Source of the DNA: Brevibacterium sp. UMB1308A | Lineage (GTDB): Bacteria > Actinomycetota > Actinomycetes > Actinomycetales > Brevibacteriaceae | Reading direction: 5' to 3' | Length of the DNA: 50,145 nucleotides | NCBI RefSeq assembly: GCF_030230605.1 | Contig: NZ_JASPDO010000021.1 | Span: 1-50,145 of the forward strand | Shown here: one piece after another, positions 1 to 50,145 of the stretch | Position numbering within the stretch: position 1 is the stretch's first letter | Layout of the letters: every line of letters starts with the position of its first letter | Notes under the pieces: model-generated | What the model was told of the DNA's origin: nothing | What the model saw: the letters and a program-made list of their open reading frames with translations, nothing else | Database searches by the model: none | Position numbers and translations under genes: made by a program

Positions 1-48
1 CAAAGCGAGCGAAACTGCGCGTTATATTGCGCAGTTTCGCTCGCTTTG
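1..48. repeat. Palindrome family A, copy 1 (cut by window edge)
   Basis: Two perfect 20-base arms, the right one GCGCAGTTTCGCTCGCTTTG, flank an 8-base AT-rich centre (gttatatt). The element continues as cgccgtt on the right, and the matching left flank is presumably outside the window. It lies 32 bases beyond the stop of the permease gene. The same design recurs seven more times in full. It could fold as a strong hairpin in RNA, so it may help end transcription, but it has no T-tract. Confidence 0.9.
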
Positions 49-80
49 CGCCGTTGGGCTTAGTTCCACGCCGAGGTGGT

Positions 81-1514
81 TCAGTCCGCCTCGGGATAAA
101 TTGTGTGAGCGGGTGCGACGTTGGTCTTCTTAGCCCACGGGTAGTAGATCGCCGTGGTGACAATGATGCCAATGATCCAGGAGACATCCGCGCCACCGAG
201 CACCTCCACCAGGGGACCCGTGTAGATCGTCTGATCCATAAACGGAATCTGCACCGCAACACCCACTACGTACGCAACCAAGGCGCCGACGTTCCAATCC
301 CCGTAACGACCTCGGCGGTCATACAACGCAGGAATATCAAAGCGGTCCTTGGACACAAAGTAGTAGTCCACCAGGTTCACCACGCTCCACGGCGTGAACA
401 CCATGAGTAGCGCCAGAACAAAGTTCTTGAAGTTGGCCAAGAAGTCAGCGGACGCGAGCAAGGCCACCACAATGGTCAGCGCAACAATCGTGACGACGAA
501 GATCGCGCGGGCAACCTTGGTGACACTCACTCGGTTACGGAACGACGTGACAATCGTCAGCACGCACATGAACGCGCCGTACGCGTTGAGGGTGTTCACC
601 GTGAGCTTGCCCAACAGGATCACAATAAAAATGAGCAAAGCCAGCACTCCACCACCGGCCAGGTCACCAATAAAGCCAACCTGGTTGTCCAGAAATGCAT
701 CGCCGCCCTGTGACATCGCCGTTGCCGCGATCAGGACACCCAGGGTCATGGACCACTGCGAACCAATGACCGAACCGCCGAACGTGAACCAGAAGGTGGC
801 TCGGCGCGGGGTGCTTTCAGGCAGGTAGCGCGAATAGTCCGCCACATACGGGCCGTAGGTGAGCTGCCATCCCGCCGACAGCGCCACGACACTCAGGAAC
901 ACTGGCGCGCTGAACTCGCTGTTAGCGAGGACGGCAGGAACGTCGACAGTGATCACCACGATTGCAGTGAGGTACAGGAAGCCAAGCAAACCAGTGACAG
1001 ATGAAATACGCCCCAGCACGTGAATGTACTTGTACCCCAGAAGGGCAATAATTGCCGTCAGAATACCGAAGATGACGATACCCACCCAGCTGAACTCTTT
1101 AGCGGTGATCCCCAAGATTCCGTTGACGGCTTGTCCTGACAGCACCGCACCCGTAGACGCGAAGCCGATGTACATGAGCACAACCAGCACCAGCGGGAAG
1201 ATCGCTCCGATCACACCGAACTGTGCGCGCGAGGAAATCATCTGCGGCAAACCGAGCGTGGGGCCCTGCGCCGAGTGCAACGCCATGATGGTTCCACCCA
1301 AGATGTTCCCAACGAGCAGGGCGATGATGGCCCATAGAGCGTCGGACTTGAACACGGCAATTGCGAGCGCGCCATCGACGATCGCGGTGATCTGCGTGTT
1401 CGAACCAAACCACAGGGTGAACTGTGAAAACGCGGTTCCGTGCCGCTCATTTGGAGGGACCCAGTCAATGGTGCGGTTTTCAACGAGACCGCTCGTGGAC
1501 TTTGAGTCTGCCAT
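81..1514 (-). CDS. NCS1-family nucleobase (cytosine/purine-type) permease
   Basis: Inner-membrane proton- or sodium-coupled importer of the nucleobase:cation symporter-1 family, about 477 residues with roughly twelve hydrophobic segments. An N-terminal ERHGTAFSQFTLWFGSN stretch and the helix containing LHSAQGPTLGLPQMI are family hallmarks. The substrate (cytosine, purine, hydantoin or allantoin) cannot be told from sequence alone. An upstream in-frame GTG at 1520 is possible, but the ATG at 1514 has AGGAG five bases upstream and is preferred. No catabolic partner such as cytosine deaminase lies next to it in the window. It is transcribed towards palindrome A copy 1. Confidence 0.85.
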   Translation of the reverse strand: MADSKSTSGLVENRTIDWVPPNERHGTAFSQFTLWFGSNTQITAIVDGALAIAVFKSDALWAIIALLVGNILGGTIMALHSAQGPTLGLPQMISSRAQFGVIGAIFPLVLVVLMYIGFASTGAVLSGQAVNGILGITAKEFSWVGIVIFGILTAIIALLGYKYIHVLGRISSVTGLLGFLYLTAIVVITVDVPAVLANSEFSAPVFLSVVALSAGWQLTYGPYVADYSRYLPESTPRRATFWFTFGGSVIGSQWSMTLGVLIAATAMSQGGDAFLDNQVGFIGDLAGGGVLALLIFIVILLGKLTVNTLNAYGAFMCVLTIVTSFRNRVSVTKVARAIFVVTIVALTIVVALLASADFLANFKNFVLALLMVFTPWSVVNLVDYYFVSKDRFDIPALYDRRGRYGDWNVGALVAYVVGVAVQIPFMDQTIYTGPLVEVLGGADVSWIIGIIVTTAIYYPWAKKTNVAPAHTIYPEAD

Positions 1515-1691
1515 GAGCACTCCTCACTGTGTTGGGTTGGTATTTGGGTTGCAGCCCGAACTGTTGTTGAGACTGGATTTGGTCCTGTATTGAGCTGTTA
1601 CTGCACGCGCATTTACGCGGTAGGAACGGTCAATGCTAGCACGTGACCCGGCTCACAAACCGCGATTTCTAGGGGCTCCGGAGAGTAACTT

Positions 1692-1928
1692 TTGTCCAGC
1701 ACAAGAAACTATCCACGGTGGCGGACAGAAGTTATTGGGGTGGTTAGGAGTGAGCGGTTTTGCATGTTAGAGCGGGCCCCCGAGGTGGGAACCAGCGCAC
1801 GTGAGCTTACTCCCCTGCCCGAGGTGGGAGAAAGTTGCGGGAGGGCCAAAACCCTACTGCAACGCTTCCGCACCGGCGGACTCGAAGCACTCCAACCACG
1901 CTCCACATCACTCATGAAGCTAAAATAG
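1692..1928 (+). pseudogene. Possible transposase N-terminal relic
   Basis: A 78-codon open frame ends with a stretch reading GRAKTLLQRFRTGGLEALQP. This resembles the helix-turn-helix tail of IS481-type transposases, where a recognition helix is followed by a WxxRYRxxGxxGLxDRS-like segment. Nothing further of a transposase (no DDE core) follows, and the upstream part contains two CCGAGGTGG words and looks non-coding. The resemblance is short and could be chance. Confidence 0.22.
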
Positions 1929-2077
1929 CGACATACCCTACGGAAACACATCCTCTGGCGGCCCAGCCGTTAGGCACCGTAGCGTTAGGACATTACATGG
2001 GTCCCCCGGTTTAAATCGTGGGACCCATTGTCATATCGCAAGGCCACCGTCACATGGAGAGCCAACCCCAGACGAAA

Positions 2078-2096
2078 CGGCGCAAAGCGAGCGAAA
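2078..2096. repeat. Palindrome family A, half copy
   Basis: The left arm of family A (cggcgcaaagcgagcgaaa) is present, but the AT-rich centre and right arm are replaced by unrelated sequence. It shows that the palindrome can be truncated at its axis, as expected for an old or incompletely transferred copy. Confidence 0.7.
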
Positions 2097-2152
2097 ACCA
2101 GCCGCACTTTCACCCCGCAGGCGCAACGCCGTCGCACGCGCACAAGAACCGT

Positions 2153-2247
2153 TTACCCAACACAGCTCAATCCAATGTGATGACTAAACACCCATTTTGT
2201 TCGTTTTGGTCACGTTTTCGGCCATAAAACGGCTAGTTACCCAACAC
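2153..2247 (-). repeat. Repeat family C, copy 1 (direct-repeat-bounded, 95 bp)
   Basis: On this strand, TTACCCAACAC occurs at 2153-2163 and again at 2237-2247, exactly 84 bases apart. Between them, at 2186-2224, is a core rich in AAAACG/AACAAAA words that matches a core at 29226-29264 in inverse orientation. The other copy is bounded by GTGTAGAGTAA direct repeats, also 84 bases apart. A further inverted relative, GGTGGGTAA, lies at 2273-2281. Confidence 0.75.
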
Positions 2248-2338
2248 AGCAAACGAAAGACAGCTCACGCGTGGTGGGTAACCCGCGGTAACCGCATTAA
2301 CACGCAGGGCATCCCCCACCTCGGCCCCCTAGAACACT

Positions 2339-2468
2339 TTTGGATACAGTCCAATTTTTGGACTGTATCCAAATAACCCCAAAACACCCCTAACACGTGA
2401 CGCACGCCACAGTTTTAGGCCCTTTTGGCTACACTCGAGCCCCAAAATCGAACTCGACTGTAGCCAAA
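2339..2468 (+). repeat. Composite double-hairpin repeat family B, copy 1
   Basis: Hairpin I at 2339-2373 has 16-base perfect arms TTTGGATACAGTCCAA and its complement around ttt. A 50-base spacer follows. Hairpin II at 2424-2468 has arms starting TTTGGCTACACTCGAG with one mismatch and contains CAAAATCGAACT in its loop region. The same two-hairpin plan with a related spacer recurs at 19360-19489 (inverted) and 26039-26169. Confidence 0.85.
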
Positions 2469-2520
2469 TGATGCGTCCCGCGACTAACACCAGACGAAAC
2501 AGCGTAACCGCATGTGAATA

Positions 2521-2557
2521 CAAAAAACTCGGGGCCCCACCCAAAGGTGAGACCCCG
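2521..2557 (-). terminator. Rho-independent terminator of tRNA-Leu
   Basis: Read on the minus strand, CGGGGTCTCACC and GGTGGGGCCCCG pair over 12 positions (two G-U pairs) around a short loop, followed by AGTTTTTTG. It starts nine bases beyond the 3' end of the tRNA gene. Confidence 0.85.
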
Positions 2558-2565
2558 AAAAAACG

Positions 2566-2649
<84 letters not shown>

Positions 2650-2972
2650 GAGCGACAAGGCATAACTGTACACGTTCAGGCTACGAACAACAAAATCCAG
2701 TGCTTTATGCAACTAACCCGCTACCATAAGCATTTGAAGTACAGGTGGAAGTACAGGTGATTACGCCATGCGGGAGCATGCGCACACACCACTGACAGCA
2801 CAGGCTACTGAGTGAACAACGTGAACAAAACCGCATGTCACATCCAACCGTGTCGCGGTTATACTGTTCGCCCAGCAGTTACTACTACGCAATTAATGCA
2901 GTTAATGCAGTTACAACGTGTGGCAGAAACAGCTAACGGCACACAGCCTGACAGCGAACAGGGGGAGCGAAC
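2650..2972. other. Intergenic region between tRNA-Leu and fhaA
   Basis: No gene seen. It should hold the tRNA-Leu promoter (minus strand, right next to 2650) and the promoter of the fhaA-pknA operon (see 2836-2865). At about 2819-2832 it contains ACGTGAACAAAAC, a 13-base match to the core of repeat C. Confidence 0.5.
2836..2865 (+). promoter_or_regulatory. Probable promoter of the fhaA-fhaB-pstP-rodA-pbpA-pknA operon
   Basis: TATACT at 2860-2865 is a good sigma-A -10 box. TGTCAC at 2836-2841, 18 bases upstream, is a plausible weak -35. The start codon lies about 100 bases downstream, giving a long leader. Confidence 0.5.
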
Positions 2973-3860
2973 GTGGGCGTACTAGACCGATTCGAAAAAG
3001 GTATCGAACGCGTCGTCAACCAAACCTTCGCAAAAGCTTTCCGCTCCCAGGTTGAACCCGTTGAGCTCGCCGGCGCGCTGAAGAAGGAAGCTGACACGCA
3101 CGCCGCTGTGGTGTCTCGCGGACGCACCCTCACCTCGAACAACTACGTAATTGAGCTTGCCGCCAGCGACTTCGAACGCCTCGACTCCTTGAGCGAAGAA
3201 CTCACCGCTGACCTGCGCCAAGTGGTTGGCGAGCACGCGATTGAACAGGGTTACAGCTTCGTGGGCCCGGTGACCGTCACGCTCGAACCGGCAGAAGACC
3301 TGGACACCGGCATCTACCGCGTCCGCGCCTCTACCCGCCGCCCTGACGGCACCTTGGCTGCGCAACCTTCCGGCCGAGGTGGTTACGACCCACCCAGCCG
3401 CTCCAACCCGATCGTGCCAGAGGCTTATGAAAGCGCGCAGAACGCCCACCGCACCGGCGCCAACCCGGTGGTGGCCTCCGCTGCCTCAGCGCAAGCCGCA
3501 CCCGCCTCGGGAGTCCCAGCCAACCCTGCCCGAGGTGGCGGCAACCCCGTACGGGGCCGCACCGCCCCGCGTTTCGGGGTCAAAGTCAACGGACAGTTCA
3601 CTCCGCTGAGGCAGGGAACTACTGTGTTCGGGCGCAGTTCGCAGTCAGCTGACTTCGTGTTGGACGACCCAGGGATTTCTCGCCGTCACTTCGAAATCAC
3701 CATCGACGGTACGCATGCGACTGCCACTGACCTCGGCTCCACCAACGGCACCCTGCACAATGGCCACCGCATCACCTCCATCACGCTCACTGATGGCGTG
3801 ACTCTCACCGCGGGCGATACTTCGGTAACGTTCTGTTCCATGGAGATGGGACGTCGATGA
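2973..3860 (+). CDS. fhaA: FHA-domain protein FhaA
   Basis: Cytoplasmic phosphothreonine-binding adaptor of the actinobacterial cell-wall signalling operon, 295 residues. Residues 1-125 are the FhaA N-terminal domain (opening GVLDRFEKGIERVVNQTFAK). Residues 126-200 are a Pro/Ala/Gly-rich linker, and residues 203-293 an FHA fold with GRSSQSADFVLDDPGISRRHF and LGSTNGT, the phosphopeptide-binding loops. In mycobacteria FhaA binds kinase-phosphorylated MviN and regulates peptidoglycan synthesis. The GTG start is preceded by GGGGGAG. The linker contains two CCGAGGTGG words, which dictate its RGG residues. The stop overlaps the fhaB start (ATGA). Confidence 0.95.
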   Translation: MGVLDRFEKGIERVVNQTFAKAFRSQVEPVELAGALKKEADTHAAVVSRGRTLTSNNYVIELAASDFERLDSLSEELTADLRQVVGEHAIEQGYSFVGPVTVTLEPAEDLDTGIYRVRASTRRPDGTLAAQPSGRGGYDPPSRSNPIVPEAYESAQNAHRTGANPVVASAASAQAAPASGVPANPARGGGNPVRGRTAPRFGVKVNGQFTPLRQGTTVFGRSSQSADFVLDDPGISRRHFEITIDGTHATATDLGSTNGTLHNGHRITSITLTDGVTLTAGDTSVTFCSMEMGRR

Positions 3861-4387
3861 CCGAATTTACCGTTGTCGCGCTACGGTTCGGCCTGTTTAT
3901 TGCCATGTGGGTGTTCGTGTTCATGGTGGCAGGCGTGCTGAGTCGCGACCTGTTCGGCCCGCGCAAAGTCAAGGCGGGCAAGCGCCGCAAGCGAGCCAAA
4001 GCGCAACAGTCTGCCCCGGCGACCCAGCAGCCCGTAGGCGCAGGCGCCGCAGCAGGCACCGCCGCCCCAGACGCCCACCACCAAGCCTCTGATTTCGCAA
4101 GCGAACTGGTGGTCACCTCGGGCCCTCTTTCTGGAACGGTTATTGCATTAGGCGATGCGCCCATTACGCTGGGACGTAGCCGCGAGAACACTCTGGTCCT
4201 CGATGACGACTTCGCTAGTGGTTTTCATGCCAAGATCGGCCCGGACGGCCGAGGCGGTTGGTACGTGGAGGACCTGGGTTCAACGAACGGCACGTTCATG
4301 GGGCAACACCAACTTGAGGCGCCCACCTCGCTGGGAGTACACATGCCGGTGACTATCGGTAACACCACGGTGGAGTTACGTTCGTGA
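3857..4387 (+). CDS. fhaB: FHA-domain membrane protein FhaB (FipA)
   Basis: A 176-residue protein. One N-terminal transmembrane helix (residues about 5-27) is followed by a basic stretch and an Ala/Gln-rich linker. A C-terminal FHA domain (about 80-176) carries GRSRENTLVLDDDFASGFHA and LGSTNGTFM. In mycobacteria FipA/FhaB interacts with FtsZ-FtsQ under PknA phosphorylation, so a role in coupling division to kinase signalling is expected. Four-base overlaps with fhaA and pstP indicate translational coupling. One CCACCTCGG-type word sits at the linker/FHA boundary. Confidence 0.93.
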   Translation: MTEFTVVALRFGLFIAMWVFVFMVAGVLSRDLFGPRKVKAGKRRKRAKAQQSAPATQQPVGAGAAAGTAAPDAHHQASDFASELVVTSGPLSGTVIALGDAPITLGRSRENTLVLDDDFASGFHAKIGPDGRGGWYVEDLGSTNGTFMGQHQLEAPTSLGVHMPVTIGNTTVELRS

Positions 4388-6063
4388 CCGATTTTGTATT
4401 CAACAGCGCTGTACGGTCCAATGTGGGTCTGGTCAGGAAGAACAACCAAGACTCCGGTTATGCGGGCCGTAACTTTCTTCTCATCGCTGATGGCATGGGT
4501 GGTCACGCGGGTGGCGATGTCGCGTCTGCAATTGCGGTCGCCCGCCTAGCTTCACTGGACCACGGGGACCACACTGGCGAAAGCCTGGACTCCCTGCGCT
4601 CCACCATTTTGGACGCGAACGACCGTATTGCGCGCGCAGTTGAGGACGAACCTCAGCTGGGTGGCATGGGAACGACCGTCACTGCACTGTTGCGGTGTAA
4701 CGACCGTTTGGCCCTGGCACACATCGGTGACTCGCGGGCGTACCTGTTGCGGGACGATTCGTTTTCGCAGATGACCACCGACCACACGTTTGTGCAGATG
4801 CTGGTCGACGAGGGTCGCATCACCCCTGAAGAAGCCGAATACCACCCGCAGCGCTCTGTTGTGATGCGCGTTTTGGGTGACGTGGGAGCCTCTCCTGAGC
4901 TTGACATGTCCGTGCGTGAGGCGCGCATTGGCGACCGATGGATGCTGTGTTCCGACGGTCTCACCGGGTTCGCTGACCTCGACGTCATCGAAGAGGCTTT
5001 GCGTTCGATCGACGACCCTGGCGAGTGCGCGGAAAAACTGGTCAACATGGCGCTCGAAGGCGGGGGTGCTGACAACATCACGGTGGTGATCGGCGATGTT
5101 GTTGACGCGACCGACCTCACGGATGAAGATCTGGATGCCCCCGGCCAGTTTGGCGGTTCGGTTGAGATCAACCCGCAGTTCGCGCAGCTGGGCACGGTCG
5201 ACAACGACACGCAGCCCGTCGACGGCACCCAGCCGGTTGAGGATTTAGAAACTGAGGCGTTGCCTCAGGTGGATGAGGACACCGCCGAGGTGGTTTCCAA
5301 CTCCCGTGACGACGAGACCCCCGCGGACGGCGCCTCCGATGCCGGGGCGGGCACCGCGACTAACTCTGAGAAGGCAAGTGACGGCGCTGATGAGGAAACC
5401 GCCGAGGCGGTTTCGGCTACCGCTGTTGGGGCGGCTGCGAGTTCGGCCGCAGCCGTTGCTGGTGACAGTAAGCGGGGCGGTCGGGGAAAAGCGCGAGCGA
5501 CCAAGAGTCGCAAGCGTAAGGATCTTGGCGCTGACACTGACGATTTTGATGAGTTCTCTGACGAGGAACCTCGCCGTCGTTGGATTCCCTGGGCGATCGC
5601 TGGGGCGGTCATTGTTTTGCTTATCGTGGCCGGGTTTGCCGGGAAAGCGTTTATTCAGTCGCAGTATTACGTGACGGAAGAAAACGGCAAGGTCGCTGTT
5701 TATCAGGGGGTTTCGCAGAACCTGGGGCCGTTTGAACTGTCGAACCTGAACGAGACCACGGACATCGAAGTCCAGTACCTTCCTGCGTACACGCAGAGCA
5801 GATTGAAAGAAACGATCCCTGCGTCCAGTCACGACGAAGCCCAGAAGATCGTTGAGAATCTGCGTTCTGCAGCAGATAAGACTCGCCAGCAAAGCGTTAG
5901 CGGTGGCGCAACGGACGGCAACAGCACCGACCCTGCACCTTCTGCGCCAGGCGAGCCTGGAAACAGCCCTGAAAACAACCCTGAGCAGCAGCCGGGCCAA
6001 CCTGACCAGCCGAACCAACCTCAGCAACCCGCGCAACAAGCCGAACAGGGTGAAAACCCATGA
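4384..6063 (+). CDS. pstP: Membrane PP2C-type Ser/Thr protein phosphatase PstP
   Basis: Dephosphorylates the PknA/PknB kinases and their substrates. Residues 1-240 form the PPM phosphatase with the metal ligands of family motifs DGMGGHAGG, GMGTTVTAL, HIGDSRAYLLRD, CSDGLTGF and GGADNITVV. Residues 240-400 are a long acidic, Ala/Glu/Asp-rich linker, then a basic patch, a transmembrane helix (about 404-426) and an external Gln/Pro-rich tail ending near residue 559. At 559 residues it is somewhat longer than mycobacterial PstP (about 514), the extra length being linker. The start is GTG overlapping the fhaB stop, and the stop overlaps the rodA ATG. Confidence 0.95.
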   Translation: MTDFVFNSAVRSNVGLVRKNNQDSGYAGRNFLLIADGMGGHAGGDVASAIAVARLASLDHGDHTGESLDSLRSTILDANDRIARAVEDEPQLGGMGTTVTALLRCNDRLALAHIGDSRAYLLRDDSFSQMTTDHTFVQMLVDEGRITPEEAEYHPQRSVVMRVLGDVGASPELDMSVREARIGDRWMLCSDGLTGFADLDVIEEALRSIDDPGECAEKLVNMALEGGGADNITVVIGDVVDATDLTDEDLDAPGQFGGSVEINPQFAQLGTVDNDTQPVDGTQPVEDLETEALPQVDEDTAEVVSNSRDDETPADGASDAGAGTATNSEKASDGADEETAEAVSATAVGAAASSAAAVAGDSKRGGRGKARATKSRKRKDLGADTDDFDEFSDEEPRRRWIPWAIAGAVIVLLIVAGFAGKAFIQSQYYVTEENGKVAVYQGVSQNLGPFELSNLNETTDIEVQYLPAYTQSRLKETIPASSHDEAQKIVENLRSAADKTRQQSVSGGATDGNSTDPAPSAPGEPGNSPENNPEQQPGQPDQPNQPQQPAQQAEQGENP

Positions 6064-7652
6064 GTGTTGCCACGTGGAATGTTGACGCAGGTGAGGAACA
6101 GGGCACGTATCGAAACGCAAACGCCCAGTCACCTCAAACCAAAGGCCCGCGCACGTATCGCATTGCAGAACTTTTCCTGATTCTGCTCGCTATTGCCGTG
6201 TCCGCAGGTGCGTACGCACTGGTGGGCTTGGGAACCGACAAACAGATTCCAGCCAACGTTATCGAGTACTCAGTGTGGTTGGCCGCGTTGAGCATCATTC
6301 TTCACGCGGTCACCTGGTGGCGTGCCAAGTACGCCGACCCGGTGATCGTCCCTATCGCAGTGCTTCTCAACGGCCTGGGTTTGGCCATGATCTTTAGGCT
6401 TGACCAGGCAAAAAACACGCACGTGGCTGTCAACCAGCTCATCTGGATGACGCTGGGGGTGCTTTTGGCCACTGCCACCGTCATCTTCGTGCGCGACCAC
6501 CGCATTTTGCGCCGCTGGACGTACACGTTTGGCCTGGCTGCGCTGTTGCTTCTGCTCCTCCCCCTGATTCCGGGGCTTGGAAAGACCATTAACGGTGCAC
6601 GCATTTGGATTCACCTAGGCCCGTTCAGTTTTCAACCTGGTGAGCTGGCCAAAATTTTCCTGGCCATTTTCTTCGCAGGCTACCTTGTAACTTTCCGCGA
6701 CCAGCTCACCGCCGCGGGCAAAAAGTTCCTGGGTCTGAGCTTCCCCCGTTTGCGCGACACCGGCCCCATCGCAATCGCTTGGGTCGCGTCAGTTGGAATC
6801 TTGGTGTTCCAGCGTGACCTGGGAACGTCGCTGTTGTTCTTTGGACTCTTCGTGGCCATGCTCTACATCGCTACGAACAAGAAGTCGTGGATCCTCATTG
6901 GCCTGACGCTTTTTGTTGCCGGTGCAGTCGTCGCCTCACAAATGTTTTCGCACGTCAACCAGCGTCTGAGCGGTTGGCTCAACGCGTTGAGCCCAGAGGA
7001 GTACAACAAGTCACCAGGTGGGTCGTACCAACTGGTCCAAGGCTTGTTCGGTATGGCTAAGGGTGGACTGGTGGGCACCGGTCTGGGCGAAGGACGCCCC
7101 AACGTGGTGCCGTACGCCGAATCCGACTTCATCTACGCCTCCCTTGGCGAAGAACTGGGCCTCATTGGGCTTTTCGTCATCCTCATTCTGTACGTCATTT
7201 TGTTCCAGCGTGGCTTCAAAACCGCGTCCGAACTTCGCGACGGATTCGGCACCCTACTTCTCGCAGGCCTTTCGTTCACGGTCGCGTTGCAGACGTTCAT
7301 CGTGGTGGGTGGTGTGACGCGCCTCATCCCGCTCACGGGTCTGACCACACCATTCTTGGCCGCCGGTGGTTCTTCCCTGGTTGCCAACTGGATCATCATT
7401 GGGCTGTTTTTGCGCGCCTCGGACAACGCCCGTCGCCCTGCGGAAGAGCTCGCTACGGGTGTTTTGCGGGTTGCGCCTTCCCGTGAGTCAGAAAGTAAGT
7501 CTCGCAAGGGTACTGGGGGTTCCAACGCCGAGGCGGCCCCCACTTCCAGCGCTCGTTCTGCTTCCGCTGATGAAGAGGCCCAGACTGTCCAGACTGACCA
7601 AGCTGGGTCGGAAGCACCCACCACCGTTTTGAACCAGAAGGAGGTCGAATGA
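6060..7652 (+). CDS. rodA: SEDS peptidoglycan glycosyltransferase RodA (FtsW/RodA/SpoVE family)
   Basis: Polymerises lipid II for elongation-type peptidoglycan together with the adjacent class B PBP. It has about ten or more transmembrane helices. Family signatures include KTINGARIWIHLGPFSFQPG followed by ELAKIF, the FQRDLGTSLLFFG segment, and YAESDFIYASLGEELGLIG. The last ~75 residues are a cytoplasmic Ser/Ala/Glu tail. Length is 530 residues. Both ends overlap neighbours by four bases (pstP stop, pbpA start), and AAGGAGG precedes pbpA inside its 3' end. Confidence 0.95.
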   Translation: MSVATWNVDAGEEQGTYRNANAQSPQTKGPRTYRIAELFLILLAIAVSAGAYALVGLGTDKQIPANVIEYSVWLAALSIILHAVTWWRAKYADPVIVPIAVLLNGLGLAMIFRLDQAKNTHVAVNQLIWMTLGVLLATATVIFVRDHRILRRWTYTFGLAALLLLLLPLIPGLGKTINGARIWIHLGPFSFQPGELAKIFLAIFFAGYLVTFRDQLTAAGKKFLGLSFPRLRDTGPIAIAWVASVGILVFQRDLGTSLLFFGLFVAMLYIATNKKSWILIGLTLFVAGAVVASQMFSHVNQRLSGWLNALSPEEYNKSPGGSYQLVQGLFGMAKGGLVGTGLGEGRPNVVPYAESDFIYASLGEELGLIGLFVILILYVILFQRGFKTASELRDGFGTLLLAGLSFTVALQTFIVVGGVTRLIPLTGLTTPFLAAGGSSLVANWIIIGLFLRASDNARRPAEELATGVLRVAPSRESESKSRKGTGGSNAEAAPTSSARSASADEEAQTVQTDQAGSEAPTTVLNQKEVE

Positions 7653-9118
7653 ATAAGCCGCTCAAGCACGTCGCTGTCGTGGGCTTTGTGATGTTCGCGT
7701 TCCTGTTTGGTTCCACCAGCTACGTTCAATACTTCTCAGCAGAGTCACTGAATGAGAACCCCCTGAATAACCGCACAGTTCTTGAGGAACTGTCACGCAA
7801 CCGTGGCCCCATCCTGGTGGATGGTGAGCCCGTGGCTCTTTCAACCCCCGTTGACGATCAGTACAAGTTCCAACGGACTTACGGATCCGACAACCTCCCA
7901 GCCAAAATGTACAGCCCCGTAACAGGTTTCTTTTCGATCACCTCGGGCGCCACCGGACTTGAACGCACGGAAGGCAGCCTGCTGGCTGGAACTGACGACA
8001 AACTCTTCTACGACCGGGTATCCGGCTGGCTCACCGGGCAGGAACCCACGGGTGCCGCCGTCGAACTGACCCTCAACCCCAAGGCTCAGCGCGCCGCGTA
8101 CCAGGCGCTGGAAGGCCAGAAGGGTGCGGCCGTGGCTATGAACCCTAAGACTGGTGAGGTTCTGGCAATGGTGTCCACGCCTGGGTTCAACCCCAACGAC
8201 ATGGCGACGCACAACCGCAAGGACGCCGAGGCGGCGTACAAGTCGGCGCTGAAAGACCCGGACAAACCGCTGTATAACCGCGCAATCGGGGGTAACTTGT
8301 ACCCGCCAGGAAGCGTGTTCAAGCTGGTGACAGCCGCAGCCGCGATCGAATCAGGCGATTACAACGAAGACACTGAAATCGACGCGCCAAACGCGCTGAA
8401 ACTACCCCAGACCACTCACACCATCAAGAACGCGGGTGGTTCCACGTGTGCCGACGGGAAGAAGGCCACCCTCAAGCACGCGATCATGAAATCGTGCAAC
8501 ACTCCCATCGCCAAACTGGGCATGGACTTAGGTGCTGACGCGATGAACAAACAGGCCGAAAAGTTTGGTTTTGGCGACAACTTCACCATGCCGTTGCGAG
8601 TCAGCGCATCGACCTTCCCCGAATCGCCAAACGAACCAGAACTCGCACAGTCAGCAATTGGACAGTTCGAAGTGAAAACCACACCCCTACAGGTGTGCAT
8701 GGTGACCGCGGCGATCGCTAACGGTGGCACAGAAATGCGCCCCAACCTGATCTCCGAAGTTCGCAATGCGCGCACCCTAGAAACCATTGAGAAGCCACGT
8801 CCGCGCGAATACTCGCGTCCGATCTCCAAAGACACGGCACGTCAACTCTCCGACATGATGGTCGACGTTGTGGATAAAGGAACCGGTACGGCCGCGCAGA
8901 TATCGGGCGTGAAGGTAGCCGGGAAAACTGGAACGGCCCAGCACGCACAAGGAGCGGCACCGCACGCGTGGTTCACTGGTTTCGCTCCAGCGGATGATCC
9001 TCAAGTGGCTGTCGCAGTCGTCGTGGAATCCGGTGGAAATGCGGGGAACCAAGCCTCCGGCGGTCGAGTAGCGGGACCAATTGCGAAGAAAATCATGGAA
9101 GCGGTGGTGAACGAATGA
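7649..9118 (+). CDS. pbpA: Class B penicillin-binding protein PbpA (transpeptidase)
   Basis: Cross-links peptidoglycan outside the membrane as partner of RodA. A signal-anchor helix lies at residues 7-25, a dimerisation-like domain to about 150, then the transpeptidase. Active-site motifs are visible: SVFK with Ser222 and Lys225, SCN at 282-284 and KTG at 426-428. At 489 residues it is the short actinobacterial PbpA type without PASTA domains. PbpA is a known PknB substrate in mycobacteria, consistent with the operon. ATGA overlaps occur at both ends. Confidence 0.95.
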   Translation: MNKPLKHVAVVGFVMFAFLFGSTSYVQYFSAESLNENPLNNRTVLEELSRNRGPILVDGEPVALSTPVDDQYKFQRTYGSDNLPAKMYSPVTGFFSITSGATGLERTEGSLLAGTDDKLFYDRVSGWLTGQEPTGAAVELTLNPKAQRAAYQALEGQKGAAVAMNPKTGEVLAMVSTPGFNPNDMATHNRKDAEAAYKSALKDPDKPLYNRAIGGNLYPPGSVFKLVTAAAAIESGDYNEDTEIDAPNALKLPQTTHTIKNAGGSTCADGKKATLKHAIMKSCNTPIAKLGMDLGADAMNKQAEKFGFGDNFTMPLRVSASTFPESPNEPELAQSAIGQFEVKTTPLQVCMVTAAIANGGTEMRPNLISEVRNARTLETIEKPRPREYSRPISKDTARQLSDMMVDVVDKGTGTAAQISGVKVAGKTGTAQHAQGAAPHAWFTGFAPADDPQVAVAVVVESGGNAGNQASGGRVAGPIAKKIMEAVVNE

Positions 9119-10740
9119 GGCCTCAAAAGGGTACTCGTCTGGGCAGCAGGTACGAGCTCACCGGACGGATCGCCGTCGGTGGAATGGGCGAAGTCTGGCG
9201 CGGCAAAGACACCGTGTTAGACCGTGAAGTCGCCGCGAAAATCATGAAGGAAGAGTACCGGACCGAACCGGGCTTCCTGGCACGCTTTAAGTCCGAAGCC
9301 CGCTCGATGGGTTCGGTTTCGCACCCTGGAATCGCCGCCGTGTACGACTACGGCGAAGAGGACGGAGCACCGTACTTGGTCATGGAGTACGTGCCCGGTG
9401 AAGCGCTTTCCACGATCCTGGAACGTAACGGCGGGTTGCCCGAAGGTGATGCGCTCGAAATCGTGGCACAGGCTGCCGAAGCCTTGAACGCCGCGCACAA
9501 CGCCGGGGTTGTTCACCGTGACATCAAGCCGGGAAACCTGCTCATCACCCCTGACTTCAAAGTCAAAATCACTGACTTTGGGATTGCCCGCGTAGCCGAC
9601 CAAGCGCCCCTGACCAAGACCGGTCAGGTCATGGGAACGGCCCAGTACCTGGCCCCAGAACAGGCCACAGGTAAAGGGTCCCGCCCGCAGTCTGACCTGT
9701 ACTCGCTTGGTGTCATCCTGTATGAAGCCCTGGCTGGAGTGCGCCCATTTACCGGCGAATCACAAGTTGAAATCGCAATCGCCCAGGTCAACCGCAAACA
9801 CCCACCGCTTCCGCAGTCGGTGTCAGAACCTGTGCGCCGACTGGTTGACGCAACCCTGTCGAAGAAACCTGAAGGACGCCCAGAAAGCGGAAAAGCTCTA
9901 GCAACCGCAGCGCGTGCCCTCATCGCCGGTGACGTCGCTGCAGCCGAAGCAGCCGTGCCGCAGATGAACCCGCGGCCAGAAACGGCCTCGGAAGCGGTCA
10001 CCCGCGTATTCAACCAACCCGCACCCACACAAGCCACCCAGGTACTCCCCCAAACCGCGGTCAACCCGGTGGTGGAAGACCCGGAGGCGGGCACCTCGGA
10101 CGTGGAAGAACCCCAAAAGAAATCCAAGGGTGCAGCCATTGCGATTGTTGTTTTGTCGATCCTGGCAATTGCAGCGATCGCATGGGCCGTGTGGCAATTT
10201 GCGAAGACAGACGAAGAACCAAACCCTGAAGCGACTGCCACCGCAACGCCTACGGAAGAAAACAAAACCGTCACCATCAACCCCGACGACTACGTGGGCC
10301 AAACAGCAACCACTGCTGAACGCAACCTTGAAAACCTGGGGCTGAAGGTCAAACACGTGGACGTGGAATCCTCAGAGCCCTCCGGACGCGTGGTGAGCGT
10401 GCGCGAAGGCAACCAGGGATACACGTTCGAAGAAGGCGACACCGTCACAATCGAAGTCTCCACCGGCCCCAGCGAACCGGAACCCAAACCAGAACCCACG
10501 CAAAAACAGAAGCCCAAGCCCACGAAACAGGCGCCAGGTGACGGAAGCGACTCTGGCGATGACAACTCCGGCGACGACGGAAGTGGCGACGGTGACGGAA
10601 GTGGCGGCGTTGACAGCACCGACCCGGGCGGCGGCCAGGACGAAGGTGGCTCAGGTAACTCCGGTGACTCTGGTGACGGCAACGGGTCCGGCGGCAACGA
10701 CAATGCGCCTAAACCTGAAAAGACAGCAGGTGGAAACTAG
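9115..10740 (+). CDS. pknA: Membrane Ser/Thr protein kinase PknA with one PASTA repeat
   Basis: The N-terminal Hanks-type kinase (residues about 10-275) has the glycine loop GRIAVGGMGEV, the VAAKIM lysine, catalytic loop HRDIKPGN and DFG in ITDFGIARV; the activation loop contains a TKTGQVMGT segment. After a linker come a transmembrane helix (about 340-362), one external PASTA-like repeat (385-452), and a Gly/Asp/Ser-rich tail of about 90 residues. M. tuberculosis PknA lacks a PASTA repeat, so the external sensor-like domain is a difference. The tail looks disordered. It starts within the pbpA stop. Confidence 0.93.
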   Translation: MRPQKGTRLGSRYELTGRIAVGGMGEVWRGKDTVLDREVAAKIMKEEYRTEPGFLARFKSEARSMGSVSHPGIAAVYDYGEEDGAPYLVMEYVPGEALSTILERNGGLPEGDALEIVAQAAEALNAAHNAGVVHRDIKPGNLLITPDFKVKITDFGIARVADQAPLTKTGQVMGTAQYLAPEQATGKGSRPQSDLYSLGVILYEALAGVRPFTGESQVEIAIAQVNRKHPPLPQSVSEPVRRLVDATLSKKPEGRPESGKALATAARALIAGDVAAAEAAVPQMNPRPETASEAVTRVFNQPAPTQATQVLPQTAVNPVVEDPEAGTSDVEEPQKKSKGAAIAIVVLSILAIAAIAWAVWQFAKTDEEPNPEATATATPTEENKTVTINPDDYVGQTATTAERNLENLGLKVKHVDVESSEPSGRVVSVREGNQGYTFEEGDTVTIEVSTGPSEPEPKPEPTQKQKPKPTKQAPGDGSDSGDDNSGDDGSGDGDGSGGVDSTDPGGGQDEGGSGNSGDSGDGNGSGGNDNAPKPEKTAGGN

Positions 10741-10818
10741 GCGTGGTCAACAGGTTAAACGTTAATGAACATGACACAGTAAAGTTGAACATTCACAAAG
10801 CGTGGTTAGGAGGTCAGT

Positions 10819-12690
10819 GTGAACGCCGAGCGAATTCTGTCGGGTAGATATGAGATCAAAGAGCTACTCGGCCGTGGAGGCATGGCAGAAGTACACGCTG
10901 GGTGGGACACCCGGCTGGGTCGCCGTGTCGCGATCAAACTGCTGCGCTCCGACTTGGCACGTGACCCTTCATTCCACGAACGCATCAAGCGGGAAGCCCA
11001 ATCGGCAGCCCGTCTGAACCACCCGGGCATTGTAGGTGTCTACGACTCGGGTGAAGAAACCTTCACTGAAAGTGGCGGCGGGGAAGTTCAAGTTCCCTTC
11101 ATCGTGATGGAGTTTGTCGAAGGGCAGACCCTCCGCGAAGTCATCACACAGCACGGACCACTCACCACGCAAGAATCTCTAGACGTGGTCGCGGGGATAC
11201 TAGCACCGCTGGACTACTCCCACCGCAAGGGAATTGTTCACCGTGACATCAAGCCCGCCAACGTCATGCTCACTCCCGAAGGTGACATCAAGGTCATGGA
11301 CTTTGGGATTGCGCGTGCACTGGAGGACACCAGTTCACTGACCCAAACCCAATCTGTTGTGGGTACCGCGCAATACCTGTCACCCGAACAAGCAAAGGGT
11401 GAAGTGGTTGATGCACGGTCAGACCTGTACTCAACCGCGTGCGTTCTGTACGAACTACTCACCGGGCGGCCACCGTTTGTGGGTGATTCGCAGCTGGCCG
11501 TTGCGTATCAGCACGTTGGGGAAACCCCCAAGGCTCCGTCTGAGCTCAACCACAACTTAAGCCCTGCTGTTGACCGCCTGCTCATGCACGCGCTTCAAAA
11601 GGAGCGTGACGACCGGTACCAAGACGCGTTCACATTCCGTGAAGACGTCCTGTGTGCCCGTGACGGTCGCCCTATGAGCATCGACAGCGAAGCGACCACG
11701 CAGCTGATGAACCAACCGTACGCCTCAGAAACGGCTACGCGAGTCATGGCCACTCCAGCTGAACATCAGCCGGAGTACGGTTCCGGGCCGGCACACGCCT
11801 CCCAGTCAGGGACAGAGCCAGGAATTATGACCTCGGCGGTGGCTACCGTGCAAGAGGAAGAACCGGACCCTGAGCGCGACCGCAAGAGGCGCGGGCTCAT
11901 GTGGACCGGTATCGCCATGATTGTTTTGGTGCTGGCAGGTTTGGCGTTCTGGGTCTACCAAGCGTCGAAACCGCCAGAGATTGTCACCGTGCAGCTGGCT
12001 GACCTTTCCGACAAGTCGGTTGAGGAAGCTAAAACGTACCTGCAACAAAACAACCTGGTGGCTAAAGAGGAAGAGGTAGCCGACAACGACGTTAAAGAAG
12101 GAAACGTTGTCAGCACTGATCCTGGCCCGGGCACCGAGGTGCCTGAAGGCGAGACGGTCGTTCTCAAGGTTTCAACCGGGCCCGAGGACGTTAAGATTCC
12201 TGACCTCAAGGGCATGAGTGAGGCTCAAGCCCGGCAGGAGCTGGAAAAAGTGGGACTCAACGCTGGGTCTAACATTGAAGAGAATTCGCCCGATGAAGAC
12301 AAGGGCACAGTTCTCAGCACTGAACCCAAGAAGGGCTCAACCGTGAAGGCTGGGTCCACCGTGGACCTGGTGCTGTCCAGCGGAAAGGTCGAAGTACCCG
12401 ACGTTATTGGCATGACCAAGGACGACGCCTGTGGTGCGCTTGAAGACAAGAAGACGCAACTGAAGTGTGACGTCAAGGAAGTCGAAACAAGTGACCACAC
12501 TGAAGGTGAAGTGTTTGAGCAGTCGCTGCAGGGCGGTTCCACGGCCGATCAGCACTCGACGGTGACGATCCGCGTCGCTAAGGCGCCACCACCGCCATCA
12601 CCAGAGCCGTCGCAGGCACCGGAGCCATCACGCCCGCCGTTCTTCCCACCAGCACCGTCAGAAAACGACGTGCAGCAGAGGATTCCGTAG
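10819..12690 (+). CDS. pknB: Membrane Ser/Thr protein kinase PknB with three PASTA repeats
   Basis: The kinase domain (residues about 10-270) shows LGRGGMAEV, VAIKLL, HRDIKPANV and MDFGIA. The activation loop SLTQTQSVVGTAQYL carries the usual autophosphorylated threonines. A transmembrane helix lies at about 358-382. Three external PASTA repeats (387-455, 456-521, 522-587) bind muropeptide/lipid II in this family, followed by a 35-residue Pro-rich tail. The third repeat has two cysteines (DDACGAL and LKCDV) that could form a disulphide. The GTG start has AGGAGG five bases upstream. It is separated from pknA by 78 bases, so it may have its own promoter or be the last gene of the operon. Confidence 0.95.
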   Translation: MNAERILSGRYEIKELLGRGGMAEVHAGWDTRLGRRVAIKLLRSDLARDPSFHERIKREAQSAARLNHPGIVGVYDSGEETFTESGGGEVQVPFIVMEFVEGQTLREVITQHGPLTTQESLDVVAGILAPLDYSHRKGIVHRDIKPANVMLTPEGDIKVMDFGIARALEDTSSLTQTQSVVGTAQYLSPEQAKGEVVDARSDLYSTACVLYELLTGRPPFVGDSQLAVAYQHVGETPKAPSELNHNLSPAVDRLLMHALQKERDDRYQDAFTFREDVLCARDGRPMSIDSEATTQLMNQPYASETATRVMATPAEHQPEYGSGPAHASQSGTEPGIMTSAVATVQEEEPDPERDRKRRGLMWTGIAMIVLVLAGLAFWVYQASKPPEIVTVQLADLSDKSVEEAKTYLQQNNLVAKEEEVADNDVKEGNVVSTDPGPGTEVPEGETVVLKVSTGPEDVKIPDLKGMSEAQARQELEKVGLNAGSNIEENSPDEDKGTVLSTEPKKGSTVKAGSTVDLVLSSGKVEVPDVIGMTKDDACGALEDKKTQLKCDVKEVETSDHTEGEVFEQSLQGGSTADQHSTVTIRVAKAPPPPSPEPSQAPEPSRPPFFPPAPSENDVQQRIP

Positions 12691-12716
12691 AGGGCTTGGG
12701 CTGATTAGCCCGGACG

Positions 12717-12780
12717 AAACGGCGCAAAGCGAGCGATACGGCGCGTTATAACGCGTAGTTTCGCTCGCTTTGCGCCGTTT
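12717..12780. repeat. Palindrome family A, copy 2
   Basis: Arms AAACGGCGCAAAGCGAGCGA and complement surround gcgcgttataacgcg. It lies between the convergent pknB and trpG stop codons, where it could act as a bidirectional transcription stop. Confidence 0.9.
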
Positions 12781-12794
12781 GGGCTAAGTAACTG

Positions 12795-13445
12795 TTACTT
12801 GTTCAGCGACGCAGTTGCAACAGGCGACCGGCCCGTGGCCTTAGCTGGTGCATCGGCAAGCCCACACCTAGCCAAGAAGTTCCCCACCATGAGGTAACCG
12901 TCCTCCGTACGAACGGACTCGGGGTGGAACTGTACCCCGGCCAACGGTGCGTGACGGTGCTCAATAGCCATGATGACCCCGTCATCGGTGTGCGCGGCCG
13001 CTTCAAAAAGATCGTCGGGAAGTGTGCTGTCGACAATCGCCAAAGAGTGATACCGGGTCGCAGTCAACGGGTTCCTGCACCCGGCAAAAATGCCAGACTC
13101 ATTGTGCCGAACAAGCGACGTCTTCCCATGCATCAGAACAGGTGAGTGCGCAACGGTGGCGCCGAACACCTCGGCTAGGGCTTGGTGCCCCAAACACACG
13201 CCGAACATGGGCAGCGAGTGCGCCTCACACCAACGGATCACCTGCGGGCACACACCCGAATCTGCCGGAGTACCCGGGCCGGGCGACACCAGGACCCCGT
13301 CGAACTGGGGCAGGTAGTCGTCCAGCTGGTCAGCGTCCACGTCATCATTGCGAATAACCGTGGTGGTAGCACCCAGTTCCTGCACATACCCCACGAGCGT
13401 GTACACAAAACTGTCGTAGTTGTCGATCACCAAAATGTGCGTCAT
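12795..13445 (-). CDS. trpG: Glutamine amidotransferase, anthranilate/aminodeoxychorismate synthase component II
   Basis: Class I glutamine amidotransferase that supplies ammonia to a chorismate-using partner (TrpE or PabB). Catalytic Cys is in FGVCLGHQA, and the His-Glu pair in GVQFHPESV; the RYHSLAI motif is typical of TrpG/PabA. Length is 216 residues. No trpE or pabB is nearby, so whether it serves tryptophan or folate synthesis is open. The location convergent to pknB is the conserved actinobacterial position (called trpG in mycobacteria). Its ATG overlaps the stop of the upstream small membrane protein. Confidence 0.92.
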   Translation of the reverse strand: MTHILVIDNYDSFVYTLVGYVQELGATTTVIRNDDVDADQLDDYLPQFDGVLVSPGPGTPADSGVCPQVIRWCEAHSLPMFGVCLGHQALAEVFGATVAHSPVLMHGKTSLVRHNESGIFAGCRNPLTATRYHSLAIVDSTLPDDLFEAAAHTDDGVIMAIEHRHAPLAGVQFHPESVRTEDGYLMVGNFLARCGLADAPAKATGRSPVATASLNK

Positions 13446-13642
13446 GAGCCCAGTCCCGTCAAACCTTGCGCTGGGGCGAACGCGCCTTCTTCAACCGTGG
13501 CGTCGTTAAACGGCATGTACGGCGCGATCACGGGAAACACGTACTGCATGAGCACGAACACGATCCCAGCAATCAGAATCAGTGAAATCAAAGTTTTAAC
13601 GAACCAGTTACCTGGCAGAATCCGCCATATTAGTTCATACAT
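13442..13642 (-). CDS. Small single-pass membrane protein between sortase and trpG
   Basis: About 66 residues: a short amphipathic N-terminus, one transmembrane helix (residues about 17-38), then a short tail containing APYMPFNDATVEEGAF. I recall similar short proteins with an MPFND-like tail at this position in other Micrococcales, but know no function. Start and stop overlap the sortase stop and trpG start (ATGA at both), so it is translated as part of the same operon. The first of two Met codons (13645) is less likely because the second overlaps the sortase stop. Confidence 0.75.
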   Translation of the reverse strand: MYELIWRILPGNWFVKTLISLILIAGIVFVLMQYVFPVIAPYMPFNDATVEEGAFAPAQGLTGLGS

Positions 13643-14865
13643 CACTGACCTCCAGCCTTCTTAAACGCCGCAGAATCCTTAATGGCATCGGGTGGCCCTT
13701 CAGATGCAGGGCGCCATTCGGTGAGCTCGGCGTAGATCACGTAACGCTCCCGCGCCGAAAACATGGGGTTACACGCCGTCAACGTCATGAGCCGTTCTTT
13801 ACCCTTGTATTCCGGGAATCCGGGAACTGGGGCGAGCACCTCGGTCTGATCAGGCAAAATGATGTCGAAGTTACGCATGGTGTACGTGTAAAAGCCTTCT
13901 TGGGTCTGAATGACCACCGGGTCGCCGGGGCGCATTTCAGCGATCAAGTTCAACGGCTTTCCGTACGTCACTCGGTGCCCAGCCATCGCGAAGTTGCCCA
14001 CTTCACCGGGCCGCGCGCTCGACGGGTAGTGGCCCATTCCCATGCGGTTCAGAACGGGTTCGAGCTGCACACCTTCAGCAATGGTGCGGTAGTAGTCGTC
14101 GCCAAAACGTGGCACGTACATGATCCCGAACGCCTGGTTCTCTTCTGGCGTCTTTGCGATCACGGGTGTGTCAGGGTCGTCAGGGGTCTTGTCGCGTGGG
14201 TTGTCTTTCCACTGTGTGACCAGGTTCGATGCGAGGTTTTCGTTGTCGCGGTTGGCTTCGATGTCAGTCCACCACAGCTGCCACACCACGAATAGGATCA
14301 TGATCAGCCCAGCTGTGATGCACAGTTCGCCGAACGTGCGGATCGTCCCACGCACAACGCCTAGGGGTTGCCGTTCGGGTTTCTGGTTCCTGCGGTGTTG
14401 GGCGTGCGCCGCCTGGTCCTGCGCGCGTTTTTGGGCGCGAGTGGGCAGGGGCTCGTCCTGGGGGCGCTGCCCCGCCTGGTCCTGGGGGCGCGCCTGCACG
14501 GCTTGGAACGGCTGCGTTTGGTCAATGTCCCCCTGTATGCCGGGTTGCGCGCCTGGCTGGGAGTTGTGCTGCGCGCCCGGCTGGGCGTTGTAAGAGTTGT
14601 TAGCGGCCGCCGAGGTGGCATTAGGCTCCGCTGGCCGAATGAACGGCCGCGAAGCAGCAGGCGCCTGGTAAGCCGTTTGTGGGAACGTCACCGGCGAGAA
14701 CTGTTGGGTGGGTTGGTCGGATTCGGGTGCGGGCCCACCGACTCCACCAGCCTCGGCCCCACTGGTCCCACCAGAGGCGGGTTGCGTCGCTTGACGGGCT
14801 TGCTCAGCTTCTGCTCGGGCACGCTCCATTTCGCGACGTTCCCTGCGGGTTCTGGGCTGTTCCAC
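13642..14865 (-). CDS. Class E sortase
   Basis: Membrane transpeptidase that cleaves LAXTG-type signals and anchors proteins or pilins to peptidoglycan. The first ~170 residues are a disordered Gln/Pro/Ala-rich cytoplasmic region. A transmembrane helix (LCITAGLIMILFVVW) follows, then the external sortase barrel with active-site His in MAGHRVTYGKP, Cys in TLTACNP and Arg in SARERYV. An ATG at 14895 extends the frame by ten codons, but it has no ribosome site; the GTG at 14865 follows GGTGAGG and gives a start reading EQPRTRRERREME. No LAXTG substrate gene is adjacent. It is divergent from crgA. Confidence 0.9.
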   Translation of the reverse strand: MEQPRTRRERREMERARAEAEQARQATQPASGGTSGAEAGGVGGPAPESDQPTQQFSPVTFPQTAYQAPAASRPFIRPAEPNATSAAANNSYNAQPGAQHNSQPGAQPGIQGDIDQTQPFQAVQARPQDQAGQRPQDEPLPTRAQKRAQDQAAHAQHRRNQKPERQPLGVVRGTIRTFGELCITAGLIMILFVVWQLWWTDIEANRDNENLASNLVTQWKDNPRDKTPDDPDTPVIAKTPEENQAFGIMYVPRFGDDYYRTIAEGVQLEPVLNRMGMGHYPSSARPGEVGNFAMAGHRVTYGKPLNLIAEMRPGDPVVIQTQEGFYTYTMRNFDIILPDQTEVLAPVPGFPEYKGKERLMTLTACNPMFSARERYVIYAELTEWRPASEGPPDAIKDSAAFKKAGGQ

Positions 14866-15007
14866 GAACACCTCACCATGCCTGTTGACTGGCATTTAGA
14901 CGACCAAACGGGCACCCGGCACAACGAACGCCGAGTTTCTCACCATATATATTACGGTCTACCCTTAGAAGTCGGTGTAAACATGCGGTAATTCGACTCG
15001 TAGCAAG

Positions 15008-15013
15008 TACAAT
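15008..15013 (+). promoter_or_regulatory. Possible -10 box of crgA
   Basis: TACAAT lies 31 bases before the crgA GTG in the sortase/crgA divergent region. No convincing -35 is seen at the usual distance. Confidence 0.35.
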
Positions 15014-15043
15014 CTTTGAGGACTTAACGAAAAGAGGAGAATC

Positions 15044-15748
15044 GTGGCTAAGCCCAACCGAGTGCAAAGGACTTCGCGAAACAAGGCAACCCAGGCTTCG
15101 AGGGATGCCCAGGCAAAGGACTCTGCGAAGCAACCGGTCGATTCCTCCGTCGCTGAGGACACTGAAAACGTAGAGACCGCCGAGGTGGGAGACACCGAGG
15201 CCGAGCCTGCAACCGACGCTGACAAGGACTCAGCGGCTGGTAAGGGTTCCGAGGCTGGTAGCACGGCCGTAGGTGCCAAGGACGCCACGGAGAAGGACGA
15301 CGCAAAGTCGGGAACGACCTCGGCGAAAAAAGAAACCTCTTCCAAGAAGGACTCACCTTCGAAGGACGCCAAGTCCGAGTCCGCTAAGGGCTCCAAGAGC
15401 AACAAGGCTGGCAAGGACGAAAAAGGCGGCAAGGAAACTAAGAGTGGCAAGAGCGAATCCGCGAAAAGTTCTGCCAAGCGCACCTCGAGGTCGGGCAACC
15501 CAGCTAAGCGCGCCTCGGGACGCAAAACCTCCACCTACTCCTCTGCCGACCACGGCAAGGTCAACCGCCCCAACCCGCGCTGGTTCCTGCCAGTCATGTT
15601 GGGGATCCTGTTGCTGGGTCTGGCGTGGCTCGTGGTGTTCTACATTTCGACTGGCAAGTGGCCGGTCGAGGCGTGGGGTAACTGGAACCTGCTGGTTGGG
15701 TTCGGGATCATGGTCGTGGGTCTTGGCATGTCGACTAGATGGCGATGA
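15044..15748 (+). CDS. crgA: CrgA cell-division protein with very long N-terminal extension
   Basis: CrgA is a small two-helix membrane protein that helps assemble the divisome with FtsZ, FtsQ, FtsI and CwsA. The C-terminal ~65 residues are the canonical part: NRPNPRWFLPVML, a first helix, KWPVEAWGNWNLLVG, and a second helix ending GMSTRWR. The first ~165 residues are a low-complexity Lys/Ser/Ala/Glu tract, acidic first and basic later. Typical CrgA has 80-95 residues, so this 234-residue form is unusual. The GTG start is preceded by AGAGGAG. One CCGAGGTGG word and one relative fall inside the extension. Confidence 0.9.
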   Translation: MAKPNRVQRTSRNKATQASRDAQAKDSAKQPVDSSVAEDTENVETAEVGDTEAEPATDADKDSAAGKGSEAGSTAVGAKDATEKDDAKSGTTSAKKETSSKKDSPSKDAKSESAKGSKSNKAGKDEKGGKETKSGKSESAKSSAKRTSRSGNPAKRASGRKTSTYSSADHGKVNRPNPRWFLPVMLGILLLGLAWLVVFYISTGKWPVEAWGNWNLLVGFGIMVVGLGMSTRWR

Positions 15749-15759
15749 CTCGCTGAGCT

Positions 15760-15765
15760 TATACT
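15760..15765 (+). promoter_or_regulatory. -10 box suggesting a leaderless transcript
   Basis: TATACT ends seven bases before the GTG at 15773, so transcription would begin at or next to the start codon. No Shine-Dalgarno sequence is present in the gap. No clear -35 was found. Confidence 0.45.
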
Positions 15766-15772
15766 GCCCCTC

Positions 15773-16432
15773 GTGGGAGCTTCCGGAAAAAACTTCAGAT
15801 TGCTAGCAAGCGCACCGATGTGGGTGCGCTTGCTCGCGTTGTACGGCGGACTCGTATTGTACGGGTTGTCGTGCAGGTTGTTGCTGCAGTCGGACCTAGG
15901 GAACATGCCGTGGGACGTGTTGCACCAGGGGCTTTCGAAGATGCTTGGGTTCAGCGTTGGGACGTGCACCGTCATGGTGTCGATCGTGGTGATGTTGCTG
16001 TGGATCCCTATTCGCAAGCACCTGCGCGTGGGGCTGGGCACCATTTCAAACGCGCTTCTGGTGGGCGTTTTTATTGACCTGTGGGGGCTTGTTATTCCGG
16101 TGGCGCCAAACCTGGTGTGGGCAGTGGTGCTCATGGTTGCAGGAATCGTGGTGAATGCGTTGGCGACCGCACTGTATATTGTGCCCAACTTTGGGCCGGG
16201 GCCACGCGACGGCCTCATGACGGGCCTGGTCAGTGCCACAGGCCGGCCGGTGTTCTTGGTGCGTTCAGTTCTTGAGATTCTGGTTATGGTCCTGGGATTC
16301 TTCATGGGCGGGCGGCTGTTCGTGGGGACGATCCTGTACGCGTTCTTCGTTGGGCCGTTGACTCAGATCTTCTTGCGTATGGGCGAACGGCTGATTGGTC
16401 CTGCCAGCCCGTTTGACTCCGATGATGCTTAA
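15773..16432 (+). CDS. YczE/YitT-like membrane protein
   Basis: A 219-residue protein with five or more hydrophobic segments. The opening RLLALYGGLVLYGLSCRLLL, the LGNMPWDVLHQGLSK loop and the later PNFGPGPRDGLMTGL loop are typical of the YczE/YyaS membrane family, whose transport or regulatory role is not established. The GTG start lacks a ribosome-binding site and directly follows a -10 box, so a leaderless message is likely. It ends shortly before a family A palindrome and converges on the rhomboid gene. Confidence 0.8.
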   Translation: MGASGKNFRLLASAPMWVRLLALYGGLVLYGLSCRLLLQSDLGNMPWDVLHQGLSKMLGFSVGTCTVMVSIVVMLLWIPIRKHLRVGLGTISNALLVGVFIDLWGLVIPVAPNLVWAVVLMVAGIVVNALATALYIVPNFGPGPRDGLMTGLVSATGRPVFLVRSVLEILVMVLGFFMGGRLFVGTILYAFFVGPLTQIFLRMGERLIGPASPFDSDDA

Positions 16433-16458
16433 GGCTGAAGGACTTTAAGCAGCCGACC

Positions 16459-16522
16459 AAACGGCTCAAAGCGAGCGAAAAGGCGCATTATATTGCGTAG
16501 TTTCGCTCACTTAGCGCCGTTT
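16459..16522. repeat. Palindrome family A, copy 3
   Basis: Arms aaacggctcaaagcgagcga and tcgctcacttagcgccgttt surround ggcgcattatattgcg. It sits between convergent genes, and its right arm encodes the last residues and stop codon of the rhomboid gene. Confidence 0.88.
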
Positions 16523-17313
16523 GGCTTCATCGTCCACAGCCTGATCGCGCCCAGAACAAACCCGACGATCAATCCGCCGAGGTGAGCTTCCCACGCAATG
16601 TTCGGCTCAACGAACAGCATGAGCACGTTCAACAGCACGAACCCCGCGACGCCACCCCAGTTGCGGTCCAAACGCTTGGACGGCACCAGTAGCACGCCCA
16701 CAAGCCCAAAAACTGCACCAGATGCACCCACATACAGCGCGAACGGGTGCGCAATTCCTTCCGTGGCCAACAGCCACACCATCGCCGAACCGCCCACCCC
16801 GGACAACACATACGTCACCGCGAAGAACACCGATCCCAGCGCGCGTTCCAAGAACGTGCCAAAGATCAACAGCCCCATCATGTTAAACAGCACGTGCGTG
16901 GGGCTGGGCTGGGAGTGAACCAGCATCGTGGTAGCGAACCGCCACGGCTCGTCCAAGGCCCACAGCGGCACAAACGCCAGCCGCTCCTGCACATGCCAGC
17001 CGGGAACAAACTGGGTCAACCACACCAGGACCGTCACTGCGGCGATTGTCACGGTGACAGGGCTTTTGCGTAGCGCCTCGACCGCTGGTGAGCGCCGGGT
17101 GGTGCCGTTGTGCGTGTGGTTCGGTTGGGTGTCAGCGGGCCACTCCCGAGGTGTCTGCCCGCTCCCAGCCGAACCCACCTCGGGGTTTTGAGCGTCAGGG
17201 GGACCCACCTCGGGATGATCTATGCCGCCGTGCCCCACCTCGGGCGAATTATGCGAAAACGAAGACCGCCCACCAATGGTGGGCGGCTCGTTGTGATCCG
17301 GATGTTCAGTCAC
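16507..17313 (-). CDS. Rhomboid-family intramembrane serine protease
   Basis: A 268-residue membrane protease. Residues 1-80 are a disordered cytoplasmic region with three copies of PEVG and one TPREW, produced by CCACCTCGG words at near-regular 30-base spacing. Six transmembrane helices follow, with the catalytic serine in GASGAVFG and the catalytic histidine in AHLGGLIVGF; FVPGWHVQERLAF and HVLFNMMGL are also family motifs. Substrate unknown. The same gene lies between crgA and ppiA in many actinobacteria. It starts nine bases after the ppiA stop, so the two are probably co-transcribed. The stop lies within palindrome A copy 3. Confidence 0.9.
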   Translation of the reverse strand: MTEHPDHNEPPTIGGRSSFSHNSPEVGHGGIDHPEVGPPDAQNPEVGSAGSGQTPREWPADTQPNHTHNGTTRRSPAVEALRKSPVTVTIAAVTVLVWLTQFVPGWHVQERLAFVPLWALDEPWRFATTMLVHSQPSPTHVLFNMMGLLIFGTFLERALGSVFFAVTYVLSGVGGSAMVWLLATEGIAHPFALYVGASGAVFGLVGVLLVPSKRLDRNWGGVAGFVLLNVLMLFVEPNIAWEAHLGGLIVGFVLGAIRLWTMKPNGAK

Positions 17314-17322
17314 AAGTGCGGT

Positions 17323-17856
17323 TTACTTGATGATTTCAACCGACTCGATGACAACAGGTTCCTGCGGACGGTCCATGGCGCCGGTGGGGGTCGCTTCGAT
17401 GTCGGCGACAACCTTAGCGGACTCTTCGTCAGCAACCTCACCGAAAATGGTGTGCTTACCGTTGAGCCATTCGGTAGGAACCGTGGTGATGAAGAACTGC
17501 GAACCGTTGGTGCCCTTTCCACCGCGAGTTCCAGCGTTAGCCATAGCCAGCAGGCCAGGCTTGGTGAACTGAAGTTCAGGGTGGATTTCGTCGTCAAACA
17601 TGTATCCAGGGCCACCAGTTCCCTGACCCAGCGGGCAGCCACCCTGGATCATGAACTGCTTAATGATGCGGTGGAAGCCCAAGCCGTCATAGTAACGGGT
17701 GGGGTTGGTGCGGCCAGCGTCGTCCTTGTATTCGCGGGTGCCTTCGGCAAGTTCCACGAAGTTCGCGACGGTTTTTGGCGCGTGGTTTCCGAAAAGGTTG
17801 AGTTTGATGTCGCCCTTGTTGGTGTGCAGGATCGCCTGCTGCGTTGCAATACTCAT
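17323..17856 (-). CDS. ppiA: Cyclophilin-type peptidyl-prolyl cis-trans isomerase
   Basis: Cytoplasmic prolyl isomerase of 177 residues covering one complete cyclophilin domain. Signatures include FHRIIKQFMIQGG (catalytic Arg), GKGTNGSQFFIT and WLNGKHTIFGEV. No signal peptide. The conserved position next to rhomboid and crgA supports the mycobacterial ppiA name. No Shine-Dalgarno sequence precedes the ATG; a promoter-like arrangement just upstream suggests a leaderless message. Confidence 0.93.
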   Translation of the reverse strand: MSIATQQAILHTNKGDIKLNLFGNHAPKTVANFVELAEGTREYKDDAGRTNPTRYYDGLGFHRIIKQFMIQGGCPLGQGTGGPGYMFDDEIHPELQFTKPGLLAMANAGTRGGKGTNGSQFFITTVPTEWLNGKHTIFGEVADEESAKVVADIEATPTGAMDRPQEPVVIESVEIIK

Positions 17857-17862
17857 AGATTC

Positions 17863-17894
17863 ATTGTGTCATGACGCGCCTGTGGCCTTGTCAA
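17863..17894 (-). promoter_or_regulatory. Possible promoter of ppiA-rhomboid
   Basis: On the minus strand TTGACA (17894-17889) is followed after 20 bases by CACAAT (17868-17863), six bases before the ppiA ATG. The -35 is perfect but the spacing is longer than the usual 16-18. Confidence 0.35.
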
Positions 17895-18127
17895 GTTTCA
17901 TTCAGGGTTCCGTGGTGGGGGTTGGGTGCTGGGCGGTGCAAGGTGCGGGGGCCGGTGACGGGGACGGCGGGCGCGCAACACCTCGGCCAGCGCGGTTGGC
18001 GCGGGACACCTCGGCGCAGCACGCATACAGCAAAGACTCAGTCTCAGAAGGCCTGCTCAGGTGGCACTGCACACTCAAACACGTAGGATAAAGGTAACGA
18101 GTTTTTATTCTCGAGCTTGGGAGGGCC

Positions 18128-19009
18128 ATGTTTAAAAAATCGCCGGCTAAAAAAGTAGCAAAGAAGTCAACCGCAACCGCAAAATCATTTTTGGAAGAGG
18201 TTAGTGACGTGGCATCGCAGATTGGTAATACGGTTCGAGAAGGTTCCGCACAGGCACTCGAGGCCACTGGCCCTGGCCTGGAGCGCGCCAACGAGTTCAT
18301 TCACGACATCACCGACGCAGCTGGCCCCAAGCTGAGCCAGACAAGCGACCGTCTGCACGAGGTTGCCGACCGGGTTCGCGCCCAGGCTGGCCCGCGTCTG
18401 CAGGAACTGTCGGAGCAGGGTCGCGACCGTGCAGCTCAGGCAAGCGAACGCGTAAGCGAGTACTCCACCAAGGCAGCTTCTGACGCAAGCAAGCGTTTCG
18501 CTGACACGTCTTCGCAGGTAGCTGGCCTGCTGGCTTCCGCGTCTGCTCCTAAGGGAGTGGAAGAGTTCGTGGGTCGCGTGACCGGCGACAAGAAGGCCAT
18601 CAAGAAGGCTCAGAAGGCTGCGGCTAAGCGCGCTAAGGAACTTTCGAAGCAGGCGTCGAAGACGTCGAAGGAACTGGCCAAGTCCAACAAGAAGAGCAAC
18701 GGTTGGAACTGGGTCGTGTGGGTTCTGGCGCTGGGCGCGATTGGTGCCATTGGATACTTCGTATGGAAGAAGCTCCAGCCAGTGAACGACCCATGGTCAG
18801 AGCCACTGCCAGGCAACCGTCCAGCCGACGCTCGCCCGCTGGGTTCACACGACGCTGAAGAGTCCACCGCGACCGCTCCCATTGTGACCGAAGTAGAAGT
18901 TCCAGAAGGTCACGGCGACGACGAGAAGGACGCTGACGCCGAGGTCGTCGCTTCTGACCTTGAAGACGTCAAGGACGCTGACGCTTCGGGAACCCCAGGC
19001 AAGCACTGA
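18128..19009 (+). CDS. Helical membrane-anchored protein downstream of ppiA
   Basis: A 293-residue protein of unknown function. Residues 1-190 are long amphipathic helices of an apolipoprotein/LEA-like kind (repeated SDRLHEVADRVRAQ and ASERVSEYSTKAA-type heptads), rich in Ala, Lys, Glu and Ser. One transmembrane helix (residues about 197-217) is followed by an acidic tail. Proteins of this layout are found beside ppiA in several actinobacteria (compare DUF5324 of Streptomyces; family match not tested). GGGAGG precedes the ATG, and TAGGAT at 18084-18089 is a possible -10. It ends before a strong terminator. Confidence 0.7.
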   Translation: MFKKSPAKKVAKKSTATAKSFLEEVSDVASQIGNTVREGSAQALEATGPGLERANEFIHDITDAAGPKLSQTSDRLHEVADRVRAQAGPRLQELSEQGRDRAAQASERVSEYSTKAASDASKRFADTSSQVAGLLASASAPKGVEEFVGRVTGDKKAIKKAQKAAAKRAKELSKQASKTSKELAKSNKKSNGWNWVVWVLALGAIGAIGYFVWKKLQPVNDPWSEPLPGNRPADARPLGSHDAEESTATAPIVTEVEVPEGHGDDEKDADAEVVASDLEDVKDADASGTPGKH

Positions 19010-19164
19010 GCGTGACGGGCTTGAGCGCTGGCGCGGGCATGAGCTTGGGCGCATTTCAGCGCCTGCCTCTCACACAGCCTTAGGTTTCCCAGCTCAATCA
19101 ATAGCGCTCCAGTCAGCGCAGAGCTTGGGTGACTAGCCCTGGCATGACTAGCTCTTAAACACTG

Positions 19165-19203
19165 ACCGGCCGTGTGCATGTGTTGCACGCGGCCGGTTTT
19201 GTG
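19165..19203 (+). terminator. Rho-independent terminator
   Basis: ACCGGCCGTGTGCA and TGCACGCGGCCGGT pair over 14 positions (one G-U) around a short loop, followed by TTTTGTG. It lies about 155 bases beyond the helical membrane protein gene. Confidence 0.8.
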
Positions 19204-19253
19204 TGCTGGATCCGCTTTCCGGATGAAGTGCTCCGGGCTCTTTAGCCAAGGCC

Positions 19254-19317
19254 AAACCACGCAAAGTGAGCGAAACTACGCAATATAACGCGCCGTCTTG
19301 CTCACTTTGCGTCGTCT
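19254..19317. repeat. Palindrome family A, copy 4
   Basis: Contains cgcaaagtgagcgaaactac, centre gcaatataacgcg and right arm cgtcttgctcactttgcg. Arms pair imperfectly (G-U positions). Nearly the same 60 bases recur 320 bases downstream (copy 5). Confidence 0.85.
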
Positions 19318-19359
19318 CACCTGGCCGCTCCAGTCCTATGATCGATTCGCGCAGCACCG

Positions 19360-19489
19360 TTTGGCTACACTCCAGTTGGATTTTGTGCGTCGAGTGTAGC
19401 CAAAATCCTCCACAATCGTGACGCGGGTCACTAAATCGGGGTGAAATGAGGTCGTTTCGCTACAGTCGAAAAGTTGGACTGTAGCCAAA
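19360..19489 (-). repeat. Composite double-hairpin repeat family B, copy 2 (inverted)
   Basis: Hairpin II (19360-19404, TTTGGCTACACTCCAG to GTGTAGCCAAA) and hairpin I (19455-19489, TTTCGCTACAGTCGA to GTAGCCAAA) flank a spacer whose minus strand reads TTTCACCCCGATTTAGTGAC. That stretch matches the spacer of copy 3 (TTTCACCCTAAATTAGTGAT). Order and orientation are reversed relative to copies 1 and 3. Confidence 0.82.
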
Positions 19490-19573
19490 CGACTTTCCGA
19501 GCAGGAAGCCAGCCCGAGGTGGCCCCGTGCTCAACCCAAACTCCTTTACACCTCGGGCAACTGAACCAAGCCC

Positions 19574-19637
19574 AAACCGCGCAAAGTGAGCAAGACTACG
19601 CAATATAACGCGCCGTTTTGCTCACTTTGCGTCGTCT
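19574..19637. repeat. Palindrome family A, copy 5
   Basis: Left arm cgcaaagtgagcaagac, centre tacgcaatataacgcg, right arm gttttgctcactttgcg. Compared with copy 1, both arms carry the GTGAGCAA version, so the hairpin is kept. Confidence 0.85.
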
Positions 19638-19704
19638 CACCCAGCACCACCTGCAAAAACTGTAGGATGACCCCATACTTAACAATCGATCGCAAAGGAG
19701 CGAC

Positions 19705-21615
19705 ATGTCCAAATCCGTGATCTTCAACGAACGCGACGCAGAGTTTCTCTTGTACGAATGGCTCAAAGTCGATGAGCTCACCCAGCGCAACAGGTTCAAG
19801 GAGCACTCACGTGAAACGTTCGACGGAATACTGGACGTGGCAAAGCAGATCGCGCTGGAGCACTTCGAACCACACTTCCAAAAGCTCGACGCGAACGAAC
19901 CGCGCATGAACGCAGACGGGAAAGTCGAACTTATCGACGACGTGAAGCGCGCACTCGACGCGTTTTCCGCAGCAGACCTGATGTCAGCAGCCATGGATGA
20001 AAAGGTGGGAGGGTTCCAACTCCCTATGACCGTTGCTCGCGCGGTGTACATGTGGTTCCAGGCTGCGAACGCGTCAACCTACGCCTACGCCGGGCTGACA
20101 ACCGCAGCCGCCCAGACCCTCTACCAGCACGGGTCGCAGGAGCTGATCGACCGGTTCGTTCCGCACATGGCTTCGGGCCGCTTCTTTGGCGTGATGGCGC
20201 TGTCCGAACCAGAAGTCGGTTCGTCCCTGGGCGACCTCACCACACGTGGCGAACCGCAACCGGACGGCACGTATCGACTTTTCGGCACCAAGATGTGGAT
20301 TTCGGGTGGTGACCAGGAGATCTCGGAAAACATCGTGGCCCTAGTGCTGGCCCGTCACGCAGGTGACAACGCGCAGCCTGGGCCAAAGGGCTTGAGCCTG
20401 TTCGCGGTGCCCAAGTTCATCACTGACGACAACGGTGATCTGGGCGAACGCAACGCGATCACCCTGGTGGGGCTCAACCACAAAATGGGTAACCGCGGAA
20501 CCACGAACACGCTCCTGGAGTTCGGCGACGACAAACACCGGCCGGTAAACGCGCAAGGTGAGCCCACCTCGGGCGCGGTGGGATACCTCATTGGGCGCGA
20601 AGGCGAGGGCCTGGCACTGATGTTCCACATGATGAACGAGGCGCGGGTGTTCGTGGGTGCAGCGGCGGCTTCGGTGGGGCAGCGCTCGCACCTGACGGCC
20701 GTGCGGTACGCGGGCGAGCGGCGCCAGGGCCGCCTCCCGCAGGACAAGGGGCAGGGTGGGCCCATGGTGCCTATCGTGGAGCACGCGGATGTGCGGCGAA
20801 TGTTGCTGGCGTCGAAGTCCTACGCCGAGGTGTCAGTCGCCCTGGTCATGTTCTGCTCCCGGTTGCAGGATGAGGCGCAGACGGCGGAGCGTGAGGAGGA
20901 CCGTGAGGCGGCAGCGCTACTGCTTGATGTGCTGACGCCTATCGCTAAATCGTTCCCGTCGCAGTACGCGGTTAAGGCGTCTGACCTAGCCATTCAGGTG
21001 CATGGTGGATACGGGTACACGCGGGATTTCCCGGTGGAGCAGTTGTATCGGGACAATCGGCTCAATCCGATTCACGAAGGTACGCACGGCATCCAGGCCA
21101 ACGACCTGTTAGGCCGCAAAGTGGCCATGCGTGGCGGGGCCGGGCTGGATCTGCTGGTCAGGCGCATTGCGCAGACGTGCGAGGCGGCAGGTGGTGGGGC
21201 GGGTGAGGCTGCGGCCGGGGCCGGGGCCGGGGCCGACACCCAAGCGTGGGCAGCCAAACTACGCGCCGCGGTTGAGCGGGCAGTTCAGGTGACGCGCACA
21301 GTCCACGGCCGTGACAGCGCCAATGCTGCACTGAAGGATGCGGCGCTGTACTTGGAGGCGATGGGGCACATCGTTGCGGCATGGCTGTGGCTGGACATGG
21401 TGAACACGATTGACAGCGCCAGGGCTGGTGAAGGCGCTGGTGAGGGTGGCGTCGCCTCCAGTGCTGGAGCCGGAAGCGACGCCACGTTCTATGCAGGGAA
21501 GCGAGCGGCGGCGCAGTACTTCTTCGAGTATGAACTCCCCCATGCGTTGACACTGCTCGATGTGATGGAGAACGCGTCGGACGTGTTGCTCGACGTAGAC
21601 CCCAAGAGCCTGTAG
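19705..21615 (+). CDS. Acyl-CoA dehydrogenase with C-terminal extension
   Basis: FAD-dependent first step of beta-oxidation. The 636-residue length and C-terminal extra domain (after about residue 450) are typical of the long actinobacterial/VLCAD-like FadE group. Seen motifs are MALSEPEVGSSLGDL, KMWISGGD, the MMNEARVFVG helix, QVHGGYGYTRDFPVEQLYRD and RLNPIHEGTHGIQA, where the Glu of IHEGT is the catalytic base. Two Gly/Ala/Glu-rich insertions (around residues 496-513 and 572-590) look like disordered linkers. AAAGGAG precedes the ATG. It stands alone between repeats and the next promoter. Confidence 0.9.
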   Translation: MSKSVIFNERDAEFLLYEWLKVDELTQRNRFKEHSRETFDGILDVAKQIALEHFEPHFQKLDANEPRMNADGKVELIDDVKRALDAFSAADLMSAAMDEKVGGFQLPMTVARAVYMWFQAANASTYAYAGLTTAAAQTLYQHGSQELIDRFVPHMASGRFFGVMALSEPEVGSSLGDLTTRGEPQPDGTYRLFGTKMWISGGDQEISENIVALVLARHAGDNAQPGPKGLSLFAVPKFITDDNGDLGERNAITLVGLNHKMGNRGTTNTLLEFGDDKHRPVNAQGEPTSGAVGYLIGREGEGLALMFHMMNEARVFVGAAAASVGQRSHLTAVRYAGERRQGRLPQDKGQGGPMVPIVEHADVRRMLLASKSYAEVSVALVMFCSRLQDEAQTAEREEDREAAALLLDVLTPIAKSFPSQYAVKASDLAIQVHGGYGYTRDFPVEQLYRDNRLNPIHEGTHGIQANDLLGRKVAMRGGAGLDLLVRRIAQTCEAAGGGAGEAAAGAGAGADTQAWAAKLRAAVERAVQVTRTVHGRDSANAALKDAALYLEAMGHIVAAWLWLDMVNTIDSARAGEGAGEGGVASSAGAGSDATFYAGKRAAAQYFFEYELPHALTLLDVMENASDVLLDVDPKSL

Positions 21616-21733
21616 CGCTAAGGGTTATAACCCTAGGTCAGCCTCAAATTTTACCGTCCACCATGTGGCCTCCGCTCCCCTAACGTATAAGTCGTTGCTA
21701 CTGTGACTTAAATCGCAATGGAGCGGAGGGTAC

Positions 21734-22507
21734 ATGCACCACCAAACGAACTATGGGTTTCTTGCATCCAGTAGTTCACAGAACGCTGGACCAAGTGTCA
21801 CCGAAATCGCCAACAACCCCATTCTGTGGGTTCTGGCGTGCTCTGTACTTTTCGTCATCCTAGTGCAGTCGGCGATCTACATGCGCGCGGTTCGCCGAAA
21901 TGCTGAAGCGGCTGACATGACGCAGGCTGAAGTTTCAAAAGCGTTCCGAGCCGGTGGTGTTGCAGCTATCGGACCATCGCTGGCAGTCGTTTTGGTTGCT
22001 GTAGCGCTTCTCCCTTTGTTCGGCACGCCTCCCGTTTTGGTCAGGATTGGTCTGATTGGTTCTGCCGGCACCGAGGTCGCATCCGCGTCCGTGGCGGCAA
22101 ACACCGCAGGAGCCGAATTGGGAGGACATGGCTATGACGCCAGCACATTCGTGATCGCGCTGGCCGCCATGAGCCTTTCAGGAGCTGGGTGGATGATTGC
22201 CACCCTAATTCTGACGCCTATCTTTCAGAAAAGTGAGGCGACGTTGCAGAAAGTAAATCCTGCGCTGATGACTATCGTTCCAAGCGCAGCTCTTCTTGCG
22301 GCTTTTGCCAGCCTTGCAATTACTGAAATCCCTAAATCCAACGTGCATTTCGTGACTGTTATTGCTTCTGCTGCTGTTATGGGGCTGTGTTTGTGGATCG
22401 CTAAAGCACTAAACCAAACATGGTTACGTGAATGGGGTCTGGGGTTCGCTATTCTCGTTGGTCTCTCAGTCGCGTACTTCGCCCACTACAACGGGTTGAA
22501 CGGCTAG
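21734..22507 (+). CDS. DUF5058-like membrane protein
   Basis: A 257-residue integral membrane protein with about seven hydrophobic segments. Recognisable features are NPILWVLACSVLFVILVQSAIYM near the start, a cytoplasmic loop, GGVAAIGPSLAVVLVAVALLP, and a conserved IGSAGTEVASA helix. It fits DUF5058, a family often next to a second small membrane protein and an M20 amidohydrolase. The pair probably forms a transporter, but this is inferred from neighbourhood only. GGAGGGT precedes the ATG. It ends 13 bases before the next gene, so they form an operon. Base composition is somewhat more AT-rich than the flanks. Confidence 0.7.
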   Translation: MHHQTNYGFLASSSSQNAGPSVTEIANNPILWVLACSVLFVILVQSAIYMRAVRRNAEAADMTQAEVSKAFRAGGVAAIGPSLAVVLVAVALLPLFGTPPVLVRIGLIGSAGTEVASASVAANTAGAELGGHGYDASTFVIALAAMSLSGAGWMIATLILTPIFQKSEATLQKVNPALMTIVPSAALLAAFASLAITEIPKSNVHFVTVIASAAVMGLCLWIAKALNQTWLREWGLGFAILVGLSVAYFAHYNGLNG

Positions 22508-22520
22508 GAGGAGGACGATC

Positions 22521-23231
22521 ATGTCACATACACCATCGCACGCCGCTTACCAGAAGACCACCTTCATCTGGGGTAACCTCACCCTCGCAATTGGCCTGCT
22601 CATTTCCACGTCGTTGCCGTTTTACCTGATGTATTTCGCAGACGTTAATGTCACTTGGCCACAGATCCTCAAAGCATTTCTGGCTGTTTTCGCCGTTTAC
22701 GGGGTTTTCTACGTGGTAGAGCCTCTTACTTACTACCCGATCCTAGGGCCAGCTGGAATGTACCAGGCATTCATGATCGGCAACATTGCAAACAAATTGT
22801 TGCCATCTGCCATCGTTGCCCAGGCAGCTATCAATGAGAAGCCCGGATCGCGCAAAGCGTCTTACGCAGCAACAGCTGCCATATGTGGCGCTGCTTTCAT
22901 CCACGTGATCAGCATGCTCCTGCTCGTCGGAGTTTTGGGAACCTGGCTGGTCACGGTTATTCCTGACCACATCACCGATATAGCTCGGCTGTATATCATT
23001 CCCGCAATCTTGGGCGGTGTAGCGGTTCAATTAATTGCCACAGTAAAACAACTACGCGCAACGTTGATCGCTTTGGCGTGCTCCGCGTTTGTGGTCTTTG
23101 GACTCACTGTCTGGATTCCTGCCCTAAAAGCTGGCGCAGTGGGTATCGCAGTGCTCATGACCATTGTTCTCACCTGGTTTCTTCGTAAACGTGACGATTC
23201 CGCGAACATGAACGCAGCCACAATTAACTAA
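22521..23231 (+). CDS. Partner membrane protein of the DUF5058-like gene
   Basis: A 236-residue membrane protein with about seven hydrophobic segments; family not recognised by name. It carries LTYYPILGPAGMYQAFMIGN, a reentrant-looking Pro/Gly-rich stretch such as found in substrate sites of carriers, and SYAATAAICGAAFIHV. AGGAGGA precedes the ATG. It sits between the DUF5058-like gene and an amidohydrolase, so a joint role in importing an amide or N-acyl compound is the best guess. Confidence 0.65.
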   Translation: MSHTPSHAAYQKTTFIWGNLTLAIGLLISTSLPFYLMYFADVNVTWPQILKAFLAVFAVYGVFYVVEPLTYYPILGPAGMYQAFMIGNIANKLLPSAIVAQAAINEKPGSRKASYAATAAICGAAFIHVISMLLLVGVLGTWLVTVIPDHITDIARLYIIPAILGGVAVQLIATVKQLRATLIALACSAFVVFGLTVWIPALKAGAVGIAVLMTIVLTWFLRKRDDSANMNAATIN

Positions 23232-23298
23232 CTTCTAATCACTCAAAACACTTCATTCACTCGCGTGCATTGCACGCCAACTGACACAAGGAGAAGAC

Positions 23299-24534
23299 AT
23301 GCCAGCAACGACCTCGGCCATTATGAGTCAGGTTCCGGAGTTCGCAGACTATTTTGTGGAACTCTACAAAGAGTTTCACCAACACCCAGAGCTATCGATG
23401 CGGGAAACGTGGACAGTAGAACGCATCGAACAGGAGTTGAAGTCCTACGGCCTCGAAGCCACCCGCGTGGGCGGAACTGGCACGGTAACGATGATCGAAA
23501 ACGGGGACGGGCCTACCATCGGGTTCCGCGCCGACACTGATGGTCTCCCCATGGTTGAGAAAACGGGCGTGGATTGGGCGTCAACCGTAACCACCTCGGA
23601 CACGGACGGAAACAAGGTGGGTGTCATGCACGGATGTGGCCATGACACCCACATCACGTGTGCACTACTCCTAGCAAAGCTCATGCACGAAAACCGTGAC
23701 GATTGGGCGGGCACACTCATCATTATTTTCCAACCCGGTGAAGAAATCGGAGCAGGTGCCAACGCAATGGTCGAAGACGGCCTGTGGGAAAAATTCCCCA
23801 AACCAGAAGCCATTTTCGGTCAGCACATTTGGCCCGGACTGGCCGATGAAGTTACCTTGTCCCACGGCACCGCAATGTCCATGGCAGACTCACTCAAGGT
23901 CACCGTGCACGGCAAACAGGCTCACGGGTCGCAACCAGAAAACGCAATTGACCCAATTGTGCTTGGGGCACACATGGTCACGCGACTACAGACCGTGGTT
24001 TCCCGGGAAGTCGCAGGCTCAGACATGGTGGTGCTCACAGTGGGCACGTTCAATGCAGGCACAAAAGAGAACATCATTCCCGAAACTGCAACATTCAAAC
24101 TGAACATTCGCACACAGGACGAAGCCGTCCGTGAACGCGTGCTAGAAGCAGTGGACCGCATTCTGAAAGGCGAAGCGATTGCCTCGGGGGCACCGGAACC
24201 AACAGTTGAGCCGATGTACCGTTTCCCCCGTTGCGATAACGACGTGCAACTGGCAAAAGACCTTGAACAGAGCTTCCGCGAATCGCTAGGCGAAGACAAG
24301 GTCAACGTCAGCGGGCCAGCTACCGGGTCTGAAGACTTTGGCATTTTGGGCGACTCCGTTGACGTGCCATACGTGTTTTGGTTCTGGGGCGCGTACTCGG
24401 ACGCAAAATACAAAGGTCCCGGCGGTGTTGCAGGAAACCACTCACCGTTCTTTGTCACAGATGTACCAGAGCAGTCCTTAACAACTGGAATCAAAGCCGG
24501 TCTCACCGCAGTTCTATCCCGATTGGGCAAGTGA
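23299..24534 (+). CDS. M20-family amidohydrolase (N-acyl-amino-acid hydrolase type)
   Basis: Cytoplasmic metal-dependent amidohydrolase of 411 residues, resembling HipO/IAA-amino-acid hydrolase enzymes that cleave N-acyl amino acids. Motifs in order: HQHPELSMRE, GFRADTDGLP, MHGCGHDTH (metal ligands Cys and His), FQPGEEIGAGA with the catalytic Glu pair, QHIWPG, and the dimerisation insert starting SLKVTVHGKQAHGSQPE. The metal-binding Cys of the M20D group is present. AAGGAG lies seven bases before the ATG. It follows two membrane proteins in the same direction and is probably co-transcribed with them. Confidence 0.88.
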   Translation: MPATTSAIMSQVPEFADYFVELYKEFHQHPELSMRETWTVERIEQELKSYGLEATRVGGTGTVTMIENGDGPTIGFRADTDGLPMVEKTGVDWASTVTTSDTDGNKVGVMHGCGHDTHITCALLLAKLMHENRDDWAGTLIIIFQPGEEIGAGANAMVEDGLWEKFPKPEAIFGQHIWPGLADEVTLSHGTAMSMADSLKVTVHGKQAHGSQPENAIDPIVLGAHMVTRLQTVVSREVAGSDMVVLTVGTFNAGTKENIIPETATFKLNIRTQDEAVRERVLEAVDRILKGEAIASGAPEPTVEPMYRFPRCDNDVQLAKDLEQSFRESLGEDKVNVSGPATGSEDFGILGDSVDVPYVFWFWGAYSDAKYKGPGGVAGNHSPFFVTDVPEQSLTTGIKAGLTAVLSRLGK

Positions 24535-24573
24535 ACTGCGCGCAAAAGACCCCACTAGAACCCAAGAAAACCC

Positions 24574-25995
24574 ATGGATACCTATACCTACACCTCACTC
24601 CGCGACACCGCCCAGGCACTGAACCGCAAAGAGGTCAGCGCAACGGAGCTGGTGAACGCGCATTTCGCTCGGATTGACGCGATCAACCCCCAGGTCAACG
24701 CCGTGGTGACGCTCGATCAAGACCGCGCACGCCAAACCGCACAACAGATCGACAACGACCGCGCCTCGGGCAAAACCTTGCCCCCGCTCGCAGGTGTCCC
24801 CATGACCCACAAGGACACTCACGAAGTGGCGGGCATGCGCACAACCTGGGGCTCCCCCATCTACAAGGACTACGTTTCTCACGCCGATGACCTCATCATC
24901 GCCCGCATGCGCGATGCCGGCATCATTCCCACCGGGAAGACCAACGTGCCAGAATTCGCCGCCGGCGCTCACACGTTCAATCCCGTTTTTGGCACAACGG
25001 TGAACCCGTACAACACGGCGAAGTCGGCGGCCGGTTCGTCAGGTGGTGCGGCCGTGGTGATCGCGGCAGGGGTTCAGGCAGCCGGCGACGGGTCTGACAT
25101 GGGCGGATCGTTGCGCTTCCCTGCGTCGTTTAACAACATCGCGGGCCTGCGCCCATCGAACGGATGGCTCCCGCACCTAGCCCCCAAGAACCCGTACGGC
25201 TGGATTGCCCAGTCGGGCTTCATGGCTCGCGAGGTGGCCGACATTGCCCTTCTCATGAAGCTCACCTCGGGCCCGCACCCTGCCGGTCCTGTGGCTGTTC
25301 CGCCCGGGTCCTCGACGGCATGGGATGACGCCTTCACGGCAGAAAACCTCACAGGCGTGCGCGTCGGATTCTCCACTGATCTGGGCGGCCGGGTGCAGGT
25401 TGATGCGCAGGTGCGCCAGGTTATTGACGCCCAGGCCGAGGTGTTCGCAGGCTTGGGCGCTCACGTCACCGATGCGTGCCCTGATTTGGATGTGGCTCGC
25501 CGTTTGTTCAGGCTTGAGCGAGCATTTGAGTTCGCTTTTGGATTCCGTGAAGCCTATGAATTGCACGGCGACTTAATGAAGGAATCGCTACGCACCAACA
25601 TCGAAGCCGGTTTGGCAATGACACCTGACGAGCACTTTGAGCGCGTGCGTTTGCGCGGTCTCATGTGGCCTGCCCTTGCGGAGTTCTTTGACACGCATGA
25701 CGTGTTCGTGTGTACGACGTCTCAGGTTCTGCCATTTGATGCTTCGGAGGAGTTCCCCACGCGCATCAATGGTGAAGCTATGGAGGACTATTTGTCGTGG
25801 ATGGAGTCAGCCACGTTGATTTCTGCAACTGGTTGCCCCGCTATCAGTGTTCCTGCCGGGTTCAGCGCGGATGGTTTGCCGGTTGGTGTGCAGATCGTGG
25901 GACGCCCTGGGGCTGATGCACATGTTCTGCGAGTTGCGGCTGCCTATGAGGCTGCGACGAAACACGCGTGGCACCACCCGCAGCTGCAGGTGTAA
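24574..25995 (+). CDS. Amidase-signature family hydrolase
   Basis: A 473-residue cytoplasmic hydrolase of the Ser-Ser-Lys amidase family. The lysine is in PMTHKDTHE, the first serine in SAAGSSGGAAV, and the nucleophile region in SDMGGSLRFPASFNNIAGLRPSNG. The substrate cannot be told; family members hydrolyse aryl amides, aliphatic amides or Glu-tRNA(Gln)-linked ammonia. GatB/GatC neighbours are absent, so a GatA role is unlikely. It follows the M20 enzyme after 39 bases with a weak ribosome site, suggesting a shared amide-degradation operon. Confidence 0.87.
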   Translation: MDTYTYTSLRDTAQALNRKEVSATELVNAHFARIDAINPQVNAVVTLDQDRARQTAQQIDNDRASGKTLPPLAGVPMTHKDTHEVAGMRTTWGSPIYKDYVSHADDLIIARMRDAGIIPTGKTNVPEFAAGAHTFNPVFGTTVNPYNTAKSAAGSSGGAAVVIAAGVQAAGDGSDMGGSLRFPASFNNIAGLRPSNGWLPHLAPKNPYGWIAQSGFMAREVADIALLMKLTSGPHPAGPVAVPPGSSTAWDDAFTAENLTGVRVGFSTDLGGRVQVDAQVRQVIDAQAEVFAGLGAHVTDACPDLDVARRLFRLERAFEFAFGFREAYELHGDLMKESLRTNIEAGLAMTPDEHFERVRLRGLMWPALAEFFDTHDVFVCTTSQVLPFDASEEFPTRINGEAMEDYLSWMESATLISATGCPAISVPAGFSADGLPVGVQIVGRPGADAHVLRVAAAYEAATKHAWHHPQLQV

Positions 25996-26038
25996 CACCA
26001 CAAACATCACGCCCGCCTAAGCCCGAAGGCCACATGCA

Positions 26039-26169
26039 TTTTGGCTACAGTCCAGAAATTGGACTGTATCCAAAATGCCCCTTTTCACCCTAAATTAGTG
26101 ATCCACGCCATACTTTTTGGCAGTTTTGGCTACACTCGGGCCTCAAAATCGAACTGGACTGTATCCAAA
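26039..26169 (+). repeat. Composite double-hairpin repeat family B, copy 3
   Basis: Hairpin I at 26039-26075 (TTTTGGCTACAGTCCA to GGACTGTATCCAAAA). The spacer contains CACCCTAAATTAGTGATCCA. Hairpin II at 26124-26169 has TTTTGGCTACACTCGGG, loop CAAAATCGAACT and CTGTATCCAAA. Same order and spacing as copy 1. It is followed by CGACTTTCTAAG, like copy 2 (CGACTTTCCGAG). Confidence 0.85.
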
Positions 26170-26216
26170 CGACTTTCTAAGCAAAGAGCTCCGCACGATT
26201 TAGCCAAACCCACACA

Positions 26217-26270
26217 GCGCAAAGTGAGCGAGACTACGCAATATAACGCGTAGTCTCACTCACTTTGCGC
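26217..26270. repeat. Palindrome family A, copy 6
   Basis: Arms gcgcaaagtgagcgagactac and gtagtctcactcactttgcgc pair with one mismatch around gcaatataacgc. It sits between the convergent amidase and phosphotransferase genes, six bases from the latter's stop. Confidence 0.9.
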
Positions 26271-26275
26271 AGTAC

Positions 26276-27457
26276 TTACACCCACTCAAGCCCGCGGACG
26301 GCCAGCTGCGGAACTCCTTGCTCCAACCTCGGCGCAAAATCGTCACCGGGACGTTCGCCAGCCTTCCACCGGGTGAACATCGCCTCGAGGAACACGCACG
26401 ACTTGAACAGCGCCAATGCCTTATACCAGTCGATCCGGGACAGGTCAGGGGCGCTGCCTGACACCTCGGCGACCTCAGCGCTATAGCGCTCCACCACCTG
26501 GTCTGGGGACAGATACCCTTCCGAAGTGGTCACCCGCGACAGCTCCATGACAGTCATCTCTCGGCCGCCGGGTTGCCCGGCACCGGGCTCAGCATAGGTC
26601 GCGAGGAAGTACCCCAGGTCGGCCAGCGGATCACCCAGCGTGGCCATCTCCCAGTCCAGGATCGCCATGACGTCCGGCGCCCCAACTGGCCGCACCATCA
26701 CATTGCCCAGCCGGTAGTCCCCGTGCACAACGGCGTGGCTTTGTGAGGTGGGGATGTCGGCGGCAAGGCGACGGCCCAGCTCAACCACATCGGGCACCTC
26801 GCGCTTGGAGTTGACCTCCCACAGGCGCGTAAACGTGGCCACCTGACGCTCCAGGTATCCCTCCGGCTTACCCAAGCGAGCCACATCGGGGTCTTCCACG
26901 TCCACCGAATGCAGTTTCACCAGCGAATCCACGAACGACTCCATGACGTGCGCGCGATCCGCAGGCGTGGTGACGTTCGCGGGCTCGGAGGAATCGATGA
27001 CGAACCCATCCAGGAACTCCATGATGTAGAAGTTCACGCCCAGGATCGACTCGTCTTCACCCACCGCCAAAATCTTTGGCACCGGGACGCCCTGCGCGGC
27101 GACGGCCTGCTGCACGCGCGCCTCGCGCACCATGTTGTGCGTGCCCTTGGGCAGTGGCGGACGGGGCCCGCGCCGCAACACGAACTTCTCCCCACCGCGC
27201 GACAACACGAACGTGATGTTGGACTGCCCGCCGCCCACGCGCTCCCACTCGACGGGGCCTGCACCCAGGCCATGTTCGTCCAAGAACGCTTCGATCCGGT
27301 CTAGCACCAGCACTGGGGCGGCGGATCCGGTGGGGACGCCGTCAAAGGTGGGAACGACCTCGGCCGAGGTGGCACCAGGCTTCTCCGAGGTGTCCGCCTT
27401 TTGTGCAGATTGGTTGGCTGCTGGCGTGTTCTGCGGGTTTGAGGTGGTGTCGCTCAT
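26276..27457 (-). CDS. ACAD10/11-type aminoglycoside-phosphotransferase-fold kinase
   Basis: A 393-residue cytoplasmic kinase of the phosphotransferase family that accompanies acyl-CoA dehydrogenases. Motifs: FVLRRGPRPPLPKGTHNMVRE, VVHGDYRLGNVMV (Brenner catalytic Asp) and ILDWEMATLGDPLADLGYFL (metal site). Related kinases (LvaA, ACAD10/11) phosphorylate 4-hydroxyacyl-CoA so that a dehydrogenase can process it; that role here is inference. The first ~45 residues are a disordered Ala/Thr/Ser/Glu stretch containing three CCGAGGTGG-type words within about 35 bases. Its ATG overlaps the stop of the upstream SDR gene. Confidence 0.85.
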   Translation of the reverse strand: MSDTTSNPQNTPAANQSAQKADTSEKPGATSAEVVPTFDGVPTGSAAPVLVLDRIEAFLDEHGLGAGPVEWERVGGGQSNITFVLSRGGEKFVLRRGPRPPLPKGTHNMVREARVQQAVAAQGVPVPKILAVGEDESILGVNFYIMEFLDGFVIDSSEPANVTTPADRAHVMESFVDSLVKLHSVDVEDPDVARLGKPEGYLERQVATFTRLWEVNSKREVPDVVELGRRLAADIPTSQSHAVVHGDYRLGNVMVRPVGAPDVMAILDWEMATLGDPLADLGYFLATYAEPGAGQPGGREMTVMELSRVTTSEGYLSPDQVVERYSAEVAEVSGSAPDLSRIDWYKALALFKSCVFLEAMFTRWKAGERPGDDFAPRLEQGVPQLAVRGLEWV

Positions 27458-28254
27458 GCTGTGCCTCCTGCTGCGGTGAGGCCGCCGTCGACCAGCAGCA
27501 CCTGTGCGGTGATCCAGCTGGCGTTGTCAGAGACGAGGAATGCGACGGCTTGGGCGATGTCGGCCGGTACTCCCAGGCGGGCCATGGGGTAGGCGCTTGC
27601 GACTTCTTCTTCTTTGCCTTCGTAGAGGGCTTTTGCGAAGTCGGTTTTGACCACGGCGGGGGCGACTGCGTTGACGCGGATGTCGGGCCCAAGCTCCACG
27701 GCAAGTGTGCGGGTCAGGTGCGATACAGCCGCCTTGGTGACACCGTAGAAACCGATTCCGGGCGGAGGCGTTTCACCGGCGACGGACGACAGGTTCACAA
27801 CTGAGCCCTTGCGCTCGCGGAACTTCAGGTCCGGGTGCTTCAGCGCCGCCTGCACCCACGCCAGTTGCGCGAGCACGTTGACTTCGAAGATTTTGCTGGC
27901 GGCACCCAGGTCCAAGTCTTCAAGCTTGCCGTAGATCGGGTTGATGCCAGCGTTGTTGATGAGGATGTCCAGACCGCCGAACTCTTTAGCGGCGGTGTCA
28001 AGAACCTGGGCACGGTGTTCGGGGTCGTGGGCTTTTCCGGCGATTCCCAGGGCGGAGCCTCGCGGCATTGTGCTCACGGCCGCGTCAAGGTTTTCTTGGC
28101 CGCGCGCAGTGATGATGACGCGAGCGCCCTGTGAGACCAGTTCCTGCGCGATCGCCAAACCAATTCCGCGGCTACCGCCTGTAACGACCGCGACCTTCCC
28201 GGCCAGAGCGTTTGAGTCGCCTGCAGCGCTTGAGCCGTTTGAAGCGTTGTCCAT
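27454..28254 (-). CDS. Short-chain dehydrogenase/reductase
   Basis: A 266-residue NAD(P)-dependent oxidoreductase, FabG-like. Cofactor motif TGGSRGIG, NNAG at the beta4 strand, catalytic Ser in NLSSVAGE and YGVTKAA with the catalytic Tyr/Lys. The C-terminus (WITAQVLLVDGGLTAAGG) is standard. The first 17 residues are an Asn/Ser/Ala-rich lead that may be disordered. First gene of a two-gene operon with the phosphotransferase, divergent from a TetR gene across an operator-bearing region. It likely acts on hydroxyacyl or ketoacyl intermediates. Confidence 0.88.
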   Translation of the reverse strand: MDNASNGSSAAGDSNALAGKVAVVTGGSRGIGLAIAQELVSQGARVIITARGQENLDAAVSTMPRGSALGIAGKAHDPEHRAQVLDTAAKEFGGLDILINNAGINPIYGKLEDLDLGAASKIFEVNVLAQLAWVQAALKHPDLKFRERKGSVVNLSSVAGETPPPGIGFYGVTKAAVSHLTRTLAVELGPDIRVNAVAPAVVKTDFAKALYEGKEEEVASAYPMARLGVPADIAQAVAFLVSDNASWITAQVLLVDGGLTAAGGTA

Positions 28255-28334
28255 TGCAAATCTCCCTTGTTTTGCTGTGCCTGGCGTGGGTGCGCCCGCG
28301 GGGGTGGGTGCGGAAACACTCCACTCCAGCTACA

Positions 28335-28371
28335 CTGATCGACCAGACACTACACCGATCGATCGCTCGGT
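28335..28371. promoter_or_regulatory. Tandem palindromic operator for the TetR regulator
   Basis: ACCGATCGATCGCTCGGT at 28354-28371 is an 18-base palindrome with one mismatched pair. CTGATCGACCAG at 28335-28346 is a weaker palindrome sharing GATCGA. Their centres are 22 bases apart, two DNA turns, so two TetR dimers could bind one face. Both lie in the SDR/TetR divergent region. Confidence 0.65.
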
Positions 28372-28494
28372 GTCCTTCAAATACTTATACTCTGACCATT
28401 AGGGCGATTCCTTGTCAACCGACGATTACCAGTCAAACACCTCGGAACCACCCCGCAGAGTCCCACTCACAGTTACACTCCGATCGAGAAATGC

Positions 28495-29127
28495 ATGAAT
28501 ACCGAAGCCAGCCCCAACAAAGCCAACCCACCCGCCATGTGGCGCGACTACAGTGACAACCCGTGGACCCCAGTACAGGGGGCGGCGCTTAGGTGCTTTG
28601 CACGGGCTGGCTACCACGGCACGTCGATTCGCAGCATCGCGACGGAAGCGAACCTGTCCGTGCCTGGGTTGTATCATCACTGGCCATCCAAACAGGCAAT
28701 CTTGCAAGCACTCCTTGCTCAGGGCATGGAAGAGCTGTGGTGGCGCACCGAGCTTGCACGCGAAGAAGCTGGGGACGATCCGTTGGCCCAGTTCACCAAC
28801 GTCATGAACTGCATGCTGTGGTTCCACACCGTGCGCAAAGACGAATCACTGGTCAACGCTTCAGAAATCAGGTCATTGGATGCTGAAGGTTTAGCGGCGC
28901 ACCGGAAAGATCGTTTACGGCAGCAGAAGCAGATCGACGACATTGTGGTCGCCGGAGCCAAGGCAGGAGTGTTCACCACACCTTACCCGCTCGATGCGTC
29001 ACGAGCCGTGGTGTCTATGTGCGTTTCGGTTGCCTCGTGGTTCCAGCCCGACGGCGAACTGACCGCAGCCCAAGTTGTGGACCGCTACACGGATTTATGC
29101 CTACGCACCGTGGGGGCCGTTCGGTAA
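28495..29127 (+). CDS. TetR/AcrR-family transcriptional regulator
   Basis: A 210-residue regulator. The N-terminal helix-turn-helix (residues about 20-70) contains ALRCFARAGYHGTSIRSIAT and LSVPGLYHHWPSKQAIL, a standard TetR DNA-binding motif. The C-terminal ligand domain includes a TetR_C-like region seen in fatty-acid or acyl-CoA-responsive regulators. It probably represses the divergent SDR-phosphotransferase operon through the palindromes at 28335-28371. A TATACT box at 28386-28391 may be its -10, giving a leader of about 100 bases. Confidence 0.88.
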   Translation: MNTEASPNKANPPAMWRDYSDNPWTPVQGAALRCFARAGYHGTSIRSIATEANLSVPGLYHHWPSKQAILQALLAQGMEELWWRTELAREEAGDDPLAQFTNVMNCMLWFHTVRKDESLVNASEIRSLDAEGLAAHRKDRLRQQKQIDDIVVAGAKAGVFTTPYPLDASRAVVSMCVSVASWFQPDGELTAAQVVDRYTDLCLRTVGAVR

Positions 29128-29204
29128 GTCGGTGAGCACACCGGGGGCTTAAGTGAAGCTTCACGGTGGTTTTGTCTACAACCCAACGCGCTTTGCCCGG
29201 AGAG

Positions 29205-29299
29205 GTGTAGAGTAACTCGCCGATTTTGGGCCAAAAACGTGAACAAAACGAACAAAAGTGGTGTTTACTCTACACGCCGGTTCGAGGTTTGTAGAGTAA
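29205..29299 (+). repeat. Repeat family C, copy 2 (direct-repeat-bounded, 95 bp)
   Basis: GTGTAGAGTAA at 29205-29215 and TTGTAGAGTAA at 29289-29299 are 84 bases apart, the same spacing as copy 1. The core at 29226-29264 matches copy 1 in inverse orientation. An inverted copy of the end repeat, TTACTCTACAC, lies at 29265-29275. The element ends 77 bases before an antitoxin gene and could carry its promoter or operator. Confidence 0.75.
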
Positions 29300-29376
29300 T
29301 GTGGCTCCGCGTCGATCGTCGCTGAAAGAGTTACTGCATAATTGGTTGCACAGCGATCTGTTTGAGGAGCACCCAC

Positions 29377-29616
29377 ATGAAAGCGATGAGCTATACGGAA
29401 TCACGCGCAAACTTCGCAAAGGTTCTAGACGCCGTCGTCAACGACCGCGTAGAAACGATCATCACGCGTTCCGGCCACGAGCCCGTCGTGATCGTTTCCC
29501 TCACTGAGTACGAATCGTTACGTGAAACTGCGCATTTGCTTGGAACACCGGCCAATGCCCGCCGCCTACTTGACTCAGTCGAAAGGCTTGAAGAGCGCGA
29601 CCAGGCGAAGGCATGA
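29377..29616 (+). CDS. Phd/YefM-family antitoxin without adjacent toxin
   Basis: About 79 residues. The N-terminal MKAMSYTESRANFAKVLDAV and VVIVSLTEYESLRET match the DNA-binding domain of YefM/Phd antitoxins; the C-terminal ~30 residues (LLGTPANARRLLDSVERL) are the usual toxin-wrapping tail. GAGGAG lies seven bases before the ATG at 29377. A RelE/YoeB- or Doc-type toxin would normally overlap the stop, but none is seen in the next 200 bases or upstream, so it is an orphan antitoxin or a stand-alone autoregulator. Confidence 0.85.
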   Translation: MKAMSYTESRANFAKVLDAVVNDRVETIITRSGHEPVVIVSLTEYESLRETAHLLGTPANARRLLDSVERLEERDQAKA

Positions 29617-29817
29617 CCTGACCGAATGACATGAGTCGGCACACCGTTGACACGCGCGGCTGATTCGCGAACCCTAGCCGGGCCCTCACAAACTGGCCCA
29701 CACCTCGGCACCAAACCCGCGTCACCCCATACACTCTGTGAGACAGCGCACACAAAAATAGCTCGGGGCGCAACTCACCGCATAGGCTGGACGAAACCCT
29801 CGATCGAAGGAGATCCA

Positions 29818-30639
29818 ATGACCCAGAACGAAAACCCAGCGACCACCTCGGCAGACGCCCCTGCAACCAACGCAGAAAACCAGGTAGTCCTCACCGAGGT
29901 CGTTGACAACGTCCTCGTCATCACCCTGAACCGTCCCGAGGCCAAGAACGCCGTCAACAAGGACGTGGCCCAGGGTGTCGCCGCCGCGATTGACCGCTTC
30001 AACGACGATGACGCACTGGCTGTGGCCGTGATTACGGGGGCTGGTGGGACGTTCTGTTCGGGCATGGACCTCAAGGCGTTCGTGCGCGGGGAGTCCCCGT
30101 CCGTTGAGGGTCGCGGGTTTGCAGGCCTGACCGAGGCGCCCCCAGCCAAGCCGCTCATCGCAGCTGTCGAAGGGTTCGCGTTGGCGGGCGGGTTTGAGAC
30201 CATGCTGGCGTGCGACCTCGTGGTGGCCGCGGATAACGCTAAGTTCGGGCTTCCCGAGGTGAAGCGCGGTCTGGTTGCTGCGGCAGGTGGCGTGTATACG
30301 CTTCCGGAACGCACGCACCGGGCGATCGCAATGGAGATGGCACTGACCGGTGACCTCTACCCCACCGAGTTTGTGGCCGGTCACGGGCTGATCAACCGGG
30401 TTGTTCCCGCAGGTCAGGCACTGGAAGGTGCGCTTGAACTGGCTCGTACGATCGCGGCTAACGGGCCGTTGGCGGTGCGCACGTCCAAGCAGATCATCGT
30501 GGAATCCGCTGACTGGGCAAGCGACGAAAAATCGGCCAAGCAGGAACCACTCACACGCGACGTGTTCAACTCGCACGACGCGATCGAAGGATCAAAGGCG
30601 TTCGCTGAAAAGCGTGCACCTCGCTGGACTGGTAAGTAA
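29818..30639 (+). CDS. Enoyl-CoA hydratase/isomerase (crotonase family)
   Basis: About 273 residues. Crotonase motifs: GAGGTFCSGMDLKAF (oxyanion-hole strand), AAVEGFALAGGFETMLACDL and FGLPEVKRGLVAAAGG with a catalytic-type Glu in the PEV segment. It probably hydrates enoyl-CoA in beta-oxidation. The frame is open further upstream, but the ATG at 29818 has GAAGGAG seven bases before it. The N-terminal ~25 residues are a disordered Asn/Thr/Ala stretch with a CCACCTCGG word. It is convergent with efeB. Confidence 0.9.
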   Translation: MTQNENPATTSADAPATNAENQVVLTEVVDNVLVITLNRPEAKNAVNKDVAQGVAAAIDRFNDDDALAVAVITGAGGTFCSGMDLKAFVRGESPSVEGRGFAGLTEAPPAKPLIAAVEGFALAGGFETMLACDLVVAADNAKFGLPEVKRGLVAAAGGVYTLPERTHRAIAMEMALTGDLYPTEFVAGHGLINRVVPAGQALEGALELARTIAANGPLAVRTSKQIIVESADWASDEKSAKQEPLTRDVFNSHDAIEGSKAFAEKRAPRWTGK

Positions 30640-30653
30640 AGGCATTGCCGACA

Positions 30654-30686
30654 GGCGGGCTGACGGGCAGGGACCCGCAGCCCGCC
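30654..30686. terminator. Possible bidirectional terminator hairpin
   Basis: GGCGGGCT and AGCCCGCC form an 8-base stem with an inner GGG/CCC pairing, between the convergent enoyl-CoA hydratase and efeB stops. There is no T-tract. Confidence 0.4.
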
Positions 30687-30718
30687 CCAACAGGCAAGCC
30701 CTTCGCCAAGCATCGCCC

Positions 30719-32026
30719 CTACGCTTCCAGAAGCGACTGCCCCACATACCCGTCTGAGCCCGCTCCCGGCGGAATCAAGAACACGCCAGAACCTGTGGTC
30801 TTGAGGTATTCCACAAACATTTCGTCGCGTGACATATTGCTGTGCACGTGCGCGAACCGACCGGGGTCGTTGACGAACGCAATGAAGAACAGTCCTGCGT
30901 TCAAGCGACCCTGGTCGTCGTTTCCGTCGACAAAGTTATAGCCGCGACGCAACATGCGGATACCCCCGTTGTTGTCTGGGTGTACGCGCGCCACGTGGGA
31001 AGTCTCTTCCACTAACGTGCGACCTCGGCTGTCGAGTTTATGGAAGTCCACGGGCGTGAACTCGTCTCCACCGGAAAGCGGGGCACCGTCGTGTTTGAAC
31101 CGCCCGGTGACGCGCTCCTGTTCGGCGAGTTGGAGCGTGTCCCACACTTCGATGGTCATGTTGATACGCCTGGCAACCAGGTAACTACCACCGTGAGCCC
31201 AGGCAGGACCGGAGTTGATCCACACGTGCTCGTCCAGTGCTGCCGTGTCCTCCGCTTTAATGTTTGCCGTTCCGTCCTTTTGCCCAAAGAGATTTCGCGG
31301 AGTCTCCTGACTACGGGTGGTCGAGGATGTGCGCCCAAACCCCAGCTGCGACCACTTGATGCGGGTCTTGCCCACGCCTATCCGCGTGAGGTTTCGGATC
31401 GCGTGAACTGCCACCTGCGGGTCGTCCGCGCACGCTTGGATGCACAGATCACCGTCGGAGCGTTTAGGGTCTAGGAAATCATTGGTCATGACGGGTAGAT
31501 CAATGAATTCTTTTGGCATGTGTTTGTGCAGGCCAAAGCGGTCTTTGCCATTAGCGGTGACAAACAGCGAGCGCCCAAACCCAAACGTCAGCGTGAGGCC
31601 GGCGGGGTCCAGACCGAATGCTTCACCTGTGTCATCGGGTGGAAAGTTGGGGCCGCCCCCAAAAGCACCGCGCGCTGAAACCTCGCCACCTATGACCAAG
31701 CGACGCGCGGCTTCGGTCCACTCTTCGAGGAGTTCAATCAGGTCTTCACGCGTGGCCCCGTCTGTGAGGTCAAAGGCCGCGAAGTGCATGCGGTCTTGTG
31801 CTTCGGTGGTGATTCCTGCCTGGTGATCACCTTCGAACGGGAAAGTCTTTGGCGCCGAGGTGGTGGGCACCTGTGCGCGTTCGCGTCCCCACGCGAACCC
31901 GGACACCCCTCCCAGAGCGAGCCCGGCCGCGCCGGCGCCCATGGCGCCGAGCAACCCGCGGCGGCCCACACCTCGGGCAGACTCTGGTGTTTCCTCTTCA
32001 CCATTTTGTTCCTGGTGTTCGACCAT
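30719..32026 (-). CDS. efeB: EfeB, Tat-exported DyP-type heme peroxidase/deferrochelatase
   Basis: A 435-residue exported heme protein of the EfeUOB ferrous iron system. A twin-arginine signal (RGVGRRGLLGAMGAGAAGLA) is near the N-terminus. DyP-family features include GFGRSLF, GQKDGTANIK (GxxDG) and a candidate proximal heme His in SHVARVHPDNN. In this family it may oxidise Fe(II) for EfeU or take iron from heme. The start forms a TAATG overlap with the efeO stop. One CCACCTCGG-type word is in the Tat signal and one shortly after. Confidence 0.92.
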   Translation of the reverse strand: MVEHQEQNGEEETPESARGVGRRGLLGAMGAGAAGLALGGVSGFAWGRERAQVPTTSAPKTFPFEGDHQAGITTEAQDRMHFAAFDLTDGATREDLIELLEEWTEAARRLVIGGEVSARGAFGGGPNFPPDDTGEAFGLDPAGLTLTFGFGRSLFVTANGKDRFGLHKHMPKEFIDLPVMTNDFLDPKRSDGDLCIQACADDPQVAVHAIRNLTRIGVGKTRIKWSQLGFGRTSSTTRSQETPRNLFGQKDGTANIKAEDTAALDEHVWINSGPAWAHGGSYLVARRINMTIEVWDTLQLAEQERVTGRFKHDGAPLSGGDEFTPVDFHKLDSRGRTLVEETSHVARVHPDNNGGIRMLRRGYNFVDGNDDQGRLNAGLFFIAFVNDPGRFAHVHSNMSRDEMFVEYLKTTGSGVFLIPPGAGSDGYVGQSLLEA

Positions 32027-33276
32027 TACTTGATCTCCAAAACCGTTCCAGTCAGCTTGGACAGCGGTTCGCGCAGTTCGTCGATCTGGTGGGTGAGTTC
32101 GGCCTGCTGTTCGGCGGTGACGGTGTCGTAACTGACGAAGCCTTCGTCCAGGTTGCCGTATTCGCCCAGCAGCTTGTTGAGCTCGCCGTACTCTTGCTCG
32201 ATGTCTTTGACTAGTTGCTCACCTTCGGAGCCTTTACGTTCTGCAATGGGCTTGACCAGGTCAAACGCAATCTTCGAGCCTTCTACGTTGGCAGCGAAGT
32301 CGTAGAGGTCGGTGTGTGACCACCAGTCTTCTTCACCTGTCACCTTGCTGACGGCAACTTCTTCGAGCAGGCCGGAAGCTCCGTTGGCAACGGTTGCAAT
32401 GTTGATCTGCTGGTCTTCGATGAAGTTGTCCGCGTCCACGGTTTCGCGCAACTTGTGCACATCTTTTTTGAGGGTGTCCGCGATTCGTTTCCGGTCTTCG
32501 GGGCTGGACGTCTTCCACCCGTCGAATGCATCAGCACCATCTGCGTTCTTGTCGCCCTTCTTGGGTGGGAAGAGGTCTTTTTCCATTCGGTGGAAGCCCA
32601 ACCATTCGGTGAAGGTGGGGTCGTCCTTTTTCAGAATGTCGGCTTCGGCCAGGTAGTCGACTTCGCGGTAGTCGATGCGGGGGTCCAGCACACCCAAAGC
32701 CTCAGCAATCGGTTCGATGCGTTCGTAGTGTGTGCGGGTTGTGGCGTACAGTTTCCGCGCTTGTTCGTCATCTCCCTTTGCGTAGGCGTCAGCGAATTCG
32801 CCCACTTTTGGTTCAAGTTCGGCGACTTCGTTCTTCACGAACGCGATGTAGTCCTTTACCGCTTTGTCGAACAGTTCTTTGTCTTCGCCGGAGACTTCGA
32901 CGGGTTCGCCGGTGACGGTAAATTTAGCTTCGCCAACGTTCTCACCGCGCAGTCCGGGTTTGCACGCGGTGAAGTAGGTGCCGGGTTGCAGCGAAACTGA
33001 CAGTGTAGCTTCTGAACCGGGCGCAATGTTTTCCTTTTCGGCGACAATCCGCAGTCCGTCTTCACCCAGCAGATAAAACTCGGTGACGATGTCTCCCTCG
33101 TTTTTAATGGTGAATTCGCGGGTTCCCGACTCAGCCGTGTCGGCTGACACTGCGCATTCTGTGTTCGTTGCTTTTACGTTGAGTGCGCCGTCGGTTGCGT
33201 TGGGTTCACACGCGGCTAGGGCTGTGACAGCGAGTGCTAGAACAGGCACTGCAGACATGCGGGCAATCTTTTTCAT
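32026..33276 (-). CDS. efeO: EfeO, lipoprotein with cupredoxin-like and M75 domains
   Basis: A 416-residue surface lipoprotein that binds Fe(II) for EfeU. Signal peptide with lipobox VTALAACEPN. An N-terminal cupredoxin-like domain (residues about 30-130, SLQPGTYFTACKPGL) is followed by an M75-type helical domain with GFHRMEKDLFP, the HxxE-like metal site. An in-frame start 15 codons upstream is open, but the ATG at 33276 has AAGGAG and begins the signal peptide correctly. It lies 45 bases after efeU and overlaps efeB by one base. Confidence 0.92.
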   Translation of the reverse strand: MKKIARMSAVPVLALAVTALAACEPNATDGALNVKATNTECAVSADTAESGTREFTIKNEGDIVTEFYLLGEDGLRIVAEKENIAPGSEATLSVSLQPGTYFTACKPGLRGENVGEAKFTVTGEPVEVSGEDKELFDKAVKDYIAFVKNEVAELEPKVGEFADAYAKGDDEQARKLYATTRTHYERIEPIAEALGVLDPRIDYREVDYLAEADILKKDDPTFTEWLGFHRMEKDLFPPKKGDKNADGADAFDGWKTSSPEDRKRIADTLKKDVHKLRETVDADNFIEDQQINIATVANGASGLLEEVAVSKVTGEEDWWSHTDLYDFAANVEGSKIAFDLVKPIAERKGSEGEQLVKDIEQEYGELNKLLGEYGNLDEGFVSYDTVTAEQQAELTHQIDELREPLSKLTGTVLEIK

Positions 33277-33321
33277 GGTTGTCTCCTTGCTGGTTAAAAC
33301 GGGTGTGGATGGTGCGCCCAT

Positions 33322-34326
33322 TTAGGGGGTGGGGGCTGGTTGAGGGTTGGTGCCCGAGGTGTCCGCCACCGGACGCGTGTGTGGATCCTCATGCGCACTG
33401 GCGGTTGCCACCTTCGCCGAGGTGGTGTGCTTGTTTTCGCGGGCTCGTCGAATAAATCTGGGAATCACAAGGGCCATGTAGACGAACCATGCGAGCACTT
33501 CGAGCCAAGACATTTGCGGAACGAAACCGACTGTTCCTTTGAGGAAGGTGGCGAGCACGCCGGACGGGTCGATCACATCGGAGACGTTGAATGCCCAACC
33601 GAACGGAAAGGCGGCTCCCCAGAACGGGTAGGTGAAGAATCCGGTGAGAACTTCGCCGGTGCGTGGGTGTGTGGGGGTGATGGGCGCTCCTGAAAATGGC
33701 CCGGGGAGCACTGCGGCTTCTTGCAGGTCATGGATGCCGTATGCCAGCACTCCGCCGGCGACCACGATGAGGGCCGCTCCGGACCACGTGAAGAAGGTAC
33801 TCAGGTTGAATCGAATGAGTCCTTTGAAGAGTGCCCAACCGAGCACGACCGCAAGAGTGACTCCAACGAACGCTCCAATGATAGCCAGTGGGTTGTTGAC
33901 CCACCCCCACAAAATGATGGTGGTTTCGATTCCTTCGCGGGCTACGGAAACGAATGCAACAGCGAAGACTGCGAAGCCTACGCTCATGCGACGAGCGCGT
34001 GCCTTTTCGATGTCACCTTCGAGTGCGGCCCTCATTTTCTTGCCTGCGCTCATCATCCAGAAGATCATTCCGGTGATCATGATGACTGCCAGGATCGACA
34101 TTGATCCGCCGATGATTTCCTGGGTCTTAAATGACAAGCGAGAGTGCCCAAACGTGCTGACTGCGCCTATTACTGCGGTGAGTACGACAGCAATGGCCAC
34201 TCCGCTCCACATGTGGCGGATGGTTTCGCGGCGGCCGAGTTTGCCAAGGTATGCAATCAGGATGCCGATAATGAGCGAGGCTTCGAGGCCTTCGCGCAGC
34301 CCAATTAAAAGTGACGCTAGAAACAT
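33322..34326 (-). CDS. efeU: EfeU/FTR1-type ferrous iron permease
   Basis: About 334 residues with seven transmembrane helices. The two Fe-binding REGxE motifs are present: REGLEASLI near the start and REGIETTII in the middle. The C-terminal ~40 residues are a disordered tail with two CCGAGGTGG-type words. The ATG at 34326 (MFLASLLIGLREG) is preferred over an upstream in-frame start, because the first REGLE helix starts directly after it. First gene of efeUOB; an IdeR/DtxR-like box lies about 80 bases upstream. Confidence 0.92.
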   Translation of the reverse strand: MFLASLLIGLREGLEASLIIGILIAYLGKLGRRETIRHMWSGVAIAVVLTAVIGAVSTFGHSRLSFKTQEIIGGSMSILAVIMITGMIFWMMSAGKKMRAALEGDIEKARARRMSVGFAVFAVAFVSVAREGIETTIILWGWVNNPLAIIGAFVGVTLAVVLGWALFKGLIRFNLSTFFTWSGAALIVVAGGVLAYGIHDLQEAAVLPGPFSGAPITPTHPRTGEVLTGFFTYPFWGAAFPFGWAFNVSDVIDPSGVLATFLKGTVGFVPQMSWLEVLAWFVYMALVIPRFIRRARENKHTTSAKVATASAHEDPHTRPVADTSGTNPQPAPTP

Positions 34327-34384
34327 TGAGATCCGAACTCGTGATTGTGAGTGTACGAGTCCGGGGACTCGCAACAGCAAGTAT

Positions 34385-34427
34385 TTAGTTAAGGTTGGCC
34401 TTTCTTATTTAGGTAAGGCTCACCTAC
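34385..34427 (-). promoter_or_regulatory. IdeR/DtxR-type iron box upstream of efeU
   Basis: TTAGGTAAGGCTCACCTAC at 34409-34427 matches the known DtxR/IdeR palindrome (TTAGGTTAGCCTAACCTAA) at most positions. A weaker partner, TTAGTTAAGGTTGGCC, lies at 34385-34400. The location upstream of efeU fits iron-dependent repression. Confidence 0.7.
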
Positions 34428-34524
34428 AATACCATGAAATTTCTGCGCCCTTCGCTTACACGTTTCAGGACGTAGATTGGGAGTATCCCTGGCGAGGCGA
34501 TGCGTGCGGTAGGTAAACACGCTA

Positions 34525-34556
34525 AAGGGCGCCATGGTGTTTACCATGGCGCCCTT
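34525..34556 (-). terminator. Terminator-like hairpin of the ABC transporter operon
   Basis: A perfect 14-base inverted repeat AAGGGCGCCATGGT / ACCATGGCGCCCTT with a 4-base loop lies 23 bases beyond the ATPase stop. On the minus strand it is followed by TTTAGCG, a weak T-tract. Confidence 0.65.
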
Positions 34557-34578
34557 CACTATTGCTCAGATGTTCCCG

Positions 34579-35385
34579 TTATAAGAACCGCTTCAGGAAC
34601 TCTCTTGTCCGTGCATGTTGCGGATTGTCAATAACTTCCTCTGGGGGTCCTTGCTCAACGATTACGCCACCGTCGATAAAGACCACGCGGTCAGCTGCTT
34701 CACGCGCGAACGCTATTTCGTGAGTCACAACTACCATCGTTAGGCCACCCTCTGCCAGAGCGCGCATCGTGCTTAGCACCTCGCCGACTAGCTCGGGGTC
34801 AAGCGCAGACGTCGGCTCATCGAACAACACGAGAGCAGGATCCATTGCTAAAGCTCTTGCAATGGCTACACGCTGTTGTTGACCACCAGAAAGTTGCTCA
34901 GGGTAAGCATCCTCACGCCCTGCTAAGCCCACCATTTCAAGAAGTTCTGAAGCCCGCTTGTTTGCGCTACTTCGCTTCTGCCCTAGTACACCCACAGGGC
35001 CCTCAGTAATGTTTTGAGCGACTGTCATGTGCGAGAACAGATTGAACTGTTGAAACACCATGCCAATACGGGCACGTCGCCGGGCTAGTTCACGTGGCGA
35101 AAGTTCGTGAAGACGACCGTTTTTGACCGTATAACCGACGTCTTCACCATTGACAAGGATTCTTCCCCCGTCTGGTTGCTCGAGAAGATTTATGCAACGG
35201 AGAAACGTAGACTTACCTGACCCAGAAGGGCCAAGTATGACTACGGACTCACCTTCAGCCACTTCAAGGTCAATCCCCTTGAGAACTGTTGCATCACCAA
35301 AACTCTTCTGCACATTAATGGCAGCAAGAACAGGGGAACCATCGCCAGAGCGGGTAGCTTCACGTGATTTCATGCTGTTAGGCAT
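34579..35385 (-). CDS. Polar amino acid ABC transporter ATP-binding protein
   Basis: A GlnQ/HisP-type ATPase of about 268 residues. Walker [11 protein letters not shown]-loop in [14 protein letters not shown], signature [15 protein letters not shown], and Walker [14 protein letters not shown] are complete. Frame open further upstream, but ATG codons at 35385 and 35373 near AAGGAG are the plausible starts, just overlapping the permease end. Last gene of the five-gene operon. Confidence 0.9.
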
Positions 35386-36304
35386 CGACCGTTTTCTCCT
35401 TGTTCCTACTAAAGATACGACCGAATGAAGATTGCCAGCCTGACGCGGACTTCGGCAGATCCGATTTACCATAGTGGCGCTCAATGTAGTGTTGACCAAC
35501 GTTCAAAATAGACGTCACCACTAAGTACCAAATACACGCCACAATAAGTAACGGAATTGTCTGGAACGTGCGGTTGTAAATTGCTTGCGCCGAATACAGC
35601 AGGTCTGCAAGAGCAATGACGCTCACTAGTGCCGTACTCTTCACCATAGAAATCACTTGATTGCCTGTAGGTGGAATAATGAACCGCATCGCTTGGGGCA
35701 ATATGATCCGCCTAAAGCTCCTGAACGGCGACATCCCTAAAGCAGCGGCAGCCTCACGTTGGCCCTTCTTAACCGACAGCAACCCACCGCGAATAATCTC
35801 AGCCATCAGAGCAGCTTCATTCAACCCCAAGCAAAGAATTGCAGCTAGAAACGCCGTGACAATTCTATTGGTAGGAGCTTCGACAAATGTTGGACCCCCA
35901 AAAGGCACACCAATAGCAAGAACGGGGAAGAGCGCCGAAAGGTTGTAGAAAAAGATCAACTGAATCAGCGTTGGAGTCCCGCGAAAGAACCAAATGTAAA
36001 AAGCAGCGAGTGGCTTCAGCACCGGATTATTGGACATTCTGCAAAGAGCAAGAAGAATTCCAAGCAGGATACCTATAGTCATCGCAATTACGGTCAGAAG
36101 TAACGTCACTCCCAGACCGCGCATGATCGACTTCTCGAAGAGGTACAACGCGACAATATCCCAACCGAAATTTGGGGTTGTAAACAGTAGGTATACAACT
36201 TGAGCCGCGAGAATCAATGCAACGAGAGCCCCAACAATCTGCCAAGGATGTTGCTTTTTTCGAGCGTTACTGATGTCCAGGGTCGTCGACTTGTCAGTCA
36301 TCAT
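35378..36304 (-). CDS. Polar amino acid ABC transporter permease
   Basis: About 308 residues, His/Glu/Gln/Arg/opine family. A hydrophobic first helix ([20 protein letters not shown]) precedes the core of about five helices. The EAA coupling loop [22 protein letters not shown] followed by [15 protein letters not shown] is typical. A single permease gene suggests a homodimer. Starts overlap the substrate-binding protein stop (GTG at 36307, ATG at 36304). Codon use is more AT-rich than in flanking regions. Confidence 0.9.
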
Positions 36305-37245
36305 CACTTCGCCAAGTTAATGCCGGGAGTGTCGAGCTTGTTTCCGTCGAGATCCCACTTGTCCATGATTGCGTCATACGTGCCGTTTTCGTGAAGTTCT
36401 TTAAGACACTCCAAGATGACGTCAGTGAGCTCAGAATCTTTCGGAACCATGATGCCTTGGTATAGGTCATCAAAGCCGTTTTGGGACTCTGTTCCTACAA
36501 GTTCGAGCTTTCCGTCCGACTCATTGACGAAGTAAGTGAGTGGTGCGCGTGATGAAAAGAAAGCATCTGCGCGACCGGACTGCACGGAAAGAATAGCGCT
36601 CGGCTGGTCCTTGTAGGACTGAACTTCGAGTTTTTCCTTTCCGTCACTCTCACACTTCGACGCCTGCTCTTTGATCACGGCTTCTGCCGATCCGCCAGCC
36701 TGCACAGCGACCTTGGTGCCACAAGTAGTGTCTAGACCGTCGATTTCATGCGGATTACCTTTTGGAACCGCAAAAACCACATACTCCTGAACCCAGTCGA
36801 TAAACGTTGCTTGCTCTTGACGCTCCGGGAAATCGCCGGTTGGACCGATACTCAGATCGTAACGGCCAGCCTCCATACCTGTAAGTACGCTCGCTAGCCC
36901 GTCAATCGTTTTGTGCTTGATCTGCACATCGAGCATTTGACCCAAAGCCTCTGCCAAGTCAGCACTTGCCCCGGTTACCTTGTTTTCGCCATCCACAATT
37001 GTGTAGGGCGGGAATGACCCGGTATTCACTGACGTAATCGAACCCGCCTCCAAGATATCCTCAGGAAGCTGATTGCGAAGCTCTTCGTTCACTTCTTGCT
37101 TCTGAATTTCACCACCCGTGTTCTTGTCCGTATCAGACGAATTCACCTTTGATTCATCGACTGTGCAGCCAGCTACTACAGCTAGTGCGGCAACTACCGA
37201 GAGTGCCTTCCAGATCGATTTACGTGGCTTCGTGTTTGTAGTCAC
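36304..37245 (-). CDS. ABC transporter substrate-binding lipoprotein (amino-acid type)
   Basis: A 313-residue surface lipoprotein. Signal peptide with lipobox ALAVVAGC; then SBP family 3 features: SITSVNTGSFPPYTIVDGEN, GASADLAEALGQMLDV, GRYDLSIGPTGDFPERQEQ and FVNESDGKLELVGTE. The ligand is probably a small polar or aromatic amine/amino-acid-like compound; the usual arginine that binds an alpha-carboxylate is not obvious to me in this fold, so a classical amino acid is not certain. GTG start with GGGAG upstream, 23 bases after the nitrilase stop. Confidence 0.88.
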   Translation of the reverse strand: MTTNTKPRKSIWKALSVVAALAVVAGCTVDESKVNSSDTDKNTGGEIQKQEVNEELRNQLPEDILEAGSITSVNTGSFPPYTIVDGENKVTGASADLAEALGQMLDVQIKHKTIDGLASVLTGMEAGRYDLSIGPTGDFPERQEQATFIDWVQEYVVFAVPKGNPHEIDGLDTTCGTKVAVQAGGSAEAVIKEQASKCESDGKEKLEVQSYKDQPSAILSVQSGRADAFFSSRAPLTYFVNESDGKLELVGTESQNGFDDLYQGIMVPKDSELTDVILECLKELHENGTYDAIMDKWDLDGNKLDTPGINLAK

Positions 37246-37268
37246 GGCTTGCTCCCTTCCCTGGTTGC

Positions 37269-38102
37269 CTAGTTACGGCAATTGTTTTTAATAGGTGTGA
37301 AACGTAAAGAAAAGCGTCGGTGTTCAAGCACAGGAAGCTTGGTGCGGACGTCTTGCAGATGCTGTTTGCGAAGATCTGCTACGGCAAGACTCGTTACCTC
37401 TGTGCATGCAGCGAGTGACGAACCTAAGGGGTCGACGATCTTCGAATTTCCGACACAGGAAGGACCTGATTCGTCTGAGGCCACAACAAAAACTGTTGCG
37501 TCGAGTGCTCTGGCTGACACAAGGGTCGCCCACTGAAATTCTTTGGTTCGTCCAACTGCCCAGGCGGCGGGTAGAGCGATAACCTCTGCGCCACGATCTG
37601 CTAGGTCTCGAGCCTGCTCTGGAAAACGAACGTCGTAGCATGTCATCAGCCCAACCGAGAAGCCGTCCACCGTGATAATTGGTGCAAGTTGATCACCTGG
37701 CTGGACGTTGTCAGACTCAACTGCCCCAAAAGCGTCGTACAGGTGTAGTTTCCGGTAGACGTCGATTATCTGCCCGTCACGGAGAACCACCAGGGTGTTG
37801 AAAGGTCGTTCTTCATCTGAACGTTCATGCACACCAAAGACAACTGTCACACGCTTGTTACGGCTGTGATCACGCATCGCAGCGACGAAGGGACCTTCAA
37901 GTGGTTGTGCTGCTTCTCGAATTTTTTCTTTTCGATCAATGAATCTCGTCATAATACCTTCAGGCAAGACGAGAAGTTGAACACCGTTGCTTTCAGCTTC
38001 ATCAATAAGTCGGCCAGCTACTGAAGCATTGGTTTCCCAGTCCTCCACTACTGGAAACTGCCCAACAGCAGCACGCAATACTTCGTTATTCCGTGACGTC
38101 AT
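37269..38102 (-). CDS. Nitrilase-superfamily carbon-nitrogen hydrolase
   Basis: A 277-residue cytoplasmic amidase. The catalytic triad is visible: Glu in LVLPEGIMTR, Lys in YRKLHLYDAFG and Cys in GLMTCYDVRFPEQAR. The last motif is shared with omega-amidase/deaminated-glutathione amidase-like branches. It hydrolyses an amide to acid plus ammonia; substrate unknown, presumably the compound carried by the neighbouring ABC transporter or a product of it. ATG overlaps the upstream gene stop (TAATG). Confidence 0.85.
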   Translation of the reverse strand: MTSRNNEVLRAAVGQFPVVEDWETNASVAGRLIDEAESNGVQLLVLPEGIMTRFIDRKEKIREAAQPLEGPFVAAMRDHSRNKRVTVVFGVHERSDEERPFNTLVVLRDGQIIDVYRKLHLYDAFGAVESDNVQPGDQLAPIITVDGFSVGLMTCYDVRFPEQARDLADRGAEVIALPAAWAVGRTKEFQWATLVSARALDATVFVVASDESGPSCVGNSKIVDPLGSSLAACTEVTSLAVADLRKQHLQDVRTKLPVLEHRRFSLRFTPIKNNCRN

Positions 38103-39070
38103 TAATCTCCACACTCCCCATCTAGTGCAAACGGAAAAAGTTCGGATAGAGACGGAACTTGCCCGACTAATCCCTGTTCCTGCATATGACAGATGAAGTC
38201 AGCCAACATGCGCTCATTTGCCTTCAGCCCTATTGGGCTAGCATCCGAAATGCCAGTGCCGTCGAAGAGATCAATTGCCTGGTTAAGCCACGGTGTAACA
38301 TCTTGGAGTTTGCGATGACGCTTTGACGCTATTTGTGCTGACTCGCTGAACATCCGGCCGAGTTCACGAGGCACATCCGGTGAAGTCTTCAGCAGTTGCG
38401 CGCGAACTCCGAGGATATGTATTCCGGGAATGTACTGCTTCTCTTCGAGGAACTGCTTTTCTGCTTCAACAACATCGTTAAAAAGCAAACGCATTTGACT
38501 ATTTGGCGAAGAAAAGTTGGGTGGCAAGAACGGGGTGAAAACTGCATCGAGTTCGCCATCGGCTAATGCATCCACCATAGGTTTTTCATCCGAGACCACA
38601 GAGAAACGTGCGTCTGGCACCACACCATCGAAGCGGTCGACAATTGGGTGATCAGCTGTCAGCCTGCCAACAGTCCATCGAATTTCAGCAAGGTCCACGT
38701 TTGCTTCCGTGAGAAGCGCGCGCGTCCATGTGTTTCCTGAGTCTGGCCAGCCGGTGACACCGATGCGTGCACCTTCTAAATCACGCAGACTGTATAAGTC
38801 CGACGCTGAACTCACGATCATGCACCTGTGGCGGAATCCGCGCATCACAAAGATTGGCAATCCAACTATGCTGTCATCGCCTTCAGCTCTGCGGCGCACA
38901 TACTTGCTCAACGAAGTCTCGCCAGCATCAAACTGCGAGTCAGTCCACAAGTTTGGAGTTTGCTCCAACCTGGCCAGGTTCACTGCGTGCCCCATAGTCG
39001 GTCGCACATCGCCCAGCGCGATCGGAAAAACGTGGTCCCATTGACGAGTACCAACCGTTACCAAACTCAA
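38102..39070 (-). CDS. 4,5-dihydroxyphthalate decarboxylase (Pht5)-like protein
   Basis: A 322-residue cytoplasmic protein with no signal peptide but a periplasmic-binding-protein-type fold. The resemblance is to 4,5-dihydroxyphthalate decarboxylase: SLSKYVRRRAEGDDSIVGLP, FVMRGFRHRCMIV, LRDLEGARIGVTGWPDSGNTW, and ANVDLAEIRWTVG. Such proteins are either true decarboxylases or intracellular ligand-binding relatives. First gene of the operon. TTG start at 39070 is six bases after AAGGAG; an ATG in the spacer is out of frame. It is divergent from the MocR regulator across a palindromic operator. Confidence 0.75.
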   Translation of the reverse strand: MSLVTVGTRQWDHVFPIALGDVRPTMGHAVNLARLEQTPNLWTDSQFDAGETSLSKYVRRRAEGDDSIVGLPIFVMRGFRHRCMIVSSASDLYSLRDLEGARIGVTGWPDSGNTWTRALLTEANVDLAEIRWTVGRLTADHPIVDRFDGVVPDARFSVVSDEKPMVDALADGELDAVFTPFLPPNFSSPNSQMRLLFNDVVEAEKQFLEEKQYIPGIHILGVRAQLLKTSPDVPRELGRMFSESAQIASKRHRKLQDVTPWLNQAIDLFDGTGISDASPIGLKANERMLADFICHMQEQGLVGQVPSLSELFPFALDGECGD

Positions 39071-39141
39071 CCATCGCTCCTTTCATCGAGCGCTCGCGCA
39101 TAAACGTGATTGGGACAACATTAAGTTCAGCACGTCAGAAA

Positions 39142-39160
39142 AACAATGATTAATATTGTT
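39142..39160. promoter_or_regulatory. Palindromic operator between MocR gene and ABC operon
   Basis: AACAATGATTAATATTGTT is a 19-base palindrome with one mismatched pair, embedded in a longer TCAGAAA...TTTCTGA inverted repeat (39135-39165). It is 72 bases from the divergent TTG start and 23 from the MocR ATG, the expected place for an autoregulated MocR operator. Confidence 0.65.
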
Positions 39161-39182
39161 TCTGAACAAAGGAGTGCATTGG

Positions 39183-40538
39183 ATGCAAGAACAAGACGAC
39201 ATCACAGCTATCGAAATTGCCAATTCACTCGTGGAAGCATCTGCTAGTGGCATTTCGGCAACTGTCGTGAAACTTATCCGCAGTGGAAAAATCACCACGG
39301 GCACGCGCCTCCCGAAAGTACGTGACTTGGCGCGTGAGTTGCACGTAAGTAGTGCGACCGTATCGGCAGCCTGGAAAAATCTGCGCTCGCGGGGTTACAT
39401 CGATGGAACCGGGAGACAGGGGTCCTGGGTATCCTCCGCGGCTCCCCGGATCGGCCCACGCAGGTTTGACTTCTTATCGAACTATCTTCCAGACGGCGCG
39501 GTTGACATGACTTATGCAAGCCCCGACCCACACCTTTTGCCTGATTTACGTCAAGCGTTTTCATACGCTTTAAATATTGATCCTGAACTCCACAGTTATA
39601 CGCGACAAGCCATTACCCCAGCTCTTCAAAGAGCTATCGCCCCACACTGGCCTTTCAAAGCACAGCAATGGCTTGCGGTGAGTGGCGGTTTCGAAGGACT
39701 TCACCTGCTTTTACAAGGCATTTCGTCGCCTGGTGAAAAGTATGCTGTGGCGGACCCAGCGCCACCACGAATTCTCGACATTCTAGACCGCTGTGGGCTA
39801 CGACCAGTACCTGTGGAGACAGACAAACACGGACCTTCACCTTCTTCTCTTGAACAAGCGCTAAATGGTGGAGTGGCTGGATTCATCTACGAACCTCGGT
39901 GCAGTTCTCTTCTAGGCGTTTCGATTACGAACAATCGTCGCGAGGAACTCGTTCCTATACTCAGAAAGCATGAAGCCATAGTCATTGAGGACGACGGGGC
40001 CGGTGACATTTCCGAAAAACCGCTACTGAGCTTAGGGACCTTCCTCCCTCAGCAAACGGTCCTTATCCGAAGCTTTTCAAAGGCTTACGGACCTGATCTG
40101 CGGATTGGCGTCATGGGTAGTGCCAACCCCCGCCCCATTGAGTTAGCGCGCGAGACATTGAAATTTGGAGCTGGCTGGGTGAGTCGAATCCTACAGAATA
40201 GTCTGGCGCATCTGATCGCCGATAAAGAGTCAATACGTACGGTTTCTGTAGCGCGTGAAACGTATGGACGGCGCAGGACACTACTGGCTCGCGCACTCAC
40301 TGAAAGAGGAGTCTCTCCTCTATCTCACGACGGTTTAGTGATGTCTGTTCCCGTCCTGAGTGACGCACGATCACAGCTTGTACTGGCAACCCATGGATAT
40401 GCAGTAACAACTTCAGAACTCACTCGAATTAGTCATAAGCAACCGTTCATTCGCCTAACCGTGGGAGTTCTAAGCGAAGAACAGCTATTAAAAGCAACCG
40501 ACGCGATTGCCCTAGCCGCGAGTGCCCCCGCAGTGTAG
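39183..40538 (+). CDS. MocR-family regulator (GntR HTH plus aminotransferase domain)
   Basis: About 451 residues. An N-terminal winged helix of the GntR kind (GTRLPKVRDLARELHVSSATVSAAWKNL) is joined to a fold-type I aminotransferase domain. The PLP lysine is in LIRSFSKAYGPDLRIG, and VIEDDGAGD holds the Asp that contacts the cofactor. MocR proteins sense PLP and an amino compound and control an adjacent operon. ATG at 39183 follows AAAGGAG by eight bases. It is likely to control the divergent 34.6-39.1 kb operon through the 39142 palindrome. Confidence 0.9.
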   Translation: MQEQDDITAIEIANSLVEASASGISATVVKLIRSGKITTGTRLPKVRDLARELHVSSATVSAAWKNLRSRGYIDGTGRQGSWVSSAAPRIGPRRFDFLSNYLPDGAVDMTYASPDPHLLPDLRQAFSYALNIDPELHSYTRQAITPALQRAIAPHWPFKAQQWLAVSGGFEGLHLLLQGISSPGEKYAVADPAPPRILDILDRCGLRPVPVETDKHGPSPSSLEQALNGGVAGFIYEPRCSSLLGVSITNNRREELVPILRKHEAIVIEDDGAGDISEKPLLSLGTFLPQQTVLIRSFSKAYGPDLRIGVMGSANPRPIELARETLKFGAGWVSRILQNSLAHLIADKESIRTVSVARETYGRRRTLLARALTERGVSPLSHDGLVMSVPVLSDARSQLVLATHGYAVTTSELTRISHKQPFIRLTVGVLSEEQLLKATDAIALAASAPAV

Positions 40539-40720
40539 GTCTTCGTTCAAGTCGCCTTCGCAGATTAAGCAATGAGACAAGCCTCTTCCGCACATCTCAA
40601 GGCGTAAAGTGGAAGTACCGCCCACATAGCGGGTCGCATAATCTCGGAGTTCTATAGCCCGGTTGTACAAAAGCGTTCATACAGACTGGTTCGGCCCGCC
40701 CCCATCCAAAAGGAGTTGTT

Positions 40721-41656
40721 GTGAAGAAAATCGCTGTTGTAGGTTTCGGAGTCATCGGTCAATCGTGGGCACGTCTATTCGCCAAGAACGGGCTTGAAGT
40801 CACGGTCTCTGACGTTCGTGAGGACCTCGACCAGGTCATCACCAACATCAACGCAGACCTCCCCGACGACGCGCAACTCACAACCGCGCCCCTCGAGGAA
40901 GCCGTTAAAGACGCCGACCTCGTACAAGAATCCGGCCCCGAACGCGAACAGATCAAAAAGGACCTGTACGCAACCATGACGCAGGCAGCTAAAGACACCA
41001 CGATCTTCGCTTCTTCGTCCTCGGGCATCCCTTCATCCGTTGTGGCACAGGACCTACCTGCCGACGTGGCCGCCCGCATCCTCATCGCCCACCCCTTCAA
41101 CCCGCCAGAGCTCCTACCCCTGGTCGAAATCGTGCCCAACGACCACACCTCGGAAGACGTACTCAACACCGTCACCGACTTCTACACACAACTGGGCAAA
41201 GTGCCGGTCCGGCTCAACCGCGAAATCCCCGGATTCGTCATCAACCGCCTGCAGTGGGCAATCATGAAAGAAGCGTCCTACCTGGTCAAACAGGGAATCG
41301 TGAACCCAGCCCAACTGGACACCGCAGTGCGCAACTCAGTGGGTGTGCGCTGGGCGTCCGTAGGCCCATTCGAGGCATTCCACCAGGGCTCGGATCACGG
41401 ATTCCGCGGCCTGGTAGAACACGTCTTGTCCACCTTTGACTCCTTCGACACCGAAGCCACCACGTTTGGCGACGACTCCTACACCCCCGTCGTCGAAGCC
41501 GTCGAAGAGTCCTACGGCACCACGGCAACACAAGAGTCAAAAACGGCCCGTGACCGTCGCCTCATCGCGGTAAGTGACGCCCTGACCAAGGCCGACGGCA
41601 ACAACCGCCTCGCCGCAGTCACGGAAACCCAGAACCAAGCAGACGACGAAAACTAG
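40721..41656 (+). CDS. 3-hydroxyacyl-CoA dehydrogenase-family protein
   Basis: A 311-residue NAD-dependent dehydrogenase. The Rossmann start VVGFGVIGQSWARLFAKNG, SSSSGIPSS, and the AHPFNPPELLPLVEIV signature are of the 3-hydroxybutyryl-CoA dehydrogenase/L-carnitine dehydrogenase/lambda-crystallin branch. Residues 190-240 hold the C-terminal helical domain with RLQWAIMKEA. Substrate could be a hydroxyacyl-CoA, carnitine or gulonate. GTG start with AAAAGGAG. It ends 17 bases before the convergent putA stop, leaving no room for a terminator. Confidence 0.85.
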   Translation: MKKIAVVGFGVIGQSWARLFAKNGLEVTVSDVREDLDQVITNINADLPDDAQLTTAPLEEAVKDADLVQESGPEREQIKKDLYATMTQAAKDTTIFASSSSGIPSSVVAQDLPADVAARILIAHPFNPPELLPLVEIVPNDHTSEDVLNTVTDFYTQLGKVPVRLNREIPGFVINRLQWAIMKEASYLVKQGIVNPAQLDTAVRNSVGVRWASVGPFEAFHQGSDHGFRGLVEHVLSTFDSFDTEATTFGDDSYTPVVEAVEESYGTTATQESKTARDRRLIAVSDALTKADGNNRLAAVTETQNQADDEN

Positions 41657-41673
41657 CGGGGCGACCAACGCCT

Positions 41674-44600
41674 CTACCTCAGCCGCTTGGCTAGCTCCTG
41701 GAAGTCGCGGTCCGCGTTTCCAAACCGGTGCATGGTCATCGACACGGCCTGCTCGCGCACGTAGTACCGCTGCTCAACCCGGCCGCTCACGGTCACCGGC
41801 TCGGCGATCAGCGTGACGTTGATGTGACGCGCCGCCGCCTCAACCAGTTCCTGCGGCACGTCACCGATCATCCGCACGCGCACACCCATCGGGTCACTCA
41901 CGGCATCCAGGCGCGCGGCGAACGTGGCAGCGTCACTGACGTCCACCTCGGGCGCCATCACACCGTCATCCACGCCCGCGCGAAGTTCCTCAATGACACC
42001 CTTGACCTGCGGGAACACGTCCTCATCCACTGACCATTCAATGGGCGCACCCACTCGCGCAGCCGCGAGCGCACACCGGCGCATCTGCGCCTCCAAGCCG
42101 GCCGTCACCTCAGCGGTTTCCCCTGCGGCCCCTGCAGCCCCGGCAGCTCCAGGAGTCCCAGCCCCCGCACCCACGCGCAGGACCACTGGGCAGGGCCGGT
42201 ACCGCAGAATGTTCGCCTCGGACTCAAAACCGTTGGGGTCGTGTGCCACGCCAAACTGGGTGTCCCACGCCTCCCGGTCGCTTTCCAGCGCCCGATCCAC
42301 CCACGCCGAGGTCGCCGCCGCCCCGTCTGTCCACGCGCCTAGCATCATGAGGTAGTTCGGGCCACCAGCCTTGGAACCAAGCCCCACCGTGGATTTCTTC
42401 CACCCGCCAAAGGGTTGCCGTTCCACAATGGCGCCCGTGATTGACCGGTTGACGTACAGGTTGCCCGCGTCCACACGGTCCAGCCACGTTTCGACCTCGG
42501 CGGTATCCAGGGAGTGAATCCCTGCCGTGAGCCCGTAGTCCACGGCGTTCTGGAGCTCGATCGCGTGGTCCAGCGAATCGGCACGCATGAGCCCCAGCAC
42601 CGGACCAAAGCATTCGGTGAGGTGGAAGAACGACCCCGGCTTCACACCGGTCTTCACCCCCGGCGACCACAAGCGCCCGGAGTCATCCAGCTGCCGTGGC
42701 TCAACCAACCACTCTTCACCCTCCTCCAGCTGGGTGAGTGCGCGCAGGAGTTTTTCCGACGCATCTACCGTCAGCGGCCCCATCTCCGCACGCAGGTTCG
42801 TGGGCACGTCCACCACCAGCGACTGCGCGGCGTCAACCAGTTGCTTCCGGTAGCGTTCGGACTCATATACCGAGCCCACCATGATCCCCAACGAGGACGC
42901 TGAACACTTCTGCCCGGCGTGCCCAAACGCGGAATATACCAGGTCGGCCACGGCCAGGTCACGGTCCGCAGACGGGGTAATGACGATCGCGTTCTTCCCA
43001 CTGGTTTCCGCGTTGACCTGCAAGCCGGAGCGGAACGACTTAAACAGTTCCGCCGTTTCCGAGGCACCCGTGAGGATCACCCGGTCGACCGCCTTGTGCC
43101 CAATCAGCGCCCGCCCCAGGTCGCCTTCCAGCGACGGCGCCAGCTGAAGCGCGGACTTGGGCACCCCGGCCTCCCACAGACATTCGGCAATGAGGGCGCC
43201 GCACCGCGCGACCGCCCCGGCCGGTTTGAGGATCGCCGAGGCGCCCACCGCCAACGCTGCCACCGCACCTCCCGTGGGGATCGCCACCGGGAAGTTCCAC
43301 GGCGGGGTAACGATGACCACGCGGTCCGGTTCAAAGTGGACGCCGTCGCGTTCCTGGATGCGTTCGAGTTCGCACGCCTGCCGCGCGTAGTAGCGGATGA
43401 AGTCGATTGCTTCGGAGACCTCGGGGTCCGACTGCGCCAAGGTCTTGCCCGCCTCATGCGCCATGACGCTTAAGAACTGCCCACGTTTGGCGGCGAAGAT
43501 GTCTGCCGCTCGGTCCAAGACTTCCAGCCGTTCCGCAGCACTCAGGGAACGCCATTCGTGCTGGTCACGGGCGGTTTCAACGCACCTGTTGACGTCCTCA
43601 ACCGAGATAAAGGGTTCGGCTTGTGGCTGGTCTTCCAGCCAGCCTGGCGCGCTCGACTTTTCCATGAACTCCCGGACCCACGCCTGGTTGGCGGGCAGGG
43701 AAATGTCGGTATCGGGTTCGTTACGGAAGCTGGCGGGGCTCCCAGCCGCGCCTCTCCCAGCCTTGGCTTCCTTCCCCCGGTCCTGCTTCCGGTTGGGAGT
43801 GGGCGGCTCGCCTGCAGCCAACAACTCGCCGAGGTCGTTCACAGACGCGCGGAACCTCTCCTCTTCCTTCTGGAAGGCTGGGCTGCCGTTGGCGATCTCG
43901 AAAATTGAGGCCATGAAGTTCTGTGGCGAAGTGTTTTCTTCAAGCCTGCGCACCAGGTAGCTCACGGCGGCGTCGAACTGATCGGGATGGACTGCCGGCA
44001 CGTACAGCAGCAGGTCACCCACGTCAGCCGAGATCACCTCGGCCTGCTTGGTAGCCATCCCCTGCAACATCTCAAACTCAACGCGGTCCGTGAGCCCGCA
44101 AGCCACGCTGAGCTCATGGGCGAACGCGATGTCGAACAGGTTGTGGCCGGCGACCCCTAAGCGCAGTCCGGCAGTGTTTTCCGGGGTGAGCGTCCAGTGG
44201 AGGATGCGTTTGTAGTTGGCGTCGGTGGCCTGCTTGGTGGGGTTGACGGTGAGTGGCCAGTTGGCGAGTTCTGCATGAACCCGCTCCATGGCGAGGTTCG
44301 CGCCCTTCACCAGTCGCACTTTGATTTCCGCGCCACCAGCCTCAACACGCGAGCGCGCAAACTCGCTCAAGCGCTGGATCGCGGGCAGGGCGTCCGGGAG
44401 ATACGCCTGAATGACGATCCCGGCTGACAACTGGTGGAACTCTTCTTCCGACAGCAGGCGCATGAACACGTCAATCGTGAGGTTGAGGTCGTTGTACTCC
44501 TCCATATCGAGGTTGATGAACTTAGCGCCCCGGGCCGCTTCTTCCTCACTCCCCGCCTGCTCCATTGCCTGCCGGTACAGCGGGCGCAACCGGTCCACAA

Positions 44601-45375
44601 CGTAGGTGACCGTTTCGTCATAGGACCACATGTTGATGCGGCTGGCCACGGACGACACCTTAATGGACACGTAGTCAACATCGTCGCGGGCCAGCAGATC
44701 GTGGGTCTGTTCCAAGTGGTTGTCGGCCTCTTCTTCACCCAAGACAGCTTCACCCAGCAGGTTGATGTTGAGCCTGTGGCCGCCACGTTTCAGGGTGGCC
44801 ACGGTTTTGCCGAACTGCTCCGGGCGAGCATCCACCACCATGTGCCCCACCATGTTGCGTAGCCGGGCGCGGGCTGCGGGGATGACAAGGTCGGGCATCG
44901 CGGTGGCGAGCGCAGCACCTGCCTGGATCTGCGCGCGATCCGCAAGTGACATGCTCTCTGGGGTCAGGCGGGCCACTTCCGTGAGTGCGCGCGCGGCGGC
45001 TTTGGTGTCTTCGATTCGGATGACTCGGTCCACAAAACCGCTGGTGAATGGCAGCCCGTTGGGGTCAGACAGCACGGCGGCCAGGCGTTGTTCTTGTTTG
45101 AGCGCTTGAGTGCTTGCGTTCTGAGGTGAAGACCACCGAGGTGAGCCAGAGTTTGCCGCGTTCGTGGACTTGGGTGCGAGCCAGCCGGACTTGGCTGGTT
45201 TCGCTGTGGACAGTCGCAACCAGCGTCGCACCCGGTCAACGGCTTTGTTCGCGAGTGCATCCAGGTCTGTGTTTGTGGGTTCGCTCAATTCACTGTTGGC
45301 GTGATCAATTGGGACCTGTTGTGGGTCGCGCGGCATGTTTGGAGCGTGGTTCACAGTGCATCCTAACTGGGTCAC
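41674..45375 (-). CDS. putA: Bifunctional proline dehydrogenase/glutamate-semialdehyde dehydrogenase PutA
   Basis: A 1233-residue membrane-associated enzyme that oxidises proline to glutamate. The N-terminal half is the FAD-binding PRODH barrel (VKGANLAMERVHAE, INLDMEEYNDL, RLGVAGHNLFDIAFA). The middle-to-C-terminal ALDH has INAETSGKNA-like VNAETSGKNAIV, catalytic Cys in GHAGQKCSASS, and ECFGPVLGLM. Two low-complexity linkers occur, one between domains (Lys/Gly/Ala-rich) and one near the C-terminus (PGAAGAAGAAGETAE). The start is GTG at 45375, or GTG at 45354 which has AGGA upstream. No N-terminal DNA-binding domain, so not a repressor form. The extra C-terminal ~180 residues fit type C PutA. 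Confidence 0.92.
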   Translation of the reverse strand: MTQLGCTVNHAPNMPRDPQQVPIDHANSELSEPTNTDLDALANKAVDRVRRWLRLSTAKPAKSGWLAPKSTNAANSGSPRWSSPQNASTQALKQEQRLAAVLSDPNGLPFTSGFVDRVIRIEDTKAAARALTEVARLTPESMSLADRAQIQAGAALATAMPDLVIPAARARLRNMVGHMVVDARPEQFGKTVATLKRGGHRLNINLLGEAVLGEEEADNHLEQTHDLLARDDVDYVSIKVSSVASRINMWSYDETVTYVVDRLRPLYRQAMEQAGSEEEAARGAKFINLDMEEYNDLNLTIDVFMRLLSEEEFHQLSAGIVIQAYLPDALPAIQRLSEFARSRVEAGGAEIKVRLVKGANLAMERVHAELANWPLTVNPTKQATDANYKRILHWTLTPENTAGLRLGVAGHNLFDIAFAHELSVACGLTDRVEFEMLQGMATKQAEVISADVGDLLLYVPAVHPDQFDAAVSYLVRRLEENTSPQNFMASIFEIANGSPAFQKEEERFRASVNDLGELLAAGEPPTPNRKQDRGKEAKAGRGAAGSPASFRNEPDTDISLPANQAWVREFMEKSSAPGWLEDQPQAEPFISVEDVNRCVETARDQHEWRSLSAAERLEVLDRAADIFAAKRGQFLSVMAHEAGKTLAQSDPEVSEAIDFIRYYARQACELERIQERDGVHFEPDRVVIVTPPWNFPVAIPTGGAVAALAVGASAILKPAGAVARCGALIAECLWEAGVPKSALQLAPSLEGDLGRALIGHKAVDRVILTGASETAELFKSFRSGLQVNAETSGKNAIVITPSADRDLAVADLVYSAFGHAGQKCSASSLGIMVGSVYESERYRKQLVDAAQSLVVDVPTNLRAEMGPLTVDASEKLLRALTQLEEGEEWLVEPRQLDDSGRLWSPGVKTGVKPGSFFHLTECFGPVLGLMRADSLDHAIELQNAVDYGLTAGIHSLDTAEVETWLDRVDAGNLYVNRSITGAIVERQPFGGWKKSTVGLGSKAGGPNYLMMLGAWTDGAAATSAWVDRALESDREAWDTQFGVAHDPNGFESEANILRYRPCPVVLRVGAGAGTPGAAGAAGAAGETAEVTAGLEAQMRRCALAAARVGAPIEWSVDEDVFPQVKGVIEELRAGVDDGVMAPEVDVSDAATFAARLDAVSDPMGVRVRMIGDVPQELVEAAARHINVTLIAEPVTVSGRVEQRYYVREQAVSMTMHRFGNADRDFQELAKRLR

Positions 45376-45721
45376 TCACCCCGTTGAGCACCGCTCATGA
45401 GTAGGTCCTACCAGCGGTTTGACCAGCAGTCCTACCTGTGGGGATAAGCCTCCCGTATGTCGTTGATTCGCCATTAAATCGTTTGCTCGAACGTTCGGTT
45501 ATCGTTCAGTTCTCCCAGGCTACCCCTCAACTCCGCAAATGTGGTGGAGTGGCGAAAGACTTTTCTCTGAGTAGTTGCCCAGATGGCGCAAAGCGAGCGA
45601 AACTACGCATTATATTGCGCAGTATCGCTCGTTTTGCGCCGTTTCGCCCACGCACCACCCCCAAAAACCCAGCCGCGATGGTAGCGTCAGAACTGGCATT
45701 GGACTGTATATAGGAGTAGCC
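45376..45721. other. putA/SDR divergent region
   Basis: No gene seen. It contains palindrome A copy 7 (45585-45640). The putA promoter must lie near 45400-45450 on the minus strand; no clear boxes could be assigned. TGTATATAGG just before the SDR ribosome site may include the SDR -10. Confidence 0.4.
45585..45640. repeat. Palindrome family A, copy 7
   Basis: Arms ggcgcaaagcgagcgaaact and agtatcgctcgttttgcgcc surround acgcattatattgcgc, with two mismatches. Here it is between divergent genes, so transcription termination cannot be its only role. Confidence 0.88.
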
Positions 45722-46483
45722 ATGACAACCCTGTCCAACCGTTCAATCATCATCACTGGCGCTGGTTCCGGAATCGGGCGAGCAATCGCCCAAGAAGCCG
45801 CCGCAGCTGGCGCCCACGTCATCGTTTCAGACCTCAACCAAGACACCGCTAACGAAACTGTCGAACTCATTCAGCAAGCCTCCGGGCAAGCAACCGCCGT
45901 CGCTGGTGACGTCTCCTCGCAGGAGGTCGTCGACCAGCTGGTAGCTGCTGCCACCTCGGCGGGCCCACTGCTGGGACTGGTCAACAACGCCGGAGTCATG
46001 GACGACTTCGCAGGTGCCGCAGAAACCACCGACGCCACGTGGGAACTGTGCATGCGCGTCAACGTGACTGCACCGTTCATGTTGACCCGCGCGGTTCTTC
46101 CACACCTGCTGGAGGCTGGTAAAGGTTCGATCGTGAATATGGGCTCCGAAGCCGGCCTGCGCGGAGGCGCTGCCGGAGCCGCGTACACATCGTCGAAACA
46201 CGCGCTCGTGGGGCTCACCAAGTCCACGGCGTTCCAGTACGCGCGTCAGAACGTGCGCGTCAACGCGATCATGCCCGGCGGTGTGGAAACCAACATCATC
46301 GAAACGGACTACACCAAGCTCAACCAGGCGGGTCTCGCCGTGATGGGGCCACTGCACCAGACGGCAACCCGCATGGCCCAGCCAAGTGAAATTTCGGCCC
46401 TGGCAGTGTTCCTCCTGTCAGACGCGGCTTCTAACGTCAGTGGCGCAATCATTCCATGTGACGCAGGCTGGTCCGCAGGCTAA
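45722..46483 (+). CDS. Short-chain dehydrogenase/reductase
   Basis: About 253 residues, FabG/3-oxoacyl reductase-like oxidoreductase. TGAGSGIGRAIAQEAA cofactor loop, NNAGVMDD, catalytic Ser in VNMGSEAGLRGG, Tyr/Lys in AYTSSKHALVG, and the C-terminal NVSGAIIPCDAGWSAG are all present. The open frame extends upstream across repeat DNA, but the ATG at 45722 with TAGGAGT upstream is the likely start. Substrate unknown; it stands alone. Confidence 0.87.
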   Translation: MTTLSNRSIIITGAGSGIGRAIAQEAAAAGAHVIVSDLNQDTANETVELIQQASGQATAVAGDVSSQEVVDQLVAAATSAGPLLGLVNNAGVMDDFAGAAETTDATWELCMRVNVTAPFMLTRAVLPHLLEAGKGSIVNMGSEAGLRGGAAGAAYTSSKHALVGLTKSTAFQYARQNVRVNAIMPGGVETNIIETDYTKLNQAGLAVMGPLHQTATRMAQPSEISALAVFLLSDAASNVSGAIIPCDAGWSAG

Positions 46484-46495
46484 GGCCAAAACACA

Positions 46496-46553
46496 GCCCC
46501 AAACGAGCAAGACTACGCAATTTAACGCGCCGTCTTGCTCGTTTTGCGCCGTT
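46496..46553. repeat. Palindrome family A, copy 8
   Basis: Left arm cccaaacgagcaagac, centre tacgcaatttaacgcg, right arm cgtcttgctcgttttgcg. Both arms carry the AAACGAGCAAGAC version, differing from copy 1 on both sides. It lies just downstream of the SDR stop and upstream of mgtE. Confidence 0.85.
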
Positions 46554-46615
46554 TCATCCTAATGCCCTACACAAAATCGTCGCGGACGCCCACCCCCGCC
46601 CTCTCAACAGGCACA

Positions 46616-46621
46616 TAAGAT
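46616..46621 (+). promoter_or_regulatory. Possible -10 box of mgtE
   Basis: TAAGAT lies 27 bases before the mgtE ATG. No clear -35 and no recognisable magnesium riboswitch in the short leader. Confidence 0.3.
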
Positions 46622-46648
46622 GAATGTGGTCCAGTGGGAGGAGCAGGC

Positions 46649-48013
46649 ATGACAGTGGATATGCACGCTGCAATTGAACAGCTCGAAGACGAGCTCGCAA
46701 GCTCGCATCTTGACTCAGCGCACCTCGATGTCATTAATAGTCTTGCTAAACAGATTCCCACCCACGAACTGACGCGCCTGGTCAGCAACCGACCCATCGT
46801 GCAGTCGGCCGTACTGTTCCGGGTGCTTAAAAAAGATGAAGCCCTTGCCGTCTTCGAAAACCTCCCGCCCAGCTACCAGGCTGACTTAATCCAGGCGCTC
46901 CGCGGCCCCGATGTCGCCGAAATCATCGAAGGTCTGGACCCCGACGACCGCGCCGAACTCTTTGGCGAACTCCCCGCAATCGTCGTGAAGTCCATGATGA
47001 AGGGGCTGTCACACGACGAACGCACCAAAACGTCGATCGTGTTGGGCTACCCGCGTGAGGCGATCGGCCGTTACATGTCACCTGAGGTCCTGTCGCTCCA
47101 CGACGACTGGGACGCCCGCCGCGCCTTAGAGGTCGTGCGGGAACGCATTTATGAACCGGAAACCGTGTACCTCCTGCCCGTCCTCGCCCGAGGTCGCACC
47201 CTAGCTGGCGTTGTGTCCTTGCGTACGTTGGTGGGGGCTTCACCTGATACACCTGTCACTGAGCTGATGCGTGAACCGTCGTCCGTTGAGGCCATGACTG
47301 ACCGTGAAGATGCGGCGCGTAGCTTCTTGGATCAGCGGCTTATTGCAATGCCTGTGGTTGACGCTGAGAACCGCCTTTTGGGCATCCTGACCATGGATGA
47401 CGTTCTTGACATTATTGACGAGGAAGACGCCGAGGACGCCGCCCGCGGATCTGGTTCGGAACCTCTGGACCGGTCCTACATGTCCTCGACCATCATGCAG
47501 ATCGTCAAGAGCCGCATTGTGTGGCTGTTGGTGCTAGCTGTCTCAGCCGTCCTGACCGTGCAGGTGCTTGACCTCTATGAGGACCGCCTGGCTCAAGTGG
47601 TGGCCCTGGCACTGTTCATCCCGCTGCTCACGGGTACTGGTGGGAACGCTGGCAACCAGGCAGCAACCACGGTGACGCGCGCGTTGGCCGTTGGCGAGGT
47701 GCGTGTGCGTGACCTGATGATGGTGATGTGGCGCGAGGTCCGCGTGGGTGCCTCTCTGGGACTGGTGCTGGGAAGTCTGGGGTTCCTGATTTCTGGCGCC
47801 ATTTACGGGTTCCAGCTGGGTTCCGTCATTGGGCTCACCCTGCTGTGTATCTGCACGATGGCCGCGTCCGTGGGCGGGCTCATGCCCATCCTGGCGAAAA
47901 AAGTTGGCGCCGACCCGGCCGTTTTCTCCAACCCGTTCATTTCGACATTTTGTGACGCAACAGGCCTCATCATTTACTTCACGATCGCTACTGTAATTTT
48001 GCGCCTGCACTAG
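46649..48013 (+). CDS. mgtE: MgtE-family magnesium transporter
   Basis: A roughly 454-residue Mg2+ channel. N-terminal superhelical domain (about 5-125), two CBS domains (about 130-260; EAIGRYMSPEVLSLHDDWDARRAL and RLLGILTMDDVLDII), then five transmembrane helices with GTGGNAGNQAATTVTRAL, the conserved pore-lining signature. The preferred start is ATG at 46649 after GGGAGGAG; an in-frame GTG at 46634 is inside the ribosome site. Followed after 52 bases by the aldolase gene, possibly co-transcribed. Confidence 0.93.
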   Translation: MTVDMHAAIEQLEDELASSHLDSAHLDVINSLAKQIPTHELTRLVSNRPIVQSAVLFRVLKKDEALAVFENLPPSYQADLIQALRGPDVAEIIEGLDPDDRAELFGELPAIVVKSMMKGLSHDERTKTSIVLGYPREAIGRYMSPEVLSLHDDWDARRALEVVRERIYEPETVYLLPVLARGRTLAGVVSLRTLVGASPDTPVTELMREPSSVEAMTDREDAARSFLDQRLIAMPVVDAENRLLGILTMDDVLDIIDEEDAEDAARGSGSEPLDRSYMSSTIMQIVKSRIVWLLVLAVSAVLTVQVLDLYEDRLAQVVALALFIPLLTGTGGNAGNQAATTVTRALAVGEVRVRDLMMVMWREVRVGASLGLVLGSLGFLISGAIYGFQLGSVIGLTLLCICTMAASVGGLMPILAKKVGADPAVFSNPFISTFCDATGLIIYFTIATVILRLH

Positions 48014-48065
48014 TAACGTCGCGCCCGTACTAACCCGCCAACACTGACCCACCCAGGAGGAAACC

Positions 48066-49106
48066 GTGAAACAACTGCACAACAGCGAACTCGTTCATTT
48101 TGGGTCGGATAACTACGCGGGAGCCCACCCCGAGGTGCTCGAGGCTTTGAGTGTCGCCTCGGGCGGGCACGTGCCTGGGTACGGTGAGGACCCGTACACG
48201 GAGCGTTTGCGTGAGTGGACCCGCGAGACCTTTGGGCCAAATGCCCTCATCTTCCCCGTGTTCAACGGCACGGGCGCCAACGTCGTTTCGCTTGCCGCGC
48301 TCAACCCCAGGTGGGGGCATGTGATCGCGGCACCGTCGGCACACATCAACACCGATGAAACCGCGGCCCCTGAGTCTTCTGCCGGCCTCAAGGTCAAGCC
48401 GGCACCCGCCGTTGACGGCAAGCTCACCCCCGAGGCCGTCACCAGCACCCTGTCCAGCCGCGATTTCGTGCACGAGGCCCAAACCACCTCGGTCAGCGTG
48501 TCCAACTCCACTGAATTGGGCACCGTCTACCAGGTGGAGGAGTTCCGGGCCATCGCCGAGGTGGCCCACACCTCGGGCTTGTCTGTCCACCTTGACGGCG
48601 CACGGCTTGCGTGCGCGGCGGCCGCAACGGGGGCGGGGCTGGAGGAGCTGACTCGCGGCGCGGACGTGATCTCGTTGGGTGCGACCAAGAATGGCGCCTT
48701 GGGTGCAGAAGCGGTTGTGGTGCGCAATCCCGAGGCGGTTTCCGGCATTCAGTATTTGAATAAGTCGTTGTTGCAGTTGCCGTCGAAGGCGCGCTTCATT
48801 TCAGCGCAGTTGCTGGCGCTGTTCGATGGGGACTTGTGGTTGCGCAACGCCAAGCACGCGAACGCGCAGGCAGCGAAGTTGGCCACGGGGCTCTTAGAGG
48901 CTGGTTTTGATGTGCCGGTGAAGACGCAAGCGAACGCGGTGATCGCAAGTGTTGAGCCTGAGGTGGTGGAGCGCGTGCTGGCGCAGGGTGTGATTTTTTA
49001 TGCGTGGCCGTTTGTGGAAAACGGGATTCGCCTCATGACCGCGTGGGACACTCCAGACTCTGCAATTGATGAGCTGATCAGCACTTTTGTTGCTGCTCGG
49101 GGTTAA
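48066..49106 (+). CDS. ltaE: Low-specificity L-threonine aldolase
   Basis: A PLP enzyme of 346 residues that splits threonine to glycine and acetaldehyde. Fold-type I features: SDNYAGAHPEVLEAL start, FNGTGANVVSL, HLDGARLACAA (cofactor Asp) and SLGATKNGALGAEAVV with the Schiff-base lysine in TKNG. GTG start with AGGAGG upstream. Three CCGAGGTGG-type words lie in it. Eight bases separate its stop from the next ORF, so both are probably one transcript. Confidence 0.9.
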   Translation: MKQLHNSELVHFGSDNYAGAHPEVLEALSVASGGHVPGYGEDPYTERLREWTRETFGPNALIFPVFNGTGANVVSLAALNPRWGHVIAAPSAHINTDETAAPESSAGLKVKPAPAVDGKLTPEAVTSTLSSRDFVHEAQTTSVSVSNSTELGTVYQVEEFRAIAEVAHTSGLSVHLDGARLACAAAATGAGLEELTRGADVISLGATKNGALGAEAVVVRNPEAVSGIQYLNKSLLQLPSKARFISAQLLALFDGDLWLRNAKHANAQAAKLATGLLEAGFDVPVKTQANAVIASVEPEVVERVLAQGVIFYAWPFVENGIRLMTAWDTPDSAIDELISTFVAARG

Positions 49107-49113
49107 GGACATC

Positions 49114-49527
49114 ATGGCAGCACAGAATCATCCAGCTCACCAATCCACACCCATGTTTCACAGCTTTGAGGCGTCGGAAGAGCAACCGCTTGAGAACAAG
49201 TGGATGTACACGTTCGACACACAAAACTTCTACCAGCTCAAAAGCGCGTCACAGATCATGGACTTAATTCAGGGTCTGCAGCGCGACGCATTCCTGACCG
49301 TTGAGAACGTTCAAGACCCATCGCGCTTCACGCAATGCAAGCGCCAGGACAGTGGATTCATGGCTGAAGCAGCCATGCCTCACCAGCTCACCGGCTTTGG
49401 CGACAGCCCTGAACGTTTAGTTGTTTCCATGGCCACGTGCTACCAGATCATGTCCCACTACGTGACCACCAACGGGAGCGCACCAGCATTTGAATCGCTG
49501 TACACGTTCCCCATCGAAACGTATTAG
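49114..49527 (+). CDS. Unrecognised 137-residue protein
   Basis: No family recognised. A soluble-looking acidic protein without signal or membrane segment; near its end come ASQIMDLIQGLQRDAFLTVENV, PHQLTGFGDSPERLVVSMATCY and PAFESLYTFPIETY. The start is ATG at 49114, seven bases after the threonine aldolase stop, with an AAGGA-type ribosome site in the gap. An upstream in-frame ATG lies within the aldolase gene. It is followed by a large hairpin terminator. Confidence 0.65.
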   Translation: MAAQNHPAHQSTPMFHSFEASEEQPLENKWMYTFDTQNFYQLKSASQIMDLIQGLQRDAFLTVENVQDPSRFTQCKRQDSGFMAEAAMPHQLTGFGDSPERLVVSMATCYQIMSHYVTTNGSAPAFESLYTFPIETY

Positions 49528-49536
49528 CCACAAAAA

Positions 49537-49583
49537 GTGGGTCGGAGCGGCGTCACTGCGAGTGACCGGCCGCTACAACCCAC
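49537..49583 (+). terminator. Terminator hairpin after the unknown gene
   Basis: A long interrupted hairpin: GTGGGT/ACCCAC, AGCGGC/GCCGCT and GTCACT/AGTGAC nested around gcg. It lies ten bases beyond the stop. The following T content is weak. Confidence 0.55.
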
Positions 49584-49631
49584 CTACATGGCACTGACTG
49601 TGCGCCTTGGTTGGGCTATGCCGTGATTGAC

Positions 49632-49970
49632 TCAGGCCTTGACGAGCTCTACGTCAATTTCCAGGTTGACCTTGTCTGCGACCAGCAGGTCGCCGCCTGG
49701 CATGGTGGCGCTGAAGCTCATGCCAAAGTCCTTGCGGTTGATCTTCGCGGTTGCTGATACACCGGTGATCTGGTTGCCGTTGGGGTCTTCGTTTGCACCC
49801 AGGAATTCAGCGTCAAAAACGACTTCCTTTGTCACGCCAAGCAAGGTGACCTCGCCCTTGAGCGTGAAGTCTGAGCCGTCGAAGTCTTCCACATTGGTGG
49901 ATTTGAACACGATTTCTGGGTGTTCTTCGGTCTGGAAGAAGTCACCAGACTTCAGGTGCTCTGGAGTGCT
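49632..49970 (-). pseudogene. YceI-family protein, 5' end removed by an IS
   Basis: About 113 C-terminal residues of a YceI-like lipid-binding protein: EHLKSGDFFQTEEHPEIVF, then FTLKGEVTLLGVTKEVVFDAEF and the terminal DLLVADKVNLEIDVELVKA. YceI proteins have about 170-190 residues, and the N-terminal third (usually a GTYxxDPxHS-like start) is missing. The homology stops within a few bases of the left end of an IS-like sequence, so it was interrupted. An in-frame ATG at 49976 lies in the IS side and would yield only a fragment. Confidence 0.8.
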
Positions 49971-50145
49971 CCCCATTAGTTGGACTGAGGAGGATCAGTT
50001 GTCTACTAGTGAGGAGTATTTCTTTGCGTGCAGATAGTACTTTGAGTGAGAGTCAGCGTGAAGAGCTGGTGGCCTTGTTTGAGCAGGGTTTTAGCTACGG
50101 TGCTGCTGCTAATCGTGTCGGGGTTCGTCATGGTCCTGCTCAGAA
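49968..50145 (+). mobile_element. IS3-like insertion sequence, left end (runs off the window)
   Basis: Homology to YceI stops near 49970 and the DNA then reads TTAGTTGGACTGAGG. A transposase-like frame starts shortly after. The left boundary is inferred (within about ten bases); the right end and target duplication are beyond the window. Confidence 0.65.
50024..50145 (+). CDS. IS3-family OrfA transposase, N-terminal fragment
   Basis: The partial frame opens with TTG at 50024 after GTGAGGAG. It begins RADSTLSESQREELVALFEQ, with SYGAAANRVGVRHGPAQ following, a helix-turn-helix such as begins OrfA of IS3-family elements. It continues past the window edge. The family group is not certain. Confidence 0.65.
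   Translation, partial: MRADSTLSESQREELVALFEQGFSYGAAANRVGVRHGPAQ

Follow-up and report, generated by a model that had tools for sequence, protein, structure and literature searches.

DNA uptake sequences (DUS) of the Neisseriaceae occur in thousands of copies and fall into clade-specific dialects, as described in PMC3630211. The cores of the known uptake words are CTG in neisserial DUS and GCGG in Pasteurellaceae USS (PMC12616744), and a 2025 paper credits self-DNA recognition in uptake to only these two proteobacterial families. The closest described actinobacterial system is that of M. luteus, whose transformation requires both tad clusters and comEC (PMC4322843). Uptake-sequence terms had no match in two M. 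luteus papers, PMC4322843 among them, and our literature search returned no paper on Brevibacterium transformation by an uptake sequence.

The window, by which we mean the whole 50,145-nucleotide stretch analysed, belongs to Brevibacterium and is placed close to B. mcbrellneri. Reading both strands, it contains 66 exact matches to CCGAGGT/ACCTCGG, compared with 8.7 expected from a third-order Markov model and a mean of 7.09 in 100 dinucleotide shuffles (sd 2.78, maximum 14). The sequence-only reading had put the number at about 64 and called the word strongly over-represented, which these counts bear out; its remark that both orientations are similar in number agrees with the 29 forward and 37 reverse copies. 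CCGAGGT/ACCTCGG is the top-scoring 7-mer of the window and CACCTCGG the top-scoring 8-mer (49 copies against 3.4 expected), while CCGAGGTGG is present in 23 copies. The consensus is (G/C)CCGAGGT(G/C)G; the flanks show only this G/C preference and no further conserved motif. One-base variants of CCGAGGT are not enriched to a comparable degree, the strongest being CCGAGGC with 22 copies against 8.3 expected in the window and 109 against 54 in the relative G026. In some Brevibacterium the density of CCGAGGT is about one per thousand bases over both strands. The sites in the window, all exact matches to CCGAGGT, are as follows.

71..77, forward, outside called genes
309..315, reverse, exact match
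1780..1786, forward, outside called genes
1819..1825, forward, outside called genes
2318..2324, reverse, outside called genes
3374..3380, forward, FhaA gene
3530..3536, forward, FhaA gene
3730..3736, reverse, FhaA gene
4115..4121, reverse, second FHA gene
5285..5291, forward, PP2C phosphatase gene
7940..7946, reverse, penicillin-binding protein gene
10093..10099, reverse, kinase gene
11830..11836, reverse, PASTA kinase gene
12134..12140, forward, PASTA kinase gene
13168..13174, reverse, exact match
13838..13844, reverse, exact match
14610..14616, forward, exact match
15180..15186, forward, exact match
15317..15323, reverse, exact match
16577..16583, forward, exact match
17146..17152, forward, exact match
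17177..17183, reverse, exact match
17207..17213, reverse, exact match
17237..17243, reverse, exact match
17980..17986, reverse, outside called genes
18008..18014, reverse, outside called genes
18939..18945, forward, exact match
19514..19520, forward, outside called genes
19550..19556, reverse, outside called genes
20566..20572, reverse, exact match
20825..20831, forward, exact match
22071..22077, forward, exact match
23311..23317, reverse, exact match
23593..23599, reverse, exact match
25264..25270, reverse, exact match
25436..25442, forward, exact match
26326..26332, reverse, exact match
26463..26469, reverse, exact match
27357..27363, reverse, inverted, abuts the 27364..27370 copy
27364..27370, forward, inverted, abuts the 27357..27363 copy
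27385..27391, forward, exact match
28439..28445, reverse, outside called genes
29702..29708, reverse, exact match
29845..29851, reverse, exact match
29894..29900, forward, exact match
30254..30260, forward, exact match
31022..31028, reverse, exact match
31855..31861, forward, exact match
31970..31976, reverse, exact match
33354..33360, forward, FTR1 iron permease gene
33417..33423, forward, FTR1 iron permease gene
39893..39899, reverse, exact match
41147..41153, reverse, exact match
41945..41951, reverse, proline/aldehyde dehydrogenase gene
42306..42312, forward, proline/aldehyde dehydrogenase gene
42494..42500, reverse, proline/aldehyde dehydrogenase gene
43418..43424, reverse, proline/aldehyde dehydrogenase gene
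43829..43835, forward, proline/aldehyde dehydrogenase gene
44036..44042, reverse, proline/aldehyde dehydrogenase gene
45136..45142, forward, proline/aldehyde dehydrogenase gene
45953..45959, reverse, exact match
47188..47194, forward, MgtE gene
48130..48136, forward, exact match
48486..48492, reverse, exact match
48556..48562, forward, exact match
48570..48576, reverse, exact match

Called genes contain 57 of the sites, and the remaining nine lie in the 6.0 kb outside them. The densities inside and outside genes are similar, so the proposed intergenic concentration is not borne out; what is greater outside genes is only the excess relative to expectation. The word had also been said to occur in all reading frames: all six are indeed used, but unevenly (sense 1/22/6, antisense 21/4/3), with two frames dominating. 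Such frame preference is what might be cited for codon usage, amino-acid context or composition alone as the source of the word, as might the abundance of CCGAGGTG in many genomes across the phylum, at two- to five-fold above its reversed control. However, coding copies far exceed the means of synonymous-codon shuffles (57 against 15.9 in the window, 119 against 32.2 in the relative G001, 302 against 83.9 in G026), and intergenic copies exceed a first-order Markov expectation (9 against 0.7, 16 against 2.7 and 60 against 8.4, respectively; both tests used a 380 kb stretch of G026). The same coding test gave little or no excess in two congeners (47 against 38.9 in G003, 25 against 29.1 in G030), which together with the modest counts of the one-base neighbours also argues against a compositional origin. 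Members of other families showed a roughly 1.5-fold coding excess (60/40.1 in G057, 60/39.0 in G041, 67/45.8 in G038), a point in favour of codon or context effects and a sign that the synonymous shuffle misses some of the latter. The synonymous-shuffle and intergenic excesses rule out codon usage as the full explanation, and we regard codon usage, context or composition alone as extremely improbable.

Genome-wide counts were obtained from relatives of the organism that carries the window. A 400 kb portion of G026 contains 383 copies of CCGAGGT where a third-order Markov model predicts 64. This count and the synonymous-shuffle result were the two checks that could have overturned the sequence-only reading, and neither did. 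The longer word CCGAGGTG is present in 1,495 copies in G001 (2.6 Mb; reversed control, 111) and 1,496 in G026 (2.4 Mb; reversed control, 117). All 19 sampled 20 kb stretches of G026 contain CCGAGGT, with 8–30 sites each (mean 19.1, variance 27.1). An unbiased word ranking, whose top z in the coding part of G026 was 26.9 compared with 5.4 in a null run, revealed that CCGAGGT is one dialect among several. The main Brevibacterium clade uses CGCCGAGGCGG, the 10-mer of which reaches 864–2,177 copies each in 23 of 37 genomes, with the 8-mer of the window as a secondary word. Within the same order, members of one other family use CGGCATAC and those of another CGAGGCATCC. The ranking gave no strong word in several Brevibacterium, and five of nine further families, each represented by one genome, lack a strong genome-wide word. 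Clade-specific dialects match the behaviour of Neisseriaceae uptake sequences.

Chi, KOPS/AIMS and HIP1 are also short words that are over-represented genome-wide. HIP1 is a perfect palindrome with a density similar to that of our word. A HIP1-like highly iterated word of unspecified role, perhaps linked to DNA methylation, would agree with this density and with the main-clade CGCCGAGGCG, CGCC-GA-GGCG, which is an interrupted palindrome. However, neither the window word nor the word of either other family is palindromic, and CCGAGGTG is no perfect palindrome; we find this explanation quite doubtful.

KOPS and AIMS are strand-biased, towards the leading strand, and known Chi words are usually oriented. 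With the origin of G026 placed by dnaA, CCGAGGT is found 228 times on the leading and 228 times on the lagging strand, and CGCCGAGG is likewise balanced in three main-clade genomes (225:230). Both hallmarks of the known systems, strand bias and perfect palindromy, are missing here. A role in organising or segregating the chromosome (as KOPS read by FtsK, as AIMS, or as a site bound by SMC or a nucleoid protein) might account for the spread of the word over all sampled stretches of G026, but without the bias KOPS and AIMS fit poorly. Such a role seems quite unlikely, although the word may be a non-polar site for a nucleoid protein. A Chi-like site, steering the nuclease-helicase of double-strand-break repair and so promoting recombination, has several points in its favour: the word is dense, conserved in the core genome and scarce in prophage-like DNA (see below), Chi words differ from clade to clade, and the main-clade CCGAGGCG is found more often on the leading strand than on the lagging one (149:105; P 0.004 in G028 by itself). 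Against it stand the absence of strand bias and of RecC (PF04257), which was detected in none of 18 genomes by a search that did give a match in its E. coli control. Chi of RecBCD fits poorly, and we consider a Chi-like role unlikely; the original argument against a polarised KOPS or Chi site is upheld. Among 362 sites of G026, pairs within 60 bases are slightly more often inverted (18) than direct (13).

The word is better conserved than matched words. CCGAGGT was retained at 49 of 57 sites in G001, compared with 1,557 of 2,315 matched words (Fisher P 0.0013), and at 38 of 49 sites in G026, compared with 836 of 1,801 (Fisher P 1.1e-5). Identity to G026 is about 0.82 in the DNA flanking aligned sites and 0.872 over the whole aligned window, a difference that would agree with the enrichment in disordered linkers suggested by the sequence-only reading. 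One segment of the window stands out in the alignment.

34500..40590, no strand, segment unaligned in the syntenic G001 contig; 1 site

The longest word-free gap of the window (33,424-39,892) lies mostly within this segment, and the island at 34.5-40.5 kb contains one CCGAGGT site against 8.5 expected. In five main-clade genomes, terminase-bearing elements contain 5 words against 22.4 expected and their flanks 23 against 20.6, in small samples with element limits drawn by the analyst; without drawn limits the numbers are 28 and 42.9 (P 0.01). Two other parts of the window, 21.6-26.3 and 30.6-34.5 kb, are absent from the G026 stretch and present in G001, and with five sites each they have normal density, so the word is scarce in some accessory DNA only. 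Conservation and scarcity in inserted DNA would also suit any other core-genome recognition site.

Relatives of the window's organism possess the genes for a competence pilus. ComEC was found in 58 of 59 relatives and TadE in all 59, and an adjoining ComEA in 17 of 17 further loci searched; G026 has ComEA, ComEC, TadA/B/C and TadE by Pfam. comEA, comEC and tad genes are also present in the word-poor G009, G014, G003, G030 and G031 (the tad loci were seen in G009); having this machinery is therefore no predictor of having the word.

Copy excess, non-polar presence in both orientations, dialects, scarcity in acquired and phage DNA, and competence genes are all features of uptake sequences that are seen here, although the leading-strand excess of CCGAGGCG in the main clade tells against the uptake reading. 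The first reading had favoured an uptake sequence or another genome-wide recognition site over a protein motif, and the exclusion of codon usage, the lack of polarity in G026, the failure to find RecC in 18 genomes, the competence genes and the dialects all point the same way, with the function still putative. We think it probable, though by no means assured, that the window word is a DNA uptake sequence, bound by a Flp/Tad pilus and ComEA/ComEC and favouring DNA of the organism's own clade. The Flp/Tad competence pilus or ComEA would bind the word, a TadE/TadF-type minor pilin being a candidate class of receptor, and tagged DNA would be taken up better. Cells would then take in and recombine clade-mates' DNA in preference to other DNA, and repeated import of tagged fragments would have built up the copies and would now maintain them.

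Like Neisseriaceae DUS, the word is short and non-palindromic, has more than 1,000 copies on both strands and clade-specific dialects, and is accompanied by competence pilus and ComEC genes. Unlike DUS, which the minor pilin ComP reads, it is a different word in a different phylum, in single-membrane Gram-positives with Flp/Tad genes, and its uptake role is putative. Membership of the neisserial DUS family was rejected, as CCGAGGTGG/CCACCTCGG lacks the CTG core; the same word lacks the GCGG core of the Pasteurellaceae USS family. The main-clade CGCCGAGGCGG contains GCGG and shows no other likeness to USS. With USS the word shares its spread through the genome and its division into types by family, but the word itself differs, the flanks in the window show only a G/C preference, and function is putative. 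The Flp/Tad-dependent natural transformation of M. luteus (PMC4322843) is likewise actinobacterial, and comEA-comEC and tad clusters are found in Brevibacterium too; it differs in that the paper has no match for uptake-sequence terms.

By the literature searched, an uptake-like tag here would be the first outside the Neisseriaceae and Pasteurellaceae. We are evenly divided on the broader proposal that at least three families of the order, namely two others besides the Brevibacteriaceae with their pair of related dialects, carry family-specific uptake tags read by Flp/Tad pili. This would be a third independent origin of self-DNA recognition in transformation and the first outside the Proteobacteria. 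Whatever the word does, its lack of polarity, its independence of codon use and its differing dialects inside one genus suggest that some as yet undescribed protein is dedicated to reading it. If the uptake reading is true, self-tagging would have arisen once more in high-GC Gram-positives with a single membrane, which would show that it evolves repeatedly and with a different pilus. The word would then be a readable marker for actinobacteria that are, or once were, transformable, and donor DNA that carries the matching word might transform hard-to-engineer actinobacteria more readily.

The heptamer CCGAGGT, counted together with its reverse complement ACCTCGG, occurs 66 times in the window, compared with a mean of 7.1 and a maximum of 14 in 100 dinucleotide shuffles. 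It is the top-ranked 7-mer, with 8.7 copies expected under a third-order Markov model, and its extension CACCTCGG is the top 8-mer (49 copies vs 3.4 expected under the same model). The sequence-only reading had put the count at about 64 and called the word strongly over-represented; both statements hold, also against the third-order Markov expectation that it had named as a yardstick. Its impression of similar numbers in both orientations agrees with the 29 forward and 37 reverse sites that we counted. G or C is preferred on either side of the core: the preceding base is G at 33 and C at 21 of the 66 sites, and the following base is G at 49 and C at 15. Nine of the 66 sites lie outside genes called by our own gene caller. 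No single-base variant of the core shows an enrichment comparable to that of CCGAGGT, CCGAGGC reaching about 2-fold.

The genome-wide counts refer to genomes of relatives. The nearest of those compared is G001, which shares 96% identity with two kinase genes of the window (84% for G026, of the same clade); the window's PP2C phosphatase is 96% identical to a PP2C phosphatase of Brevibacterium mcbrellneri ATCC 49030. Of 337 40-base pieces sampled from the corresponding B. mcbrellneri locus, 331 are present in a single stretch of G001, which is very probably that strain. CCGAGGTG occurs 1,495 times in the whole of G001 and 1,496 times in G026, against 111 and 117 copies, respectively, of the reversed word. 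Among the 7-mers of a 400 kb sample of G026, CCGAGGT ranks first (383 vs 64), and the longer words GCCGAGGTGG and GCCGAGGTCGT are enriched as well.

The contribution of codon usage was estimated by calling genes with a simple gene caller and running 30 shuffles of synonymous codons inside every gene; intergenic counts were judged against a first-order Markov model.

Copies of CCGAGGT observed vs expected (coding, synonymous-shuffle mean; intergenic, Markov)
Window: coding 57 vs 15.9; intergenic 9 vs 0.7
G001, window's clade: coding 119 vs 32.2; intergenic 16 vs 2.7
G026, window's clade: coding 302 vs 83.9; intergenic 60 vs 8.4
G013, other Brevibacterium, smaller excess: coding 86 vs 44.8; intergenic 12 vs 4.8
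G003, Brevibacterium, little or no excess: coding 47 vs 38.9; intergenic 7 vs 5.8
G030, Brevibacterium, little or no excess: coding 25 vs 29.1; intergenic 6 vs 6.3
G057, another family: coding 60 vs 40.1
G041, another family: coding 60 vs 39.0
G038, another family: coding 67 vs 45.8
G047, another family: coding 54 vs 43.2

The shuffles leave some context effect, since coding counts exceed the shuffle mean 1.25- to 1.54-fold in the four genomes from other families. When the shuffled genes of G026 were ranked in the same way as the real ones, the top 8-mer had a z of 5.4, against 26.9 in the real genes. Codon usage as the full explanation, an outcome that had been held open when the word was noticed, is thus ruled out by the within-gene shuffles, with a residual of about 1.5-fold in other families. 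In G026, the tenth of genes with the least typical codon usage carries 0.52 sites per kb vs 0.81-1.27, about half the density; as density also climbs with gene GC, this is weak evidence. Tested against the Markov model only, CCGAGGT appears just about 2-fold enriched in other Brevibacterium, a figure that is misleading because the leading dialect there is CGCCGAGGCGG.

Dialects, meaning clade-specific words, were sought by ranking 7- and 8-mers without a preset word, extended to 8- to 11-mers for eight sets of sequence. CACCTCGG is the top 8-mer in the window, G001 and G026 alike. In 340 kb of the main Brevibacterium clade (G013, G028, G033), the top word is CGCCGAGG and the 10-mer is CGCCGAGGCG (coding 126 vs 15.1, intergenic 27 vs 1.0); the window's 8-mer is a secondary word there (coding 124 vs 43.3, intergenic 22 vs 6.4) and reaches 2,426 copies in the relative G025. 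Two other families yielded words of their own, namely the 10-mer CGAGGCATCC in 100 kb of G057 (37 vs 1.3 and 6 vs 0.2) and CGGCATAC in 80 kb of G053 (43 vs 2.3 and 12 vs 0.2). The Brevibacterium sets G003 with G031, G009, G030, G004, and G018 with G036 (the last ranking resting on 40 kb) yielded no word of similar strength, their top z being about 10 or less, and the same holds for G041 and G047 of other families. G040 had nothing above 5.3; G044 had a CG-rich 8-mer at z 10.7 that faded in longer words; and G039 and G045 had weaker words that held up in 10-mers (z 10 and 12). The top words of G038 were rejected as a genome-wide word, as they sit in local repeat clusters. We judged that, among nine other families represented by one genome each, a strong word is present in two, a weak one in two and none in five.

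The G038 repeats were mapped in locus L122, where direct and inverted repeats with ATTGCATGATCACGA form a cluster at 17578-18513; ATTGCATG of this cluster also occurs at L124 9999-10288 and L125 16169-16292. The window itself contains two further repeats, both mainly outside called genes:

Window 22, 16488, 19280, 19600, 26238 and 45610, with a related copy near 12758: palindromic repeat around GAGCGAAACTxCGCAATATAACGCG, in both orientations
Window 2345, 2359, 19475, 26046, 26060, 26155 and 45700: dyad of TACAGTCCA facing TGGACTGTA

The core of the former, GCAATATAA, occurs six times in the window and six times in 380 kb of G026. TACAGTCCA has seven copies in the window vs one in the same length of G026, and the dyad may be a repeat at species level or a site for a regulator.

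Counted over whole genomes, CGCCGAGGCG reaches 864 to 2,177 copies in 23 of the 37 Brevibacterium genomes and outnumbers the reversed word there 26- to 59-fold. G018 (532 copies, 31-fold) and G036 (599, 26-fold) are intermediate, the two genomes of the window's clade have 61 and 76 copies, and the other ten show at most an approximately 8-fold ratio. CGGCATAC is present in 1,192 to 2,535 copies (reversed word, 64 to 462) in five of nine genomes of its family and in 7 to 71 copies in the other four, and never exceeds 170 copies in the other 140 genomes. CGAGGCATCC ranges from 22 to 1,333 copies across nine genomes of its family, the maximum being in G057 (one copy of the reversed word), and never exceeds 42 copies in the other 140. 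The reversed-word control is weak in high-GC genomes, CGCCGAGGCG giving 533 vs 35 in G057 though it is not a top word there; for this reason, we do not infer phylum-wide presence of CCGAGGTG. A 20 kb locus of Rothia koreensis is enriched in CGAGGTGGC (15 vs 1.8) and GAGGTGGCA (9 vs 0.3), and CGAGGTGGCA may be another dialect in that species; CGAGGTGGC did not clearly stand out in any of 149 genomes sampled across the order (it outnumbered the reversed word at most about 8-fold). On a four-protein tree of 18 Brevibacterium, the word-poor species fall in several places: G014 as the sister of the window's clade, G003, G030 and G031 in a group of their own, and G009 elsewhere (support 71). Thus, the word has been gained, lost or changed within one genus.

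The words show no replication polarity. With the origin of G026 placed near 1.21 Mb by DnaA, CCGAGGT divides into 228 leading and 228 lagging sites (23 stretches); the replichore counts are 225 and 230 for CGCCGAGG in the three main-clade genomes, and 45 and 43 for CGGATGCC in G057. CCGAGGCG leans to the leading strand in the main clade (149 to 105; G028 alone, 54:27, P 0.004). RecC was found in none of 18 genomes searched. We consider a Chi-like role for the word less likely than one in DNA uptake, and likewise a nucleoid-protein or HIP1-like role.

The word is conserved beyond control words made of the same letters and containing a CpG. Aligned to G001, 49 of 57 window sites are intact compared with 1,557 of 2,315 control-word sites (P 0.0013), and aligned to G026, 38 of 49 compared with 836 of 1,801 (P 1.1e-5); the word is also better conserved than its flanking DNA. 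The longest word-free gap (33,424-39,892) mostly overlaps a segment, 34,500-40,590, for which the syntenic contig of G001 gave no alignment, and 34.5-40.5 kb holds one site vs 8.5 expected. This segment encodes an amino-acid-type ABC transporter, a CN-hydrolase and a GntR/aminotransferase regulator. Two regions present in G001 and unaligned in the G026 stretch (21.6-26.3 and 30.6-34.5 kb) have five sites each, a normal density. The G026 stretch with the fewest sites (8; mean, 19) is higher in GC and encodes a Mutator transposase, transporters and a type I restriction domain. Terminase matches were found in five of 25 word-rich genomes; inside the terminase-bearing elements, whose limits we set from gene calls and phage-family matches, CGCCGAGGCG occurs five times vs 22.4 expected (flanks, 23 vs 20.6), and over the whole fetched stretches, with no limits chosen, 28 times vs 42.9 (P 0.01). 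Three Brevibacterium genomes carry a compact element whose terminase is similar in all three, with integrase and primase matches in two (L173, L175) and weak helicase/primase matches only in the third (L174); the element looks more like a phage satellite than a complete prophage.

In its copy number, dialects, conservation, independence from coding and absence of polarity, the word behaves as uptake sequences do in Neisseriaceae and Pasteurellaceae. Among the papers listed, judged by title and abstract opening and with subscription papers and most preprints outside the coverage, none described an uptake sequence for Actinobacteria; the matches listed for the literal 8-mer were all off topic by title, and PMC12849477, on M. 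luteus competence, gave no match for uptake-sequence terms. According to PMC4322843, transformation of M. luteus needs both tad clusters and is abolished by deletion of comEC, and the combination of tad with comEA/comEC is frequent in actinobacteria. ComEC was found in 58 and TadE in all 59 of 59 relatives; neither separates word-rich from word-poor genomes. In G026, ComEA (SLBB and helix-hairpin-helix) adjoins ComEC, and tad genes lie at three loci: a cluster encoding TadA, TadB, TadC and TadE, another encoding TadA and TadB, and one with TadA. The G026 ComEA query matched beside ComEC in all 17 further Brevibacterium loci searched, including word-poor species, and, judged by gene order and size alone, the word-poor G009 has tad loci like those of G001 and G013. 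We infer that the word may drive DNA uptake; its word-poor congeners with the same competence genes would then be either non-selective or no longer competent.
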